In this document: positions 1 to 64,000 of the stretch, one piece after another
Position numbering within the stretch: position 1 is the first letter of the stretch
Layout: every line of letters starts with the position of its first letter
Assembly (NCBI GenBank): GCA_028554795.2
Contig: CM068824.1
Coordinates: 158,360,289 to 158,424,288 of the forward strand
DNA: 64,000 nt
Direction: 5' to 3'
Origin: Sinohyriopsis cumingii
Lineage: Eukaryota; Mollusca; Bivalvia; Unionida; Unionidae
Notes under the pieces: generated by a model
Database searches by the model: none
Told to the model about the DNA's origin: nothing
What the model saw: only the letters and a program-made list of their open reading frames with translations
Position numbers and translations under genes: made by a program

Positions 1-1689
1 CTAACTTCAACTAAGAAAACAAATATGCACATAATCATTATATCTTTTTTCTCCTAAACGGTATTTAAATTTTCGGTACAATTTTAATCTAAAAATTTGG
101 TTACATGTTAGCTTACCAGGGTATACGGAAGGTTGTGACCCTTTTGAACCTCATATGCCCTGGTTTAAGAAGGTCATAACATTCTGTACATGCAACCTAA
201 ACTGGTTGTTCGAAAAGGATAACGCATAATGATTTCTTAGATGTCATTGCTATAGGATTCGCCCACCCTTCCTGCATCTTATAATACCCCATCGATTTTA
301 AAAACGAAAAAAAATCGATGTTAAAAAAATACACAAAAATTGCCCATTTTATTCATTAATTTATAATTTCTAACCTGATTATCGCAAGGGGACATATAAT
401 AGTGTCATCTCCTTCACGTTTGAATTCAAACGGGAAATTCTTCACTAAGGCGGCAGATATATTTGCAGGGGCAAGACTGTATCTTTTAGACACTAAAAGT
501 GATGTAGATCATCGTCTTCGATATGCTCGGAATAATTACGTAAATTTGGGACTTACATCCTTTTTAACGCTTGCCCTTCTAATTTGGTTCAATTATTTAA
601 TGGAAATATTTCAAACTAAATATTCCAAATTTTAGTTGCAGACGACATATACCTTTTACTTTCTAGTCCAAGTAACCACACCCCTTCACTGAAAATTGAC
701 TTTTCCAAAATTCGGGAAACAGACCGTGTGATGGTTAGCTTTTTCTTTTTGTTTGTTCTTTTACAATACAACTCCTTTAGGTGTGAAACACAAAGAAGGT
801 GACAGTACTGGATCCCTTGGCAATATTCAGGTTAGAAATTATAGATTGATGCATTGAATAACTGTTTTGTGCATCTTGTATATCCTCAATGTCTTTCGTT
901 TCTAAAATCTGTAAGTGTAGTATCAGCTGCCGGAAGGGTAGGCTAATATTATAGCTACATCTTATTAGTTGTAGCAGCTGTGCCAAAACAAAATCATGCC
1001 GCATTAACGCGAAACAGCATTCTTAAAATAAATGTCTTGCCTTCTTTTGGGAATAATTTTTGCACGTAAATAAGCTACACAGTAACTTAATATACACATA
1101 CATTAAAAATAACATTGCATTTCAAGTGTTGGTATAAATGAATTTGATATACCAATGCCATTAGTATATCAAATTTTGATCCGCCCATGGCGCAATAATA
1201 CGCATATATAAACATTCTCGCGACCATCTGAAGTTGAGTCTAGATTAATGATCAAATGATCAATTTTCACACAATAATCATTACTGACGTATAAAAATAA
1301 CGATAAAAAGTATTAACAATCCCCGTTTTCTCAATGAATATATGTGCACTTTCCTTGGGATCTATCTACAGTGTTTATCAATTATACAAAGTTGCAAACC
1401 ATGTCGACATTATTGGGTGAATTTCTCGGTTATGTGGTACACATACTGTGATGTATTTAATGTTTTGTTGTTGTTTCTTAAACATACTATAACGTATCGA
1501 TTATATCGATTATATTTAATTAAATATGAAAATGTCCAAAGGCCTCTCTCTCTCTCTCTCTCTGAACAATCGAAGCAAAATACGGGTAAAATCTATGAAA
1601 TGACGAGCGTAGAGGATTTTCGTTTGTGTAATTCCACGATCTCTCTGGACTTATAAATGATGGTAAAAGTTAAGTCAAACTGACCGAAG

Positions 1690-1736
<47 letters not shown>

Positions 1737-2210
1737 ATGGTCGGTGGTACTGTTACTAAAACAGAATAATGACTTAGGTCAACTGTAAACGTATTAAAAT
1801 ATTTTAATTACCTCTTGTTGGTTCGTCATTTCACTTAGTTTCTATTCCACAATAATTTCCATCCGCCAGTACGTGAATCGCTAAGCTTTCATGTGAATGG
1901 CGTAGCTAACCTTGTGTTTTTAGCGCTATACTTTTATCATTAAAACCATCGTTCATGTTTAAGTCATAAGTATGTATTATATTGATTTAATCAATGTGAA
2001 GAAAAACGGAAACGAAAAAAGAAAACAGTCAACTTAGCAATATGCAAAGGTGATTGTGAATAGCCACAAAAGGCATAGAACTATATTTTGTAGCGGACAC
2101 ACTCGGGGGTGTGAGGAGTTCATTCACTCAGTCATTACACAGCTGCTTGTAGTAAATCTAAACTCCGTTCAAAAGGCAAATATATGTATTTTTATGTGAT
2201 ATAAATAAAA
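1..2210. other. Host non-coding DNA, no gene recognised
   Basis: AT-rich sequence without a convincing exon or long open frame on either strand. It holds only a short CT run (about 1546-1563), a GA run and a small inverted repeat around 1142-1176 (arms TTTGATATACC and its complement). It could be a distal intron or the 3' flank of the minus-strand host gene whose exons lie further right. Confidence 0.5.
1692..1733. repeat. (GA)n microsatellite
   Basis: About 21 uninterrupted GA units. A shorter CT run lies 130 bp to the left on the same strand, so the two could pair in single-stranded DNA or RNA. Confidence 0.95.
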
Positions 2211-2219
2211 GATATGTAC

Positions 2220-2321
2220 AGTATGTACGCTATATCAATGATATACCACTCGTTGTATAAATTTTTCATCAATGAAAAATATATACATCTCGTGGTATAT
2301 CATCTATATAGCGCACATACT
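2220..2321. repeat. Imperfect palindrome (hairpin, MITE-like)
   Basis: Two arms of about 50 bp are inverted copies: the left arm begins AGTATGTACGCTATATC and the right arm ends ATATAGCGCACATACT, with a nearly symmetrical centre around TTCATCAATGAA. A TA microsatellite begins right after it. It has the form of a small foldback element, but I see no target duplication. Confidence 0.75.
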
Positions 2322-2327
2322 AAACGC

Positions 2328-2329
<2 letters not shown>

Positions 2330-2424
<95 letters not shown>
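2330..2424. repeat. (TA)n microsatellite
   Basis: About 47 TA units directly right of the 2220-2321 hairpin. The long YIYIYI open frame across it is a repeat artefact. Confidence 0.95.
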
Positions 2425-2426
<2 letters not shown>

Positions 2427-3305
2427 AGAAAGAAGTTCTTTTACGAGGTAATAAGGGATGATGCATGTTTACATAAGGATTTTATTGAATAATTCAAAAG
2501 TGTCTAAGATTATGGAACGCTCGAGCGGCGCAGCGAACGAGTTCATCGTTTATCTTAGAAACAAGTCAATCATTCAACATGATCATTATAGTAATTATTA
2601 TTTATGTCAAGAAAACCATTCTTCTTATCTCGCTCTTGCATAGTCGAGAAAAAGACAGTTGTGTATCGGTTTAGATCGTTCCCAATCTCAAATAATGAAT
2701 ACTCTGCGCCAATATTAACAGTAAAAGCATGAATGAACAATGACGTCATAATAGTTGAAACGTCCAAGCGCGCGTGTGGTGACGCCATACGACAGTTTTA
2801 GCGTTGATCCACTCGTTGCTAGCTCATCATTTTCCTTTCCATACTAGAAAAAAACTCAGATGTAAAAAGTGGCTTTTGTTTATGTGCGCTTTAGGAAACG
2901 ATGTCGTTACATCATCGCGTTACATCCGGGTATCCCCCAGAGGTACAAGTCAACAATCAATACAGCGGAGAGGAAACATGACCACGACGCTGCGAAAGTA
3001 TTGAAGGACAAGTTGACAGAGTAATCAGCACAACATGATTACAATTTGATTTTGATATCATCATCATTTTTATCTTCGTCATAACCATCTCCATTATAAC
3101 GATGTTGCTGAAACAAAATATCAGTAATATCAGGGACCAACCATTTTATGTTTATTGGTTTGTGGGAAAATGTGACCCTCAAACAGCTTCAGAAATAGTA
3201 TTCTTGTTCTGATTTGTGAAAAATCAAAATCCGTCATATTTTGATGAAATTTTTTATCTTAAGTTAAAGGAAAACCACAATATCTTCGTCTGATCATTAA
3301 ATATT
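2425..3305. other. Host non-coding DNA, nothing recognised
   Basis: No exon, repeat or RNA gene can be supported. Short open frames on both strands lack coding character. Confidence 0.45.
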
Positions 3306-3400
3306 CGGTCCATAACTTTTACCTAATCACTCACAAAGTAAATAAAGTCCGACGGACTTTATGTAAACTTTGTTAGTGATTAGGTAAAATTTACGGATCG
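3306..3400. repeat. Near-perfect palindrome (hairpin element)
   Basis: Arms of about 45 bp: the left arm contains TTTTACCTAATCACTCACAA and the right arm TTAGTGATTAGGTAAAA. They meet at the dyad AAGTCCGACGGACTT. Only a few positions fail to pair. Consistent with a foldback MITE or a cruciform-forming site. Confidence 0.85.
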
Positions 3401-3827
3401 ATAAATACCCAACCATGATAATTTAATCCTTATAATTCTAGTTTACGTCCTTTCTAACATCAGATCAGCAGATTTAATCAACAAAATATTCACTTTCATG
3501 TAGATCGAAGTTTTCTTTCATTAGCCTCTTAACTGCGATAGAATACGTAACCCGATCTTCGTTAGCCAAGATTCGTCGATCCTTTATACAGTAATATTGG
3601 GTAGAATGTCATAGCAGGTCGTGCCAGTGATATATTGCTATGATCATTATTTTAATATGTAAAAATGGTTGTTGCGGTTAAACCAGGATATTTCTGTCGG
3701 GTTTTTTTCTCGAAAATTACGCATGCATATGGCTTGTGTTGTTATAGCAATGTTGTTACTTTTTATCAAGCATTTCGGTCTTTCAAAAGCAAAACCGTGT
3801 CCATTTTTAGTGAGATCCCTTCTGGAC
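3401..3827. other. Host non-coding DNA, nothing recognised
   Basis: AT-rich, no supported feature. Confidence 0.4.
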
Positions 3828-4602
3828 ATATGACCTGACCTTTATTAACCGCTGGTGTAACATGTTGTTGTGGTGAAATGTAACAAGTTCTTAAAATTGG
3901 CTTGTAAAGCCTGCCATATGTTTTCTTTCCTCGGCAAAAGGGGTGTGTGGTGGAGTGCAGGACGGTCTGTGCAATCACATTGTTTTAACTTATAACGGTC
4001 CGCTCTAATCTGGGGTTTGTAAATTTTGATTGGAAATCACAGGAGATGGTGGGTGCGATTTGCTTGTTGTTATTATTATTAGGGTGTAAGGCGTTGATAT
4101 AGATAAAACTTCACATCAGATGTCATGGAAACAGAGAACCAAACGTAGACCGCGGAATTTATCGATGTGTAAAAATTCCAGATCAGTATCACGTGACCGT
4201 TTACATACAATCAAATTGCAGAAAACGCGTTCAGTTCATAAAAATTGGAATTATTACGCCATGATAACCTCACTGATGTCACAATGATTAAATGGTGTGT
4301 CATCGTTAATACAGTGAGTTCTCTTGACCCTCGTGTGATCCTGACCTTTAATAACAGCTGCTGGAACATTTTATCGAAGCCAAATGCAGTAATTTTTGAA
4401 GATTTGTTTGTATAGCCTGCCATTCTTCGGCACAAGGCGTGAGTGTTGTAATGTAGGAAGATCTGTGCAATTACATTGTTTTAACTTCTAATGGGCGAAT
4501 TTAATATCGGGTTTGTAAATTTTTGATTGGAAATCACAAGGGTGTTTGGGTGGGGACTTGTTATTATCATTGGGTAAGGAGTTGATATAGATAAAACTTC
4601 AC
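3828..4602. repeat. Degenerate direct duplication, period about 500 bp
   Basis: The block at about 3828-4120 is repeated at about 4333-4602. Shared landmarks, in order, are CTGACCTTTA, GCCTGCCAT, a GTGTTGT/GTGTGG stretch, CATTGTTTTAACTT, TTGATTGGAAATCACA and GATATAGATAAAACTTCACATC. The copies have diverged strongly, so the duplication is old. No coding role is visible. Confidence 0.75.
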
Positions 4603-5440
4603 ATCCAATCACATTGTAGAAAAAGCGGTAAATTCATTAAAAAAATTAATTTTTAGCAATGTAAACCGTAGTCTGCGGCTAAGGAAACTGAATTATTTCT
4701 CCATTTTTTAGTTCAAATTTCGATAAATTACTGTAAGAATTAAAAGTGCAGGTGTTTAATGGATGAAACGCTCTGAAATATTTTTTTTTCAACCTTAGAT
4801 TTTAATTATGTGGATCTATGTCAAAGACAATTTTTATCACATTCCTAACAAAATTTACTTTATTCTCCTTCCCTATTGGCACTTTACAAGTGTTACATAA
4901 TGACACTGACGTAGTGATTAGTGAGGGGACATGTTCTTCCATTCAAAAATAGACCTGTCTAATTGAATAAAGTCTAAGTACCGTGTAATTAATGCCCTGT
5001 GAGATGAATACATTCCTAAGCAACCTTTATAAATGTGTGGGTCCTTCTAAAATCTGAATATTGCATGATAAGTTTTTTTTGTGTTCATTTGACATGTACC
5101 TATTAGTCTCTTTACATGCATATCCACCTAGAGAGATATTCTGTTTCTGTTCCCAAAATAGGTGACAGCGACCAAGATTTCAGTGCCTGTAACTATGGGG
5201 GACTTTCTGTGGGAATTTCCTTTTAACGACTTTTTTTCCTACATTGAATTTTGCAGTGATTTGGCGTGCCCTGCGACTGTGCAAAGTTTTAAGAGAGTAT
5301 TGCTACACTGTAATGTCACCTCCCAAATAAAAAATGTACCAACACAAGGGGCTATAGCAATAATTCTTAAACTTAAGCTGGCAGTGACTTTCCATGCCAC
5401 AGAGGCTCCAATGGTTAAGCTGAGATTGAATTTGGTGTTT
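4603..5440. other. Host non-coding DNA, possible LINE 5' neighbour
   Basis: No gene recognised. An open frame at 5162-5458 runs into the LINE tail that follows and may be older LINE sequence, but its translation is not one I recognise. Confidence 0.35.
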
Positions 5441-5960
5441 AAAACAAACAAATCTTAGCTATCATTGTTACTTAGAAAACAACGTTATATTTGTTCTCTG
5501 TGCTACGTGTTACTGACGGACCCTAGTCCAACAAACCTATCCGACCTCACCCATGTGTACACACCAGCAAGATACTTACGCTCCTCTTCTGACAATCGTA
5601 TACTCATTATTCCCACTATGAAAACAAAGTCAGATGGATATCGTTCTTTTACATACCAGGACCCAGCAACGTGTAATGAAATGCCCACTGAACTTAGACA
5701 CAAAGACACAGTGATCCCATTCAAGAGTGCTCTCAAGACTCACGTATTTCTATTGTAAGAAGAAACTTAATAATGTTCCCTAACTTAAATATTTTCAGGA
5801 TTTTTTTATTTTTATTTTTTTTAAATAAATTTCATGGTGTTTGTTTTTTGTAATAATATCATTATATATGTTATTTTGTCTTATAGGTGTTGTCTAATGT
5901 TGTAAAGCGCTTAGAGCTTCTAAAGATTAGGCGCTATACAAAATATATATTGTAATAAAT
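5441..5960 (+). mobile_element. LINE remnant: C-terminal ORF2 tail and 3' UTR
   Basis: The frame 5465-5758 reads as the extreme C-terminus of a CR1/RTE-like non-LTR retrotransposon polyprotein. It contains the block YTPARYLRSSSDNR, then a stretch resembling the usual W-N-x-LP segment (CNEMPTELR) and ends FKSALKTHVFLL. The 3' UTR has the familiar TGTAAAGCGCTTAGAGC and GGCGCTATACAAA signature at about 5904-5943. The rest of the element is absent, so this is a strongly 5'-truncated copy. Family assignment is from memory of the motif pattern. Confidence 0.75.
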
Positions 5961-6635
5961 CTGGAGTATGCTCATTTGTTTGTTTAACTCTTTAACTCTC
6001 CATTTTAAGGATTTCTTAGCTTTTTGTGATTATTTGTTTGATTATGGGAAGTCGATGCTAGGGATATAGTTCTCAACCCGAACTATTAACTAATTACTAG
6101 AAACAAACATCATGGAGTGAACTGTTAGTGAGATTTCATGATGTCATGGTTTACTTTTGGTGAATTGAGGTCAGAGCAGCATGAGTAGCCCTGTCGCTCA
6201 GAAGTCCCTATTATAATCTAATTGTGTGAATTGATCGTGTGACTCCATGTGCAGTAGCTATGTAAATTGCACACTGGAAGAAGGGACTGTTCCATCATCA
6301 GGTGCCAATCAATTGTTGCTATGATGGTTTATATGGTGTAGATTTACAGGCGAAATGTTGCTTAAAATCATGATTCGACTGGTCTAAGATGGAGTAGGAA
6401 AACTAGTTCCCTGTATTAAGTTGTCGAGTTGTATATTTTTACGGAAAATACTGGCGGTACGTTATGGAAATTTAATGAGGAGAAACCACGCGCTTGCGAG
6501 GTTGACAGGCAATTGGAACGTTGTGAGATTTTTGGTCATGTTTCAATTAGAGTAAAATTATTTTTATTTTGGGCTCGCTGGTGTTTCCAGTTTCCAACAG
6601 TAGTTGTATAGGAGTCTTTGGAATCAGGGGTAATG
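5961..6635. other. Host non-coding DNA, nothing recognised
   Basis: No exon, RNA gene or repeat family can be supported here. Confidence 0.4.
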
Positions 6636-7245
6636 TGTTACTTCTAGTGGGATTCACGACACGGTTTACATCGCTCGGTCAGGAAACCCCTTTGAACTTT
6701 TACAATATATTGTGTTGTGACACGTTTTGAGTTTTTGAGTTTGATTTTAGCTTTTCGGATTTTAAAAGATTAATTCGTTTCTCTGGAAATATTTTGTGCT
6801 CATACATAATTCTTGAACAAAGACATTTCTTAAATTTTTATTTGGATTTCCAAAACCGAAGGATTAATTATTGTGTTTCTACAAGTAACCGTAGACGTCA
6901 ACACAGTACAGGTTACAACATCCGTCATCGCCTTCCATCTTGGATTCTTCGTCGGGACTCGAACTTTGATTTGTTAAAACATTTTATTAGTAGGGCTTCT
7001 AAATTATTATTCGTTGATTATTCTTGGATTATTCGTGGATTATTCGTGGATTATTCGTGGTTTATTCGTGGATTATTCTTGGATTATTTTTTGATTATTT
7101 TTGGATTTGATTCTTGACACCGTGAGTTATTTTTCTCATTTTTACAACATTTTTCCATGGAAATAAAATATTTATTATATTTTTCACAGCTTGTTGTTTT
7201 CACTCTTTCTTGTGTTACTGTTTATTCGAGCCTAAACACGTAACA
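6636..7245. mobile_element. Candidate solo LTR (Gypsy-like)
   Basis: Starts TGTTAC and ends GTAACA, an inverted terminal hexamer typical of Gypsy-type LTRs. There is an AATAAA at about 7162 and a U/G-rich tail. The flanking pentamers (TAATG and TAAGA) are only weakly alike. The tail at 7128-7245 resembles 54290-54395 elsewhere in the window, as expected of an interspersed repeat. No internal retroviral genes are present. Old; assignment tentative. Confidence 0.4.
7008..7106. repeat. 12-bp minisatellite
   Basis: About eight units of GGATTATTCGTG or close variants (GATTATTCTTG, GTTTATTCGTG), inside the candidate LTR. Confidence 0.85.
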
Positions 7246-8975
7246 TAAGAACAGAATGCTGGCATATTGTAATGCGTTCCCTTTTCATATGGAATACAAC
7301 TGCACCATCACTAGAGTCTACTTTTCAAGTGCTTTATGTCCTCTACATTTCATCTTTTTCATTTTTCATATATTTTGGTCATTTTCTTTTATTCGGGAGC
7401 AAAATTGACTGCTTCCAGTCTACGATATCTATGAGGCAAATTAATCACCTGGACCATCTTTTCCTACTCATTTATTTGAAATTTCTACTGTTTAGCACTG
7501 TTTTGCAACTTGTTTTGCATATTACGGTAGGCAATTTTATGTTTAAGGTTTGATCTTGAAATCAAAAGTGCAGTTATTCATGCAGGTTACTTTTAATAAC
7601 TATCAATCCTCAAACGTTAAAATCATACTGATAAAACTTGATGAGTGGATCCATCAACACAACACACATGTACCTAGAAATCACTGTGATGTACTATTTT
7701 GTTCTGATCAGTGTTTCTTTCTGCATCTCTGCCAATATCTTAAGTTCAGTTATATGGATTCTTGATTAATAAATGCATCCAGATGTAATAAAATTGAATT
7801 TAGTTTTCTTAGTTTTTTGGTTATTGGACTTACTTTGGAATTGTGTTGACATATAGCCGCATCTATATTATATTTATAGATGGCACATTTTCTGGATTAA
7901 CTGAAAAACATAACTGTCAAAACATGTATTGCGCAAACGCAATAATGAATTTAGTATTGCCATTTTAATTATTGATATATTATATCAAGGAAACATCGAA
8001 ACATAATCTACTCGATAAAAATGTCGCAAACATCCATCTTTGTTTCATGTATCAATTTGTGTCCACGTGATTCTTCATATTATACAAGTCACATGGTAAC
8101 AAGCAGATGTTATGTTCACTGTGTAATAATGGGGTGGGAGTATGTGTGCCTGCATAAAATATTTCAAAGAACGTTACTGTTAAGTAGCAAAATTTACATT
8201 TGTTGCAATAGAAAATAGCTGAGTTTTGGCCGATTCCACGTGTAAACCAGCTCTTGTCGAACTACAAGAATAACAGAACCTAATTTATTTTTTCCAAGCA
8301 GCTATCCCCTAATCATCTCTTACAATGCTGCGTTCCATTTCTATCAGAAACCCTCAGTGAAAGCACCAAACAATGCAACACTAGATTAAAAATTTTATTT
8401 ATTATTTTTCAAATAAAATTATTTCATATGCATTTTCCTTTTGTATCAATAAAGATATCCTGAAATCGTCTTCACCTCAGTCATTGTTGTGCACATTAAA
8501 TACATTTCCCACCGCAATTTTGTTGTAGGAAAGGTCGAGGTTGACAAAAGGGTCTGTCGTTATTCTTCCCTAAGAACTGCAGGGGACCAGTGTAATAGAC
8601 AGGAAAAAGTCTAACCACAGATGACAAAACAGGAACAGCGGCCTAGTTTAAGTTTAACTTCATGGGAAAGAAATGAAAGAACTATTTTCAATACTTCATA
8701 AAACGAAGAACAATTAACTGTTCCCAGCAATAAAGCAACAATGTTGACATGATTTTGGAATCAGAAACTATTTCCCGTTTAATAACAAAAGTCATGAGGC
8801 GTACAGACAACTATGTCAACCTGCATGCAATTGATAATTCACTAATTAATAAGTTTCATTGATTCACGGAATGAAGTTAACAAAAATATAAAGGATACAT
8901 TTTCCAGAAATTTGACCATGATTTAATAATACTGGCTTTAAACTAAAATCTAGATGAAACATTTGTAAATTTTAC
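7246..8975. other. Host non-coding DNA, nothing recognised
   Basis: Several short open frames (for example 7272-7553 and 8021-8218) show no domain or codon pattern that I recognise. No RNA gene is seen. Confidence 0.4.
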
Positions 8976-9056
8976 ATGTTGATTTTGAAAGAGCTATTGA
9001 CTCTGTCCCTGGTAGTTTTATACAGGAAGTGCTTTCTCTCTTTAATGTTGGTGAAC

Positions 9057-9130
<74 letters not shown>

Positions 9131-11140
9131 AAATGAATGTGTGACTCAGAATGGTTTCGCGTAGCAGTTTTTTTTTAATATTGGACGTGGTGGTCGTCAA
9201 AGGCATCCCTTTCTCCTTATTTATTAGTAGCAGTAATTTTAGGAATTATGGTTCGGAACAAGAATGAGATTAATGTGATATGAAAATAAACTGGCTCATT
9301 ATGCAGATGACATACCGTTCCTATTGGATGGATCGGATAATTCTTTGTATGCATCAGTAGAAACATTACACGCATTTGCATCAATGTCAGGACTAAAGAT
9401 GAACATCAGCAAAACGAAAGTTGTAAAAATATGGGCATTAAAGAACTCACAGACACAGATGTGCACAGATATAGAATTTGATTGGGTTTAAAATGTATTG
9501 CTATTGGGTGTTGAGTTATCTGTAAATACATAATACATTGTGGGTATGAATTGTGAAAACAAAATTCAAGATGTGCAAAAACTGTAGGGGAATGGAATCA
9601 AAGAAAATTAACAACATATGGGAAAATTGTTGTTCTAAAATCAATGGCCTTATCTAAACTGCTATATTTATTCATAATGTTACCAAATCCAACAGCAAGT
9701 GTTCTAAAGAAAATCGATTAGATGGTTTTTAAATTTATGTGGTATAATGGTCCTGATAAAAGAAGTAAAACAACAATTTTGAACAAACTAGAAGAAGGTA
9801 GATTGTGCATGAAACATCTAGCATCTTTTATCAAATCTTTAAAAATGACTAATCATTCTGAATGGAAAAATATAATACACTATTTTTTTTATAAATACGA
9901 TTTGTCATTTTACACGTTTTCAATTAAATGATTTGCAAATATCGCGATTATCCAAAAAAATTTTTTTAAAACTTGTTTGGAAGGATGTTCATTAAGCATG
10001 GGTAGAATGTATGACAATAGAAAAAGGTATAAATATAAAAACTTCCTTGAAATTTCACAGGAGGGTGTATGGAAATATAAAAATATAACAATTAACAACA
10101 GACCAGTTTTGTATCGATCGTGGTTGTCGAAAGGGATAAAATTTATATATCATTTCTTGGATGAACAAGGTTTATGCTTATTATATAAAGAATTTTGTGA
10201 TCTATACGATTTTTCACCCAAGATTACACAATATTACGGTTTTATAAGTGCATTAAGACTATATTTTATATTTTAAAAGATTAAATTTGCAACATGAGAA
10301 AAAAATCGGCACCTTTTTTTCTCCCAATGAATATTGAAGTTCTATTCAAAAATAAAAAAGGATGCAGCGAAATCTTTTTTTTTTTAATATTAAATTCAAC
10401 ATTGCAAAAGACAAAATTTGGTAGAATAAAGTATATTAAATTCCCTATAAAAATTAATTTGGATACAAAATCATGGTGACTCTGGTTAGGAATTAATCTT
10501 AACATACTGACTTCAAACAGTTTTCTGTTCAAAATTGGTTTCGTAGCTGATAAAAAGGTGTTCTTTCTGTAATAGTGAAAAAGAAATGACCAAACATTTA
10601 TTTTGCACTGTGTTGTTATAAAACATTTTTGGGTCGGGTTTTACATTTTTGTAGAACTGAGATTGGAGAGAATTTCAAGATTTCTGAAAATCATATTTTA
10701 TTTGATGATTTAAATGAATCTTGCCAATCAAATTTTGTAAATCTAGTATTTTACTAGCACAATATATTATATTTATATCTAAATATCAAAACAAAAAACC
10801 AAGCCTGCTAGAGCTTTATTTTGATTTGATATTTCATTTTAAATTTGAAGCTAATAAAGTACAGAAGTTATTTGCTAAATGGAATCAAGTGAAAACATAT
10901 TTAATTGGAAATCAGAGTAATCGCAATGATAGTAGAATAAGGCGATCACTGAATAAAATGTTGACTCTGAAAAATATAGCCTTTTATCTCTCACTCCTTT
11001 TCTCATACGTGTATGTAGGCAGGGATGCACATATATGCAGATGTATGATGGTATATATAAATGTGTATATATACGTATACGATTATTTTTTACATGAGTA
11101 TGACTGTTTATGCATGCTTTCGTATCTATTTTTTTAGAAT
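8976..11140 (+). mobile_element. LINE remnant: reverse transcriptase and 3' part of ORF2
   Basis: A decayed non-LTR retrotransposon on +. Reading left to right: a DFERAIDSVPGSFIQEVL block (palm motif A, near 8985), a TA microsatellite grown inside the frame, an RQxxPxSPYL-like block (near 9200), the catalytic YADD at 9300-9311 followed by SGLKMNISKTKVV, an LSKLLYLFIMLPNP-like block, FKFMWYNGPDKRSKTT (near 9730), and RPVLYRSWLSKGIKFIYHFL (near 10110). A cysteine/histidine tail lies near 10570. Many stops and frame changes across the span show that it is dead. The motif order suggests an L1/Tx1-like lineage; family confidence is low. Confidence 0.8.
9059..9127. repeat. (TA)n microsatellite inside the LINE
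   Basis: About 34 TA units interrupt the reverse-transcriptase region between palm motif A and the SPYL block. Confidence 0.95.
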
Positions 11141-11885
11141 TACTAATAATATCATACGTATTGAGATGTTATCTTGAAATTATTAAATGCAAACTATTTC
11201 CTTTTCTATTCAATACTTTCTATCTTCCTTCCCTCTTACTTTTCGTCTCCCCCTTTGCTTGTCTTTTGTCTTAAATAATTTCCTAAGATATATTTATTAC
11301 ATGTATATAGTATTTATCTTTGTCAATAAAAAATATTTATTTATTTCTATTAGCTATAATACAATTATTTACCTTCAACATTGTCGTCAAAACGAAATAT
11401 GTAAACCAACAAATTCTGATGAAATATCGACTATTCTTAAATAATAATATAATAATTTGTATAATTTGATGTACATCGCTGCTACAAATCTTTTCATTTC
11501 AATAATGTCACAAATGCACTGCTGTTACCCGTGCTACTGTGAGTGACTGCGTGTCTTGTCTTGTTTATATGCCTAAGACACATTGGTCAATACCAGCTGA
11601 TCAAGCTATTTTTATGTACAAAAGAACAACAAAATCTACTTCTGACAATCTTCCATGGTGTTTTGTTTCAAATGTTTCAAATTTTGTCTCCAAATATTCA
11701 ATCTATGTATAATAACCATAAGATGCCTTAATACCTTTAGATCTAAAAAATGTAGCATAATAGTTCCACACATTTACCTGTACTTTTTTAAATCTTAGAG
11801 TTCTGGTAGGGATAATGGTTTTAATAGTATGAGCTAGAGTTGTTATTTTTGTTTCTTTGTTTTGTTTATTTTCTTTTTCACCTAC
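11141..11885. other. Intron sequence downstream of the last visible host exon
   Basis: AT-rich. It begins with what may be the LINE 3' tail (AATAAA near 11327). No further host exon was recognised between here and position 1, so the gene probably continues beyond the window or through exons too short to see. Confidence 0.4.
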
Positions 11886-12049
11886 CTTAAATACGTTGTC
11901 ATCAGCCCATAGATGGTTCCGAAAATCGAAATAGTCATAGTAGTGCTCGAAGTCATGCAAGATCCCATCATTGAAATTAAATTGTCTTCCCTTTATTATT
12001 GCTCGCACTGGTATCTGGGGCTGGGAAACCGGGTCAGTCCAGTTTGGTA
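11886..12049 (-). CDS. Host gene, exon 5 of those visible
   Basis: Minus-strand exon between an acceptor ending ...ATATTAG (12050-12051 give AG) and a strong donor AAG|GTAGGT at 11885. It enters with two bases of a split codon and leaves in phase 0. The frame reads PNWTDPVSQPQIPVRA, then KGRQFNFNDG and HDFEHYYDYFDFRNHLW. The IPVR and H-x-YDYFDF pattern follows the VDHWQSC exon in a family of uncharacterised secreted or membrane proteins that I recall from molluscs, annelids and lancelets. Phase agrees exactly with the exon at 31920-32028. Element A lies wholly in the intron between them. Confidence 0.8.
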
Positions 12050-12501
12050 CTAATATTGTGAAATAAAACTCGGTAAAGTATGCAAAATTTCAGACGTAGT
12101 CGGAGTTACTGATGTCATTCTGCTGGTGATTCTAATCTTGTATTTTCAAAATAAAAAGCGCACCAGACTCAAGCTAGCGCTTAAAACCCAAAACGAAATA
12201 TACTACTTTGGTTACCTTTGCAGTCTTGGAATTTAGCATGCTCAAAGAAAACCTAAACCTGTGTATCTTAAAAACCTCAAGATTTTAACTTTGTTATAAT
12301 CAAAGCTAAAACGGTTTAAATTTATCGGAGTTCGAGTTTGAGTTTGCATTTTGTATGTTTTGTTTATTTTTGTATTAAATTTTATTTGTTAAATCGTGAA
12401 GACGGGCAGGTATATCAGATACCATCGGCGGAATGACGTTTTTGACTCAGAAAAATGCAAATGCTCTTTTCAATTAAATTACAAAAGATATATAGAATGC
12501 A
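12050..12501. other. Intron left of Polinton A
   Basis: Intron of the host gene. No feature apart from the flanking target-site copy at 12502-12507. Confidence 0.6.
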
Positions 12502-12507
12502 TATATA
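12502..12507. repeat. Target-site duplication, left of Polinton A
   Basis: TATATA, against TACATA at 31465-31470: five of six positions agree. The six-base length is that expected of Polintons. Confidence 0.7.
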
Positions 12508-12920
12508 AGTAGTGAAAGGGGCCGCCCTAGGGACAATGGGAATTAGCATTACAGCCCCCCCCCCCCGGGCCACTCTAGGGACAATGCAAATTTAACATGG
12601 GGAAAATTGCTGGGCCACTCTAGGGACAAGGGGAATTAACATGGGGAATATAGTTTGGGCTTGTCTAGGGACAAGGGGAATTGAACATGGGGAATAGAGT
12701 TTGGGCTTGTCTAGGGACAAGGGGAATTGAACATGGGAATAGAGTTTGGGCTTGTTTAGGGACAAGGGGAATTTAACATGGGAGAAAAAAAAAACTACTT
12801 TAGGGACAAGGAGAATTTAACATGGGATTTTTTTTTTTAAATTTTTAAAAAAGGGTAGGCAATGGAAAGTCAATCTCTTTTCGAGACCTATGAGTGGCCC
12901 TGAAAAGGGCCTTTGGGTTT
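12508..12920. repeat. Polinton A left terminal inverted repeat
   Basis: Inverted copy of 31055-31464. It starts AGTAGTGAAAGGGG, has a C/G run at about 12556-12569, then seven units of about 45 bp, each with the core TAGGGACAA (near 12528, 12576, 12619, 12664, 12711, 12756, 12801). It ends with the histone-type stem-loop region. Confidence 0.93.
12874..12911 (-). terminator. Histone-type 3' stem-loop and downstream element (A, left arm)
   Basis: On the minus strand, GGCCCTTTTCAGGGCC (12896-12911) forms a 6-bp stem with a TTTC loop. It is preceded by CCCAAA and followed by ACTCA, then the purine-rich TCTCGAAAAGAGA (12874-12886). This matches the animal histone mRNA 3' processing signal. It lies 25 nt after the stop of the gene at 12936-13169. 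Confidence 0.85.
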
Positions 12921-12935
12921 ATGTTAATGTATCCA

Positions 12936-13169
12936 TTAACATAAAGGGCACCGCTTTGGTCTTCTTCTTGTCCTTAGGCTGCGCCTCACTGTAGGACCGT
13001 AAATCAGCACTTTTTTGAGGCATCCTTGTCTTTCTACGTAGATCCTACGTATCCACAGACTGGTGTCTGTCCTGTGGACAACGGTCCACTTGGATCGGTC
13101 ATACATTAGCATGTCCGTCCTAAACATCATTGAAGACACAAGGGTGGATGATTCAACTGTGGTCCACAT
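12936..13169 (-). CDS. Terminal small basic protein (element A)
   Basis: 77 residues of unknown function. It begins MWTTVESSTLVSSMMFRT and ends with an arginine-rich, cysteine-containing tail (RSLRTRRRP, then CPLC). A TATAAATA box lies 45 bp upstream of the ATG (13214-13221) and a histone-type stem-loop 25 nt downstream of the stop. The homologue at 50881-51111 in element B is nearly collinear (76 residues), so selection on the protein is likely. I see no histone fold or signal peptide. The basic tail suggests nucleic-acid binding, which is inference only. It is the gene nearest to the element end and is transcribed outward. Confidence 0.75.
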   Translation of the reverse strand: MWTTVESSTLVSSMMFRTDMLMYDRSKWTVVHRTDTSLWIRRIYVERQGCLKKVLIYGPTVRRSLRTRRRPKRCPLC

Positions 13170-13388
13170 CTTGAGGCGACGAGAACAGGTGAATCAATGC
13201 AGTGAACTGCGCTTATTTATAGGTAGAGGAAGGATTGAAACGGATTGAGTTCATTCACCAATCCAAACACGCGTTACAAAATTCAGTCAGCCCGCATCCA
13301 ATCCGGAGAGAACAGTCTGTGACGTCACGTTGTCTATATAGATTCGCTAGCGCCTGTGTGTAGTCAATCTATGCGACAGTGATTCAAC
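13170..13388. promoter_or_regulatory. Bidirectional promoter of the left arm (A)
   Basis: TATAAATA on the minus strand (13214-13221) serves the terminal basic-protein gene. TATATAG on + at about 13335 points the other way. Between them is the full CRE palindrome TGACGTCA (13320-13327), conserved in element B at 50723-50730. Confidence 0.7.
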
Positions 13389-13788
13389 ATGACGAAAACT
13401 CAGAAAACGATCCATTGGGGTGCACCTGGCTGCTTTCTTCCTCTGAAGAATCCCTCTCTTCTCCTGAAGAATCCCTCTCTTCTCCTGAAGAATCCTTCTT
13501 TTCTTCTGACTCCTCTTGTTTCTTTTTTTGGCAATCTGGAGACCAATGTCCTTTTTCTTGACAATAATAACAGGTATCTTGACTTTTGTCTTTTCTAGCC
13601 CCTGTTTTTCTTTTTTGATGGTCTGGACACTCTGAAGACCAATGCCCTTTCTTCTGACAGATATAGCAAGTATCTTCACTTTTATCTCGAAAGGAAGGAG
13701 AGTAGTCCGTCGGCTGGTCTGAAGAGAATTTTCTAATGACCCCTCGCAAAGCTCTGATGAAACGTTCCATCTGGGTAGTCTCTTCCAT
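13384..13788 (-). CDS. Zinc-knuckle protein (element A)
   Basis: Two CCHC knuckles, CYICQKKGHWSSEC and CYYCQEKGHWSPDC (C-x2-C-x4-H-x4-C), follow a helical N-terminus (MEETTQMERFIRALRGV). They are followed by an acidic, Ser/Glu-rich repeat tail. I chose the ATG at 13788 because a TATATAAAAGG box lies about 60 bp upstream; an ATG 48 bp further up would sit too close to that box. The fold is that of retroviral nucleocapsid and host RNA-binding knuckles. No reverse transcriptase accompanies it. In A only a remnant of the Q-rich partner gene of this arm is recognisable beside it. Confidence 0.75.
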   Translation of the reverse strand: MEETTQMERFIRALRGVIRKFSSDQPTDYSPSFRDKSEDTCYICQKKGHWSSECPDHQKRKTGARKDKSQDTCYYCQEKGHWSPDCQKKKQEESEEKKDSSGEERDSSGEERDSSEEESSQVHPNGSFSEFSSC

Positions 13789-13922
13789 CGTTGTGCTCCG
13801 TTTGAGAGTGAAATGAATAGTGAAAGGACAAGACACACACCCTTTTATATACGCTGGTCTGCCATGACTATAAATTAGTCTATGGTGTTTAAACTTGAGT
13901 CATTTGACGTTTTGCACTCAAG
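13789..13922. promoter_or_regulatory. Divergent promoter: zinc-knuckle gene / PolB (A)
   Basis: A minus-strand TATATAAAAGG (about 13843-13853) serves the zinc-knuckle gene. A plus-strand TATAAA (13869-13874) lies about 50 bp before the PolB start at 13923. The same arrangement recurs in B at 49192-49324. Confidence 0.65.
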
Positions 13923-16900
13923 ATGAAACGATCCAATTCATTTGAGAAGAAAGAAGAAGAAAGTAAGAGGCAGAAACGTGATCTATCGCCTCGTACCAGA
14001 GCTGAAGTCTTGGCACAAATTCATGCCAGTGATTTTGAAGAGGACATGAGTGAACCAGAATCCAAACCCTCTAAACAAAGTTCGCCACCCTTAGTCAACC
14101 CTGAAAAATACTATTCCATTCGAGAGACGGAAAAGCACTCCTCTAGAAAATTTAGAACCACGGCTTACAAATACACGGTGAAGTTTAAAGATTTCAAGGC
14201 TGAAGTACCGTTAGAGAAAGCAGAAGGGTTCATCACCGGAGTGTGGGATTCTTTGCTCACCACACTCAAGCGACAATGTCAACCCAAAGAAGACGATCGC
14301 TTGAGACTTTCCATACAACACGACGGTTTGAAATCCCCTGTTTGGATTGAGTTTAGCACCCCTGCAGAATTGACCACTTCCAAAGTCATGGACAAGATTC
14401 AACACGTGCAACAATCTAATGACCAGTTTGACATCACCGATGGAAAAGCCACACTGGACATGACCCACGTCTCTCCTCCTCAAGGGACTGGACGCAAAAA
14501 GATGTTATTGGTGAACGAGCTTCGCAACACCAAAACAAGTCTCGTCCGAATTAACAACCCTCAAGACCAGATGTGTTTAGCCAGGGCTATCGTGGTGGGA
14601 CGAACCTATGCCAACAAGAACGACACGGTAGAATCGAAAAGAGCCTGGGAAACTATTCGAAAATCGGACCGAGCCAAACAACGAAGTGAAGCAGAACTCC
14701 TGTTGCAACAAGCCGGACTGTCCAAAGACACACCCTGTGGCATTCCTGAGATGCAAAAATTGCAAGATGTCCTAGCTCTACGATACACCTTGAAAGTGTA
14801 CCCTCAAGAAATGCGCGGGCCTCTGTTGTTTCGAGGGAAAGACTTTAAGGATGGAAAATACATTCATGTCTATTATCACGATGACCATTTCGATACCATT
14901 ACCAATATCACCGGATTCCTGGGATACAGAAATTACTGTGAGAAATGTGACCATGGTTATAACAATCGAGAACAACACAAGCATTGTGGATTGAAATGCT
15001 CAGGATGTTTGGCCTCTTCACCCTGTCTGAGCGAAGGACCAGTGCCTTGTTCAACTTGTCTGCGAACGTTTGTCAGCCCTACCTGTTACCAACAACATTT
15101 GAAGACGCAAGGTTCACAGCAGAAATATGCTTGTCAACTGCTGAGATTGTGCCCTACGTGTGGACAAGGCATACGAATCAATAATGCCAAGGCACACGTA
15201 TGCTCAGGAAAGAAAAAATGTCACATTTGTCACCACATCGTGGACTTGGAACACCAATGCTACGTGCAAAAATACCAGCCCCCACCAGAGAAAGAGGACG
15301 GTCACAAGAAGAAAGGCAATTTCATCTTTTTCGATTTCGAATGCATGCAAGAGACCGGTATTCACATTCCTAATTTCTGCGTGGCTCATCGAGCGTGCGA
15401 GAAGTGCATTCAGGAACCTATCTTCAGTCATTGCCCTCACTGCAGTAAGATTCCCGGAGGGCGTGAAAAAATCTTTCGAGGACCGAACACGTTAGCCGAT
15501 TTTGCCCAATGGGTCTTAGACCCCATTGACAAGACGTGGAGCCAAGAGGAGATCGAACGTTACGGAGATTGTCATCGTCATGCCACGGTGATGGCTCACA
15601 ATTTCTCCGGATACGATGGACAGTTTCTTTTGAGATGCTATACGGAACAAGGCACCGAGCGTCCTAAAGTCACTTTGAACGGAGCCAAAATCATTTTCAT
15701 GCAAGTAGGACAAGTACAGTTAAAGATTCGATGAGTTACTTGGCCATGCCTTTGAGCCGAATGCCTAAAACGTTTGGAATGACAGAAATGGCTAAAGGGT
15801 ACTTTCCACACTTTTTCAATACGGAAGCCAATCAACACGCCGTTCTACCCCATTTACCTGAGGCTCACTATTACGACCCCGACAACATGCGTACCGAACA
15901 ACGAGAAGCTTTCTACGCTTGGTACCAGGCTCACGCCTCGGACCCTTTTGACTTTCAAGAAGAAATGTTAAAGTATTGTCGTTCCGACGTGGACATTTTA
16001 CGACGTTGCTGTGGCAAATTTCGAGAACTGTTCATGGAACACGGAGGGGTCGATCCTTTGAAAGAAGCTTGCACCATTGCCAAAGCGTGTTCCTTAGTGT
16101 ACAGACAACGATTCATGCCTGAAAACACCGTGGCTGTCATCAGCCCTCAATCGACCAACTATGTCAAACGTCAATACTCGGTCAAAGCCCTACGTTGGTT
16201 ACATTACTTGTGCGACAAGGAAGACAAATGGATTCAGCATGCCCGCAACGGAGGTGAAAAGACCATCGGAACGTATTCGGTAGATGGCTGGGACTTAGAA
16301 AACCCCAAGATCGTGTACGAGTTTAAGCGGTTGCTTATTTCACGGATGTCCCGTCTGTTACCCTGATCGTAGCACTAAAAATCAGTTTTTACAACGAACC
16401 ATGGAAGACTTGTACCAGGACACTTGTCAGCGACGTCTAAAGTTAGAACAGGAAGGATACCAAGTGGTGGAAATGTGGGAACACGAGTGCGATCACCGTT
16501 TGAAAACCGATCCCGAGTTTAAACGCCTCGTGGAAAGTTACAAGCTGATGGACCCCCTGAACCCGAGGGATAGTTTGTACGGAGGAAGGACCAATGCCAC
16601 CTGTTTGCTGTACCAAGCCGACGAAGAGAAAGGAGAAGAAATCAAATACTTGGACGTGTGTTCGCTGTATCCCTACGTGTGCAAATATTGTCGCTTTCCT
16701 GTAGGGCACCCACAATTGCTGACGGAATACATCGACCTGAAAAACATTCGACAATACGACGGTCTGATCAAGTGTAAAGTTTTGCCGCACACGGACTTGT
16801 ACCATCCCGTGTTACCTCACCATTGCCAAGGCAAACTGATGTTTCCTTTGTGCCGTACTTGTGCCGAAACGTGCAAACAAGACCAGCCTTGCCATCACAC

Positions 16901-17981
16901 CCAGGAAGAACGGGCCTTGACGGGGACGTGGGTCAGCGTGGAATTGTTCAAAGCTCTGGACATGGGATACGAACTGTTAGAAGTGTACGAAATTTGTCAC
17001 TTTCCCAAGACACAACAATACCACAAAGGTGACCCCACGCAGAAAGGCATTTTCGCCGACTACGTGGATGCCTTTTTGGAACTGAAGCAAGAAGCCAGCG
17101 GCTATCCTTCCTGGTGTCACACTCCCGAAGACGAAAAGACATTCAAAGAGAAATACTATGAACAAGAAGGCATCACTTTAGATCACATCGAGAAAAACGA
17201 AGGCAGGCGATCGTTTGCCAAAGTGATGTTAAATTGCTTGTGGTGAAAAATGGCACAACGTCCGTGTTTACCCAAGACGGAATATTTGACAGAACCTTCC
17301 CGCTACTTTCAGATGATTCACGACACAACCAAATTCATGAAACACGTGGACGTCGTTCGCGAGGATTTGATCTTGGTCAGTTACGAAGAAGATCTGGACT
17401 TTGTACAAGACGACCCTTTTGGAAATGTCATCATTGCGGCTTACGTGACAGCCCATGCTCGCTTAAAATTGTACGAAGCTTTAGAACTGTTAGGGGAACG
17501 CGTCCTGTACTTTGACACGGACAGTTGCATTTACATCCATCACCCGAGTCAACAGCACCCTGACATCGAAGGAGACCGTTTAGGAGCCTGGACAGACGAG
17601 CATCCCGACGACAAGATTCTAAGTTTCGTCAGTGGCGGTCCCAAAAATTACGGCTACGAATACCGGGACAAACAAGGAGAAGTGCACACGACGTGCAAAG
17701 TGAAAGGATTGACTCTGAATTATCGTACCAGTCGAGTGGTGAACTTTGGGGTACTGAAAGAAGCCTTGCAATCGGGAGAGGATGAACACTTTAAAGTGAC
17801 CACCTATCAACCAAACAAGATTGTACGTTTACCCACTCACCACATCGTCAGTCGGCCCTTGGAAAAAGTCTATCAAATCGTGTACCAGAAGCGAGTGCGA
17901 CTTCCCAATCATTTCACCTTACCGTATGGACACGTCGGTATTGGTCTGTATATAAAAAGGAACCCTAGGCAAGATCGATAG
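13923..17981 (+). pseudogene. PolB: Protein-primed family B DNA polymerase (element A)
   Basis: Replicates the linear Polinton genome by protein priming (family knowledge). Visible in order: a Lys/Glu-rich N-terminus; a Cys-rich zinc-binding region (about 14930-15270) with many CxxC pairs; exonuclease I (FFDFEC near 15337); exonuclease II (HNFSGYDGQF near 15597); exonuclease III (YCRSDVD near 15973); palm motif A (DVCSLYP near 16653); the motif B region near 17220; and palm motif C (FDTDS near 17510). About 1,350 codons in extent, as usual for Polinton PolB. The BIR gene follows within 35 bp, and its TATA box lies in the PolB tail. Broken, as in element B. Confidence 0.93.
17945..17955 (+). 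promoter_or_regulatory. TATA box of the BIR gene inside the PolB tail (A)
   Basis: TATATAAAAAG just before the PolB stop, about 60 bp ahead of the BIR-protein ATG at 18014. B has a matching box on its minus strand near 45290-45300. Confidence 0.6.
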
Positions 17982-18013
17982 TTCATGGTGACTACCAAGA
18001 CCAAGCGAACAAG

Positions 18014-18649
18014 ATGAATACTTTCAGAGAAACACAAAACAAGTTTAGAAAGGCACAATTCAAGTGTGGGGCTTCTGAAGTGGAATGCGATTTTGAGCCT
18101 TGCGATGGGTACCATGCTGTACGTTGTGACCTTAGCGATGCCGTAAAGCATCTTGGGAACTTTGTTCTCACTACCCCTATCATGGAAAGTGATGCTGTGC
18201 GTGTCAAACCTGAGGGATGCGAAAGCGATGCCGCTCGTCCTCTTGGATATTTTACTGGGTTTCGTTTTAAAGAGGAATGTTCACCTTCACGTCTACCCCC
18301 CTACGGATGTCATCCAGCTCTCAGTAAACTCCTGTCCATGTCACCCAACCCTCATCGAAACGAACCTGTGAAAGACGAATATTCGTTTCCTGTGCGTTTG
18401 TCGGAATACTGCGACTTTGAAAATCGTCTTCAATCGTTCAAAGGAAAATGGCCTAAGTATCTGGGAGGACCGACCCCCGAAGAATTAGCCAGAGCCGGAT
18501 TTTTCTACTTGGGCGAAGGAGATAAAGTCAAGCGCTTCAGTTGCGGTGTGTCACTTCACCACTGGGAACCGCAAGATTCGGCCTACGTAGAACATGCTCG
18601 ATGGTCACCGAATTGTCATTACTTACCCTTAGTGGGACCGAGACATTAA
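18014..18649 (+). CDS. BIR-domain (IAP-like) protein (element A)
   Basis: 211 residues with a baculovirus-IAP-repeat domain in the C-terminal half: RLSEYCDFENRLQSFKGKWP, then the segment ARAGFFYLGEGDKV, then the zinc-binding C...H...C pattern in HHWEPQDSAYVEHARWSPNC. The N-terminal half has scattered Cys pairs and no domain I recognise; no RING follows. BIR proteins block caspases or act in signalling, and many large DNA viruses carry them. This one is likely a host-derived gene used to delay cell death. The homologue in B is at 44597-45235. Confidence 0.9.
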   Translation: MNTFRETQNKFRKAQFKCGASEVECDFEPCDGYHAVRCDLSDAVKHLGNFVLTTPIMESDAVRVKPEGCESDAARPLGYFTGFRFKEECSPSRLPPYGCHPALSKLLSMSPNPHRNEPVKDEYSFPVRLSEYCDFENRLQSFKGKWPKYLGGPTPEELARAGFFYLGEGDKVKRFSCGVSLHHWEPQDSAYVEHARWSPNCHYLPLVGPRH

Positions 18650-18660
18650 AGTAACTTACC

Positions 18661-19053
18661 ATGTCGTTGACGAAGAAGAAACCAGTTTGGCTAGGAGTCA
18701 AATGTTGGACATCACCGAGGCAAGTATTTAAACTTAATTTCAAAAACGATATTGAATCATTACCTAAAGAACTGCAAGAGAAGATTCACAAGGAAGTTTG
18801 GCAGGGACTTGCCAGAATGAAATCTCAATGGGTGACAGTAGAACTTTTGTGCCGAGAAATTCACAAGAGGAAAGTGAAAAAAGTCAACCAGTGTGTTAGA
18901 TTTCTTTGGGTCAATTGTGCATTCGTCCTATTGTATTACTCTAGACCGTTTAGATCAAAAGAGTTCAGTGACATTCTTGGACGTTACCCTGCATGGCAGT
19001 GGTCAGAAATTATTCACTATGTGGATTACTTTTGCTCTAGGAGAAGATTGTGA
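18661..19053 (+). CDS. F-box-like family member 1 (element A)
   Basis: 130 residues. Near residue 32 it has IESLPKELQEKIHKEV, the LPxEL...I hallmark of F-box N-termini. The rest is helical with Trp/Tyr-rich segments and matches no family I know. The second member at 19075-19593 and three members in B show that this is a small amplified family. If truly F-box-like it would recruit SCF ubiquitin ligase (inference). Confidence 0.55.
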   Translation: MSLTKKKPVWLGVKCWTSPRQVFKLNFKNDIESLPKELQEKIHKEVWQGLARMKSQWVTVELLCREIHKRKVKKVNQCVRFLWVNCAFVLLYYSRPFRSKEFSDILGRYPAWQWSEIIHYVDYFCSRRRL

Positions 19054-19074
19054 ATTGTACGGACTGACTTATTC

Positions 19075-19593
19075 ATGGATACTTTACAAGAGAACATCCG
19101 TGCTTTGCCTGTGGAATTGAGAGAAAGGATTTAAAGAGAGCTGGTCAAAATACAGGTGAAACGTAAGGAACAATTGCATCCGTTACGTCACCAGATCTTT
19201 AACCACTGGTACCTGAATGGTATAAGAGAACTGATTCGTCAGAAATTGTTTCAGTGGTCAGACCTTGTTCAATACTTCCAGGGCCCCGATGATCCACGTG
19301 TTGATCATTTTGGTTACTTGGAGATTCACCTAGTGCAACGCATTGAGGAAGACAAGGTAAAGGATTACCGACATATTTTACGTGGAATCTACTTAGCGGA
19401 AGAGGAAACTTCTAAACAAACTCTGACGTTTCGGTTACAGTATGCAACATTTAGATTCCCCACTGGAGAACGAAGATCTCTGGCTAGAAAGTACGTGTAT
19501 TGTTTCCGAAACAAAGAGACTATAAAAACAGGCTGCCATGCCGCGACTTATGTCGTATGTAATCCAACAGATTCCGTGGAAGGAACTCAATGA
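19075..19593 (+). pseudogene. F-box-like family member 2 (element A)
   Basis: Starts MDTLQENIRALPVELRERI, almost identical to the B copies, then a basic helix, a HPLRHQIFNHWYLNGI segment and a beta-rich C-terminus (TLTFRLQYATFRFPTGERR). It lies between member 1 and the small membrane-protein block. Function unknown; see the copies at 43400-44574. Confidence 0.55.
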
Positions 19594-20254
19594 CCATATT
19601 CAAACCGTGGATCATTACCATCGATTATTACAAGAACTGTATCCATTCAATTTGGGTCGACAAGTGGTGTGTGTCTTAGTGACTTGTTTTCTAGGATTTC
19701 GTTTACCAGCCGATTTCTTGTGGACTCTTTACGATCAGTACTTACCACCTCAATGGCCTTAAATCGTCATGAAAGACTCCTTTTGCTCAAAGCCTTGCGG
19801 TTTCATCTGGATACTTCTCGACCTCTACGGGAAAAAAAGATTAGTCAACTTTTAGCTACCCAAGACGTGTATGACGACGTGTGTGTAGCTTGTGACTTAC
19901 ACCCCCATTGGACAGATGTCCGTACCTGGAAAGAATGGGATTTTGAGGCTTGGACCCAAGAAGTGGCCCAGTATGCACGAGAGTTGTTCAAGGAAAAAAG
20001 TTACTTTTCAGCATGTGTTAGTGACGGTGCCAGAAGAACCCGTCACCCAGGACAGGACTGTCGTGGACAGGCCTGAAAGACCCTTTCGGGAGGATACTTG
20101 TGTGACCTTACCCCCTATAGAACTGGTCAGAACTTTACCCAAAACATGTACAGACACTTGTTTTTATTCCACGTTAATGGTTATCATGTGCCTTTTATCC
20201 TTGTACTTAAGCCTTTGGCTTTTATGTATTTTTGTCTTTCGTATTCATGTTTAA
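19538..20254 (+). CDS. Block of small overlapping genes ending in a membrane segment (A)
   Basis: Three overlapping frames are kept in both elements. 19538-19762 (74 aa) contains IPWKELNDHIQTVDHYHRLL. 19753-20076 starts MALNRHERLLLLKALRFHLD and has a tail with DLHPHWTDVRTW and DFEAWTQEVAQYAREL. 19892-20254, in another frame, ends in a clear transmembrane helix (VIMCLLSLYLSLWLLCIFVF). The middle and last overlap by about 185 bp. An AATAAA follows at 20262. The order and overlaps are the same at 42680-43399 in B, so at least the long frames are probably genes. I recognise no family. Confidence 0.5.
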
Positions 20255-20261
20255 AACATTC

Positions 20262-20267
20262 AATAAA
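20262..20267 (+). terminator. Poly(A) signal AATAAA (A)
   Basis: AATAAA just after the membrane-protein frame and before the ATPase TATA box; mirrored in B at 42667-42672. Confidence 0.7.
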
Positions 20268-20284
20268 CGTGTTCTGAAAAAAAG

Positions 20285-20292
20285 TATATAAA
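20285..20292 (+). promoter_or_regulatory. TATA box of the ATPase gene (A)
   Basis: TATATAAA, 54 bp before the ATG at 20339; conserved in B. Confidence 0.7.
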
Positions 20293-20338
20293 CTCTTGTC
20301 TTGTTTGTTTTCGTGTCACAAGTGACATTCCTGACACT

Positions 20339-21037
20339 ATGGCTACCTCTGCTGTCTCTGCTCCCTCTTCCTCCACTGTCAAACTCATCGAAGAACACTT
20401 AGATCGTGCCATTTGGGAGGCTTTGTATCTTCGCCATCCCTTTAACATGCTCATTGCTGGACCTAGCGGTTCAGGCAAAACCGAATTCGTCAAACGTTTG
20501 ATCGAACATAAACATCATTTGATCGATCGACCCCCTCAGCGCATCGTGTGGTGTTACAAAGAGTGGCAATCGGCGATTCCATCGTGTTTGTGGAAGACAT
20601 TCCTAAAGAAGACGACGAAATCGTCTCTGACTCCCGTCAAACCCATTTGGTCATTTTTGACGACATGTTAGGAGAAGACGAAGAAGAAATTAAACTGGTT
20701 CACGCGCAAAGGGCATCACCGTAATGCCAGTGTCGTTTACATCACCCAAAATTTGTTTCAACAAAGTAAAGCCCATCGCACCATCAGTCTCAATGCGCAT
20801 TACGTGGTCTTGTTTAAAAGCCCTCGAGATAAATCGCAAGTGCAAGTCTTAGCCAAACAGTTAGGAACGCCTTGGCTGACTCAGGCGTACGACGATGCCA
20901 CTCAAACTCCAAGGGCCTATTTACTCGTCGATTTGAAACCTACGACCCCCGATGATTTGCGATTTCGTACCCACTTGCTTCACCACTGGTGCCAAGACGG
21001 AGGGCCTGTCCTGTACACGTCTCCGTCCTCGACTTAA
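20339..21037 (+). pseudogene. ATP: A32-type packaging ATPase (element A)
   Basis: FtsK/HerA-superfamily ATPase that pumps DNA into capsids in related viruses. The Walker A motif GPSGSGKT follows FNMLIA near residue 45. The Walker B region lies near 20660. A sensor-like block, VYITQNLFQQS, follows. The C-terminal domain (LNAHYVVLFKSPRDKSQVQV) is nearly identical to that of B. Own TATA box upstream. The B copy at 41868-42596 (242 aa) shows the full domain layout. Confidence 0.92.
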
Positions 21038-21059
21038 TTTCACTCCACATAAAAAAATC

Positions 21060-21066
21060 TATAAAA
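21060..21066 (+). promoter_or_regulatory. TATA box of the core-protein gene (A)
   Basis: TATAAAA about 45 bp upstream of the ATG at 21107. Confidence 0.55.
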
Positions 21067-21636
21067 ACCTCAGACCCTTTTCGTCTGTCTCACACACATT
21101 TTGAACATGACGTCCCTTCAGTCGCATTGATTCGTGCCTTGAATGGCATCAGTCGAGAAAAAAATCCACAAATACGAGCTCGTGTCTTAGAAGCTAGTCT
21201 CAAAGAAGTCTTACGATGGTTCACGTTGACGGCACGTCAATTACTCCAAGGAATCATTCAGATTCCTCATCAAACCAAACGCTTTTTTGATCGAAACAAA
21301 GTCGCTTTGACCCAACTGGGCGATCCCCGCATCGACACTCAAACCAAAAAACAAATCATTTTGAAACCTGGAGGGAGCGGTACTCTAGGAGGGGTCATCA
21401 TTCGCTCTCTCTTAAGATGGGATCCTAATGCCCCCAAACTTCTCCCCAAGAAAAAAGTCGAACGAAGCCCCAAGAAGAAGAAAAAGACCAGGTCCCCAAG
21501 GAGAACTTCTCCAGTGGCGGGACCCTCCTCTTACCAGACACCACCCCGGAAAAAGAAAAGAAGCCCCCAGAAAAAGAAACAGAGGAAAAGTCCCCAGAAA
21601 AAGAAAAGCCCACAGAAGAAAACTAGTCGCAAGAGA

Positions 21637-21778
21637 GTTGTTGTTGTTGTTGTTGTTGTTGTGGGGTTTAACGCCATTTTTCAGCACGATAGGCTATACA
21701 TGGCGGCCAGTATTAATGGTGGAGGAAGAACCCGGAAAACCCCGGAAAGAACCACCGACCCACGAGAAGCTACTGGCA
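21637..21778 (-). mobile_element. 5'-truncated tRNA-derived SINE inserted in Polinton A
   Basis: Flanked by the 12-bp direct repeat AGTCGCAAGAGA (21625-21636 and 21779-21790); the site is empty in element B. On the minus strand it matches the 3' part of the complete SINE at 55687-55915 (shared GGTGG...GGGTTTAAC and GCCAGTA landmarks) and ends in an (AAC)n tail, seen on + as (GTT)n at 21637-21662. The tRNA-related head is missing. It dates after A's insertion. Confidence 0.88.
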
Positions 21779-22183
21779 AGTCGCAAGAGAGGCACTTCGG
21801 CCAGGACGCAACCTTACACTCGCAAACCACGACCTGCCACGGCGGTGACCGCGTCTCCTGCAGCCTCACGTTCATCCACTTCTCCGTTGATGACACCAAG
21901 AACTGAAGAGTACTTGGAGACGTTGATCACACCAAGAACTTCTCCGTTGATGACCCCAAGAACTTCCCCAGTGGCAGGACCCTCCAATTTAGTGGCAGTG
22001 GCTGCTGCTCACAAAGTACCTTCTCCCAAAATCAAAGTCCAAGAAAGATCGGGCATGTTACAAAGTTTACTGAATTTGTCCAAGCAAGAACTGGCTCGAT
22101 TTAGTCCGTTGCGTACCCCTGCACGACGTGTCATGCCTGTCCTGAAGTTGATACGACGTAAAGACAATCAGTGGCGACGCGTT

Positions 22184-22190
22184 CCAGTAT
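22184..22190 (+). promoter_or_regulatory. TATA box of the pX-like gene (A)
   Basis: TATAAAA overlapping the end of the core-protein gene, about 50 bp before the ATG at 22241; matched in B near 40930. Confidence 0.55.
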
Positions 22191-22240
22191 AAAAAAGGCC
22201 TGTGACCAAGTAGGGTATCAGTGTTTTGGTGCTCCTGAAG

Positions 22241-22412
22241 ATGTCACCCTCCAGAAAACATCCCTCTTCTAAATAACCCCAAGGAAAGAAAAGGAAAGGA
22301 CTGCCTCCTCGTTTAGTCAAACATAGGGACATGTTATCTGTCCTGTCCAAAGCTTCTCCACCTCTACGAAAAAAACTCATTCAATCAGTCTCCAAAGAGG
22401 TCATCGAACCGT
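22241..22412 (+). pseudogene. pX-like small virion protein, partial (element A)
   Basis: N-terminal part of the protein seen more fully in B (40484-40870): a basic start (MSPSRK), then MLSVLSKASPPLRKKLIQSV. Only this part is recognisable in A before the next gene. In related elements the family is a small basic protein with a hydrophobic glycine-rich tail, likened to adenovirus pX. Confidence 0.6.
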
Positions 22413-23081
22413 GTGCGAATGTTGATGGAATACCATCGTTGGCAAGAACAACGCACCTCGCATTTACCTCCCAATCCCAATTTGAGCGAGATGTCCCAGT
22501 TACAACACGAATTGCAGTCCTTGATGGATCGCCAAGATTTGTCCGAAACAGAAAAATCGCAAAAGTACGGTCAACTCTTGCAACGACTGCAACTCTTTCA
22601 CCAGAAAGCTTTAGACGAAACAGCTCTACCCACTCTGAAAGATTTTAAGACCTTGATGAAAAGTCCAGCACTATCATCACTACCACCACCACTACTGTCA
22701 TCCCCAGGGGTCACCAGAGATGCTACCCCACGAAGACCTGAGGAAGAAGAGATGCGAGAAGTGTTTCAAACACCGTCAGCAGCACTCATTTCGAGTAAGA
22801 TTGCAGCATCCTTGTTGACCCCGTCCCCCACACCCCAACGAGAAGAAATGAAAGCTTGGGTGAAAAAGATGATGTCCACTCATCCTTCGACAGAAGTGAA
22901 AAAGAAAGAAGGGAAACCAGAAGTGAAAAAAGAAAAGAAGACCAAAGCCATTCCATTGCCACCTCCACCACCATTACCTTCGACTTCTACTCCCGTAGCC
23001 GATCGGACACGTAAATCCGTTTCTAAACCACCCTTTCGTCCCACCCAAAGTAGCATCACCGAAGAGTGGGTGACTTATTAA
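22413..23081 (+). CDS. Proline-rich linker protein before integrase (element A)
   Basis: About 220 residues. It starts with EYHRWQEQRT, continues with a helical Gln/Leu-rich stretch (KYGQLLQRLQLFHQKALDE) and TALPTLKDFKTLMKSP, and ends in long Pro/Ser/Lys-rich tracts. It resembles the unnamed gene that precedes integrase in many animal Polintons. Function unknown; the low-complexity C-terminus differs in length between A and B. Confidence 0.6.
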   Translation: MRMLMEYHRWQEQRTSHLPPNPNLSEMSQLQHELQSLMDRQDLSETEKSQKYGQLLQRLQLFHQKALDETALPTLKDFKTLMKSPALSSLPPPLLSSPGVTRDATPRRPEEEEMREVFQTPSAALISSKIAASLLTPSPTPQREEMKAWVKKMMSTHPSTEVKKKEGKPEVKKEKKTKAIPLPPPPPLPSTSTPVADRTRKSVSKPPFRPTQSSITEEWVTY

Positions 23082-23101
23082 CACACAAACAAACACAAAA
23101 A

Positions 23102-24202
23102 ATGGAAAAAGTCTTAGCCAGCATTTACTACGATCCCTCTCATCCTGCAGGTTACGCAGGAGTTCAAAAATTGTATCGTGCTGCCAAAACTCGACTGAAA
23201 AGTCTCCGTTTACCTCAAGAGCAACGATGGTTACAAGAACAAGTTACCTACATTTTACACAAACCCATTCGACGCAAGTTTGCCAGAAGTCGCACCCGAG
23301 TGGAAGGCATCGATCATCAATGGCAAGCCGATTTAGCCGATGTCTCTCATTTGGCCAGCTACAATCGTGGCTACAAATATCTGTTTTGTGTCATCGACGT
23401 CTTTTCCAAATTTGCCTGGGTCGTACCCTTGACTTCCAAATCCAGCAGCGAGTTAGTGCGAGCCCTGCAACGAGTGTTGAAACAAAGTGGTCGTCACCCT
23501 CTTCGATGGTAAACGGACAAAGGCACCGAATTTCTGAACCAAGCTTTCCAAAAAGAATTAAAGAAACGTAACATTCATTTTTTTACCACCGAGAAACTAG
23601 AAACCAAAGCCAGCATCGTGGAACGTTTTCAACGCACTTTGAAAGAACGCATGTGGAAATATTTTACGCATCACCACACTCTGAAGTACAACGACATCTT
23701 ACCGCACCTGGTGCAAGCGTACAACCAATCTTACCATCGAAGCATCGGACGTGCCCAGCAAGAAGTGACTCTCGAGAAGGAAGTGTTGGTGTTTGAGCGC
23801 CTGTTTGGTACGTCCCCGACGAGGGTTGTCCCCAAGAAAAGTGGCCGTAGGAGATTGGGTGCGCATTGGCAAAACCAAACGCATTTCGACAAAGGTTACT
23901 TACCTAACTGGACGACCGAATTGTTTCGTGTCACTGGACGAGTGCATGGTCGTCATCCTGCCGTCTATAAATTGGAAGACATGAACGGAGAAGTGCTCAA
24001 AGGAACATTTTATTTGCCCGAGTTACAACGTGTCACCAAAAAAGAAGACGACGTGTACGACATCGAAAGCATTCTCGAACGCAGAACCCGTAAAGTGGGC
24101 AAACGACGTGTCAAAGAAGTCAAAGTACGTTGGAAAGGATATCCACCCAGTTTTGATTCTTGGATCGACGCTTCGCAAGTCATCGATTATAAAAAGAAGT
24201 GA
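23102..24202 (+). pseudogene. INT: Retroviral-type integrase with chromodomain (element A)
   Basis: Inserts the element into host DNA, giving 6-bp target duplications. An N-terminal helical and zinc-binding-like region (LASIYYDPSHPAGYAGVQKL) leads to the rve core. The first catalytic Asp is in QWQADLADVSH; the second acidic position falls in the middle of the core; and the Glu-containing helix lies in ETKASIVERFQRTLKERM-like sequence. The C-terminal chromodomain reads DDVYDIESILERRTRKVG, then KVRWKGYPPSFDSWI. Chromodomain integrases usually read histone methyl-lysine marks. TATA box of the next gene is in its tail (near 24187). Broken; B counterpart 38713-39822. Confidence 0.92.
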
Positions 24203-24207
24203 CCATC

Positions 24208-24630
24208 ATGCCCTTTCACACAGAAACAGCTACTACGGCTACCAATCCTTCACCCAGTTCATCTCTACAAGATTTGCAAAAACAACCCTTGTGGGTGTGG
24301 TGCAGAGAACGTGTGCCTAAAACGCAAATCGTCTTTTTCTGCCAAATCTTCGTGGTGTATTGTGTCATCGGAGCAGCCATTGCCAATTTGAGTTTGCAAC
24401 AAGGAGACAAACAATTGTGGAACATTTTATTGAGCAGTTGCATCGGTTACCTGCTTCCCAATCCCTCCCTGAAATTCGCCTCAGACGGGAACCATGGGAA
24501 CCTTGTGTCGAGTGCCAGTGCCAGTGCCAGTCATCACTCCAATAACAACAACAACGACCCCATTTTAGGCGGAGACACGCGTCTGACGTCCAGTAACCCC
24601 TCGGACAGCCACAGAACTCTGGAATTATGA
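24208..24630 (+). CDS. Two-segment membrane protein (element A)
   Basis: 140 residues from the ATG at 24208; an in-frame GTG 9 bp earlier is unlikely in a eukaryote. A hydrophobic block, IVFFCQIFVVYCVIGAAIA, is followed by a second, LWNILLSSCIGYLLPNP, then a Ser/Asn/His-rich hydrophilic tail. LLSSCxGYLLPNPxLK is a conserved signature of an unnamed Polinton/adintovirus protein, probably a virion membrane-associated factor (inference). Its stop overlaps the minor-capsid ATG in the arrangement ATGA, as also in B. Confidence 0.75.
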   Translation: MPFHTETATTATNPSPSSSLQDLQKQPLWVWCRERVPKTQIVFFCQIFVVYCVIGAAIANLSLQQGDKQLWNILLSSCIGYLLPNPSLKFASDGNHGNLVSSASASASHHSNNNNNDPILGGDTRLTSSNPSDSHRTLEL

Positions 24631-25507
24631 GTCACCAAAACCAATTTTACTTTACCTTACCCAGTGACAGTTCCATGGAGGTGTTTCCCAAGAACACGTT
24701 GTGCTGTTACACGGCCAAATTACCTCAGGCCATCCCATTAGATCACGAAGCCCATTGGGAAGTGGTTTTAGTAGAAATCATTCACCCGACCCAAGCTCCC
24801 AATGTCCTTCCCAATCAAAATTTTTTTCAGTGGAAGTTCATGACGAACCATTGCAACAGTACTTGGATACCCATGGCAAATATGACAAGAAAACCCCTGG
24901 CACAAAAAATCAAAAGTACACCACCTATCACTTGTTCATTCCTCCAGGCTATTATTTTAGTGGTCAACATTTGGTCAGCACCATAGCCACCAGGTTTAAT
25001 GGCGTGTTTCTTAAAGCTTTGGAGAGTGTCAGAAAAAGTGTTACCATGGAATACCACAAAGCAGCTCGTAGCTTCTCGATGAAATTTGACGGGAGTAAAA
25101 TCCTGTCCATTTTATTTTGTCCTGAATTGTTTGACATGTTGGGCGGAGACATGAACATGAGAATGGCCATGCTCAAGAAAAAGGAATTACCAATCGTTTA
25201 CGACAACGAGTCTTTTAGCAAGTTATATCGTGCCCCGGTAGAACTGAACCAAGGACTGAATTTGATGTTCGTGTACTCCGATGTGGTGGAGTACAACGTG
25301 ATGGGACACACCTCTGTGCCGTTACTGCGTGTCATTCTTTTCAAAGTGGATTCTGCCACGAACGCTGACGAGGAAGGTGTTAACACTTATCACGTCCACC
25401 GCGAATTTGTACATCCTCACTATTTGCCTGTCAGCAAGTCGTATTTGGACACGGTCAACATTGCTATAAAAGGAGATCTGGGACAAAATATTCCATTCAC
25501 CAAATGA
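24627..25507 (+). pseudogene. mCP: Minor capsid (penton-like) protein (element A)
   Basis: Single-jelly-roll vertex protein. It starts MSHQNQFYFTLPSDSSMEVF, then CCYTAKLPQAI and HWEVVLVEIIHPTQ. The beta-rich later part contains NQGLNLMFVYSDVVEYNVMG and a VPLLRVILF strand. Family members run about 280-300 residues, as here. It lies between the two-TM gene and the pVI-like gene, the usual place in Polintons. B counterpart 37432-38300. Confidence 0.8.
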
Positions 25508-25561
25508 AAAGTCACGGTGAAACTCCATTTTCGAAAACGGTTCTCTCACGACCCGTAAGTC

Positions 25562-25986
25562 ATGTATCCAGTGTACCGAGGGGCTGCTCGACAGCGAGGA
25601 CACGGTTTAGGAGATATGTTAAAATCGGCCTTTCGTTCAGTGGCCCCGGTGTTGAAACCGATGGTGACACGACGATTGCACGCCTTGAAAGATGCGGCAC
25701 TGACACAAGGCAAAGAATTCTCCAAAATGTCGTCATCGACAAACAAAACCCTAAAGAAGCCTTCATGAGGGCAGGCAAAAATGTCTTGCTGCAAACGGGC
25801 AAAGACCTTTTGGGCCGCCGAGAAACACCTATAAATGCCCTGCACGCTACCGAGTCAGGCATTCAGTAAGGACAAGGCAGAAAGAGACGACGAAGAAAAC
25901 ACCCTTTCACCAGACTTCACACTTCTAAAGCGAGAAAGGCAAAGAAAAGAGGAACCGTTCGAGACTTCGACGTTTTAGATTATTGA
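25562..25986 (+). pseudogene. pVI-like amphipathic virion protein (element A)
   Basis: Starts MYPVYRGAARQRGHGLGDML, then SAFRSVAPVLKPMVTRRLHA, an amphipathic helical segment. The NPKEAFMRAGK motif follows, and the end is very basic (RKRRR..., then RTVRDFD). The GxGLGxxLxSxFRxVxP pattern is typical of the Polinton/adintovirus protein compared with adenovirus pVI, thought to act in membrane disruption. A TATAAAA lies at 25465-25471, inside the minor-capsid tail. Confidence 0.65.
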
Positions 25987-25999
25987 GACACAGAACAAA

Positions 26000-27322
26000 A
26001 TGATGCACCGAGAATCTTGCGCTTGTTCCAAGTCGGAACTGGATCTGTTTGCCATGCCCCCCACCATGATGACGATGCAAGAATCCCAGTGGGTGAAATT
26101 TCACCCCGTCTCCTCTTTGATGGATTCAGCTCCCATCGAGTTTGAAATCAAAGGACAGCCCGAAGATTACATCGATCTGAATAGCAGTTACCTGTATTTG
26201 AAAGTGAAAGTGATCGAACCACCCAACGCTAACATAGACACTGATGATACTGTAGCTCCCGTCAATAATTTCATGCATTCCTTGTTTAGCGAAGTGGACT
26301 TGTACTTGAATAACAAACTGGTCAGCAGCAGCATGGATACTTACCCTTACCTAGCGTACCTGGAAAATCTCTTGACGTACGGAAAAGAAGCCAAGAACAC
26401 TCATCTGGATGCTTGCGTGGTATGGAAACCTGACAAAGCGACTAAGTTCAACAGCCTTACAGTTGCTGGGGATGCTCAAAATACAACGGGATTTGTAGAA
26501 CGACGAGCGAAAATTCATCTAAGTCGTAGTTTAGAACTGATGGATCGCTTGCATCTAGACATGTGGTTACAAGAAAAGTATTTGCTGAACGGGGTGGATA
26601 TCCGCTTGAGACTGAATCGCAGCAGTGCCGCTTTCCATTTGATGGCTGCTGATGGTTCCACTTACAAAACCATCATCCAAGAAGCCAGACTCTACGTTAG
26701 TCGTGTGGAAGTGTTACCTAAAGTGGGAAACGACGTCAGTCAGACGTTGAGCAGAACGACCGCCAAGTATCCGATATGTCGCGTGGAAGTGAAAACCTTC
26801 ACCATTCCTGCTGGACAGCGATCCATGATCGAGGATCATCTGTTACAAGGACAGTAACCCAAGCGTTTGATTGTTGGTATCGTCAAGAATTCAGCCTTCA
26901 ACGTAGCCTACCATGAAAATCCTTTTGAGTTTCAACATTACAATGTGTCCAAGATTGAAGTCAATCGCGATGGCAAGACCTTGTGTACCCGACCTTTCGA
27001 ACCTAACTTTGGTGCCGCGAAGAATTACTTGAGGTCGTACTTGTCCCTGTACGAAGCTACCGGTCAGTTAGGAACCAACACCAGTCACGGTATTACAAAC
27101 GAGGATTATACAGGAGGCCATGCTTTGTGGGCTTTTGATTTCACTCCTGACCAAGGCAGCGACGAGGGACTTTTCCACCCTATAAAATCCGGCCAGATTC
27201 GTGTGGAACTTCAGTTTGCAGAACCTTTACCCGTAAATAACACGGTGAACGTCATCCTGTATGCCGAATTTGACAATACCATAGAAATCAACAGTTTGAG
27301 AGAAGTCATTCTAGATTATTAG
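26000..27322 (+). pseudogene. MCP: Major capsid protein, double jelly-roll (element A)
   Basis: Forms the icosahedral shell. Diagnostic stretches are SQWVKFHPVSSLMDSAPIEF, DLNSSYLYLKVKV, APVNNFMHSLFSEVDLYLNN, MDTYPYLAYLENLLTYG, a block ending LHLDMWLQEKYLLNG, and late strands such as RVELQFAEPL and VNVILYAEFDNTIEI. APVNNFxHSLFSxVDLYLN and TYPYxAYLExLLxYG are typical of Polinton hexon-like capsids. About 440 residues in extent, on the short side for the family but plausible. Followed within 6 bp by the DHPSQ gene. Confidence 0.92.
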
Positions 27323-27327
27323 AAGCT

Positions 27328-27834
27328 ATGGAAGACTGTTATCCCTCTTTGCCTAGTGGAGAAACTTTGAAGATGGAATGTGAGGAGACCGTGGAAGAAG
27401 AAGAAGAAGAATCCCAAGACGAAGAAGTTATCATGATGAAGTCAAGATGGCCAGAACAAGAAGCCCATTTAGTCTCCTGTTTTGCTACAGTCCTGACAGA
27501 TGTAATGAAAGAATTGATCAAGGAAGAGTGCTGTGGATGTCACAACGATCATCCCAGTCAAATTCAACACGACAAATGTCTGATGTTGAGCCAAGAAGAA
27601 AAATTGGACGAATATCTGGACAAAGCTTGGGGTCACATCGAGATAGAATTCGTGTTGAACGAGTGGTATAAAGGCTTGGATAAACATTCTTCTCCTCCAT
27701 TAACGTCTCTGGAGTGGCGTCGCATCGAATCTCTCTTGGACCAGAATAAGAAGTCGGAGCCAAACGCCTTTTACTTGTCAGACATTTTTAAGCAAAAAGT
27801 CAGGATCGAATTGATGACTTATCATTACCTGTAA
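27328..27834 (+). CDS. Acidic DHPSQ protein (element A)
   Basis: 168 residues, function unknown. An acidic N-terminus (a run of Glu near residue 24) is followed by KSRWPEQEAHLVSCFATVL, a Cys pair, DHPSQIQHDKCLMLSQEEKL, a Trp-rich middle and the end DIFKQKVRIELMTYHYL. The Cys/His set around CCGCHNDHPSQ could bind zinc. A gene with the DHPSQ signature sits between capsid and protease in many animal Polintons. TATAAAA at 27180-27186 in the capsid tail may drive it. B homologue 35127-35612. Confidence 0.75.
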   Translation: MEDCYPSLPSGETLKMECEETVEEEEEESQDEEVIMMKSRWPEQEAHLVSCFATVLTDVMKELIKEECCGCHNDHPSQIQHDKCLMLSQEEKLDEYLDKAWGHIEIEFVLNEWYKGLDKHSSPPLTSLEWRRIESLLDQNKKSEPNAFYLSDIFKQKVRIELMTYHYL

Positions 27835-27855
27835 AGAAAAAAACCACACAAATCA

Positions 27856-28416
27856 ATGGATACCTGGGAACTTTATTATCTTTTGAACCACAGTTTGTTC
27901 ACGGCTTCTTGGAATCCTGTCGTCTGTGCTAAAGATGAACTCCCTCATCGCAAACCTCAAGACCATCAAGCTTATGTGATCAACACGGAAGACAGTCATC
28001 TCCCAGGAACCCACTGGGTAGCCGTCTACTTTCCTCAAGAAGGATGTGTGGAATATTTTGATTTGTATGGATTGCCTCCTTTGGAAGACGATATCATTGA
28101 CTTTATGAGAAGAAATGCTCAGACCACCCGATTCAATAATGTGAAATTACAAGGCACAGATTCCTTGGTGTGTGGACAATATTGTGTGTATTTTCTGCAT
28201 CATCGCAGCCTGGGCTATTCCTTAGAACATTTAGTGACTCATTTTGATCCTCGTTCTTCTTCTAGAAACGATGTGAAAGTAGATCGATGGTTTTGTGACC
28301 ATTATGCTTATCTTTTGTCTCAAGCTAGGAAACGTAGTGCCCATCAATGGCCTAATGACTTCCAACAGTGGAAATCACAATTTCATTCACAACGTTGTCA
28401 GCCCTGTTTAAAGTAG
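27856..28416 (+). CDS. PRO: Adenain/Ulp1-like maturation protease (element A)
   Basis: Cysteine protease that matures capsid proteins in relatives. 186 residues, the typical adenain size. Visible triad in the correct order: His in PGTHWVAVYFPQ, Asp in EYFDLYGLPP, then Gln/Cys in SLVCGQYCVYFLHH. Start chosen at MDTWELYYLLN, preceded by an A-rich leader. Ends with the usual basic Trp-containing tail. An AATAAA lies about 85 nt after the stop. Confidence 0.92.
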   Translation: MDTWELYYLLNHSLFTASWNPVVCAKDELPHRKPQDHQAYVINTEDSHLPGTHWVAVYFPQEGCVEYFDLYGLPPLEDDIIDFMRRNAQTTRFNNVKLQGTDSLVCGQYCVYFLHHRSLGYSLEHLVTHFDPRSSSRNDVKVDRWFCDHYAYLLSQARKRSAHQWPNDFQQWKSQFHSQRCQPCLK

Positions 28417-28502
28417 AGTGTTAATTGAAAAAATGTTTGATGTTATATTGTTGGATTATTGTTAAAAATGTTAGAGTTGTTTGTTAATGTTAAGTGATTT
28501 TG

Positions 28503-28508
28503 AATAAA
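28503..28508 (+). terminator. Poly(A) signal after the protease (A)
   Basis: AATAAA followed by a GT-rich stretch; mirrored in B near 34431-34436. It closes the capsid/protease block. Confidence 0.7.
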
Positions 28509-28635
28509 AGATGTTGTGTTTTGAAAAAAATGCCTTTGTCTTTTGTTTGGCTATAAGAATGTTGATTCATGCTCTTTGATTTCTTACTATCCCTCTCATG
28601 ACACTCACTGAACGTTGCGGCTCGAAAACCGTAGA

Positions 28636-28660
28636 GGGATGTTTTCCTTCACGTCCGCGC
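28636..28660 (+). promoter_or_regulatory. Arm promoter module 1 (A)
   Basis: GGGATGTTTTCC then TTCACGTCCGCGC, about 66 bp before the ATG at 28727. One of four copies in A and three in B of a 25-26 bp module found only in the protease-side arm. It contains an ACGTCC (CRE-half-like) core. Confidence 0.75.
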
Positions 28661-28726
28661 TTTGACTTTAAGAACCGGGGTTGTTTCCAGTCTAACCATC
28701 CATTGTCGACTCATCCTCCTACGAAG

Positions 28727-29092
28727 ATGTGCTCCAAACTAGCTAAGCTAAATGAAGCCTACGTGAATTTGCATAGGGTCAGACACAGTCTGATACCGAA
28801 GCCAGAAGAGATAGAGAATGTGAGAATGTTAAAAGTCACTGAAGACCTGATAGAAGAGATCTTCAGAGAAGAAGTAAACAGGGAGAAAGAAGAATGGACA
28901 GAGAAGTACAGACTTCAGAGACAGCAGCAACAGCAACAACAACAGCAGCAGCAGCAGCAGCAGCAACCTGAATCTGACAGAGGCTTTGTCGATTGTCGTA
29001 TCGACACCAAAGAGTTCTTCTTCTCTTTCCGAAGAAGCAGACCTATCGTCAGAAAGTCTATCCTCAGAGGACGTCGCATTCTTAGAAACTAA
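28727..29092 (+). CDS. Poly-Gln coiled-coil protein (element A)
   Basis: About 121 residues from MCSKLAKLNEAYVNLHRVRH. A helical region (EIENVRMLKVTEDLIEEIF) is followed by a run of about 17 Gln and a Ser/Arg-rich C-terminus. Start chosen at 28727 because upstream ATGs fall within or before the promoter module. A histone-type stem-loop lies 28 nt after the stop. B homologue 33849-34211. No domain recognised; likely a coiled-coil adaptor or regulator (inference). Confidence 0.7.
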   Translation: MCSKLAKLNEAYVNLHRVRHSLIPKPEEIENVRMLKVTEDLIEEIFREEVNREKEEWTEKYRLQRQQQQQQQQQQQQQQQPESDRGFVDCRIDTKEFFFSFRRSRPIVRKSILRGRRILRN

Positions 29093-29119
29093 AAGATTGC
29101 CATAGCAAACAAAAAAAAC

Positions 29120-29160
29120 AGCCCTTTTCAGGGCTACCCAATACTCTAGAAAAGAAATAA
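29120..29160 (+). terminator. Histone-type 3' stem-loop and downstream element (A, 29.1 kb)
   Basis: AGCCCTTTTCAGGGCT (29120-29135) has a perfect 6-bp stem and TTTC loop. The flanks are AAAAAAC on the left and ACCCA on the right, followed by the purine-rich CTAGAAAAGAAATAA (29146-29160). Confidence 0.85.
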
Positions 29161-29497
29161 CAATCCATTTGCCGATGTGTGTAGGTAGAGTAGTGTGAAT
29201 ATAAACACTAACTCTTTTTTATAGCGTGAATGTATGTGTTTGTGTATAGGATTGTGTGTTTGTAAGTGCTCACGTATGTTTGTGTGGATAGTAGATTAAG
29301 ATCATGGTTTTTTTTTGCTGTTTGACGTGTGGGAGAGTAGATTTGGGGTTTGATTGCTTTGCGTATGTGGATAGTATATTGAAGTGATTAATGAAAATTT
29401 TTAAATTAGTAATGGGCAGTATAAAAAAGTGAGTGAGTGTTTCTTTTAGGTCCGCGCGTTGTTTGGTCATGATCTAGGTAAGATGAATTTTGTTTTA
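29161..29497. other. GT/TA-rich spacer between cassettes (A)
   Basis: No gene. Contains GTGTGTTTGT-type stretches and the repeated phrase TGGATAGTAGAT, also seen in the next spacer, plus a partial copy of the promoter module (GTCCGCGCGTTG near 29451). Confidence 0.55.
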
Positions 29498-29535
29498 GGG
29501 GATGTTTTCCATCACGTCCGCGCTTTCAGTATAAA
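29498..29535 (+). promoter_or_regulatory. Arm promoter module 2 with TATA box (A)
   Basis: GGGGATGTTTTCC then ATCACGTCCGCGC (29498-29523) and TATAAA at 29530-29535, 51 bp ahead of the ATG at 29586. Confidence 0.75.
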
Positions 29536-29585
29536 TTGAAACTCGCTGGGCAGTCTAGCTACCCTGTTCATTCGTTGACAAGACA

Positions 29586-29885
29586 ATGAATACCAGAATA
29601 AGCAAAGTTCTTGAACTCCAGATACATCTGGAATATGTCAGGCGCCTGTTAAATGAACTGGCCGCGGAGGCCATAGTAGAAGAGGAAAGAATAAAGAAGG
29701 AAGAGGAGGAGGGAAGACAGAGGGAAGAGGAGGAAAAGAAAATAGGAGAGACGATGGCTTACAAGATACCAGAGACAGAGGATTGGGGTGCTGAAGCCAA
29801 TCATCCTCCCAATGCGCATTCAAGAAAAAAAATAAGAGGAAGAATATGTGTGTGTGGTGCCAGGCCTGGAAGGTACTATCATTAA
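29586..29885 (+). CDS. Charged coiled-coil cassette protein (element A only)
   Basis: 99 residues: MNTRISKVLELQIHLEYVRR, a heptad-like Leu-rich start, then a Glu/Lys/Arg-rich coiled coil and a basic Cys-containing tail (KIRGRICVCGARPGRYYH). Promoter module plus TATA box upstream and histone-type stem-loop 30 nt downstream. B has no counterpart between its matching genes, so this is a variable cassette. Not recognised. Confidence 0.6.
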   Translation: MNTRISKVLELQIHLEYVRRLLNELAAEAIVEEERIKKEEEEGRQREEEEKKIGETMAYKIPETEDWGAEANHPPNAHSRKKIRGRICVCGARPGRYYH

Positions 29886-29914
29886 CCAGGTGTCACTGGA
29901 GTTCAAAAACAAAC

Positions 29915-29958
29915 AGCCCTTTTCAGAGCTACCCAATACTCTAGAAAAGAAATAACAA
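29915..29958 (+). terminator. Histone-type 3' stem-loop and downstream element (A, 29.9 kb)
   Basis: AGCCCTTTTCAGAGCT (29915-29930), with five of six stem pairs Watson-Crick; ACCCA follows at once, then CTCTAGAAAAGAAATAAC. Its flanks closely resemble the 29.1 kb copy, so the whole cassette was probably duplicated. Confidence 0.8.
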
Positions 29959-30287
29959 TCGATTTGCCAATGTGTGTATGTAGAGTAGTGTGAATATAAA
30001 CACTGACTCTTTTTTTTCCTAGTGTGAGGGTATGTGTTTGTGTTTGTGTTTGTGTGTTTGTAAGCGCTCACGTACGTTTGTGTGAATAGTAGATTATGGG
30101 TTAGTTTATTGTTTCTTAGCGTATGTGGAGAGTATAGTTTGGGTTTTGTAACCGATCACGTACGATTGTGTGGATAGTAGATTATGGATTTCGTTTTAAT
30201 GATTTGCGTGTGTAAATAGTAGATTTGGGATTCGTTTATTGCTGGTTCAAGTATGTGGATAGTAGATCATATGAAATGAGAAAAGTA
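29959..30287. other. GT/TA-rich spacer between cassettes (A)
   Basis: Same texture as 29161-29497 (TGTGTTTGTGTTTG, TGGATAGTAGAT); no gene. Confidence 0.55.
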
Positions 30288-30395
30288 GGGGATGTTTTCC
30301 TTCACGTCCGCGCGTTGTTTGGTCATGGTCTAGGTAAGATCAATTTTGTTTTAGGGGGGATGTTTTTCCATCACGTCCGCGCTTTGACTATAAAA
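30288..30395 (+). promoter_or_regulatory. Double arm promoter module with TATA box (A)
   Basis: Two module copies, 30288-30313 and about 30356-30382, separated by TTGTTTGGTCATGGTCTAGG and neighbouring sequence. TATAAAA at 30389-30395 precedes the ATG near 30447. The same double arrangement is present in B at 33463-33558. Confidence 0.75.
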
Positions 30396-30446
30396 CTAAC
30401 AGTGTTTGCCATTGGAGCCCATTCCACCGAATAAGCAAACAAGAAG

Positions 30447-31039
30447 ATGCCAGCAGCTTCAGCTTTGTATAACAACCTTATGGGAAGTTGGTATTGGATG
30501 GTGGATGGATTGAATGTAGCAGAAAGGCTTGAACAGGAATGGAGGCATGCAGTGACAAAAGACTTCGTCTCAAGACAAGTAACCAGCCTCCACTTAGCAA
30601 TCGATATTGTGAAAGAAATGATAGAGGATGAGGAGTAGAGAATCAGAGGCTTAATTAACCCACCGTATGTGAAAGTGGGCAAGTTGAAAGAAGCCATAGT
30701 TTATGTGACGAGTGTAAGGTGTTTTTTAGAAGACATTGTAGAATGGACAGATTGGTCATTTGTGAAGTGGGGCTAGACAAGCTTAAGAAAGCGGAAGAAG
30801 TAATGAGGAATGTGCTGACCGAAGAGGTCAAGAAGATCAAAGAAAAGTAGTCAAAGGAAAGAAAAGAAGAAGAAAATAGAAAGAAAAAGGAAGAACTAGA
30901 GAAACTAAACGCTAACTGGATGAAAATCCAACAGAAGTTCCGAGCCATGGGTCACCCGGAATGGATACCGGAAACAGAAAAGAAGAAGAAAGGAATGATG
31001 GAAAAAATAAGAGGATGGTGGAAGAAGTTAAGGATTTAG
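30447..31039 (+). pseudogene. Terminal coiled-coil cassette gene (element A)
   Basis: Starts MPAASALYNNLMGSWYWMVD; the following sequence matches the 175-residue B protein (32825-33352): an ERLEQEW helix, an INPPYVKVGKLKEA block, and a Lys/Glu-rich coiled coil ending near ...WWKKLRI. Broken in A. Histone-type stem-loop 25 nt after the stop, at the inner edge of the terminal repeat. No known family. Confidence 0.65.
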
Positions 31040-31054
31040 AAGAAGAAGAAGAAG

Positions 31055-31464
31055 AAACCCAAAGGCCCTTTTCAGGGCCACTCATAGGTCTCGAAAAGAG
31101 ATTGACTTTCCATTGCCTACCCTTTTTTAAATTTTTTTTAAAAAAAAAATCCCATGTTAAATTCCCCTTGTCCCTAAAGTAGTTTTTTTTTCTCCCATGT
31201 TAAATTCCCCTTGTCCCTAAACAAGCCCAAACTCTATTCCCATGTTCAATTTCCCTTGTCCCTAGACAAGCCCAAACTCTATTCCCCATGTTCAATTCCA
31301 GTTGTCCCTAGACAAGCCCAAACTCTATTCCCCATGTTAATTCCCCTTGTCCCTAGAGTGGCCCAGCAATTTTCCCCATGTTAAAATTCCATTTTCCCTA
31401 GAGTGGCCCAGGGGGGTCTGTAATGCTAATTCCCATTGTCCCTAGGGTGGCCCCTTTCACTACT
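31055..31464. repeat. Polinton A right terminal inverted repeat
   Basis: 410 bp, inverted copy of 12508-12920; contains the stem-loop, the TTGTCCCTA units and the tip CCCCTTTCACTACT. Confidence 0.93.
31064..31101 (+). terminator. Histone-type 3' stem-loop and downstream element (A, right arm)
   Basis: GGCCCTTTTCAGGGCC (31064-31079) after ACCCAAA, followed by ACTCA, then TCTCGAAAAGAGA (31089-31101). It is the inverted-repeat partner of the left-arm signal, so each end serves an outward-transcribed gene. Confidence 0.85.
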
Positions 31465-31470
31465 TACATA
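31465..31470. repeat. Target-site duplication, right of Polinton A
   Basis: TACATA, pairing with TATATA at 12502-12507 with one mismatch. Confidence 0.7.
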
Positions 31471-31919
31471 CAACGATGCCTGCATGTTCGAACAAAAAAT
31501 GAAATTAGGTGAACTGAATACTTTGGATGTAAGACTGTGATAGGTTCAGCATCGGTCGTCACACATGCATTGATTCCTAACTTTTGTAGCAAGTGTGATC
31601 TTGAAAATAGGTTAATCGTCGGAAACATTAAGTGATTCTTTTTAAGTCAAACATAAACATCTTAATGGCTTTTCATAATACAATATATGATCTACCATTT
31701 CAACATAAAAATATATTCAATATTTTCAATTTCGATCAATGTCTTCATTTACTTGGTCTACATGGAAAATTATAAAATTTTACAAGAATATGTTATCTCT
31801 TCTAATTCTATAGAACGATAAGGGTATTTTGTGGGTTCGGACGTAGCCAAACTATGATCTTCTCTTTCCGTTCGATCTGGACCCTATTCATAAGTCAATA
31901 TATGATTACTTTGGTTTAC
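31471..31919. other. Intron right of Polinton A
   Basis: Host intron, AT-rich, nothing else recognised. Confidence 0.6.
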
Positions 31920-32028
31920 CTGTAAAATAATAGTCCAGAGTGAAGTTGGCAAACAGTAAATCCCACGTCATACAAGACTGCCAATGGTCCACGTCGACAC
32001 CCCGTACTGTAGTCTGTCCCATGTATGC
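31920..32028 (-). CDS. Host gene, exon 4 of those visible, between the two Polintons
   Basis: 109-bp minus-strand exon. Acceptor TTCTTCTAAAG|GCATAC, donor TTTTACAG|GTAAAC at 31919. Phase 0 in, phase 1 out, matching exons 3 and 5. It reads AYMGQTTVRGVDVDHWQSCM, then TWDLLFANFTLDYYFT. YMGxTTVRGxxVDHWQSC is the most recognisable block of an uncharacterised invertebrate secreted/membrane protein family (recall, not searched). The Cys could form a disulphide. It shows that elements A and B lie in two different introns of one gene. Confidence 0.85.
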
Positions 32029-32466
32029 CTTTAGAAGAAAAAGGTCCCATTTGCAGAGCACGAGTAAAAATGAAGAAGAAGAAAATTATTTAAAAGAAAA
32101 TTCAAAGAAAATAAGGAAACACTACATTATGTTCTCACGTAACTGACATGTATTCTCAAACGTATGTTTTCATATTAATACGATGTCAATCTAGCTGTTA
32201 ATATTTTGAGTGGTTACAGTAGTAACAGCTGTTAAGATATCGGCATATTTCAAAGAATTATTCTACATAAAATTTTACATTTTTTAAAGTTATGAGAAAA
32301 ATATTATTGGAAAAAGATTTACGTTCCGTACTTTCTGCAAATATGCAAGAAAACACTTGCTTGACAGACATGGGTTTTTAATTCTTTCCTTCACACATTA
32401 ATGTCAAAACAAGAAGGCAGTCACACAAGTTGTAATGATAGATAACTTAAATCTTGTGAATTCGAT
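32029..32466. other. Intron left of Polinton B
   Basis: Host intron; no feature apart from the flanking target-site copy. Confidence 0.6.
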
Positions 32467-32472
32467 TTTATG
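32467..32472. repeat. Target-site duplication, left of Polinton B
   Basis: TTTATG, identical to 51461-51466. Confidence 0.92.
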
Positions 32473-32806
32473 AGTAGTAAATAGGGCCACTATAGCCTCA
32501 ATGGGAATTAGCATTACAGACCCCACCCCCACCCCCGGGCCACTATAGCCTCAATGGAAATTTAACATGGAGAACAATCGTGGGCCACTATAGCCTCAAG
32601 GGGAATTTAACATGGGAAACAGTCTTGGGCCACTTTAGCCTCAAGGGGAATTGAACATGGGGAATAAAGTGTGGGTCTATCTAGGGACAAGGGGGGAATT
32701 GAACATGGGATTTGTTTTTTTTTTAAATTTAGAAAAAGGGGTAGGCAATGGAAAGTCATTCTCTTTTCGAGAAATATGGGTGGCCCTGAAAAGGGCCTTT
32801 GGGTTT
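32473..32806. repeat. Polinton B left terminal inverted repeat
   Basis: 334 bp, inverted copy of 51127-51460. Five units: the outer four carry TAGCCTCAA (near 32493, 32543, 32588, 32635), the innermost carries TAGGGACAA (near 32681) as in element A. C-rich run at about 32519-32538. Confidence 0.95.
32760..32797 (-). terminator. Histone-type 3' stem-loop and downstream element (B, left end)
   Basis: On minus: GGCCCTTTTCAGGGCC (32782-32797) preceded by CCCAAA, followed by ACCCA and TCTCGAAAAGAGA (32760-32772). 28 nt after the stop of the gene at 32825-33352. Confidence 0.88.
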
Positions 32807-32824
32807 CTTCTTCTTCTTCTTCTT

Positions 32825-33352
32825 CTAACTCCTTAACTTCTTCCACCAAGTCCTCACTTTTTCCATTATTCCTTTCTTTTTCTCCTCTGGCATCCAGTCT
32901 GGATGGCCCAAGGCTCTAAACTTTTCCTGGACTTTGATCCAATTCTGATTTAGCCTTTCAAAATCAGCCTGTTTCTTTTTGTTTTCCTGATCTTTTCTTT
33001 CTTTATACCATCTCTCTTTAATCTTCTTTACCTCTACCTCCATCACTTTTCTCATCAACTCCTCTCCTTTCCTCAGTCTTTCCTGACCTCTCTCCACAAA
33101 AGAGCACTCTGTCCCATGTGACATTTTTTCAAGAAAGCACCTGACTTTGTTTGCATTGTCAAGTGCTTCCTTTAGGCTTCCCACTCTGACATAGGTGGGA
33201 TTTATCATACCTCTCAATCTCTTTTCCTCCTCTTCTATCATTTCTGCTATCACTTCTTTTGCTACGTTTAGGCATTTAGCGTAGTCCAGATACTCTGCTA
33301 TCTTCCATTCTTTTTCTAATCTCTCCACTACATAGATACCACCATTTTCCAA
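32825..33352 (-). CDS. Terminal coiled-coil cassette protein (element B)
   Basis: 175 residues: MENGGIYVVERLEKEWKIAE, an INPTYVRVGSLKEALDNANK block, then a long Lys/Glu-rich coiled coil (WYKERKDQENKKKQADFERL) and the basic end VRTWWKKLRS. It faces outward to the terminal repeat. Two promoter modules lie upstream and a histone-type stem-loop 28 nt downstream. The A homologue is at 30447-31039. The coding start may lie slightly upstream, as the A gene has an extra N-terminal segment. Not recognised; possibly structural or regulatory. Confidence 0.7.
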   Translation of the reverse strand: MENGGIYVVERLEKEWKIAEYLDYAKCLNVAKEVIAEMIEEEEKRLRGMINPTYVRVGSLKEALDNANKVRCFLEKMSHGTECSFVERGQERLRKGEELMRKVMEVEVKKIKERWYKERKDQENKKKQADFERLNQNWIKVQEKFRALGHPDWMPEEKKKGIMEKVRTWWKKLRS

Positions 33353-33462
33353 TTGTATATATGTACCAAATTGTTGAACAACTCACTTGCAACCACCATC
33401 TTCGTTTTCATTATTCCGTAGAATGGTTCGAACATCAAACCTTGTGGGTTCTTATAGTGAAA

Positions 33463-33558
33463 GCGCGGACGTGATGGAAAACATCCCCTCTAAAACATAA
33501 AATTGATCTTACCTAGATCATGACCAAACATTGCGCGGACGTGAAGGAAAACATCCCC
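33463..33558 (-). promoter_or_regulatory. Double arm promoter module (B)
   Basis: Minus-strand copies at 33463-33488 and 33533-33558 of GGGGATGTTTTCC + TCACGTCCGCGC, spaced as in A, followed on minus by a TATAAG-like box near 33450. Confidence 0.75.
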
Positions 33559-33774
33559 ACTTTTCTCATTTCATATAATAAAACCCAAACTATACTCTCC
33601 ACATACGCTAAGAAACAATAAAGAAACCCATATTCTACTATTCACACAAGCTTACGTGAGCAGTTACAAACACAAACACTAACACACAAACACATACACT
33701 CGCATTATTAAAAAAGAGTCAGTGTTTATATTCACACTACTCTACCTACACACACACACAGTGGCAAATTGATG
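33559..33774. other. GT-rich cassette spacer (B)
   Basis: Repetitive GTGTTTGTGTTTGT-type sequence on minus, like the A spacers; no gene. Confidence 0.55.
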
Positions 33775-33817
33775 GTTATTTCTTTTCTAGAGTATTGGGG
33801 TAGCCCTGAAAAGGGCT
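33775..33817 (-). terminator. Histone-type 3' stem-loop and downstream element (B, 33.8 kb)
   Basis: On minus: AGCCCTTTTCAGGGCT (33802-33817), preceded by ACCCC, followed by ACCCCA and CTCTAGAAAAGAAATAAC. 32 nt after the stop of the poly-Gln gene. Confidence 0.85.
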
Positions 33818-33848
33818 GGGGTTTTTTTGTTTGCTAAGGCAATCTATT

Positions 33849-34211
33849 TTAGTTTCTAAGAATGCGATGTCCTCTGAGGATGGACTTTCTGGCAATAGGT
33901 CTGCTTCTTCGGAAAGAGAAGAAGAACTCTTTGGTGTCGATACGACAATCGACAAAGCCTCTGTCAGGTTCAGGTTGCTGCTGCTGCTGTTGCTGTTGTT
34001 GTTGCTGTTGCTGCTGTCTCTGAAGTCTGTACTTCTCTGTCCATTCTTCTTTCTCCCTGTTCACTTCTTCTCTGAAGAGCTCTTCTATCAGGTCTTCAGT
34101 GACTTTTAACATTCTCACATTCTCTATTTCTTCTGGCTTCGGTATCAGACTGTGTCTGACCCTATGCAAATTCACGTAGGCTTCGTTGAGCTTAGCTAGT
34201 TTGGAGCACAT
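33849..34211 (-). CDS. Poly-Gln coiled-coil protein (element B)
   Basis: Homologue of 28727-29092 with the same start MCSKLAKLNEAYVNLHRVRH and a slightly shorter Gln run. Differences are few (for example ELFREEV for EIFREEV). Start chosen downstream of the promoter module at 34278-34303. Function unknown. Confidence 0.7.
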   Translation of the reverse strand: MCSKLAKLNEAYVNLHRVRHSLIPKPEEIENVRMLKVTEDLIEELFREEVNREKEEWTEKYRLQRQQQQQQQQQQQQQQPEPDRGFVDCRIDTKEFFFSFRRSRPIARKSILRGHRILRN

Positions 34212-34277
34212 CTTCGTAGGAGGATGAGTCGACAATGGATGGTTAGACTGGAAACAACCCCGGTTCTTAAAGTCAAA

Positions 34278-34303
34278 GCGCGGACGTGAAGGAAAACATC
34301 CCC
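34278..34303 (-). promoter_or_regulatory. Arm promoter module (B)
   Basis: Minus-strand GGGGATGTTTTCC + TTCACGTCCGCGC, about 67 bp upstream of the ATG at 34211, as in A. Confidence 0.75.
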
Positions 34304-34430
34304 CACACGGTTTTCGAGTCGCAACGTTCAATGAGTGTCATGAGAGGGATAGTAAGAAATGAAAGAGCATCAATCAAACATTCTTATAGCCAAACAAAAG
34401 ACAAACGCATTTTTTTCAAAACACAACATT

Positions 34431-34436
34431 TTTTAT
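34431..34436 (-). terminator. Poly(A) signal after the protease (B)
   Basis: AATAAA on minus (TTTATT on +) about 115 nt after the protease stop; counterpart of 28503-28508 in A. Confidence 0.65.
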
Positions 34437-34552
34437 TCAAAAAATCACTTAACACTAACCAACAACAACTCTAACATTTTAAACAATAATCCAACGTTAT
34501 AACATCAAACATTTTTTTTTCTAACCACAAACATTTTTTCTCAATTCACAAT

Positions 34553-35113
34553 CTACTTTAAACAGGGCTGACAACGTTGTGAATGAAATTGTGATTTCCA
34601 CTGTTGGAAGTCATTAGGCCATTGATAGACACTACGTTTCCTAGCTTGAGACAAAAGATAAGCATAATGGTCACAAAACCATCGATCTACTTTCACATCG
34701 TTTTTTGAAGAAGAACGAGGATCAAAATGAGTCACTAAATGTTCTAAGGAATAGCCCAGGCTGCGATGATGCAGAAAATACACACAGTACTGTCCACACA
34801 CCAAGGAATCTGTGCCTTGTAATTTCACATTATTGAATCGGGTGGTCTGAGCATTTCTTCTCATAAAGTCGATGATATCGTCTTCCAAAGGAGGCAATCC
34901 GTACGAATCGAAATATTCCACACATCCTTCTTGAGGAAAGTAGACGGCTACCCAGTGGGTTCCTGGGAGATGACTGTGGTCCGTGTTGATCACGTAAGCT
35001 TGATGGTCTTGAGGTTTGCGATGAGGGAGTTCATCTTTAGCACAGACGACAGGATTCCAAGAAGCCGTATACGAACTGTGGTTCAAAAGCTAATAAAGTT
35101 CCCAGGTATCCAT
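34553..35113 (-). pseudogene. PRO: Adenain/Ulp1-like maturation protease (element B)
   Basis: Same layout as 27856-28416: His in GTHWVAVYFPQ, Asp in EYFDSYGLPP, Cys in LVCGQYCVYFLHH. Extent and tail match the A copy almost residue for residue. It lies immediately after the DHPSQ gene in the direction of transcription and closes the capsid block. Confidence 0.88.
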
Positions 35114-35126
35114 GTTTTTTTCTTCT

Positions 35127-35612
35127 TCACAGATAATAATAAGTCGTCAATTCGATCCTGACTTTTTGCTTGAAAATATCTGACAAATAACCGTTTCTTC
35201 GTTTCGTCTCCTCACTCTGATTCAGGAGAGCTTCGATACGATGGATCTCTTGAGTGGTTAATGGTGGACAAGAATGTTCACGCAAGTCTTTATACCACTG
35301 ATGCAACACGTCTTCGTCCGAGATGAGACTCCAAGTTTCGTCCAGATACTCGTCCAATTTTTCTTCTTGACTTAACATCAGGCATTTGTCGTGTTGAATT
35401 TGACTGGGATGATCGTTTTGACATCCATAGCAATTTTTCTTGATCAATTCCGTCATTTTTTCGACCAAGTGTTTGGCAAAACAGGAGACTAAATGGGCTT
35501 CTTGTTCTGGCCATCTTGACTTCATCATGATCACTTCTTCTTTTTCCACGGTCTCCTCACATTCCATCTCTAAAGTTTCTTCTCTAGGCAAAGAGGGATA
35601 ACAGTCTTCCAT
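35127..35612 (-). CDS. Acidic DHPSQ protein (element B)
   Basis: 161 residues, start MEDCYPSLPREETLEMECEE. The conserved block is GCQNDHPSQIQHDKCLMLSQ, ending DIFKQKVRIELTTYYYL. More diverged from its A homologue than neighbouring capsid genes are (different central helix), which suggests weaker constraint or another source lineage. Ends 13 bp before the protease start. Function unknown. Confidence 0.75.
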   Translation of the reverse strand: MEDCYPSLPREETLEMECEETVEKEEVIMMKSRWPEQEAHLVSCFAKHLVEKMTELIKKNCYGCQNDHPSQIQHDKCLMLSQEEKLDEYLDETWSLISDEDVLHQWYKDLREHSCPPLTTQEIHRIEALLNQSEETKRRNGYLSDIFKQKVRIELTTYYYL

Positions 35613-35617
35613 AGCTT

Positions 35618-36929
35618 CTAATAATCTAGAATGACTTCTCTCAAACTGTTGATTTCTATCGTATTATCGAATTCGGCATACAGGATGACGTTCACTGTCT
35701 CGTCCAGTGGCTTTGCAAACTGAAGTTCCACACGAATCTGACCAGATTTTATAGGGTGGAAATGTCCCTCGTCGCTGCCTTGGTCTGGAGTGAAATCGAA
35801 AGCCCACAAAGCGTAGCCTCCTGCATAATCCTCGTACGTAATGCTGTGACTGGTGTTGGTTCCTAACTGTCCAGTGGCTTCGTACAGTGACAAGTACGAC
35901 CTCAAGTAATTCTTGTTGTCAAAGTTAGGTTCGAAAGGTCGGGTACACAAGGTCTTGCCATAGCGACTGACTTCGATCTTGGACACGTCAAAGTGTTGAA
36001 AGCAGAAAGGATTTTTAGCGATAGCTTAGTTGAAGGCTGTATTCTCGACCATACCAACGATTAAACGTTTGGGTAGCTGTCCTTGGAACAGATGATCTTC
36101 GATCATGGATCGCTGTCCCCCTAGGAATGGTGAAGGTTTTCACTTCTACGCGTCGGATCGGATACTTGGCGGTCGTTCTGCTCAACGTCTGACTAATGTC
36201 GTTTCCCACTTTAGGTAACACTTCCACACGGCGTACGTAGAGTCTGGCTTCTTGGATTTTGGTTTTGTAATTATCGTCACTATCAGCTATTAAATGGAAA
36301 GCGGTACTGCTGCGATTCAGTCTCAGGCGGACATCCACCCCGTTCAGCAAATACTTTTCTTGCAACCACATGTCCAAATGCAAACGATCCATCAGTTCTA
36401 AACTGTGTCCGTCTTTGATTTTGTCTCTTCGTTCTACAAATCCCGCATTGTGTTCTTTGGTTGGATCAGTTTTGAATGTTTCAAATTCGCCTGCATCGTC
36501 AGCTTCCCATACCACACAGGCATTGAGATGAGTGTTCTTGGCGTCTATTCCGTACGTCAAGAGATTTTCCAGGTACGCTCGATAAGGGTAAGTATCCATG
36601 CTGCTACTGACTAGTTTGTTATTCAAGTACAAGTCCACTCCGCTAAACAAGGAATGCATGAAATTGTTGACGGGAGCTACTGGCTCAGTGTCTATAGCAT
36701 TTCCATCCTTATCTTGAACTTTGACTTTCAAGTACAAGTAACTGCTATTCAGATCGATGTAATCTTCGGGCTGTCATTTAATTTCAAACTCGATGGGAGC
36801 GGAATCGGTCAATGAGGAGACGGGATGAAATTCCACCCATTGGGATTCTTGCATGGTCATCATGGTGGGTGGCATGGCAAACAGATCCAGTTCCGTCTTG
36901 GAACAGGCGCAAGACTCTCGGTGCATCAT
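35618..36929 (-). pseudogene. MCP: Major capsid protein, double jelly-roll (element B)
   Basis: Same diagnostic blocks as A: APVNNFMHSLFSGVDLYLNN, MDTYPYRAYLENLLTYG, HLDMWLQEKYLLNGVDVRLR, and late strands IRVELQFAKPL and VNVILYAEFDNTIEI. Surface-loop segments (for example after CVVWE and around TEPVAPVNN) differ from A more than the core strands do, as expected for exposed loops. Confidence 0.9.
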
Positions 36930-36945
36930 TTTTTGTTGCTGTGTC

Positions 36946-37371
36946 TCAATAATCGAAAACGTCTAAGTCTCGAACGGTTCTTCTTTTCTTGGTCTTTCTC
37001 GCTTTAGACGTGTGAAGTCTGGTGAAAGGATGTTTTCTTCGTCGTCTCTTTCTGCCTTGTCCTTGCTGAATGCCTGACTCGGTAGCGTGCAGGGCATTTA
37101 TAGGTGTGTCTCGGCGGCCCAAAAGGTCTTTGCCCGTTTACAGCAAGACATATTTGCCTGCCCTCATGAAGGCTTCTTTAGGGTTTTGTTTGTCGATGAT
37201 GACATTTTCGAGAAATTCTTTGCCTTGCGTCAGTGCCGCATCTTTCAAGGCGTGCAATCCGCGTGTCACCATCGGTTTCAAGACTGGGGCCACCGAACGA
37301 AAGGCCGATTTTAACATATCTCCTAAACCGTGTCCTCGCTGCCGAGCAACCCCTCGATACACTGGATACAT
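36946..37371 (-). pseudogene. pVI-like amphipathic virion protein (element B)
   Basis: MYPVYRGVARQRGHGLGDML, AFRSVAPVLKPMVTRGLHAL, NPKEAFMRAGK, then a strongly basic tail. Directly precedes the capsid gene, with the capsid TATAAAT box in its own sequence near 37095-37101. Confidence 0.65.
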
Positions 37372-37431
37372 GACTTACGAGTCGTGAGAGAACCGTTTTC
37401 GAAAATGGAGTTTCACCGTGACTTTTCCTTT

Positions 37432-38300
37432 GGTGAATGGAATATTGTGTCCTAGATCTTACTTTTATAGCAATGTTGACCGTGTCCAAATACGACTTGC
37501 TGACAGGCAAATAGTGAGGATGTACAAATTTGCGGTGAACGTGATAAGTGTTTCCACCTTCCTGGTCACTGGTCGTGGTACTATCCACTTTGAAAGGAAT
37601 GACACGCAGTAACGGCACAGAGGTGTGTCCCACCACGTTATACTCCACCACATCGGAATACACAAAGATCAAATTCAGTCCTTGGTTCAGTTCTACAGGG
37701 AATCGAAAAATCTTGTAAAATTCCGTATTGCTGTTGATCTTCGGTTTAAAATTTGGAGCCATTTTTGTGTCTCCACCTAAAATATCAAACAAGTCACGAT
37801 TAAAACTGTTGGACAACGTTTGGGTATCCTGAAATTTCATCAGTAAGCGACGAGACACTTTATGGTACTCCAGGGTGACACTTTTTTTGACTTTGTTCAG
37901 GGCTTTGCCAAAGGCTAACTCGAACCTGGAAGCAATGGTGTCCACCAAATGTTGGCCACTAAAATAAAACCCTGCCGGAATTTTCAAGGTGTAGATATTG
38001 AAGGGTGAATTGTTGGATGGTGTTGGATGGTCTTGTGTCCCCTGAAAACCCGATGTCATTCATGGTTTCTTGTAATTGTTGGTTCAGGATTTCGACCTCA
38101 AAAGTGTTTTGCTTTTCGGTGATGTTTTGGATTTGTGTAGGGTGAATCATTTCTACTAAAGCCACTTCCCAATGGGCTTCGTGATCTAACTGGATGGCCT
38201 GAGGTAATTTAGCCGTGTAACAGCACAACGTGTTGTGGGGAAACACCTCCATGGAACTGTCACTGGGTAAGGTTAAGTAAAATTGGTTTTGGTGACTCAT
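37432..38300 (-). pseudogene. mCP: Minor capsid (penton-like) protein (element B)
   Basis: MSHQNQFYLTLPSDSSMEVF, CCYTAKLPQAI, HWEVALVEMIHPTQ, then GFYFSGQHLVDTIASRFELA, NQGLNLIFVYSDVVEYNVVG and a VPLLRVIPF strand. The middle section differs from A more than the ends do. Its ATG overlaps the stop of the two-TM gene. Confidence 0.8.
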
Positions 38301-38707
38301 AATTCCAGAGTTCTGTGGCTGTCCGAGGGGTTAGTGGATGTCAGAGGCGTGTCTCCGTCCAAAATGGGGTTCTGGTTGTAGTTGGAGTGGTGACTGGCAC
38401 TGGCACTGGACACAAGGTTCCCGTGGTTCCCGTTGGAAGAGAATTTCAGGGAGGGATTGGGAAGCAGGTACCCGATGCAACTACTCAATAAAATGGTCCA
38501 CAATTGTTTGTCTCCTTGTTGCAAACTCAAATTGGCAATGGCTGCTCCGATGACACAATACACCACGAAGATTTGGCAGAAAAAGACGATTTGCGTTTTA
38601 GGCACACGTTCTCCACACCACACCCACAAAGGTTGTTTTTGTAAATCTTGCACAGAAGAACTGGGTGAAGGAGTGGTCGACGTAGCTGCGTCTGTGTGAA
38701 AGGGCAT
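38297..38707 (-). CDS. Two-segment membrane protein (element B)
   Basis: Homologue of 24208-24630. IVFFCQIFVVYCVIGAAIA and LWTILLSSCIGYLLPNP are conserved; the Ser/Asn-rich tail is slightly shorter. Overlaps the minor capsid start by ATGA. Confidence 0.75.
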   Translation of the reverse strand: MPFHTDAATSTTPSPSSSVQDLQKQPLWVWCGERVPKTQIVFFCQIFVVYCVIGAAIANLSLQQGDKQLWTILLSSCIGYLLPNPSLKFSSNGNHGNLVSSASASHHSNYNQNPILDGDTPLTSTNPSDSHRTLEL

Positions 38708-38712
38708 GATGG

Positions 38713-39822
38713 TCACTTCTTTTTATAGTCGATGACTTGCGAAGCGTCGATCCAAGAATCAAAACTGGGTGGATATCCTTTCTAACGTACTTTGACTTCT
38801 TTGACACGTCGTTTGCCCACTTTACGGGTTCTGCGTTCGAGAATGCTTTCGATGTCGTACACGTCGTCTTCTTTTTTGGTGACACGTTGTAACTCGGGCA
38901 AATAAAACGTTCCTTTGAGCACTTCTCCGTTCATGTCTTCCAATTTATAGACGGTAGGATGACGACCATGCACTCGTCCAGTGACACGAAACAATTCGGT
39001 CGTCCAGTTAGGTAAGTAACCTTTGTCGAAAGTGCGTTTGGTTTTGCCAATGCGCACCCAATCTCCTACGGCCAACTCTCCACTTTTCTTGGGGACAGCC
39101 CTCGTCGGGGACCTACCAAACAGGCGCTCAAACACCAACACTTCGTTCTCGGGAGTCACTTCTTGCGGGGCACGTCCAATGCTTCGATGGTAAGATTGGT
39201 TGTACGCTTGCACCAGGTGCGGTAAGATGTCGATGTACTTCAGAGTGTGGTGATGCGTAAAATATTTCCACATGCGTTCTTTCAAAGTACGTTGAAAACG
39301 TTCCACGATGCTGGCTTTGGTTTCGGGATTCTCGGTGGTAAAAAAATGAATGTCACGTTTCTTTAATTCTTTTTGGAAAGCTTGGTTCAGAAATTCGGTG
39401 CCTTTGTCCGTTTCCCATCGAAGAGGGTGACAACCGCTTTGTTTCAACACCCGTTGCAGGGCTCGCACTAACTCGCTGCTCGATTTGCAAGTCAAGGGCA
39501 CGACCCAGGCAAATTTGGAAAAGACGTTGATGACACAAAACAAATATTTGTAGCCACGATTGTAGCTGGCCAAATGAGAGACATCGGCTAAATCGGCTTG
39601 CCATTGATGATCGATGCCTTCCACTCGGGTGCGACTTCTGGCAAACTTGCGTCGAATGGGTTTGTGTAAAGTGTAGGTAGCTTGTTCTTGTAACCATCGT
39701 TGCACTTGAGGTAAACGGAGACTTTTCAATCGAGTGTTGGCAGCACGATACAATTTTTGAACTCCTGCGTAACCTGCAGGATGAGAGGGATCGAAGTAAA
39801 TGCTGGCTAAGACTTTTTCCAT
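38713..39822 (-). pseudogene. INT: Retroviral-type integrase with chromodomain (element B)
   Basis: MEKVLASIYFDPSHPAGYAG start. The rve core contains DHQWQADLADVSHLASYN (first Asp), a TDKGTEFLNQAF block (second Asp) and NPETKASIVERFQRTL (Glu). After a tail with EVLKGTFYLPELQRV comes the chromodomain (YDIESILERR, KVRWKGYPPS-like). The clear D-D-E order makes this the better copy for recognising the family. Lies just upstream of the two-TM gene. Confidence 0.93.
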
Positions 39823-39840
39823 TTTTTGTGTTTGTGTGTT

Positions 39841-40434
39841 AATAAGACACCCACTCTTGGAGGATGCTACTCTTTTTCTCTTGGGGTATTTTCTTGGATT
39901 GTAATGCTTTGCGTGTGCGACCGGCAAAAGGTGTTGAAGAGGAGGATGTCTGAGCGGGGGATATCGGTTATTGTTTCACTTCTGTCTTCACTTCTGTCTT
40001 CACTTTCTTTTTCTCTTGTGATGAAGAAGGGGTGGCCTCATCTTTTTAATCCATTCAATTCTGGAGGTAGGTGGTGTTGTTAACTTGCGTACTTTTTCTG
40101 GTGGAGTTTGAAACCCTTCTTCTTCTTCTTCTCCTTTTTCTGTCTTGGTCACTGGTAGTGATGGTACTGGTACTGGTACTGGTACTGGTGATGGTGCTGG
40201 ACTTTTCATCAAGGTCTTAAAATCTTTCAGAGTGGGTAGAGCTGTTTCGTCTAAAGCTTTCTGGTGAAAGAGTTGCAGTCGTTGCAAGAGTTGACCGTAC
40301 TTTTGCGATTTTTCTGTTCCGGACAAATCTTGGCGATCCATCAAGGGAGGTAAATGCGGGGTGCGTTGTTCTTGCCACCGATGGTATTCCATCCATCGTT
40401 TGTAAGGCACTAAAGCTAGTTTTCGTCCTTCCAT
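39841..40434 (-). pseudogene. Proline-rich linker protein before integrase (element B)
   Basis: Start MEGRKLALVPYKRWMEYHRW, then KYGQLLQRLQLFHQKALDE and TLKDFKTLMKSPAPSP, then an SPVPVPVPVPS repeat and a basic tail. The LVPYxxW start resembles that of the unnamed pre-integrase gene in other animal Polintons. Low-complexity part differs from A. Confidence 0.6.
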
Positions 40435-40483
40435 GGGGTTGTCAGGGGTCGATTGTGAGATCTTGGGACTTCCGAGGGCCTTT

Positions 40484-40870
40484 TTATCTTGCTCCCACCA
40501 GTCCTCCCAACATGGTTCCCAAGACTCCTTTCAGTAAGGGTCCTAACAAGAGAGGTAAAATACCTCCACGTTGGACCAACATCTTCTTCTTTTGACGAAT
40601 GGGAATTTTCTTTTGAACCATTTGGCGAAGAACGTGACGATGTTTGCTTAAGCATTGTTTCTGGTGTTTGGACAAAGGGATCGTGCCTTTCAAGACGTTC
40701 AAACAACATTCGCACACGGTATCGATGACCTCTTTGGAGGCCGATTGAATGAGTTTTTTTCGTAGAGGTGGAGAAGCTTTGGACAGGACAGATAACATGT
40801 CCCCACGTTTGACTAAACGTAGTGGTAGTCCTTTCCTTTTCTTTCCTTGGGGTTTTCTGGAGGGTGACAT
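40484..40870 (-). CDS. pX-like small virion protein (element B)
   Basis: About 128 residues from MSPSRKPQGKKRKGLPLRLV. A helical middle (LSKASPPLRKKLIQSASKEV) leads to CECCLNVLKGTIPLSKHQKQ, KHRHVLRQMVQKKIP, MLVQRGG and a hydrophobic glycine-rich end (ILPLLLGPLLKGVLGTMLGG). This KxLVQ(R/K)GG-hydrophobic pattern recurs in animal Polintons and adintoviruses and has been compared with adenovirus pX. Probably a DNA-binding or membrane-active virion protein. Confidence 0.7.
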   Translation of the reverse strand: MSPSRKPQGKKRKGLPLRLVKRGDMLSVLSKASPPLRKKLIQSASKEVIDTVCECCLNVLKGTIPLSKHQKQCLSKHRHVLRQMVQKKIPIRQKKKMLVQRGGILPLLLGPLLKGVLGTMLGGLVGAR

Positions 40871-40929
40871 CTTTGAGTCTTCAGGAGCACCAAAAAACAC
40901 TGATACCCCGACTTGGTCATACACCTTTT

Positions 40930-41799
40930 TTATACTGGAACGCGTCGCCACTGATTGTCTTTACGTCGTATCAGTTTGAGGACAGGCATGACACGTCGTG
41001 CAGGGGTACGCAACGGATTAAATCGAGCCAGTTCTTGCTTGGACAAATTCAGTAAACTTTGTAACATGCCCGATCTTTCTTGGACTTTGATTTTGGGAGA
41101 AGGTACTTTGTGAGCAGCAGCCACTGCCACTAAATTGGAGGGTCCTGCCACTGAGGAAGTTCTTTTTGTGGTCAATAACGGAGAAGTTCTTGGGGTGATC
41201 AACGTCTCCAAGTACTCTTCAGTTCTTGGTGTCATCAACGGAGAAGTGGATGAACGTGAGGATGCCGGAGACGCAGTCACTGCCGTGGCAGGTCGTGCTT
41301 TGCGAGTGTAAAGTTGCGTCCTGGCCGAAGTGCCTCTCTTGCGACTAGTTTTCTTCTGTGGACTTTTCTTTTTCTGGGGACTTTTTCTCTGTTTCTTTTT
41401 CTGGGGGCTTCTTTTCTTTTTCCGGGGTGGTGTCTGGTAAGAGGAGGGTCCTGCCACTGGAGAAGTTATTCTTCTTGGGGACCTGGTCTTTTTCTTCTTG
41501 GGGCTTCGTTGGACTTTTTTCTTGGGTATAACTTTGGGGGCATTAGGATCCCATCTTAAGAGAGTGCGAATGATGACCCTACCTAGAGTACCGCTCCCTC
41601 CAGGTTTCAAAATGATTTGTTTTTTGGTTTGAGTGTCCATGCGGGGATCGTCCAGTTGGCCGTCACCGTGAACCATCGTAAGACTTCTTTGAGACTTAGC
41701 TTCTAAGACACGAGCTCGTGTTTGTGGATTTTTTTCTCGACTGATGCCATACAAGGCACGAATCAATTTGACGGGAAGATGCGACTGAAGGGACGTCAT
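40930..41799 (-). pseudogene. Lys/Pro/Ser-rich basic core protein (element B)
   Basis: MTSLQSHLPVKLIRALYGIS start, then a KQIILKPGGSGTLGRVIIRT block, the KKKRSPQKK-type basic tract, SPLMTPRT/SPLLTTKRT repeats and the shared end LKLIRRKDNQWRRVPV. No SINE here, unlike A: this is the empty site. TATAAA near 41842-41848 on minus. Confidence 0.7.
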
Positions 41800-41867
41800 G
41801 TTGACGTTGTGTGAGACAGACGAAAAAGGGTCTGAGGTTTTTATAGATTTTTTTATGTGGAGTGAAA

Positions 41868-42596
41868 TTAAGTCGAGGACGGAGACGTGTACAGGACAGG
41901 CCCTCCGTCTTGGCACCAGTGGTGAAACAAGTGGGTACGAAATCGCAAATCCTCGGGGGTCGTAGGTTTCAAATCGATGAGTAAATAGGCGTGTGGCGTT
42001 TGAGTGGCATCGTCGTACGCCTGAGTCAGCCAAGGCGTTCCTAACTGTTTGGCTAAGACTTGCACTTGCGATTTATCTCGAGGGCTTTTAAACAAGACCA
42101 CGTAATGCGCATTGAGACTGATGGTGCGATGGGCTTTACTTTGTTGAAACAAATTTTGGGTGATGTAAACGACACTGGCATTACGGTGATGCCCTTTGCG
42201 CGTGAACCACAGTTTAATTTCTTCTTCGTCTTCTCCTAACATGTCGTCGAAAATGACCAAATGGGTTTGACGGGAGTCAGAGACGATTTCGTCGTCTTCT
42301 TTAGGAATGCCTTCCACAAACACGATGGAATCGCCTTGACTTTCTCGCAAGAGGCTGTACGCCGATTGCCACTCTTTGTAACACCACACGATCCGTTGAG
42401 GTGGCCGATCGATCAAATGATGTTTATGTTCGATCAAACGTTTGACGAATTCGGTTTTGCCTGAACCGCTAGGTCCAGCAATGAGCATGTTAAAGGGATG
42501 GCGAAGATACAAAGCCTCCCAACTGGCACGATCTAAGTGTTCGTCGATGACTTTGACAGTAGAGGAAGAGGGAGCAGAGACAGCAGAGGTAGCCAT
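41868..42596 (-). CDS. ATP: A32-type packaging ATPase (element B)
   Basis: 242 residues. Walker A GPSGSGKTEFVKRL near residue 41, Walker B HLVIFDDMLGEDEEE near 110, sensor block VVYITQNLFQQS near 145, and a conserved C-terminal domain. Length fits the A32/adenovirus-IVa2-like packaging ATPases of Polintons. Drives genome packaging by ATP hydrolysis (family knowledge). The TATA box upstream is conserved with A. Confidence 0.95.
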   Translation of the reverse strand: MATSAVSAPSSSTVKVIDEHLDRASWEALYLRHPFNMLIAGPSGSGKTEFVKRLIEHKHHLIDRPPQRIVWCYKEWQSAYSLLRESQGDSIVFVEGIPKEDDEIVSDSRQTHLVIFDDMLGEDEEEIKLWFTRKGHHRNASVVYITQNLFQQSKAHRTISLNAHYVVLFKSPRDKSQVQVLAKQLGTPWLTQAYDDATQTPHAYLLIDLKPTTPEDLRFRTHLFHHWCQDGGPVLYTSPSST

Positions 42597-42666
42597 AGTG
42601 TGAGAAATGTCACTTGTGACACGAAAACAAACAAGACAAGAGTTTATATACTTTTTTCAGAACACG

Positions 42667-42672
42667 TTTATT
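42667..42672 (-). terminator. Poly(A) signal AATAAA (B)
   Basis: Minus-strand AATAAA after the small membrane-protein frame; counterpart of 20262-20267. Confidence 0.7.
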
Positions 42673-42679
42673 GAATGTT

Positions 42680-43399
42680 TCAAACATGAATACGAAAGAC
42701 AAAAATACATAAAAGCCAAAGGCTTAAGTACAAGGATAAAAGGCACATGATAACCATTAACGTGGAATAAACACAAGTGTCTGTACAACATGTTTTGGGT
42801 AATGTTCTGACCAGTTCTATAGGGGGTAAGGTCACACAAGTGTCCTCCCGAAAGGGTCTTTCAGGCCTGTCCACGACAGTCCTGTCCTGGGTGACGGGTT
42901 CTTCTGGCACCGTCACTAACACACGTTGAAAAGTAATTTCTTTCCTTGAACAACTCTCGTGCATACTGGGCCACTTCTTGGGTCCAAGCCTCAAAATCCC
43001 ATTCTTTCCAGGCACGAACATCTGTCCAATGGGGATGTAAGTCACAAGCTACACACACATCGTCATACACGTCTTGGGTAGCTAAAAGTTGACGAATCTT
43101 TTTTTCCCGTAGAGGTCGAGAAGTATCCAGATGAAACCGCAAGGCTTTGAGCAAAAGGAGTTTTTCGTGACCATTTAAGGCCATGGAGGTGGTAAGTACT
43201 GATCGTAAAGCGTCCACAAAGAATCGGCTGGTAAACGAAATCCCAGAAAACAAGTCACTAAGACACACACCACTTGTCGACCCAAATTGAATGGATACAG
43301 TTCTTGTAATAATCGATGGTAATGATCCACGGTTTGAATCTGGTCATTGAGTTCCTTCCACGGAATCTGTTCAATAATATGTGACATAATCCGTGGCAT
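42680..43399 (-). CDS. Block of small overlapping genes ending in a membrane segment (B)
   Basis: Same three frames as in A: 43175-43399 (HIIEQIPWKELNDQIQTVDH), 42861-43184 (MALNGHEKLLLLKALRFHLD start) and 42680-43045 ending VIMCLLSLYLSLWLLCIFVF. The two longer frames overlap by about 185 bp in different frames in both elements. The transmembrane helix is identical in A and B. Confidence 0.5.
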
Positions 43400-43868
43400 G
43401 GCAACTTGATTTTATAGTGTCTTTGTTTCGGAAGCAATAAAGGTAATTTCTAACTAGACATGTTCGTTCTCCAGTAGGGAATTTAAATGTTACATACTTT
43501 AAATGAAACGTCAGAGTTTGTCTAGACGTTTCGTCTTTCTGTAAGCAGATTCCATGTAACAAATGTTGGTAATCCTTTAACATGTCTTCCTCAATACGTT
43601 GCAGTAAGTGAATCTCTTAATAACCAAAATTACGAACGTCTAGTTCATCATCATTCACAAACTGAAAATGTTCAACAAGGTCTGACCACTGAAAAAATTT
43701 CTGACGAATCAGTCCTCTTATACCATTCAGGTACCAGTGGTTAAAGATCTGGTGACGTAACGGATGCAATTGTTCTTTACGTTTGACTTGTATTTTCACC
43801 AGCTCTCGGTAAATCCTTTCTCTCAACTCCTCAGGCAAGCCCAAAATGTTCTCTTGTAAAGTATCCAT
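43400..43868 (-). pseudogene. F-box-like family member 3 (element B)
   Basis: MDTLQENILGLPEELRERIY start, HPLRHQIFNHWYLNGIRGLI middle, and a TLTFHLKYVTFKFPTGE-like end. Closest to A's member 2. Confidence 0.55.
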
Positions 43869-44103
43869 AAGTATATACACTGTTTTTGGAATCCTTGGGT
43901 GGTGGCCAATAGCCTCGTTTACCTTTGTGCCTGATGTAATATCCACTCATAATCAGTCTTCTTATACTTTGGAACAGAGCATAATTTAAAAACGGTTCAA
44001 TAACTTTGCGTTTGCGTTTCACTTGTATTTTGATCAGTTCTCGGTAAATGCGTTCTCTCAACTCCACAGGCAAAGCACGAATGTTCTCTAGCAAAGTATC
44101 CAT
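43869..44103 (-). CDS. F-box-like family member 2 (element B)
   Basis: Starts MDTLLENIRALPVELRERIY, nearly the same first 30 residues as its neighbours, then a different body (LFQSIRRLIMSGYYIRHKGK). Short, about 75-90 residues. Tandem with the other two, 10-15 bp apart. Confidence 0.5.
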
Positions 44104-44115
44104 GAATAGGTCATA

Positions 44116-44574
44116 CTAAATCCTCTTTGGTCTGACACAAGAAATATACTCTTTGCACAAACATGGTTTTCCTTCAGTGTCGAATTTAAATCGTTTAGTC
44201 ACTAATCTACACATTACAATTCGTTCAGAAGTTTCCTCTTTCACTAAGTTGACATTTTGTTCAAGATGTTGGTAATTCGTTAACTCTTCCTCTGGAATTC
44301 GATGCAGTAAGTTTACAATGATGTAGTAGATAGAATCGTCCATAACAAACCAATCCTTTTTAAAACTAGGGGATCGTTGATCAATGTCTGTCCAATGGAA
44401 CACTTTCAATTGAATCAATCCTTGTATAGCCTTCAGGTACCAGTGGTTCAAACACCGGTGACGTAACGGATGCAATTGTTCTTTACATTTCACTTGTATT
44501 TTGACCAGTTCTCGGTAAATGCGTTCTCTCAACTCCACAGGCAAAGCACGAATGTTCTCTTGTAAAGTATCCAT
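44116..44574 (-). CDS. F-box-like family member 1 (element B)
   Basis: 152 residues. MDTLQENIRALPVELRERIY, then HPLRHRCLNHWYLKAIQGLI, FHWTDIDQ, LLHRIPEEELTNYQHLEQN and a basic Cys-containing end. LPxELRERIYREL resembles F-box starts, but the body shows no LRR, WD40 or ankyrin repeats. With two more tandem copies, this is a recently expanded locus. A has two members here. Confidence 0.6.
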   Translation of the reverse strand: MDTLQENIRALPVELRERIYRELVKIQVKCKEQLHPLRHRCLNHWYLKAIQGLIQLKVFHWTDIDQRSPSFKKDWFVMDDSIYYIIVNLLHRIPEEELTNYQHLEQNVNLVKEETSERIVMCRLVTKRFKFDTEGKPCLCKEYISCVRPKRI

Positions 44575-44596
44575 GAACAGATTATGGTAAGTTACT

Positions 44597-45235
44597 TCAA
44601 TGTCTCGGTCCCACTAAGGGTAAGTAATGACAATTCGGTGACCATCGAGCATGTTCTACGTAGGCCGAATCTTGTGGTTCCCAGTGGTGAAGTGACACAC
44701 CGCAACTGAAGCACTTGACTTTATCTCCTTCGCCCAAGTAGAAAAATCCGGCTCTGGCTAATTCTTCGGGGGTCGGTCCTCCCAGATACTTAGGCCATTT
44801 TCCTTTGAACGATTGAAGACGATTTTCAAAGTCGCAGTATTCCGACAAACGCACAGGGAACGAATATTCGTCTTTCACAGGTTCGTTTCGATGAGGATTG
44901 AGTGACATGGGCAGGAGTTTGCTCAGGGCTGGATGACATTCGTAGGGGGGTAGACGTGAAGGTGAACATTCCCCTTTAAAACGAAACCCAGTAAAATGTC
45001 CAAGAGGACGAGCGGCATCACTTTCGCATCCCTCAGGTTTGACACGCACAGAATCACTTTCCATGATAGGGGTCGTAAGAACAAAGTTCCCATGATGCTT
45101 TACGGCATCGCTAAGGTCACAACGTACAGCATCGTACCCATCGCAAGGCTCAAAATCGCATTCCACTTCAGAAGTCTCACACTTGAATTGTGCCTTTCTA
45201 AACAACTTGTTTTGTGTTTCTCTGAAAGTATTCAT
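44597..45235 (-). CDS. BIR-domain (IAP-like) protein (element B)
   Basis: 212 residues. The BIR domain in the C-terminal half runs from RLSEYCDFENRLQSFKGKWP to the zinc site in KCFSCGVSLHHWEPQD and VEHARWSPNC. The N-terminal half has the Cys-containing segment KCETSEVECDFEPCDGYDAV. No RING. About 96% like the A copy by eye. Likely anti-apoptotic or signalling protein captured from a host. Confidence 0.92.
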   Translation of the reverse strand: MNTFRETQNKLFRKAQFKCETSEVECDFEPCDGYDAVRCDLSDAVKHHGNFVLTTPIMESDSVRVKPEGCESDAARPLGHFTGFRFKGECSPSRLPPYECHPALSKLLPMSLNPHRNEPVKDEYSFPVRLSEYCDFENRLQSFKGKWPKYLGGPTPEELARAGFFYLGEGDKVKCFSCGVSLHHWEPQDSAYVEHARWSPNCHYLPLVGPRH

Positions 45236-45267
45236 CTTGTTCGCTTGGTCTTGGTAGTCACAATGAA

Positions 45268-48200
45268 CTATCGGTCTTGCCTAGGGTTCCTTTTTATATA
45301 CAGACCAATACCGACGTGTCCATACGGTAAGGTGAAATGATTGGGAAGTCGAACTCGCTTCTGGTACACGATTTGATAGACTTTTTCCAAGGGCCGACTG
45401 ACGATGTGGTGAGTGGGTAAACGTACAATCTTGTTCGGTTGATAGGTGGTCACTTTAAAGTTTCCATCCTCTCCCGATTGCAAGGCTTCTTTCAATACCC
45501 CAAAGTTGACCACTCGACTGGTACGATGATTCAGAGTCAGTCCTTTCACTTTGCACGTCGTGTGCACTTCTCCTTGTTTGTCCCGGTATTCGTAGCCGTA
45601 ATTTTTGGGACCGCCACTGACGAAACTTAGAATCTTGTCGTCGGGATGCTCGTCTGTCCAGGCTCCTAAACGGTCTCCTTCGATGTCAGGGTGCTGTTGA
45701 CTCGGGTGATGGATGTAAATGCAACTGTCCGTGACCAAGATCAAATCCTCTCGAACGACGTCCACGTGTTTCATGTATTTGGTTTTGTCGTGAATCATCT
45801 GGAAGTAGCGGGAAGGTTCTGTCAAATATTCCGTCTTGGGTAAACACGGTCGTTGTGCCATTTTACCCCACAAGCAATTTAACATCACTTTGGCAAACGA
45901 TCGCCTGCCTTCGTTTTTCTCTATGTGGTCTAAAGAGATGCCTTCTTGTTCATAGTATTTCTCTTTGAATTTTATTTGGTCTTCGGGAGTGTGACACCAG
46001 GAAGGATAGCCGCTGGCTTCTTGTTTCAGTTTCAAAAAGGCATCCACGTAGTCGGCGAAAATGCCTTTCTGAGTAGGGTCACCCTTGTGGTACTGTTGTG
46101 TCGTGGGAAAGTGGCAAATTTCGTACACTTCTAACAGTTGGTATCCCATGTCCAGAGCTTTGAACAATTCTATGCTGACCCAGGTTCCCGTCAAGGCCCG
46201 TTCTTCCTGGGTGTGATGGCAAGGCTGATCTTGGTTGCACGTTTCGGCACAAGTACGGCACAAGGGAAACATCAGTTTGCCTTGACAATGGTGAGGTAAG
46301 ACGGGATGGTATAGGTTCGTGGGAGGCAAAACTTTACACTTGATCAAGCCTTCGTATTGTCGAATGTTTTTCAGGTCGATGTGTTCCGTTAACAATTGCG
46401 GGTGCCCTACAGGAAAGCGACAATATTTGCACACGTAGGGATACAGCGAACACACGTCCAAGTATTTGATTTCTTCTCCTTTCTCTTCGTCGGCTTGGTA
46501 CAGCAAACAGGTGGCATTGGTCCTTCCTCCGTACAAACTATCCCTCGGGTTCAGCGGGTCCATGAACTGGTAACTTTCCACGAGGCGTTTAAACTCGGGA
46601 TCGGTTTTCATACGGTGATCGTACTCGTGTTCCCACATTTACACCACTTGGTATCCTTGCTGTTCCAAATTTAAGCGCCGCTGACATGTGTCCTGGTACA
46701 AGTCTTCCATGGTTCGTTGTAAAAACTGATTTTTAGTGCCACGGTCAAGGTAACAGACGGGACATCCGTGAAATAAGCAACCGTTAAACTCGTACACGAT
46801 CTTGGGGTTTTCTAAGTCCCAGCCATCTACCGAATACGTTCCGATGGTCTTTTCACCCCCTCCGTTGCGGGCATGCTGAATCCACTTGTCTTCCTTGTCG
46901 CACAAGTAATGTAACCAACGTAGGGATTTGACCGAGTATTGACACTTGACAAAGTGGGTCGTTTGAGGGCTGATGACAGTCACGGTGTTTTCAGGCATGA
47001 ATCGTTGTCGATACACTAAGGAACACGCTTTGGCAATGGTGCAAGCTTCTTTCAAAGGATCGACCCCTCCGTGTTCCATGAACAGTTCTCGAAATTTTCC
47101 ACAGCAACGCCGTAAAATGTCCACGTCGGAACGACAATACTTTAGCATTTCTTCCTGAAAGTCGAAAGGGTCCTAGGCGTGAGCCTGGTACCAAGCGTAA
47201 AAAGCTTCTCGTTGTTCGGTACGCATGTTGTCGGGGTCGTAATAGTGAGCCTCAGGTAAATGGGGTAGAACGGCGTGTTGATTAGCTTCCGTATTGAAAA
47301 AGTGTGGAAAGTACCCTTTAGCCATTTCTGTCATTCCAAACGTTTTAGGCATTTGACTCAAAGGCATGGCCAAGTAACTCATCGAATCTTTAAACTGCAC
47401 TTGTCCCACTTGCATGAAAATGATTTTGGCTCCGTTCAAAGTCAGTTTAGGACGTTCGGTGCCTTGTTCCGTATAGTATCTCAAAAGAAACTGTCCATCG
47501 TATCCGGAGAAATTGTGAGCCATCACTGTGGCATGACGATGACAATCTCCGTAACGTTCGATGTCCTCTTTGCTCCACGTCTTGTCGACGGGGTCTAAAA
47601 CCCATTGGGCAAAATCGGCTAACGTGTTCGGTCCCCGAAAGATTTTTTCACGCCCTCCGGGAATCTTGCTGCAGTGAGGGCAATGACTGAAGATAGGTTC
47701 TTCAATGCACTTCTCGCACGCTCGATGAGCCACGCAGAAATTAGGAATGTGAATGCCGGTCTCTTGCATGCATTCGAAATCGAAAAAGATGAAATTGCCT
47801 TTCTTCTTGTGACCGTCCTCTTTCTCTGGTGGGGGTTGGTATTTTTGCACGTAGCATTGGTGTTCCAAGTCCACGATGTGATGACAAATGTGACATTTTT
47901 TTTTTCCTGAACATACGTGTGCCTTGGTACTATTGGTACGTATGCCTTGTCCACACGTAGGGCACAATCTCAGGAGTTGACAAGCACATTTCTGCTGTGA
48001 ACCTTGCGTCTTCAGATGTTGTTGGTAACAGGTAGGGCTGACAAACGTGCGCAGACAAGTTGAACAAGGCACTGGTCCTTCGCTCAGACAGGGTGAAGAG
48101 GCCAAACATCCTGAGCATTTCAATCCACAATGCTTGTGCTGCTCTCGATTATTATAACCATGGTCACATTTCTCACAGTAATAACTGTATCCCAGGAATC

Positions 48201-49191
48201 CGGTGATACTGGTAATGGTATCGAAATGTTCATCGTGATAATAGGCATGAATGCATTTTCCGTCCTTAAAGTCTTGGCCTCGAAACAACAGAGACCCGCG
48301 CACTTCTTAAGGGTGCACTTTCAAGGTGTAGAGTGAAGCTAGGGCATCTTGCAATTTTTGCATCTCAGGAATGCCACAGGGGGTGTCTTTGGACAGTCCG
48401 GCTTGTTGTAACAGGAGTTCTGCTTCGTTTCGCTGTTTGGCTCGATCGGATCGTTGAATAGTTTTCCAGGCTCTTTTCCATTCTGCCGTGTCGTTCTTGT
48501 TGGCATAGGTTCGTCCCACCACGATGGCTCGAGCTAAACACATCTGGTCTTGAGGATTGTGAATTTGGACAAGGCTACGCTTAATGCTGCGAAGCTCGTT
48601 CACCAATAACATCTTTCTGCGTCCGGTCCCTTGAGGAGGAGAGACGTGGGTCATGTCCAATGTGGCTTTTCCATCGGTGATGTCAAACTGGTCATTAGAT
48701 TGTTGCACGTGTTGAATCTTGTCCATGACTTTGGAAGCGGTCAATTCTGCAGGGGTGCTAAACTCGATCCAAACAGGGGATTTCAAACCGTCGTGTTGTA
48801 TGGAAAGTCTCAAGCGATCGTCTTCTTTGGGTTGACATTGTCGCTTGAGTGCGGTGAGCAAAGAATCCCACACCCCAGTGATGAACACTTCTGCTTTCTC
48901 TAACGGCACTTCAGCCTTGAAATCTTTAAACTTCACCGTGTATTTGTAAGCCGTGGTTCTAAATTTTCTAGAGGAGCGCTTTTCCGTCTCTCGAATGGAA
49001 TAGTATTTTTCAGGGTTGACTAAAGGTGGTGAACTTGGTTTAGAGGGTTCGGATTCTGGTTCACTCATGTCCTCTTCAAAATCACTGGCATGAATTTGTG
49101 CCAAGATTTCAGCCCTGGTACGAGGCGATAGATCACGTTTCTGCCTCTTACTTTCTTCTTCTTTCTTCTCTAATGAATAGGATCGTTTCAT
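45268..49191 (-). pseudogene. PolB: Protein-primed family B DNA polymerase (element B)
   Basis: Same architecture as 13923-17981: basic N-terminus (MKRSYSLEKKEEESKRQKRD), Cys-rich region near 47900-48180, exonuclease I FFDFEC near 47780, exonuclease II HNFSGYDGQF near 47515, exonuclease III YCRSDVD near 47130, palm motif A DVCSLYP near 46450, motif B (KVMLNCLWGKMAQRP) near 45870, and the motif C region near 45720. Transcribed divergently from the zinc-knuckle gene. Broken. Confidence 0.93.
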
Positions 49192-49324
49192 CTTGAGTGA
49201 AAAACGTCAAATTACTCAAGTTTAAACACCATAGACTAATTTATAGTCATGGCAGACCAGCGTATATAAAAGGGTGTGTGTCTTGTCCTTTCACTATTCA
49301 TTTCACTCTCAAACCGAGCACAAC
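49192..49324. promoter_or_regulatory. Divergent promoter: PolB / zinc-knuckle gene (B)
   Basis: TATAAATT on minus (about 49239-49246) for PolB and TATATAAAAGG on + (about 49263-49273) for the zinc-knuckle gene; matches 13789-13922. Confidence 0.65.
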
Positions 49325-49850
49325 AATGGAAGAGACTAGCCAAATCGAACGTTTCGTCAGAGCTTTGCGAGGGGTCATTAGAAAATTCTCTTCAGACCAG
49401 CCCACGGACTATCCTTTCGAGATAAAAGTCAAGATACTTGCTATATCTGTCAGAAGAAAGGGCATTGGTCTTCAGAGTGTCCAGACCGTCAAAAAAGAAA
49501 AAAAGGGGCTAAAAAAGACAAAAGTCAAGATACCTGTTATTATTGTCAAGAAAAAGGACATTGGTCTCCAGATTGCCCAAAAAAGAAACAAGAGGAGTCA
49601 AAAGAAAAAAGGGATTTTTCAGAAGAAGAGAGGGATTCTTCGGAAGAAGAGAGGGATTTTTCAGAGGAAGAAAGCAGACAGGCGAAGAAAAAGAAACAGG
49701 AGAAGAAAAGAAGAAGGGAAGAAAGTGAGGAGGAAGAAGAGGAAAAGAGTGTGACGGTGAAGAAATTTAAAAAAACAGAGAGACTAAACAAGGAGACAGA
49801 AGAAGTCAATGAACTTTTTATTAAAGTGTTGTGTTGTGAATTGTGAATTG
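49325..49850 (+). pseudogene. Zinc-knuckle protein (element B)
   Basis: Starts MEETSQIERFVRALRGVIRK as in A. The nucleotide sequence still carries the two CCHC-knuckle units and a long Ser/Glu/Lys-rich tail that runs to about 49780. An AATAAA-like signal lies near 49873. Confidence 0.65.
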
Positions 49851-50020
49851 GATTGTAACAATGGATAAAAGAATAAATTAATGATATAAGGTAAGTGTCT
49901 TTGAGTTTTGATTTTAAAATAAGAAGCTACACTCAAGCACTCATACAAAGACACGTACTATAGGGGGTAAAATGTTTTTTTTTGTTTTTGTTTTATTGAG
50001 TTATTGGCAAATTGAAAGGC
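49851..50020. other. Spacer between convergent arm genes (B)
   Basis: T-rich spacer between the zinc-knuckle gene (+) and the Q-rich gene (-); no gene. It holds poly(A)-type signal on the + side. Confidence 0.5.
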
Positions 50021-50060
50021 TATCACTTTTCGAGAAATGTGGGTGGCCCTGAAAAGGGCC
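50021..50060 (-). terminator. Histone-type 3' stem-loop and downstream element (B, 50 kb)
   Basis: On minus: GGCCCTTTTCAGGGCC (50045-50060), ACCCA, then TCTCGAAAAGTGATA (50021-50036). 26 nt after the stop of the gene at 50086-50661. This copy lies outside the terminal repeats. Confidence 0.87.
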
Positions 50061-50085
50061 TTTTTATTTCGGTGCAGGGGTGAGT

Positions 50086-50661
50086 TCAAGCAATCAACTT
50101 TAACTGCCTTAAGCCTTTGTCACGGCCAAGGCCTACTTCTGGACTGCGTAATGTTGATGATGATTGGGTTGAAATCACTAAGGGTGGTACGGTAGGCTTA
50201 GTCACAGGGTTAACGTGTTTAGCTCGGGAAGGTCGTATTCTCTTCGGTCGTAATAAAGAAGTCTGATACATTTGTTTCAGACTTCTTAACTCCGCTAAAA
50301 TGTCCAACAGTACCGTAACCGTTTGATTTTCACCCTCTTGTTTCTTTGCTGCTACTTCTTCTTGCTGTTGTTGCTGTTGTTTTTTTCTTACCTCTTCTTC
50401 TTGCTGCTGTTGCTGTAGGAGAAAAGCTTGTTCCGCTTCCTTTTGTCGTTGTATAAATTTCTCCAATTCTTCTTTATGTCTCTGTCTAAAATTCTCCACT
50501 TGCGGTAATGAAGAAGGTAACGAAGGTTCCGGAACAAATTCTTGCGAGGTAAGAAAATCCACAAAATCCCAATTCACCTCTTCTGAAAGTAAGTCCGGGT
50601 TCCCTTGGGCGGTCTCCCCTGCTGGTGCACCCCAATGGATCGTTTTCTGAGTTTCCGTCAT
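50086..50661 (-). CDS. Q-rich coiled-coil arm protein (element B)
   Basis: 191 residues. MTETQKTIHWGAPAGETAQG start, a DFVDFLTSQEFVPEPSLP segment, then a Gln/Glu/Lys coiled coil with two Gln runs, a helix LLDILAELRSLKQMYQTSLL and a basic C-terminus (RPKRIRPSRAKH). No family recognised. Shares a bidirectional promoter with the terminal basic-protein gene. In A only a remnant of this gene can be recognised. Confidence 0.65.
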   Translation of the reverse strand: MTETQKTIHWGAPAGETAQGNPDLLSEEVNWDFVDFLTSQEFVPEPSLPSSLPQVENFRQRHKEELEKFIQRQKEAEQAFLLQQQQQEEEVRKKQQQQQQEEVAAKKQEGENQTVTVLLDILAELRSLKQMYQTSLLRPKRIRPSRAKHVNPVTKPTVPPLVISTQSSSTLRSPEVGLGRDKGLRQLKLIA

Positions 50662-50880
50662 GTTGAATCACTGTCGCATAAATTGACTGAACACAAGCGC
50701 TAGCGAATCTATATAGACCACGTGACGTCACAGACTGCTCTCTTCGGATTGGATGCGGGCTGACTGAATTTTGTAACGCGTGTTCGGATTGGTGAATGAA
50801 CTCAATCCGTTTCAATCCTTCCTCTACCTATAAATAAGCGCAGTTCACTGCACTGATTCACCTGTTCTCGTCGCTTCAAG
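50662..50880. promoter_or_regulatory. Bidirectional arm promoter with CRE palindrome (B)
   Basis: TATATAG near 50709-50715 for the minus gene, TGACGTCA at 50723-50730, and TATAAATA at 50829-50836 for the plus gene starting at 50881. Spacing matches A exactly on the terminal-gene side (45 bp from TATA to ATG). Confidence 0.75.
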
Positions 50881-51111
50881 ATGTGGACCACAGTCGAATC
50901 ATCCACCATTGTGTCTTCCATGATGTTTAGGACGGACATGCTCATGTATGTCCGGTCCAAGTGGACCGTTGTCGACAAGTCAGACACCAGTCTGTGGATA
51001 CGAAGAGTGTACGTAGAAAGACAAGGTTGTCTCAAGAGGACACTGATTTATGGCCCTCGAGTAAGACGCAGCTTGAGGACAAGAAGATGCCGCAGATGCC
51101 CTTTATGTTAA
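50881..51111 (+). CDS. Terminal small basic protein (element B)
   Basis: 76 residues: MWTTVESSTIVSSMMFRTDM, then SKWTVVDKSDTSLWIRRVYV, ERQGCLKRTLIYGP, ending RSLRTRRCRRCPLC. Homologue of 12936-13169. Promoter with TATA box and CRE upstream; histone-type stem-loop 25 nt downstream. Unknown function; the C-terminal Arg/Cys cluster could bind nucleic acid or metal (inference). Confidence 0.8.
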   Translation: MWTTVESSTIVSSMMFRTDMLMYVRSKWTVVDKSDTSLWIRRVYVERQGCLKRTLIYGPRVRRSLRTRRCRRCPLC

Positions 51112-51126
51112 TAGATACATTAACAT

Positions 51127-51460
51127 AAACCCAAAGGCCCTTTTCAGGGCCACCCATATTTCTCGAAAAGAGAATGACTTTCCATTGCCTACCCCTTTTT
51201 CTAAATTTAAAAAAAAACAAATCCCATGTTCAATTCCCCCCTTGTCCCTAGATAGACCCACACTTTATTCCCCATGTTCAATTCCCCTTGAGGCTAAAGT
51301 GGCCCAAGACTATTTCCCATGTTAAATTCCCCTTGAGGCTATAGTGGCCCACGATTTTTCTCCATGTTAAATTTCCATTGAGGCTATAGTGGCCCGGGGG
51401 GGGGGGGGGGGGTCTGTAATGCTAATTCCCATTGAGGCTATAGTGGCCCTATTTACTACT
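51127..51460. repeat. Polinton B right terminal inverted repeat
   Basis: 334 bp, inverted copy of 32473-32806, with a long G run at about 51395-51412 and the tip ATTTACTACT. Confidence 0.95.
51136..51173 (+). terminator. Histone-type 3' stem-loop and downstream element (B, right end)
   Basis: GGCCCTTTTCAGGGCC (51136-51151) with CCCAAA before and CACCCA across its end, then TCTCGAAAAGAGA (51161-51173). The match to the animal histone consensus is complete, including both flanks. Confidence 0.9.
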
Positions 51461-51466
51461 TTTATG
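51461..51466. repeat. Target-site duplication, right of Polinton B
   Basis: TTTATG, identical to 32467-32472. Confidence 0.92.
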
Positions 51467-51671
51467 TTATTTTGTTCGGCCAATGGAGGAGGGGGTTGTT
51501 AATCGCGATTCAGCATATATAATAACTCCATAAAACCTTCTATATTTGAAAAATTAAACTATGAAAATCGTCACTGAGCTTTAGAGTTGAATAGAAAACT
51601 TAAAATAATATTGATATTTGAATGTTAAGTGTTAATTTAATAAGAATTCAGATTTTTTTGTACAATCTTAC

Positions 51672-51802
51672 CAGCCCATTTCGCTTTGCAAACTCCAGAG
51701 CTCCGCTTGTGCTGTACACGTGAGGGACTCCGTTGCCCGATAAGCCACCAAACAGCAGGCTATTCGTGTCAAGGGAAAGAGTCGATGCGGTGCAAGCGCC
51801 AT
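51672..51802 (-). CDS. Host gene, exon 3 of those visible
   Basis: 131-bp minus-strand exon. Acceptor TGTATATAG|ATGGCG, donor GGGCTG|GTAAGA at 51671. It takes two bases of a split codon and leaves in phase 0. Reads GACTASTLSLDTNSLLFGGL, then NGVPHVYSTSGALEFAKRNGL. The Cys and the YSTSGALEFA block fit the same secreted/membrane family as exon 4. Element B begins 212 bp downstream of its donor. Confidence 0.8.
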
Positions 51803-52278
51803 CTATATACATGAAAACAACATGGTCCATCAAAGAAGCCGTATATCAATAAGTTTTATTTGTTATAGGCTGGTGAACTTTTGTCTGAATAAATAAAATA
51901 CTGTTTAGAACATACGGTGATGCGGGAGACACCTTAAAAATATGTGGTAATGTCTATCACAGCATTTTCGATTTTTCCACACAATACTATCGAATGTGTC
52001 AAGAGAGAGCCATGTAGAATTTCATTTATCAGTACAAACATTTAACCTCCCGGGATCAAGTGGGCGAATGAAACTTTACCAAGTACACGATGACAAAAAA
52101 TATTATTTTAACAAGAAAAGGCTTTAAAAGCGGCATTCAGATGTGAATCGCTTTCTTCACTCCAAAATAGCTAAGTATTTATCTACTTTGTCCATACAAA
52201 ATCATAAAGCACACCGTCGTCAGTGTATTATCTTATTGCACAAGAAATTTGTGCTATGAAGTGTTAAGTTCCTCCCCA

Positions 52279-52280
<2 letters not shown>

Positions 52281-52329
<49 letters not shown>
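52281..52329. repeat. (CA)n microsatellite
   Basis: About 24 CA units. Confidence 0.95.
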
Positions 52330-52330
<1 letters not shown>

Positions 52331-53440
52331 GAAAGACAGTCCGCCTTATAAGTTCAAGATTTTATAGGCTACAAAGAAAGTAGTTGTTCTTACTGATGGG
52401 GAATAACAAAATAAAATTATGACTCAGTCAGGTTTCGAACATAAGTTAATATTAAGGACTACGTCTATGATTATCAAATCACGTACTCGTACACGCTTAT
52501 TTCATCATATAATGTATACAGACAAGAATTATAGCACACTCTATAACTGGAGAAATTAGTGATAATCCATACCAGAACATCCGTTATCTTTTCATATATC
52601 TGCCTGATTCCAAGTAAAACTAACTTTGGTATAACAAACAGTCAATCCACACATTTGCCTACCTAGTAAAAGCATACACAACGATGACTGGCATGAGTGC
52701 AGTGTCGTAGCGATCTCCGAACCTGAGTGCCGGGAACGGGGCACACATCAAACAACTTTCGTTATTGAAAGGACACACTATAATTAAGTTTTGTGGGGAG
52801 GGGCAGAACATTTTGTCATGCTACTGTATCAGTTACAACAAAGATGCCGAAAGAAATATGGTCAGAATTTTCAAGTAAATTTTTTATGCAGATGCGTGCC
52901 AATTATTGATTTGTACTGCTTATATCGTTTGGCGAGTTTATCGTACAATTAACATTTTGTCATATATTTTTCTGTTTTAGTATCTTTTTCACTGCGGTAA
53001 CAACGGATTGCATCCGAAATTGAATTATGACGTCAGATACAAATTGTGCATTGCACAGAGAGTTGAATATGCACGAGATACTACTAAATAATCAAATAGT
53101 AACCAGAGTGAAATTAAATTAAACTGTTCTGGTGTGAACAAATTTCAATGTCTGCGAGGCTAAAGTACAAATCTCAATCAACTAGTCCTACAAGGTGCAT
53201 ATATTTCCACTTTCTGTAGAGTTACTTTTATGTAAATGTGGCGGGAGCTGAGATTCATTGGTTGTAATCTTTATGGACAAAGACATACCTACAAACACCA
53301 CCGGTTTGGGGGTAGATTATACATGTTGTTGCAAACATTTCCTTCAGCTCAGTCTGTCTGCCTCTCTCTATCTTTAAAGTGTTTGCGAGTATGCAAAGAG
53401 TTTAGTGCAATATGCCAATCACATACCTCGTTAAGTTTGG

Positions 53441-53498
53441 GATAGATAGATAGATAGATAGATAGATGGATGGATGGATGGATGGATGGATGGATGGA
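53441..53498. repeat. (GATA)n-(GATG)n compound microsatellite
   Basis: About six GATA units passing into about eight GATG units. Confidence 0.95.
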
Positions 53499-54289
53499 AG
53501 TGTGAATCATTAGAGAAATGTGAATTTGAAATATTTTGGTTTTGGTGTGGTTCATTAAATCATTTAAGTCTGATACCATGGTGTCATGTATATTTGGTTT
53601 GTATTTATTAGGTTTCTTATCCATGAGTAATCATCTTGTATAATTGTATTTTGGACTTGACCTTATCCAAAAGTATGTTCATTGTGTTCCTGGTCACTAA
53701 CTTTTATTTTGTAAGCAAAATATACATAGTTATTATTTCTCTATGAGTGTGGATTAAATATTAGGATTAGTAATAGACCTTATAATGTTGATAACTTAGA
53801 ATATCCTTGAAATGAACTTTTGACCCTCATCCTGGTTCTACTGTTGTGATTTAGCTTTCTACATAATGTGGTTCACTTGAGAAATTACTCATTCTTGCAT
53901 TTAACATCTGAGGCAGAAAAAGTCTTATCGTTGTGTTCAGTATTTCAATTGAGTGGAATTATTTATTAAAATTATTATTCACTGGAAATACAAATTGTAC
54001 ATCTGTAATATTCTTTGACTGGAGCATTAATTTGGAATTATAGTGAATTCAGACAAGTACATATTTGGATTATATTATTGTGATTCATCGAACAAATGTT
54101 AGCACATCGCCACGCTATATGCCACTGGCATATTAGCATATTCAAGACTGCATGCACATCAACACATTCAATATTGGAAATTATTTAGAATAATATTTGA
54201 ATTCAGTTTGAACTTTATACATTTCGATTTCTGATAAAACTTGGATGACTATTTGGGATTTGATTCCAATATTATAAGTTCTTTTTAAA

Positions 54290-54395
54290 TTTTCACTTTG
54301 TATGTTAGGAAAATAAATTATTTGTTAAATTTTACCAACTTGTTGGTTTTCGCTCTTTTCTGCTACTTAGCATAAGACCATGGAGTCGTAACCCC
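54290..54395 (+). mobile_element. LTR-like tail (fragment)
   Basis: Resembles 7128-7245: an AATAAATTATTTGTTAAATTTT-type stretch, then CTTGTTGGTTTTCGCTCTTT, then GTCGTAAC. Probably the end of a Gypsy-like LTR; the left limit is not resolved. Old and fragmentary. Confidence 0.35.
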
Positions 54396-54604
54396 AGGAT
54401 TAAAAAAAAAAGAAAGGAAGACAATAGTTGGCCACTTGTAACAACTATTTTGTCACAAAGTCAGAGCCTCAGGAATGTAGATTTTATCTAAAGATGTTTA
54501 TCTCTGTGTATATGTGTGTACCAGAGTGCGTTACAGAATTTACTTAAAATGAGAATTGAATAGTAATAGAGAAACACCTATTGAAGGAATAGAAGTTAAC
54601 TCAC

Positions 54605-54811
54605 TAACGACATAGAGTATCTGATTGTTAGCATAATCATAGATGAGTGCGTTCTGCGAGTTGTTCGACAGCAACCATAAAGATGCACGGTTTCCAGGGC
54701 CATCAAAATACTCCTCTGCTGTAATGGTGTAATGCTTGTCTCTGATATTGGCTTCCACACGGGTCTGGAACTGTTGTGGTATTTGGGGTAATGGAGGCAT
54801 GGGCATGTTTG
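54605..54811 (-). CDS. Host gene, exon 2 of those visible
   Basis: 207-bp exon. Poly-pyrimidine tract and TTTTAG acceptor at 54812-54813, donor GTTA|GTGAGT at 54604. Reads MPMPPLPQIPQQFQTRVEAN, then DKHYTITAEEYFDGPGNRAS, then LIYDYANNQILYVV. The VEANIxDKxYTxxxxEYFDGPGNRA block is characteristic of the family whose later exons are at 51.7, 31.9 and 11.9 kb. Beta-sandwich-like spacing and many polar residues fit an extracellular domain. Phase agrees with exons 1 and 3. Confidence 0.82.
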
Positions 54812-55409
54812 CTAAAAAAAAAAAAGACACTATTTGATAAACATATACAATTATAGTTGACAATATTTCCAAGTAGGATATCACTATCAAAGCTAAATAT
54901 AACAAATCATGTATGCCAAGAAACGCATGTACTGCGAATGTAGTCGTATAACACATCAAAAATATTAAGAAATCATTAAAATTAGGGTGAAAATTGTTAT
55001 TTAATATTATATGCAATATTGGCAAATAGTATCCTCTGGAATGACATCAAAGTTTTATCACATACGAGATGATTTGCCAGGTCAAGGATGCAAGTTCGAG
55101 CTTCCATATAACGAGAAAGTTGTAACCAACGAATGATTATAATTATACAGTGGAAATTAAATATTCTTGTACCTTAAATGTTTATGTCGAGAAGAAATCG
55201 AAGAATGCGAATTAACTGTTAGTCACTTGATCATGAAAGCGAGGAAAGAAGGCACTGATGGTTGTTGTGCAAGGCTCTAATCTGGAAAGGCGTTACCTCG
55301 CTTTCTTTAGTTACAGGTTAATTGTTTGATGGATGCAGCGTCGAGAACTTAAAGGAAACTAGTATATGATAGTAAAACTGCTAGCAGAAAATTAGGAGGA
55401 AAAACTTAC
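54812..55409. other. Host intron
   Basis: Intron between exons 1 and 2; nothing else recognised. Confidence 0.6.
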
Positions 55410-55551
55410 AAAAATTTTGCGTTTGATTTGGTTTTAGACATATCGCCCCTGGGTAGTTCCACCACGGCATTCTTGGCTGGGCTTGAACCGTCCTCATCGC
55501 CAGTATAACACAAAAGGAAAGTACAACATATATACACTGGTAGTTTGAACT
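55410..55551 (-). CDS. Host gene, exon 1 of those visible, with signal peptide
   Basis: 142-bp exon. Acceptor TATTTACAG|AGTTCA, donor TTTTT|GTAAGT at 55409; phase 0 in, phase 1 out, in frame with exon 2. Reads SSNYQCIYVVLSFCVILAMR, then TVQAQPRMPWWNYPGAICLK, then PNQTQNF. The hydrophobic VVLSFCVILA run followed by VQAQ looks like a signal peptide with cleavage after VQA, so the protein enters the secretory pathway. NQT is an N-glycosylation sequon. The exon holding the usual start codon was not found; an in-frame ATG (the M of LAMR) is inside the hydrophobic region and unlikely to be the start. Confidence 0.7.
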
Positions 55552-55686
55552 CTGTAAATAAAAATTTTAAAGCAAAATATGAGCAGCTAGCTGAAACTAT
55601 TATAGATTTTATTCATAATGAACATTTCTTAAACGTATAACGTGCAACTTTTGATTAAATGTTAACAGGCGCTTTTGTAATGTAAC

Positions 55687-55915
55687 TTTTGGTGTTGTGG
55701 GTTTAACGTTATTAAGCTATATATGGCAGCCAGTACAACTAGTATGGGGAAAAATCCAGGAAAATGACGGGAAGAACCCCCGACCTACGGGAAGCTATTG
55801 GCAAGCTTTCTCACATAACCACATAGGCCGAACCAGAGACCCCACACGGACAGAGGTGAGACGGCAGTGATCGGTAAAGGCGAGCGCTTTAGACCACTCG
55901 GCCACCTGGTGTCCA
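55687..55915 (-). mobile_element. Complete tRNA-derived SINE
   Basis: 229 bp flanked by the 11-bp duplication TGTAATGTAAC (55676-55686 and 55916-55926). On minus it starts GGACACCAGGTGGCCGAGTGG, an A-box-like tRNA head (GTGGCCGAGTGGTCTAAAGC), with a GGTTCGGCC B-box-like block about 70 nt later, and ends ...AACCCACAACA. The same family inserted in Polinton A at 21637-21778. Confidence 0.85.
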
Positions 55916-55926
55916 TGTAATGTAAC

Positions 55927-56284
55927 ACTTCGTTCTATATATGAAGATACGTAAGCATAACAGGCACAGAACTTAATTTTTGTGAGAAATATACACAAAA
56001 ATATTTTTTCACAAATTTTCATAAATAAGGCCTAATAATTACATATCATTATGAGTTAAACCGGCTAGAATATTTTAGTAGGTCGTATCAAGGAATTTGT
56101 TTTGATTCCTCTCAGTACAGTATTTTATTTCCTTGTACATGTAACACTGTTTGACTCACATATATTAAAGAGACGTGTTTTTTTTATCTTGCAGTACGTC
56201 TTAATATGAGATGGAGGAGACGATCCATTTATTAGTGGTAAGGCGGAAGCTAGAATGCAGCAAAGTTAGACAAGGATAGCACAA
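55927..56284. other. Host non-coding DNA, nothing recognised
   Basis: No supported feature. Confidence 0.4.
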
Positions 56285-56408
56285 CAAATGTAACTATAAC
56301 TTGTGATACATTGCCTGGCTACCGTTCGCCCTCATCGATAATTCAGCAAATGTAACTATAACTTGTGATACATTGCCTGGCTACCGTTCGCTCTCATCGA
56401 TAATTCAG
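56285..56408. repeat. 62-bp tandem duplication
   Basis: Two nearly identical 62-bp units (AAATGTAACTATAACTTGTG at the start of each, CATCGATAATTCAGC at the end); one base differs. Confidence 0.95.
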
Positions 56409-56901
56409 CAAAAGATAGTATGGCCCGTCACAATTAATGAAACTTTACATTATAATGCTTCAATTGGCTATTCACCAACATTGACAGATGTACCTTTCTC
56501 TTACACCCACCCACCCCCACCCCCAACTTTATAAAGAACATTAAATCTCGTCAGTTATAAGAATAAGAGCGGTACTAACGGATAATTACGGGCTTCATAT
56601 AATATAGGAGCTAACACTATAATGCTTCAACCTACATTTGTAAGTGTTGATTTTATAAGCAGTTCAGATACTAACGATAATCAATCTGTCATTCTACAAC
56701 ATTTCCGAAAACTTTCAGGATCAGCAAAGAGACAATAACAAACACAAATTCAAATCTCATGTTGAAAAATTTGTTTTATTATTCTTACATAGATAATCTA
56801 GTGCAACAGAAGAACAAGACAAAACCGAAAGCTACGTAATAATGGCGTAATTGAGATGATAATGAATAAATTAATTGATGTATAGTGTGCGAGCGACCTT
56901 G

Positions 56902-57060
56902 GCACGAATATGACGACATACACTGAACATAAAAGCAACTGACACGAATATGACGACACATGTACTGAACATTTAAACATTTGACACGAAAATGACGACA
57001 CGTACGCTAAACATAAAAGCAATGGACACGAATATGACGACATAAGCACTGAAAATGTAT
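56902..57060. repeat. About 41-bp minisatellite, four units
   Basis: Units start ACACGAATATGACGACA near 56902, 56942, 56984 and 57026, each followed by ACTGAACAT- or CTAAACATAAAAGCA-type sequence. Confidence 0.85.
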
Positions 57061-58678
57061 GCAGTTAACACTATTGAAAATATGGCTGACAGAGTGATAA
57101 GCACTCGTCCGTTATGAGTATCTGCTTGCGACAACTCAGACAGAATTGGACGGAATACATGGAAAAACACCGAAACACAAGAGCTACATTAAAATAATGT
57201 CAAACAGGGGATTAGACTGGTACAATATTTTCATAATCATGGTGAAAACTTTCATTCAAAATCACATGATTTGACTTTAAATATGAAAAATAATAGAGAA
57301 AACTGAGGAATTTACACTTGTATATGCCTGTCTATGTTCTCAGAATATTTAATGGATGTTACCGTAAACATTATCTCTTTGCAACAGCAATCATGTGATC
57401 ACGCTCAAGGAAGAACGGTTTACTGTTTTCGAAGATATTTAGATATGTGCATGGAAATTACATTTATAGAATGTTTTTATTCTGCGTATGATGCAATAGT
57501 TTATACAACACTTATAAACACTTAAGAGCTTTTTAAATTTTTTAGGGGGAAGGGAGACAACGCCGAAAGATGACACTTTCCTTTCATAAACTTGGAGGGT
57601 GGGACTGGGTGGGTGGTGACTTTCTTAAAATAAGTTGAAAAGGCTGAAAATTTAGCACTTTATCTTTTCATGGCTGGATACAAACAAACAAACTGTTTTG
57701 GATAATTAAGAGCTGAGTGTGACATGAAATAAAACCACCAAAATAAACAACAAGAAAAAAAAATTGGTTAAGAAAAATGTCCACGTACAGAGCATAAACA
57801 CTGCAAAATATTTTGTTGAGAGAGAGAGAGAGAAAGAGAACACAAAATGTAAAGCTCTCGTGATATTTTTGTGTTAGACATTTCCACACTTGGCGAAAAC
57901 GAGTACGAATTGCATAAATGTTATTTATGTGAATATTGGCACCATTTGATTTCAATCAGGTTGTATGAAGTAGGTTCCAGTACGGTTGAATCACGCACGC
58001 ATTTAATAATGTATGTACCTTTAGACTAATGGACAATTATATTAATAACGCAAACGAATTACAACATTAAATCGAATTTTATGGCTGAAATATCAAATAC
58101 AAGTCACGAGCTTTTGAACACAGAAATAAAAAGTATTGGAAACAAAACTCCACATTAATGTATACTCCCGATCAGCAGACGAACATCAGCATTTTCTCCC
58201 ATCAAGCTGCCACTCAAAATATTGTATTCAAGCCAAGCACCAAGAGACATTGAAAAACTGATACAACGAATTGCTTTAACACTAAGTCAAGCTAAACTAG
58301 AACAAACAAAAGTTGTGAATGATGCCGCAGAAATGGCAAAAATATAACAACCGGGACGACCGATCATTGTACAAAACTAGGGACACTGTTTAAATACTGC
58401 CAGTCGTCCTGACATTATATCCAGCTTGCCTCCAGTAGGCAAAACAGTAGGCAAAACCATGGAGCAGCACTGGTTTACCTTTAAGTGAACCAAAACCCTA
58501 AACAAATATTTAAAAGCCTCACTTGATTCACACATAAAAACAAATAGCATACCGCGCACCCCAAAACAATCGAGACACATTCTTTTAAGAGCAAAGATAA
58601 AACCCAGCACAAACCAAACTACGCATGGATTCTCGGAACTGTGATTGGATAAAAGATGCAAAACTTGCCGAAACATGA
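57061..58678. other. Host non-coding DNA, nothing recognised
   Basis: Short open frames without recognisable domains; short GA run near 57820. No RNA gene seen. Confidence 0.4.
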
Positions 58679-59390
58679 CCAAATTATATAATATATTTTG
58701 TGTTTTCCATGTGATGGTACATTACCAAAATATCTCATATTCTGTGTTTTCCACATGATGGGACATTAACAAAATATGCCATATTTTGTTTTCCATGCGA
58801 TTTTACATCACCAACTTATGTAATATTTTTGTGTTTTCCATGTGATGGTACATTACCAAAATATCTCATATTCTGAGTTTTCCACATGATGGGACATTAA
58901 CAAAATATGCCATATTTTGTTTTCCATGCGATTTTACATCACCAACTTATGTAATATTTTTGTGTTTTCCATGTGATGGTACATTACCAAAATATCACAT
59001 ATTCTGTGTTTTCCACATGACTACACATTAACAAAATATGCCATATTTTGTGTTTTCCATGCGATTTTACATTACCAGCTTATGTAATATTTTGTGTTTT
59101 CCATGTGATGGTACATTGCCAAAATATACAATATTTTGTCTTTTCCGTGTGATGGTACATTGCCAAAATATGCAATATTATGTGTTTTCCATGTGATGGT
59201 ACATTACCAAAATATACAGTATTTTGTCTTTTCTATGTGATGGTACATTACCAAAATATACAATATTTTGTCTTTTCTATGTGATGGTACATTGCAAAAA
59301 TATATCATACTTTGCGTTTTCCATGTGATGGTACATTACTAAAATATATAATATTGTGTGTTTTCCATGTAATGGTACTGCCATGAATAC
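58679..59390. repeat. Satellite array, about 46-bp unit with higher-order structure
   Basis: About 15 units of the type TGTGTTTTCCATGTGATGG then TACATTACCAAAATATAC. The first nine units group into three-unit blocks of about 138 bp (a block starting near 58690 recurs near 58828 and 58968). Later units are simple monomers. The reverse half-phrases CATGTGATG/CATCACATG-like give some internal symmetry. Confidence 0.9.
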
Positions 59391-60262
59391 CCAAATGATT
59401 ACTGCGTTGTTTCGACTACAACGCCAATATGTCGAATATCTCCAGTACACCAGTCAGGACGCTAACAACTGGCTAAACACGCAGGCACCTCCTACTACCA
59501 ATACGAAGATACAGCAGGTATAACGATATCGATTCTTATTTACTGCTCATTCGTTTTCCACGTAAACAGTCGGACACTATCAACTTCCTACTGTCAACAA
59601 ACCTCCGACATCACGTCCTCTCTACCAGCCACAAGTGACACCAACATCACGATAGAGATACCTGGTGCGTCCGAACTACTCCTGGAGCTGTCGAACAAAC
59701 TTGCTCTTAAACATATCCATGTCTGTTCTTAATTTTTCAAATTTATCTGTGAGAGGGTGTCTTTGGTTTTCACTAGGCCGTCAGTCAGCGAACCAATCAC
59801 CATCCCATGATCTTGGGAGGTGTTTCGATCATAACTATCATACCTCTTGCCCTCTGGTACCCCTTCTTTAATAGTAAGGAAATTCAAATGTTCAGACCTG
59901 GTGTAGAAGTCATACTGAACTGAACATCATTGTCAATATCGATAAGCATACCGCGTTCCCAATAGTGGATGGCCATTATAATAGCCATACGACAGATTGA
60001 TAATAAGTCACACTTCAGTTCTTTGTTTTTGTTTTTTGTTTCTTTTGCGACACAAAACTGATTATTATTGTCAAAGTAATTTTATCTTTTCTAATGATTG
60101 CTATTTAAGGGAATATCCAGAGATGTAGAGATTTTGTCAAAACAGAGCCTAGGTGGGCATAAACTACAATAGCTTCGTATGGTTCTTCTTTTGTTAATCA
60201 AAGACATTAAGTTATATATTCATGACTCCTGAATGGAAAGAACTCCTTATAAGATCGTTTTG
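59391..60262. other. Host non-coding DNA, nothing recognised
   Basis: No exon or repeat family supported. A frame at 59665-59871 has no recognisable domain. Confidence 0.35.
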
Positions 60263-60355
60263 GCCATTTTAATTCAACCTAGAGAGATTATGAGACTTCA
60301 ATCAAGTCCGCCATTTTAATTCACCCTAGAGAGATTATGAGACTTCAATCAAGTC
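60263..60355. repeat. 47-bp tandem duplication
   Basis: Two units starting GCCATTTTAATTCA and ending CTTCAATCAAGTCC, nearly identical. Confidence 0.95.
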
Positions 60356-62293
60356 CTTTCTGCCTGAAAATGCAACTGACCTAAAGTCTGGTCCGGAAAA
60401 AATCTAACTTACTGACCCGATTTTCGAAAGCAAAATTGCCTTCTATTGTTAAAAACATACTCTATTCCATATTCAAATTATATCTTACGTAAATAGTATC
60501 AGTTCATAAAGAACTATATCTGTCCCCATTTAAATGGATATCAAAACAAAGAAACATGTCTTCTTTCAGGCAATAAATGTTATAAGGCGCGAAGCAAACT
60601 TCGTTGGAGGTTTATAATTTCATTAAGGATGTCTTATTCTTTCAGCTGAATTATAACAAAAAAAATATCAAAAGCTATCCCAAATCGTAACGCTGTTACC
60701 ATAAAATCTTTCTTGTTACACGCAAAGGGTCTCAATATTGATTGAATAAAACAACTTTTAGCATGAGTCTGGCTTTGACTGTCCATGTTTCTCACATTCC
60801 CATGGACCTTAAAACAACAGTCGTTGTCAATTGAAAGGTTCTTAAACGCGCAAGCACTACAAACAATTTTATTCTAATCACCTAATGACCACTCATCACG
60901 AAACCCTAATAATTTCACACTTGCATGGATTTTCTTGTTTCATATTTGTATGATTCACAAGTAATCGTTCCTAAGTAGAATGTTAATACTTCACACCATG
61001 CAATACACAACAGTACCCAAGCACCCAATACAAATATTTATTGCTATTTCAAAATACTAAAATCCAGTACCTACAAATATCCATAATTATACCCTGCGAT
61101 AAGAAATTAGGGACGGTCCATATTATAAAACTAATCCACGCTGTCATAAAGTCTCGTGAATGCGTTCATTGTCTGTTTAAGAAATACTTCCCAACACCGA
61201 CTCAAAAGAAAGGATCAACAAATACTCACTAAAACCTAAAGCTATTCATTGAATAGTAAATATAATTAGTACATGCCCTTGGTTTATTACACTATAAATA
61301 TTATAACATGCCACATTTGTTAAATCCTGTATGTTGGGAAGACCGAAAAATTCAACAAGATGACGAATCTACATCGATCCGACATGCAAACCAAACAATT
61401 TACTAGCGGTCCCATTGTTTCTCCTGGCCACCCTTTCAACTTCACATTTTCCCGACTGAAATAACCCACAATCAAAATTCGAAACTCGAAACCTGAAGAG
61501 CAAAGGAAACTTGTTGTTTTTGCTGCATCTTACCTTTCAGACCAGGCCATTCCAATCAGGAATAATCAACACCCGTTCCCTCTATATATTTACGTTTGTT
61601 TGGAAGGTGCGATTCTTGGTTTGTATATTTTTGAAACTGTACTTTTAATTGGTACAATATGTTCATTATTTTTCGGAGGTGTCATTAAGCGCTAACACAT
61701 GCATCCATATTATCTAGTCTCTGATTTTGAAAGCACGCTATTTTTACTCTTTGGATTATAACCGTGTAATATATGTTATCCGGGACAAAACTTTGGGTAG
61801 CCATATATCGCCATCATTGCTATAACCCATCGGTTCCCAGCCTTTTCGAATATGAGGACTCCTTCATAATTTCAAAATGTTTCGCGGACCTCTTCATGAT
61901 ATTAGTTGTACTTTTAGGCTCCGTCAGCTGAAAAATACAAAACCATTGGAATATCCCCGCGGGCCCTCGTGTTGTGTCTGCAGCCCACATGTTGGAAACC
62001 ACTGCTGTTTCAGTCAGTTAGAAAAGGTAAACCGCGGGCAAGTTAAACACAAAACAGTACTTTTGCCTCATTGAAATATCTGATTTGCCCAAAATGTAAA
62101 ACAATCCAAAGTACGCAATTTTCTGATTTTCATGATCTATTAATATTAAATTCTTTGATTATGGTATAAATAACAAAACAGTATGTAAATATACTGTTTA
62201 TAGATGTTTTGTTCACATGTTCGTGTTAGTGAGGCAGATTTGTTTGTGTGGTTTAGCCATTTCCATTTACTTGCTACACCTTTCTTTGCCGTG

Positions 62294-62295
<2 letters not shown>
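60356..62295. other. Host non-coding DNA, nothing recognised
   Basis: AT-rich; no exon, RNA gene or element supported. Confidence 0.35.

Positions 62296-62343
<48 letters not shown>
62296..62343. repeat. (CT)n microsatellite
   Basis: About 24 CT units. Confidence 0.95.
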
Positions 62344-62347
<4 letters not shown>

Positions 62348-62617
62348 GCAGTGGAGGCTAACAGACCTTTTGCTGAAACGTAACTTTGAAAACTAAAAAC
62401 CTCATACGAAAAAAAAAATAAAAAAGTAAGGTCTATAACGTCAAACCGAAGCCTCTAACTTTACCGAGAGTTTCTCTCCATGAAACTCTCTTGGGGTTAG
62501 TTTTATTTTTTGTTACTTTATTTTTGTCTTTTTTTTCTTCTAAATTTTGTTTGCGCGTTTTTGTTTACCCATGTGACGTCTCATTGAGGTCGCGCCTCCT
62601 CTGCTGCTATAATTAGA

Positions 62618-63286
62618 TTAAACAAATATTTTATCAAGACCTACACGATATTTTGTTCTTGGATCGTGTAAATGTATTGTCATAAATCCGTGTGGAGCAG
62701 ATTGTGCTTTTGAAAAGAAATTTCTAAATCTAATTATATCTATATATCCGCTGCACCAAGTCTGATGAATACTTCTAAGAGTATGTGTATCAACTCCGTT
62801 AAATACAGCTAAAATATTACAGTTATCTCTGATTATTTTTGGTATTTGTGTATATCGTTGAGTGACATAAATTATGTCTGTATTTTGATGCCTGCCACTG
62901 GAAAATATTCTAGCTGAATTTGATTGTTTATCCAGCATCACATCATCGTATACTACGAGATTATTAATAAATCCATCTAGTTCATCAACACTCGGCGCTT
63001 CATCAGTATCGGTTATAAAATTAATAATGTCGTCACCATTTTCATTTAACACTTTTGCATTTTTATTAAAATCTTTAAGTAAATCATAACATCTCTGATC
63101 ATCAACTGATGGTGCAACTAAATACAACTTGTCCCACTTTAACCATCTCATTATAAGATTAGGCAGTAATTGCGTTTTACCTGACCCAGATGGACCTATT
63201 ATAATCGTTCTGATAGAATTCGGTAATGCTGAAATATGTTTTACTGGCTCTTGCTTTCGTGTCCATGAGAAATCAGTTACTTCCAT
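62618..63286 (-). CDS. ATP: A32-type packaging ATPase (third element)
   Basis: About 222 residues from MEVTDFSWTRKQEPVKHISA; an upstream in-frame ATG at 63412 would add a hydrophobic stretch not typical of the family. Walker A IIIGPSGSGKTQLLPNLI near residue 32, then YLVAPSVDDQRCYDLL, Walker B NNLVVYDDVMLDKQ, sensor DIIYVTQRYTQIPKIIRDNC, and ending PRTKYRVGLDKIFV. GPSGSGKT and YVTQRY are shared with other Polinton, adintovirus and related packaging ATPases. Divergently oriented to the PLA2 frame at 63470. Confidence 0.9.
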   Translation of the reverse strand: MEVTDFSWTRKQEPVKHISALPNSIRTIIIGPSGSGKTQLLPNLIMRWLKWDKLYLVAPSVDDQRCYDLLKDFNKNAKVLNENGDDIINFITDTDEAPSVDELDGFINNLVVYDDVMLDKQSNSARIFSSGRHQNTDIIYVTQRYTQIPKIIRDNCNILAVFNGVDTHTLRSIHQTWCSGYIDIIRFRNFFSKAQSAPHGFMTIHLHDPRTKYRVGLDKIFV

Positions 63287-63469
63287 ATTATAAATATACA
63301 CGAATCTATATTGTTTACGTTGTAGAGTTAAAACTCCAACCACTGATTTAGTCACGGTTACAACACAAAATATAAAAATAGCATATGGTGCAAAACGTGG
63401 AATATGTAGCATTTGTTTTCGCTTTTACCTAAAATTCAACGTAAGGATGGTGGTGATATTGCTACATGA

Positions 63470-63676
63470 ATGTCAAAATTTCAAGGAACACCAGGGGCTA
63501 AATACCCAGAAGAAAAACATCTTCCAGGATATAATTATTGTGATCCTGGAACCCGACTTGATATCCGACTTGATAACCAAGATCAATTAAGACCTGGAGA
63601 GTATCCTATAAATGATATAGATCGAGCATATCATATTCATGTTGTGGCTTATAAAAGTAAAAAACATACAAGATAG
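63470..63676 (+). CDS. Phospholipase-A2-like (parvovirus VP1-type) protein (third element)
   Basis: 68 residues visible: MSKFQGTPGAKYPEEKHLPG, then NYCDPGTRLDIRLDNQDQLR, then PINDIDRAYHIHVVAYKSKK. The LPGxNYCxPGTxLDxRL...PxNxxDxAxxxHxxxY layout is that of the VP1-unique PLA2 domain, which frees parvoviruses and some Polinton-like viruses from endosomes. It may continue beyond 63676 in the original gene. Confidence 0.7.
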   Translation: MSKFQGTPGAKYPEEKHLPGYNYCDPGTRLDIRLDNQDQLRPGEYPINDIDRAYHIHVVAYKSKKHTR

Positions 63677-63871
63677 ATATATTGCAGATGTGAAGTTTAT
63701 TAATTCGTTAAATTCCATAAAAAATAGCAAATATCAGAGAATCACTCGCCAACTGGTTGGTAAGATCCGCGATGAAAGGTAAACTAGCATTAGGGGCTGG
63801 TAATTAATTAACCAATTATTAAAATAATGGAATCAATTTAGTATAGCCCAACGGGATGTTAGATAGGTAGA

Positions 63872-64000
63872 GCAGCAATTAGTAAACTTGCTGATGTAGC
63901 AAATGCTACACGTTTTACTGCTGAAAAATGGTTAGCACGACAGACAATATGGCAAATTTGACTACCACCACCTAAACGAATTCAGCTTGCACGTTTTGAT
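63872..64000 (+). pseudogene. INT: Integrase N-terminal region (third element, partial)
   Basis: Blocks AAISKLADVANATRFTAEKW and LARQTIWQI, then LPPPKRIQLARFD resemble the N-terminal helix-turn-helix and WLxxQxxWQIYLPxPK stretch just before the catalytic core of the widespread Polinton integrase type. The core itself would lie past the window edge. Recognised from memory of the family pattern. Confidence 0.5.

What the first reader, a model, noticed from the sequence alone, without database searches (positions are those of the whole stretch)
12874..51173. Polinton genes end in histone-type 3' stem-loops with a histone-downstream-like element
Seen: eight sites (12896-12911 -, 29120-29135 +, 29915-29930 +, 31064-31079 +, 32782-32797 -, 33802-33817 -, 50045-50060 -, 51136-51151 +) have a (G/A)GCCCT-TTTC-AG(G/A)GC(C/T) hairpin. 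Most have CCCAAA or AAAC upstream and ACCCA downstream, and all are followed within about 10-15 nt by TCTCGAAAAGAGA or CTAGAAAAGAAATAA. All are in the sense strand, 25-32 nt after a stop codon. Known: this is the layout of replication-dependent histone mRNA 3' ends, which are cleaved by U7 snRNP and bound by SLBP, giving poly(A)-minus, S-phase messages. Inferred: the element taps this machinery for a subset of its genes. I do not know of a description of this for Polintons. Four different gene types share the signal, so it is not just a terminal-repeat feature.
Basis: partly seen in the sequence, partly recalled or inferred. Interest (0 to 1): 0.95.

Follow-up and report, generated by a model that had tools for sequence, protein, structure and literature searches.

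The report
Polinton genes dressed as histone genes
In a large animal genome, virus-like mobile elements (Polintons) end several of their own non-histone genes with the same RNA hairpin and downstream signal as the host's histone genes, and some of these genes also carry a host histone promoter motif, which suggests that the elements borrow the cell's DNA-replication-phase gene programme.

Summary
All eight hairpins are present, on the sense strand, 24-31 nt after a stop codon, and are the only RF00032 (histone 3' stem-loop) matches in the window at E <= 1. The window holds two inverted Polintons, 12508-31464 and 32473-51460. Five accessory gene types (X, Y, W1, W2, Z) carry the signal.

In the host genome I read 68 of 75 scored RF00032 hits; all 68 follow Polinton-type accessory genes. 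Among X, Y and W2 copies not picked by their own hairpin, 104 of 118 keep a perfect stem and 110 of 118 the downstream core.

Host histones settle the comparison. H2B has the identical 16-nt hairpin, H3 and H4 differ in one loop base, and all three have GAAAAGA 13 nt after the stem, the spacing of 7 of 8 window sites.

A remote Polinton contig (PolB 37% identical) has the same layout. There are no transcript data; U7 and SLBP were not found. Five literature searches on hairpins in Polintons, viruses or transposons listed no such report.

The parts
12508..31464 (+). Polinton copy A (core genes read on +); TIR begins AGTAGTGAAAGG; flanks TATATA/TACATA (target duplication with one mismatch)
32473..51460 (-). 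Polinton copy B, inverted relative to A; flanks TTTATG/TTTATG (6-bp target duplication)
12936..13169 (-). gene X, copy A (77 aa, Arg/Cys-rich)
   Evidence: purifying selection among relatives
12896..12911 (-). histone-type stem-loop after X_A, at inner edge of left TIR; GAAAAG core 13 nt downstream
   Evidence: RF00032 37.5 bits
28727..29092 (+). gene W1, copy A (121 aa)
28637..28660 (+). histone-like promoter element GGATGTTTTCCTTCACGTCCGCGC before W1_A (one mismatch to the host H2B run), 6 nt before a TATA-like box
29120..29135 (+). stem-loop after W1_A (AGCCCT..AGGGCT, pair 1 changed on both sides)
   Evidence: (E 6.4e-5)
29586..29885 (+). gene W2, copy A (99 aa)
29440..29460 (+). 21-nt run TTTCTTTTAGGTCCGCGCGTT identical to the host H4 promoter
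29501..29524 (+). 24-nt run GATGTTTTCCATCACGTCCGCGCT identical to the host H2B promoter; TATA 6 nt after the CACGTCCGCGC core
29915..29930 (+). stem-loop after W2_A, one C.A mismatch
   Evidence: (E 0.057)
30371..30382 (+). TCACGTCCGCGC before Z_A, 6 nt before TATAAAA (a second copy at 30302)
30447..31039 (+). gene Z, copy A, interrupted by stop codons
   Evidence: read by eye; last open stretch 62 codons
31064..31079 (+). stem-loop after Z_A, inner edge of right TIR
   Evidence: RF00032 37.5 bits
32825..33241 (-). gene Z, copy B (open 3' part)
32782..32797 (-). stem-loop after Z_B, inner edge of TIR
   Evidence: RF00032 40.8 bits
33462..33485 (-). 24-nt run GATGTTTTCCATCACGTCCGCGCT before Z_B, identical to the host H2B promoter; TATAAG follows (a further ACGTCCGCGC copy near 33541)
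33849..34211 (-). gene W1, copy B (promoter element from 34301 downwards)
33802..33817 (-). stem-loop after W1_B; core 14 nt downstream
   Evidence: (E 0.0062)
50086..50661 (-). gene Y, copy B (191 aa)
50045..50060 (-). stem-loop after Y_B, internal (not in the TIR)
   Evidence: RF00032 42.0 bits
50662..50880 (.). divergent X/Y promoter: TATA-like boxes towards both genes, two ATTGG (CCAAT) boxes, GACGTCAC
   Evidence: sequence; reading of the boxes by eye and recalled knowledge
50881..51111 (+). gene X, copy B (76 aa)
51136..51151 (+). stem-loop after X_B, inner edge of TIR
   Evidence: RF00032 40.8 bits

Best explanation
The Polintons of this animal express a set of small accessory genes (X, Y, W1, W2, Z) as imitation replication-dependent histone genes. 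Each ends, about 25 nt after the stop codon, in a copy of the host-type histone stem-loop followed 13-14 nt later by the host-type histone downstream element. W and Z also start from promoters that contain a host H2B/H4 promoter motif (GTCCGCGC) before a TATA-like box. SHOWN: the sequence identity with host histone 3' ends and promoters, the fixed spacing, the presence on five gene types, and the persistence in many copies of X, Y, W2 and Z. INFERRED: in S phase the histone transcription apparatus reads these genes, U7 snRNP with its cleavage module cuts a few bases after the hairpin, SLBP binds it, and the mRNA is exported and translated without a poly(A) tail and destroyed when DNA replication stops. 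Core genes (polymerase, integrase, ATPase) lack the signal and probably use other, ordinary 3' ends. The likely gain is that these proteins are made when the host replicates DNA, as the element's own replication would need.
For: RF00032 at 8 of 8 sites (5 over gathering). Host H3, H4 and H2B 3' ends: same stem, loops TTTT/TTTT/TTTC against TTTC in the window, GAAAAGA at +13 in all three; Rfam gives the host sites 35.9, 37.7 and 38.2 bits, no higher than the best Polinton sites. The downstream core is at 13 in 136 of 144 fetched sites that have a core. Copies not selected by their own hairpin: perfect stem X 42/46, Y 48/54, W2 14/18; at least 5 of 6 pairs 117/118; downstream core 110/118; random places 5.3% and 22.7%. 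All 68 examined of 75 scored genome hits follow Polinton-type accessory genes. X proteins are under purifying selection (median dN/dS 0.125, median dS 0.75; 183 of 231 pairs among 22 intact-length of 28 copies). Promoters: a 24-mer shared with H2B before W2_A and Z_B, and a 21-mer with H4 before W2_A; 77 control pieces shared at most 16 nt. A remote Polinton contig (L003) has the same arrangement.
Against: No RNA evidence. U7 snRNA not identified: the Rfam model found none in the genome, but rang in none of its controls either; 24 of 90 pattern hits were inspected and I judged none U7-like, though one (L106) has a modest 3' fold of -10.9 kcal/mol. SLBP not found, in searches without a positive control and with a domain that introns probably split. 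Pairing of the downstream elements with a recalled mouse U7 5' end is weaker (-7.0 to -9.7 kcal/mol) than for a recalled mouse-like element (-15.5). The promoter motif is not in front of X or Y. Of 118 copies, 8 lack the downstream core and 14 a perfect stem. Many copies are near-identical and so not independent. W1 is known only from the two window copies. The L003 loop is TATC, not the usual TTNN. The Z genes in both window copies look damaged (by eye). Y_B has AATAAA 17 and 88 nt after its stop; only 6 of the 53 other listed ORFs have a poly(A)-like signal within 120 nt, so the claim that core genes are polyadenylated is weak.
Confidence: 0.86

Rival explanations
1. The hairpin is a DNA-level feature of the element's ends (a palindrome for replication, integration or protein priming), and its likeness to a histone hairpin is incidental.
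For: Four of eight sites lie exactly at the inner edge of the TIRs, and the stem is palindromic.
Against: Y, W1 and W2 sites are internal. Orientation is sense to a gene in 8 of 8. The asymmetric downstream core sits at a fixed distance, and host histone genes share it. W-type stems differ from TIR stems by a two-sided change in pair 1.
Confidence: 0.04
2. The signals are bona fide histone 3' ends, but the purpose is not S-phase timing: they give poly(A)-independent export, compact termination between crowded genes, or a barrier to read-through into flanking host DNA.
For: Terminal genes point outwards, and the signal stands at the inner edge of the TIRs. The space between genes is short.
Against: W and Z also carry host H2B/H4-type promoter sequence, which points to a whole expression programme and not termination alone.
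Confidence: 0.25
3. The hairpin is present but transcripts are mainly polyadenylated downstream (as some histone genes are in differentiated cells); the histone route is a minor or relic path.
For: Y_B has AATAAA 17 and 88 nt after its stop, the first of them upstream of the stem. Dual use is known for human H2AC18 (passages of PMC9756948).
Against: W1 (both copies), W2_A and Z_B have no AATAAA or ATTAAA within 120 nt of the stop (X and Z_A were not in that list). Hairpin and downstream core are kept in most X, Y and W2 copies.
Confidence: 0.08
4. Chance or a Polinton fragment inserted in the histone array explains the shared promoter sequence.
For: The shared runs are short (21 and 24 nt) and Polintons are abundant here.
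Against: Two different runs lie in two different histone promoters, upstream of a TATA box, without other runs above 16 nt shared with the window's Polintons in the stretches compared, apart from the 3' hairpin; the greatest of 77 control pieces was 16 nt.
Confidence: 0.05

Closest known systems
Replication-dependent metazoan histone genes (Rfam RF00032; U7 snRNP / SLBP pathway)
   Same: 6-bp stem, 4-nt TTNN loop, hairpin 24-31 nt after the stop, purine-rich element 13-14 nt after the stem; identical stem (X, Y, Z) and downstream core to this host's H2B, H3 and H4; promoter runs shared with H2B (W2, Z) and H4 (W2).
   Different: The genes encode no recognisable histone; they belong to a virus-like mobile element.
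Polintons / Mavericks (adintoviruses)
   Same: PolB, rve integrase and chromodomain, A32-like ATPase, TIRs starting AGTAGT, 6-bp target duplication.
   Different: I found no description of histone-type 3' ends on Polinton genes in five searches (capped lists, open-access papers only).
Viral RNA said to hold a Histone3 motif (SARS-CoV-2, PMC7786107, seen in a search listing only)
   Same: The term Histone3 is used for a viral sequence.
   Different: As far as the listing shows, a motif scan of one RNA genome; here, gene-by-gene 3' ends with the downstream element, in many copies, matched to the host's histone genes.
Bracovirus-borne histone H4 genes (recalled, no call)
   Same: Histone-related gene content in an insect virus-like element.
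   Different: There the protein is a histone; here the regulatory signals are histone-like and the proteins are not.

Membership tests
Histone-type mRNA 3' end (RF00032 / U7-SLBP) | 6-bp stem with 4-nt loop that fits the RF00032 covariance model | tested here: met
   5 of 8 over gathering, 8 of 8 at E <= 0.057
Histone-type mRNA 3' end (RF00032 / U7-SLBP) | Located shortly after the stop codon on the sense strand | tested here: met
   24-31 nt for 8 of 8; 18 or 24 nt in 28 of 30 X copies picked by protein, the other two with changed stems
Histone-type mRNA 3' end (RF00032 / U7-SLBP) | Purine-rich histone downstream element at fixed spacing | tested here: met
   offset 13 in 7 of 8 window sites, 14 in one; 13 in 136 of 144 fetched sites, where a core was required; core in 110 of 118 copies
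Histone-type mRNA 3' end (RF00032 / U7-SLBP) | Same signals as the species' own histone genes | tested here: met
   H3, H4 (four loci), H2B (one locus); H2A and H1 not read
Histone-type mRNA 3' end (RF00032 / U7-SLBP) | Downstream element pairs with the species' U7 snRNA | tested here: inconclusive
   U7 not identified
Histone-type mRNA 3' end (RF00032 / U7-SLBP) | Cleaved, poly(A)-minus, SLBP-bound, S-phase mRNA | not testable with these tools
   no RNA data
Replication-dependent histone gene | Encodes a core or linker histone | tested here: not met
   Pfam finds no histone family at E <= 0.01 in X, Y, W1, W2, Z_B or Z'
Polinton / Maverick | PolB, retroviral-type integrase, A32-like packaging ATPase | tested here: met
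   PF03175, PF00665 and PF00385, PF04665
Polinton / Maverick | TIRs and 6-bp target duplication | tested here: met
   B exact TTTATG; A one mismatch
Polinton / Maverick | Major and minor capsid proteins, adenain-like protease | not tested
   most mid-element ORFs scanned gave no Pfam hit; capsid and protease genes were not searched by structure

The most novel reading that the evidence does not exclude
A virus-like DNA element has taken over the whole histone gene programme of its host, promoter (H4/H2B-type GTCCGCGC element, recalled to resemble the HINFP site) and 3' end (stem-loop plus U7 element), for a class of its own genes. These are then histone-locus-type, S-phase, poly(A)-minus viral mRNAs, and the strategy is old and widespread among animal Polintons, since a Polinton contig from another source, 37% identical in PolB, shows the same terminal layout.
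Probability: 0.6. Interest if true: 0.95.

Novelty: new variant of a known kind. Interest (0 to 1): 0.92.

Why it matters
Histone-type 3' ends are held to be almost private to histone genes in animals (recalled). A mobile element with five non-histone gene families of this kind gives a natural test of what suffices for histone-type processing, of how a DNA virus or transposon can tie its genes to host S phase without poly(A), and of whether animal Polintons are live viruses with regulated gene classes. It also means that RF00032 scans of such genomes can report Polintons, and that poly(A)-selected RNA-seq would miss these genes.

Tried and rejected
Searches of the IMG/VR viral contigs gave no relative: two hairpin patterns and one hairpin-plus-element pattern, PolB as a protein and as an alignment, integrase alignment. 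The one hairpin hit (L001) lies in a contig whose ORFs look like a bacteriophage's and has no RF00032 match at gathering; I take it as chance.

U7 snRNA: Rfam model (controls silent too) and a pattern (90 hits, fewer than the 138 of its reversed control). 24 were inspected (20 fetched, 4 returned). I judged none U7-like from the fold of the 50 nt after the Sm-like site; L106 (-10.9 kcal/mol, TCTTTTCG) came nearest. Left open.

SLBP: Pfam family and human RNA-binding domain, none; no positive control, and introns probably split the domain, so this is uninformative.

Considered and rejected: a TIR-only DNA palindrome; a captured histone gene (no histone protein). In one search the W1 query was out of frame; with the right frame W1 matches none of the 98 fetched loci, so it has no count outside the window. 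In one search the W2 query was also out of frame, and three loci (L009, L025, L027) did not match near the hairpin; I assigned them to Z' from its match 159-183 nt upstream. Z' is not in the window; I call it Polinton-type because a W2-like gene lies upstream of it in L025, L027 and L050 and its downstream sequence resembles the TIR of the window. The genome-wide count of GGCCCTTTTYAGGGCCAC did not complete. The genome RF00032 search scores only its best candidates; none of the 68 hits read was a host histone, although the three host sites read score 35.9-38.2 bits, so its 75 hits are no census.

Papers: PMC9756948 by passages; all others only in search listings (on hairpins; 132 and 135 on the promoter motif, without Polinton terms). 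Several listings were cut: 25 of 33, 20 of 21, 15 of 21, 15 of 326, 8 of 10 and 8 of 30 papers shown.


Full report
WHAT IS THERE. The window (C1:158360289-158424288 of a 2.90-Gb assembly) holds two Polintons in opposite orientation: A at 12508-31464 and B at 32473-51460. Their TIRs begin AGTAGT; B has an exact 6-bp target duplication (TTTATG) and A one with a mismatch. Among the ORFs scanned, Pfam finds DNA_pol_B_2, rve, Chromo, Pox_A32 and BIR. Of 1701 PolB relatives 120 were listed, among them proteins of oysters, clams and sea urchins and of a coral adintovirus.

THE HAIRPINS. All eight lie where stated, on the sense strand, 24-31 nt after a stop. RF00032 scores 5 of 8 over its gathering score and all 8 at E <= 0.057, with no ninth match at E <= 1. 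The GAAAAG core starts 13 nt after the stem in 7 of 8 and 14 nt in one. Four sites form the inner edge of the TIRs, so both terminal genes of each copy, which point outwards, end in the same signal; the other four are internal. Hairpin genes: X (76-77 aa, Arg-rich), Y (191 aa), W1, W2 and Z; none matches a histone family in Pfam. Of 58 ATG-started ORFs of 90 aa or more between 12000 and 52000, spurious ones included, 5 have the hairpin within 120 nt: W1 twice, W2, Y and Z_B; X and Z_A fall below that cut-off and were placed. Of the other 53, six have AATAAA or ATTAAA within 120 nt, among them the rightmost core ORF of A (27856-28416, 86 nt after its stop).

SISTER COPIES. A genome search with RF00032 scored 75 sites. 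I read 68 of these (and the loci): 68 of 68 follow Polinton-type accessory genes: 28 X, 17 Y, 12 Z, 8 Z', and 3 more assigned to Z' by an upstream match. Seven were not read. That set is chosen by the hairpin, so I made two tests that are not. Thirty X genes picked by protein: 28 of 30 fit the hairpin pattern, 24 nt (25 copies) or 18 nt (3) after the stop, and the other two have base changes in the stem. Gene copies in fetched loci whose own hairpin did not bring the locus in: perfect stem in X 42/46 (this includes the 30 just named), Y 48/54, W2 14/18; at least 5 of 6 pairs in 117 of 118; downstream core in 110 of 118; 18,465 random places in the same loci give 5.3% and 22.7%. W1 was found in none of the 98 loci. 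Many copies are near-identical, so these are not independent events. X copies that differ more (median dS 0.75) show a median dN/dS of 0.125 (183 of 231 pairs, first 65 codons, 22 intact-length of 28 copies), so the gene was kept by selection.

THE HOST'S OWN HISTONES. The family PF00125 gives 150 scored matches, most in tandem units of about 8.3 kb. H3 and H4 end with GGCCCTTTTTAGGGCC 28 and 27 nt after the stop, H2B with GGCCCTTTTCAGGGCC, the very 16-mer of five of the eight window sites. In all three, GAAAAGA starts 13 nt after the stem. Rfam gives these 35.9, 37.7 and 38.2 bits, against 37.5-42 for the five best window sites. One copy of H2B and four loci of H3/H4 were read; H2A and H1 were not.

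A REMOTE REPLICATE. A PolB-alignment scan of the genome-contig collection (one genome for each of 84,980 prokaryote species) gave two Polinton contigs filed under bacterial bins, which I take as contaminants. L003 (PolB 37% identical, integrase 36%; rve and TBP by Pfam) has RF00032 at 35.8 bits, 28 nt after the stop of an 89-aa C2H2 zinc-finger ORF (8042-8311), with GGCCCTTATCAGGGCC (loop TATC) and AAAAAGA 13 nt after the stem, ahead of a stretch with CCATTGTCC repeats like that of the window's TIRs. It is the only RF00032 hit in that 2.9-Mb bin (150 of 547 candidates scored). L002 (6.2 kb) has none; I saw no terminal region in it but did not test for one. So one of two remote contigs shows it.

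MECHANISM. Shown: sequence identity to host histone signals at both ends of genes, fixed spacing, maintenance. Inferred: U7/SLBP processing, poly(A)-minus mRNA, S-phase timing. Human histone pre-mRNAs need the stem-loop and the downstream element, the latter paired with U7 (passages of PMC9756948). The host U7 and SLBP were not identified, and pairing with a recalled mouse U7 is moderate.

NOVELTY. Five literature searches on hairpins in Polintons, viruses or transposons and two on the promoter motif listed no report of histone-type 3' ends or promoters in Polintons; lists were capped and the library lacks most subscription papers. It is a Polinton by its tested features, and the gene-expression strategy is the new part.

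Noticed in passing
G000 C8:71.02-71.21 Mb, C61, C370, C410 (L128-L131): Tandem arrays of about 4.27 kb, with one GGCTCTTTTCAGAGCCAC hairpin per unit (153 sites genome-wide for the pattern with any of A, C, T at loop position 4, a few elsewhere, two of those read being Polinton-like; reversed control 0). In L129-L131 the gene is not a histone (a coiled-coil-like ORF, hairpin 30 nt after its stop), L129 has AAGTCCGCG before TATATAAA, and Pfam gives no match over a cut-off: perhaps a second non-histone gene family with histone-type signals.
   Followed up: partly
G000 C9:84.68-84.74 Mb and C4:126.91-127.00 Mb: Copies of gene X at about 21.15-kb spacing and of PolB at about 18.5-21 kb (one gap 37 kb), which suggests head-to-tail arrays of whole Polintons (coordinates).
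   Followed up: no
G000: 149 of 150 scored X genes have no stop inside, and the 93 scored PolB candidates listed are 97% or more identical over residues 1-303, most without stops: a recent burst.
   Followed up: no
L003:7192-7695 (-): This Polinton encodes a TATA-binding protein (PF00352, 96 bits).
   Followed up: no
window 18014-18649 (+): A Polinton gene with a BIR (inhibitor of apoptosis) domain, 75.6 bits.
   Followed up: no
L035: A 332-aa open frame that joins a protease-like N-terminal part (adenain-like by eye) with the C-terminal part of Z, ending in the hairpin: probably a deletion fusion.
   Followed up: no
L132 about 1480-1510: The host H3 frame has no ATG just before TKQTARKS; the sequence reads as if a splice acceptor lay inside codon 3 (by eye).
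   Followed up: no
window 13347-13838 (-) and 49197-49754 (+): Convergent partner of Y in copy B: an ORF with two CCHC-like zinc knuckles (by eye; no Pfam hit at E <= 0.01) and a poly(A)-like signal 65 nt after its stop.
   Followed up: no
PMC7786107 (search listing): A paper on SARS-CoV-2 cis-acting RNA elements holds the word Histone3 13 times.
   Followed up: no
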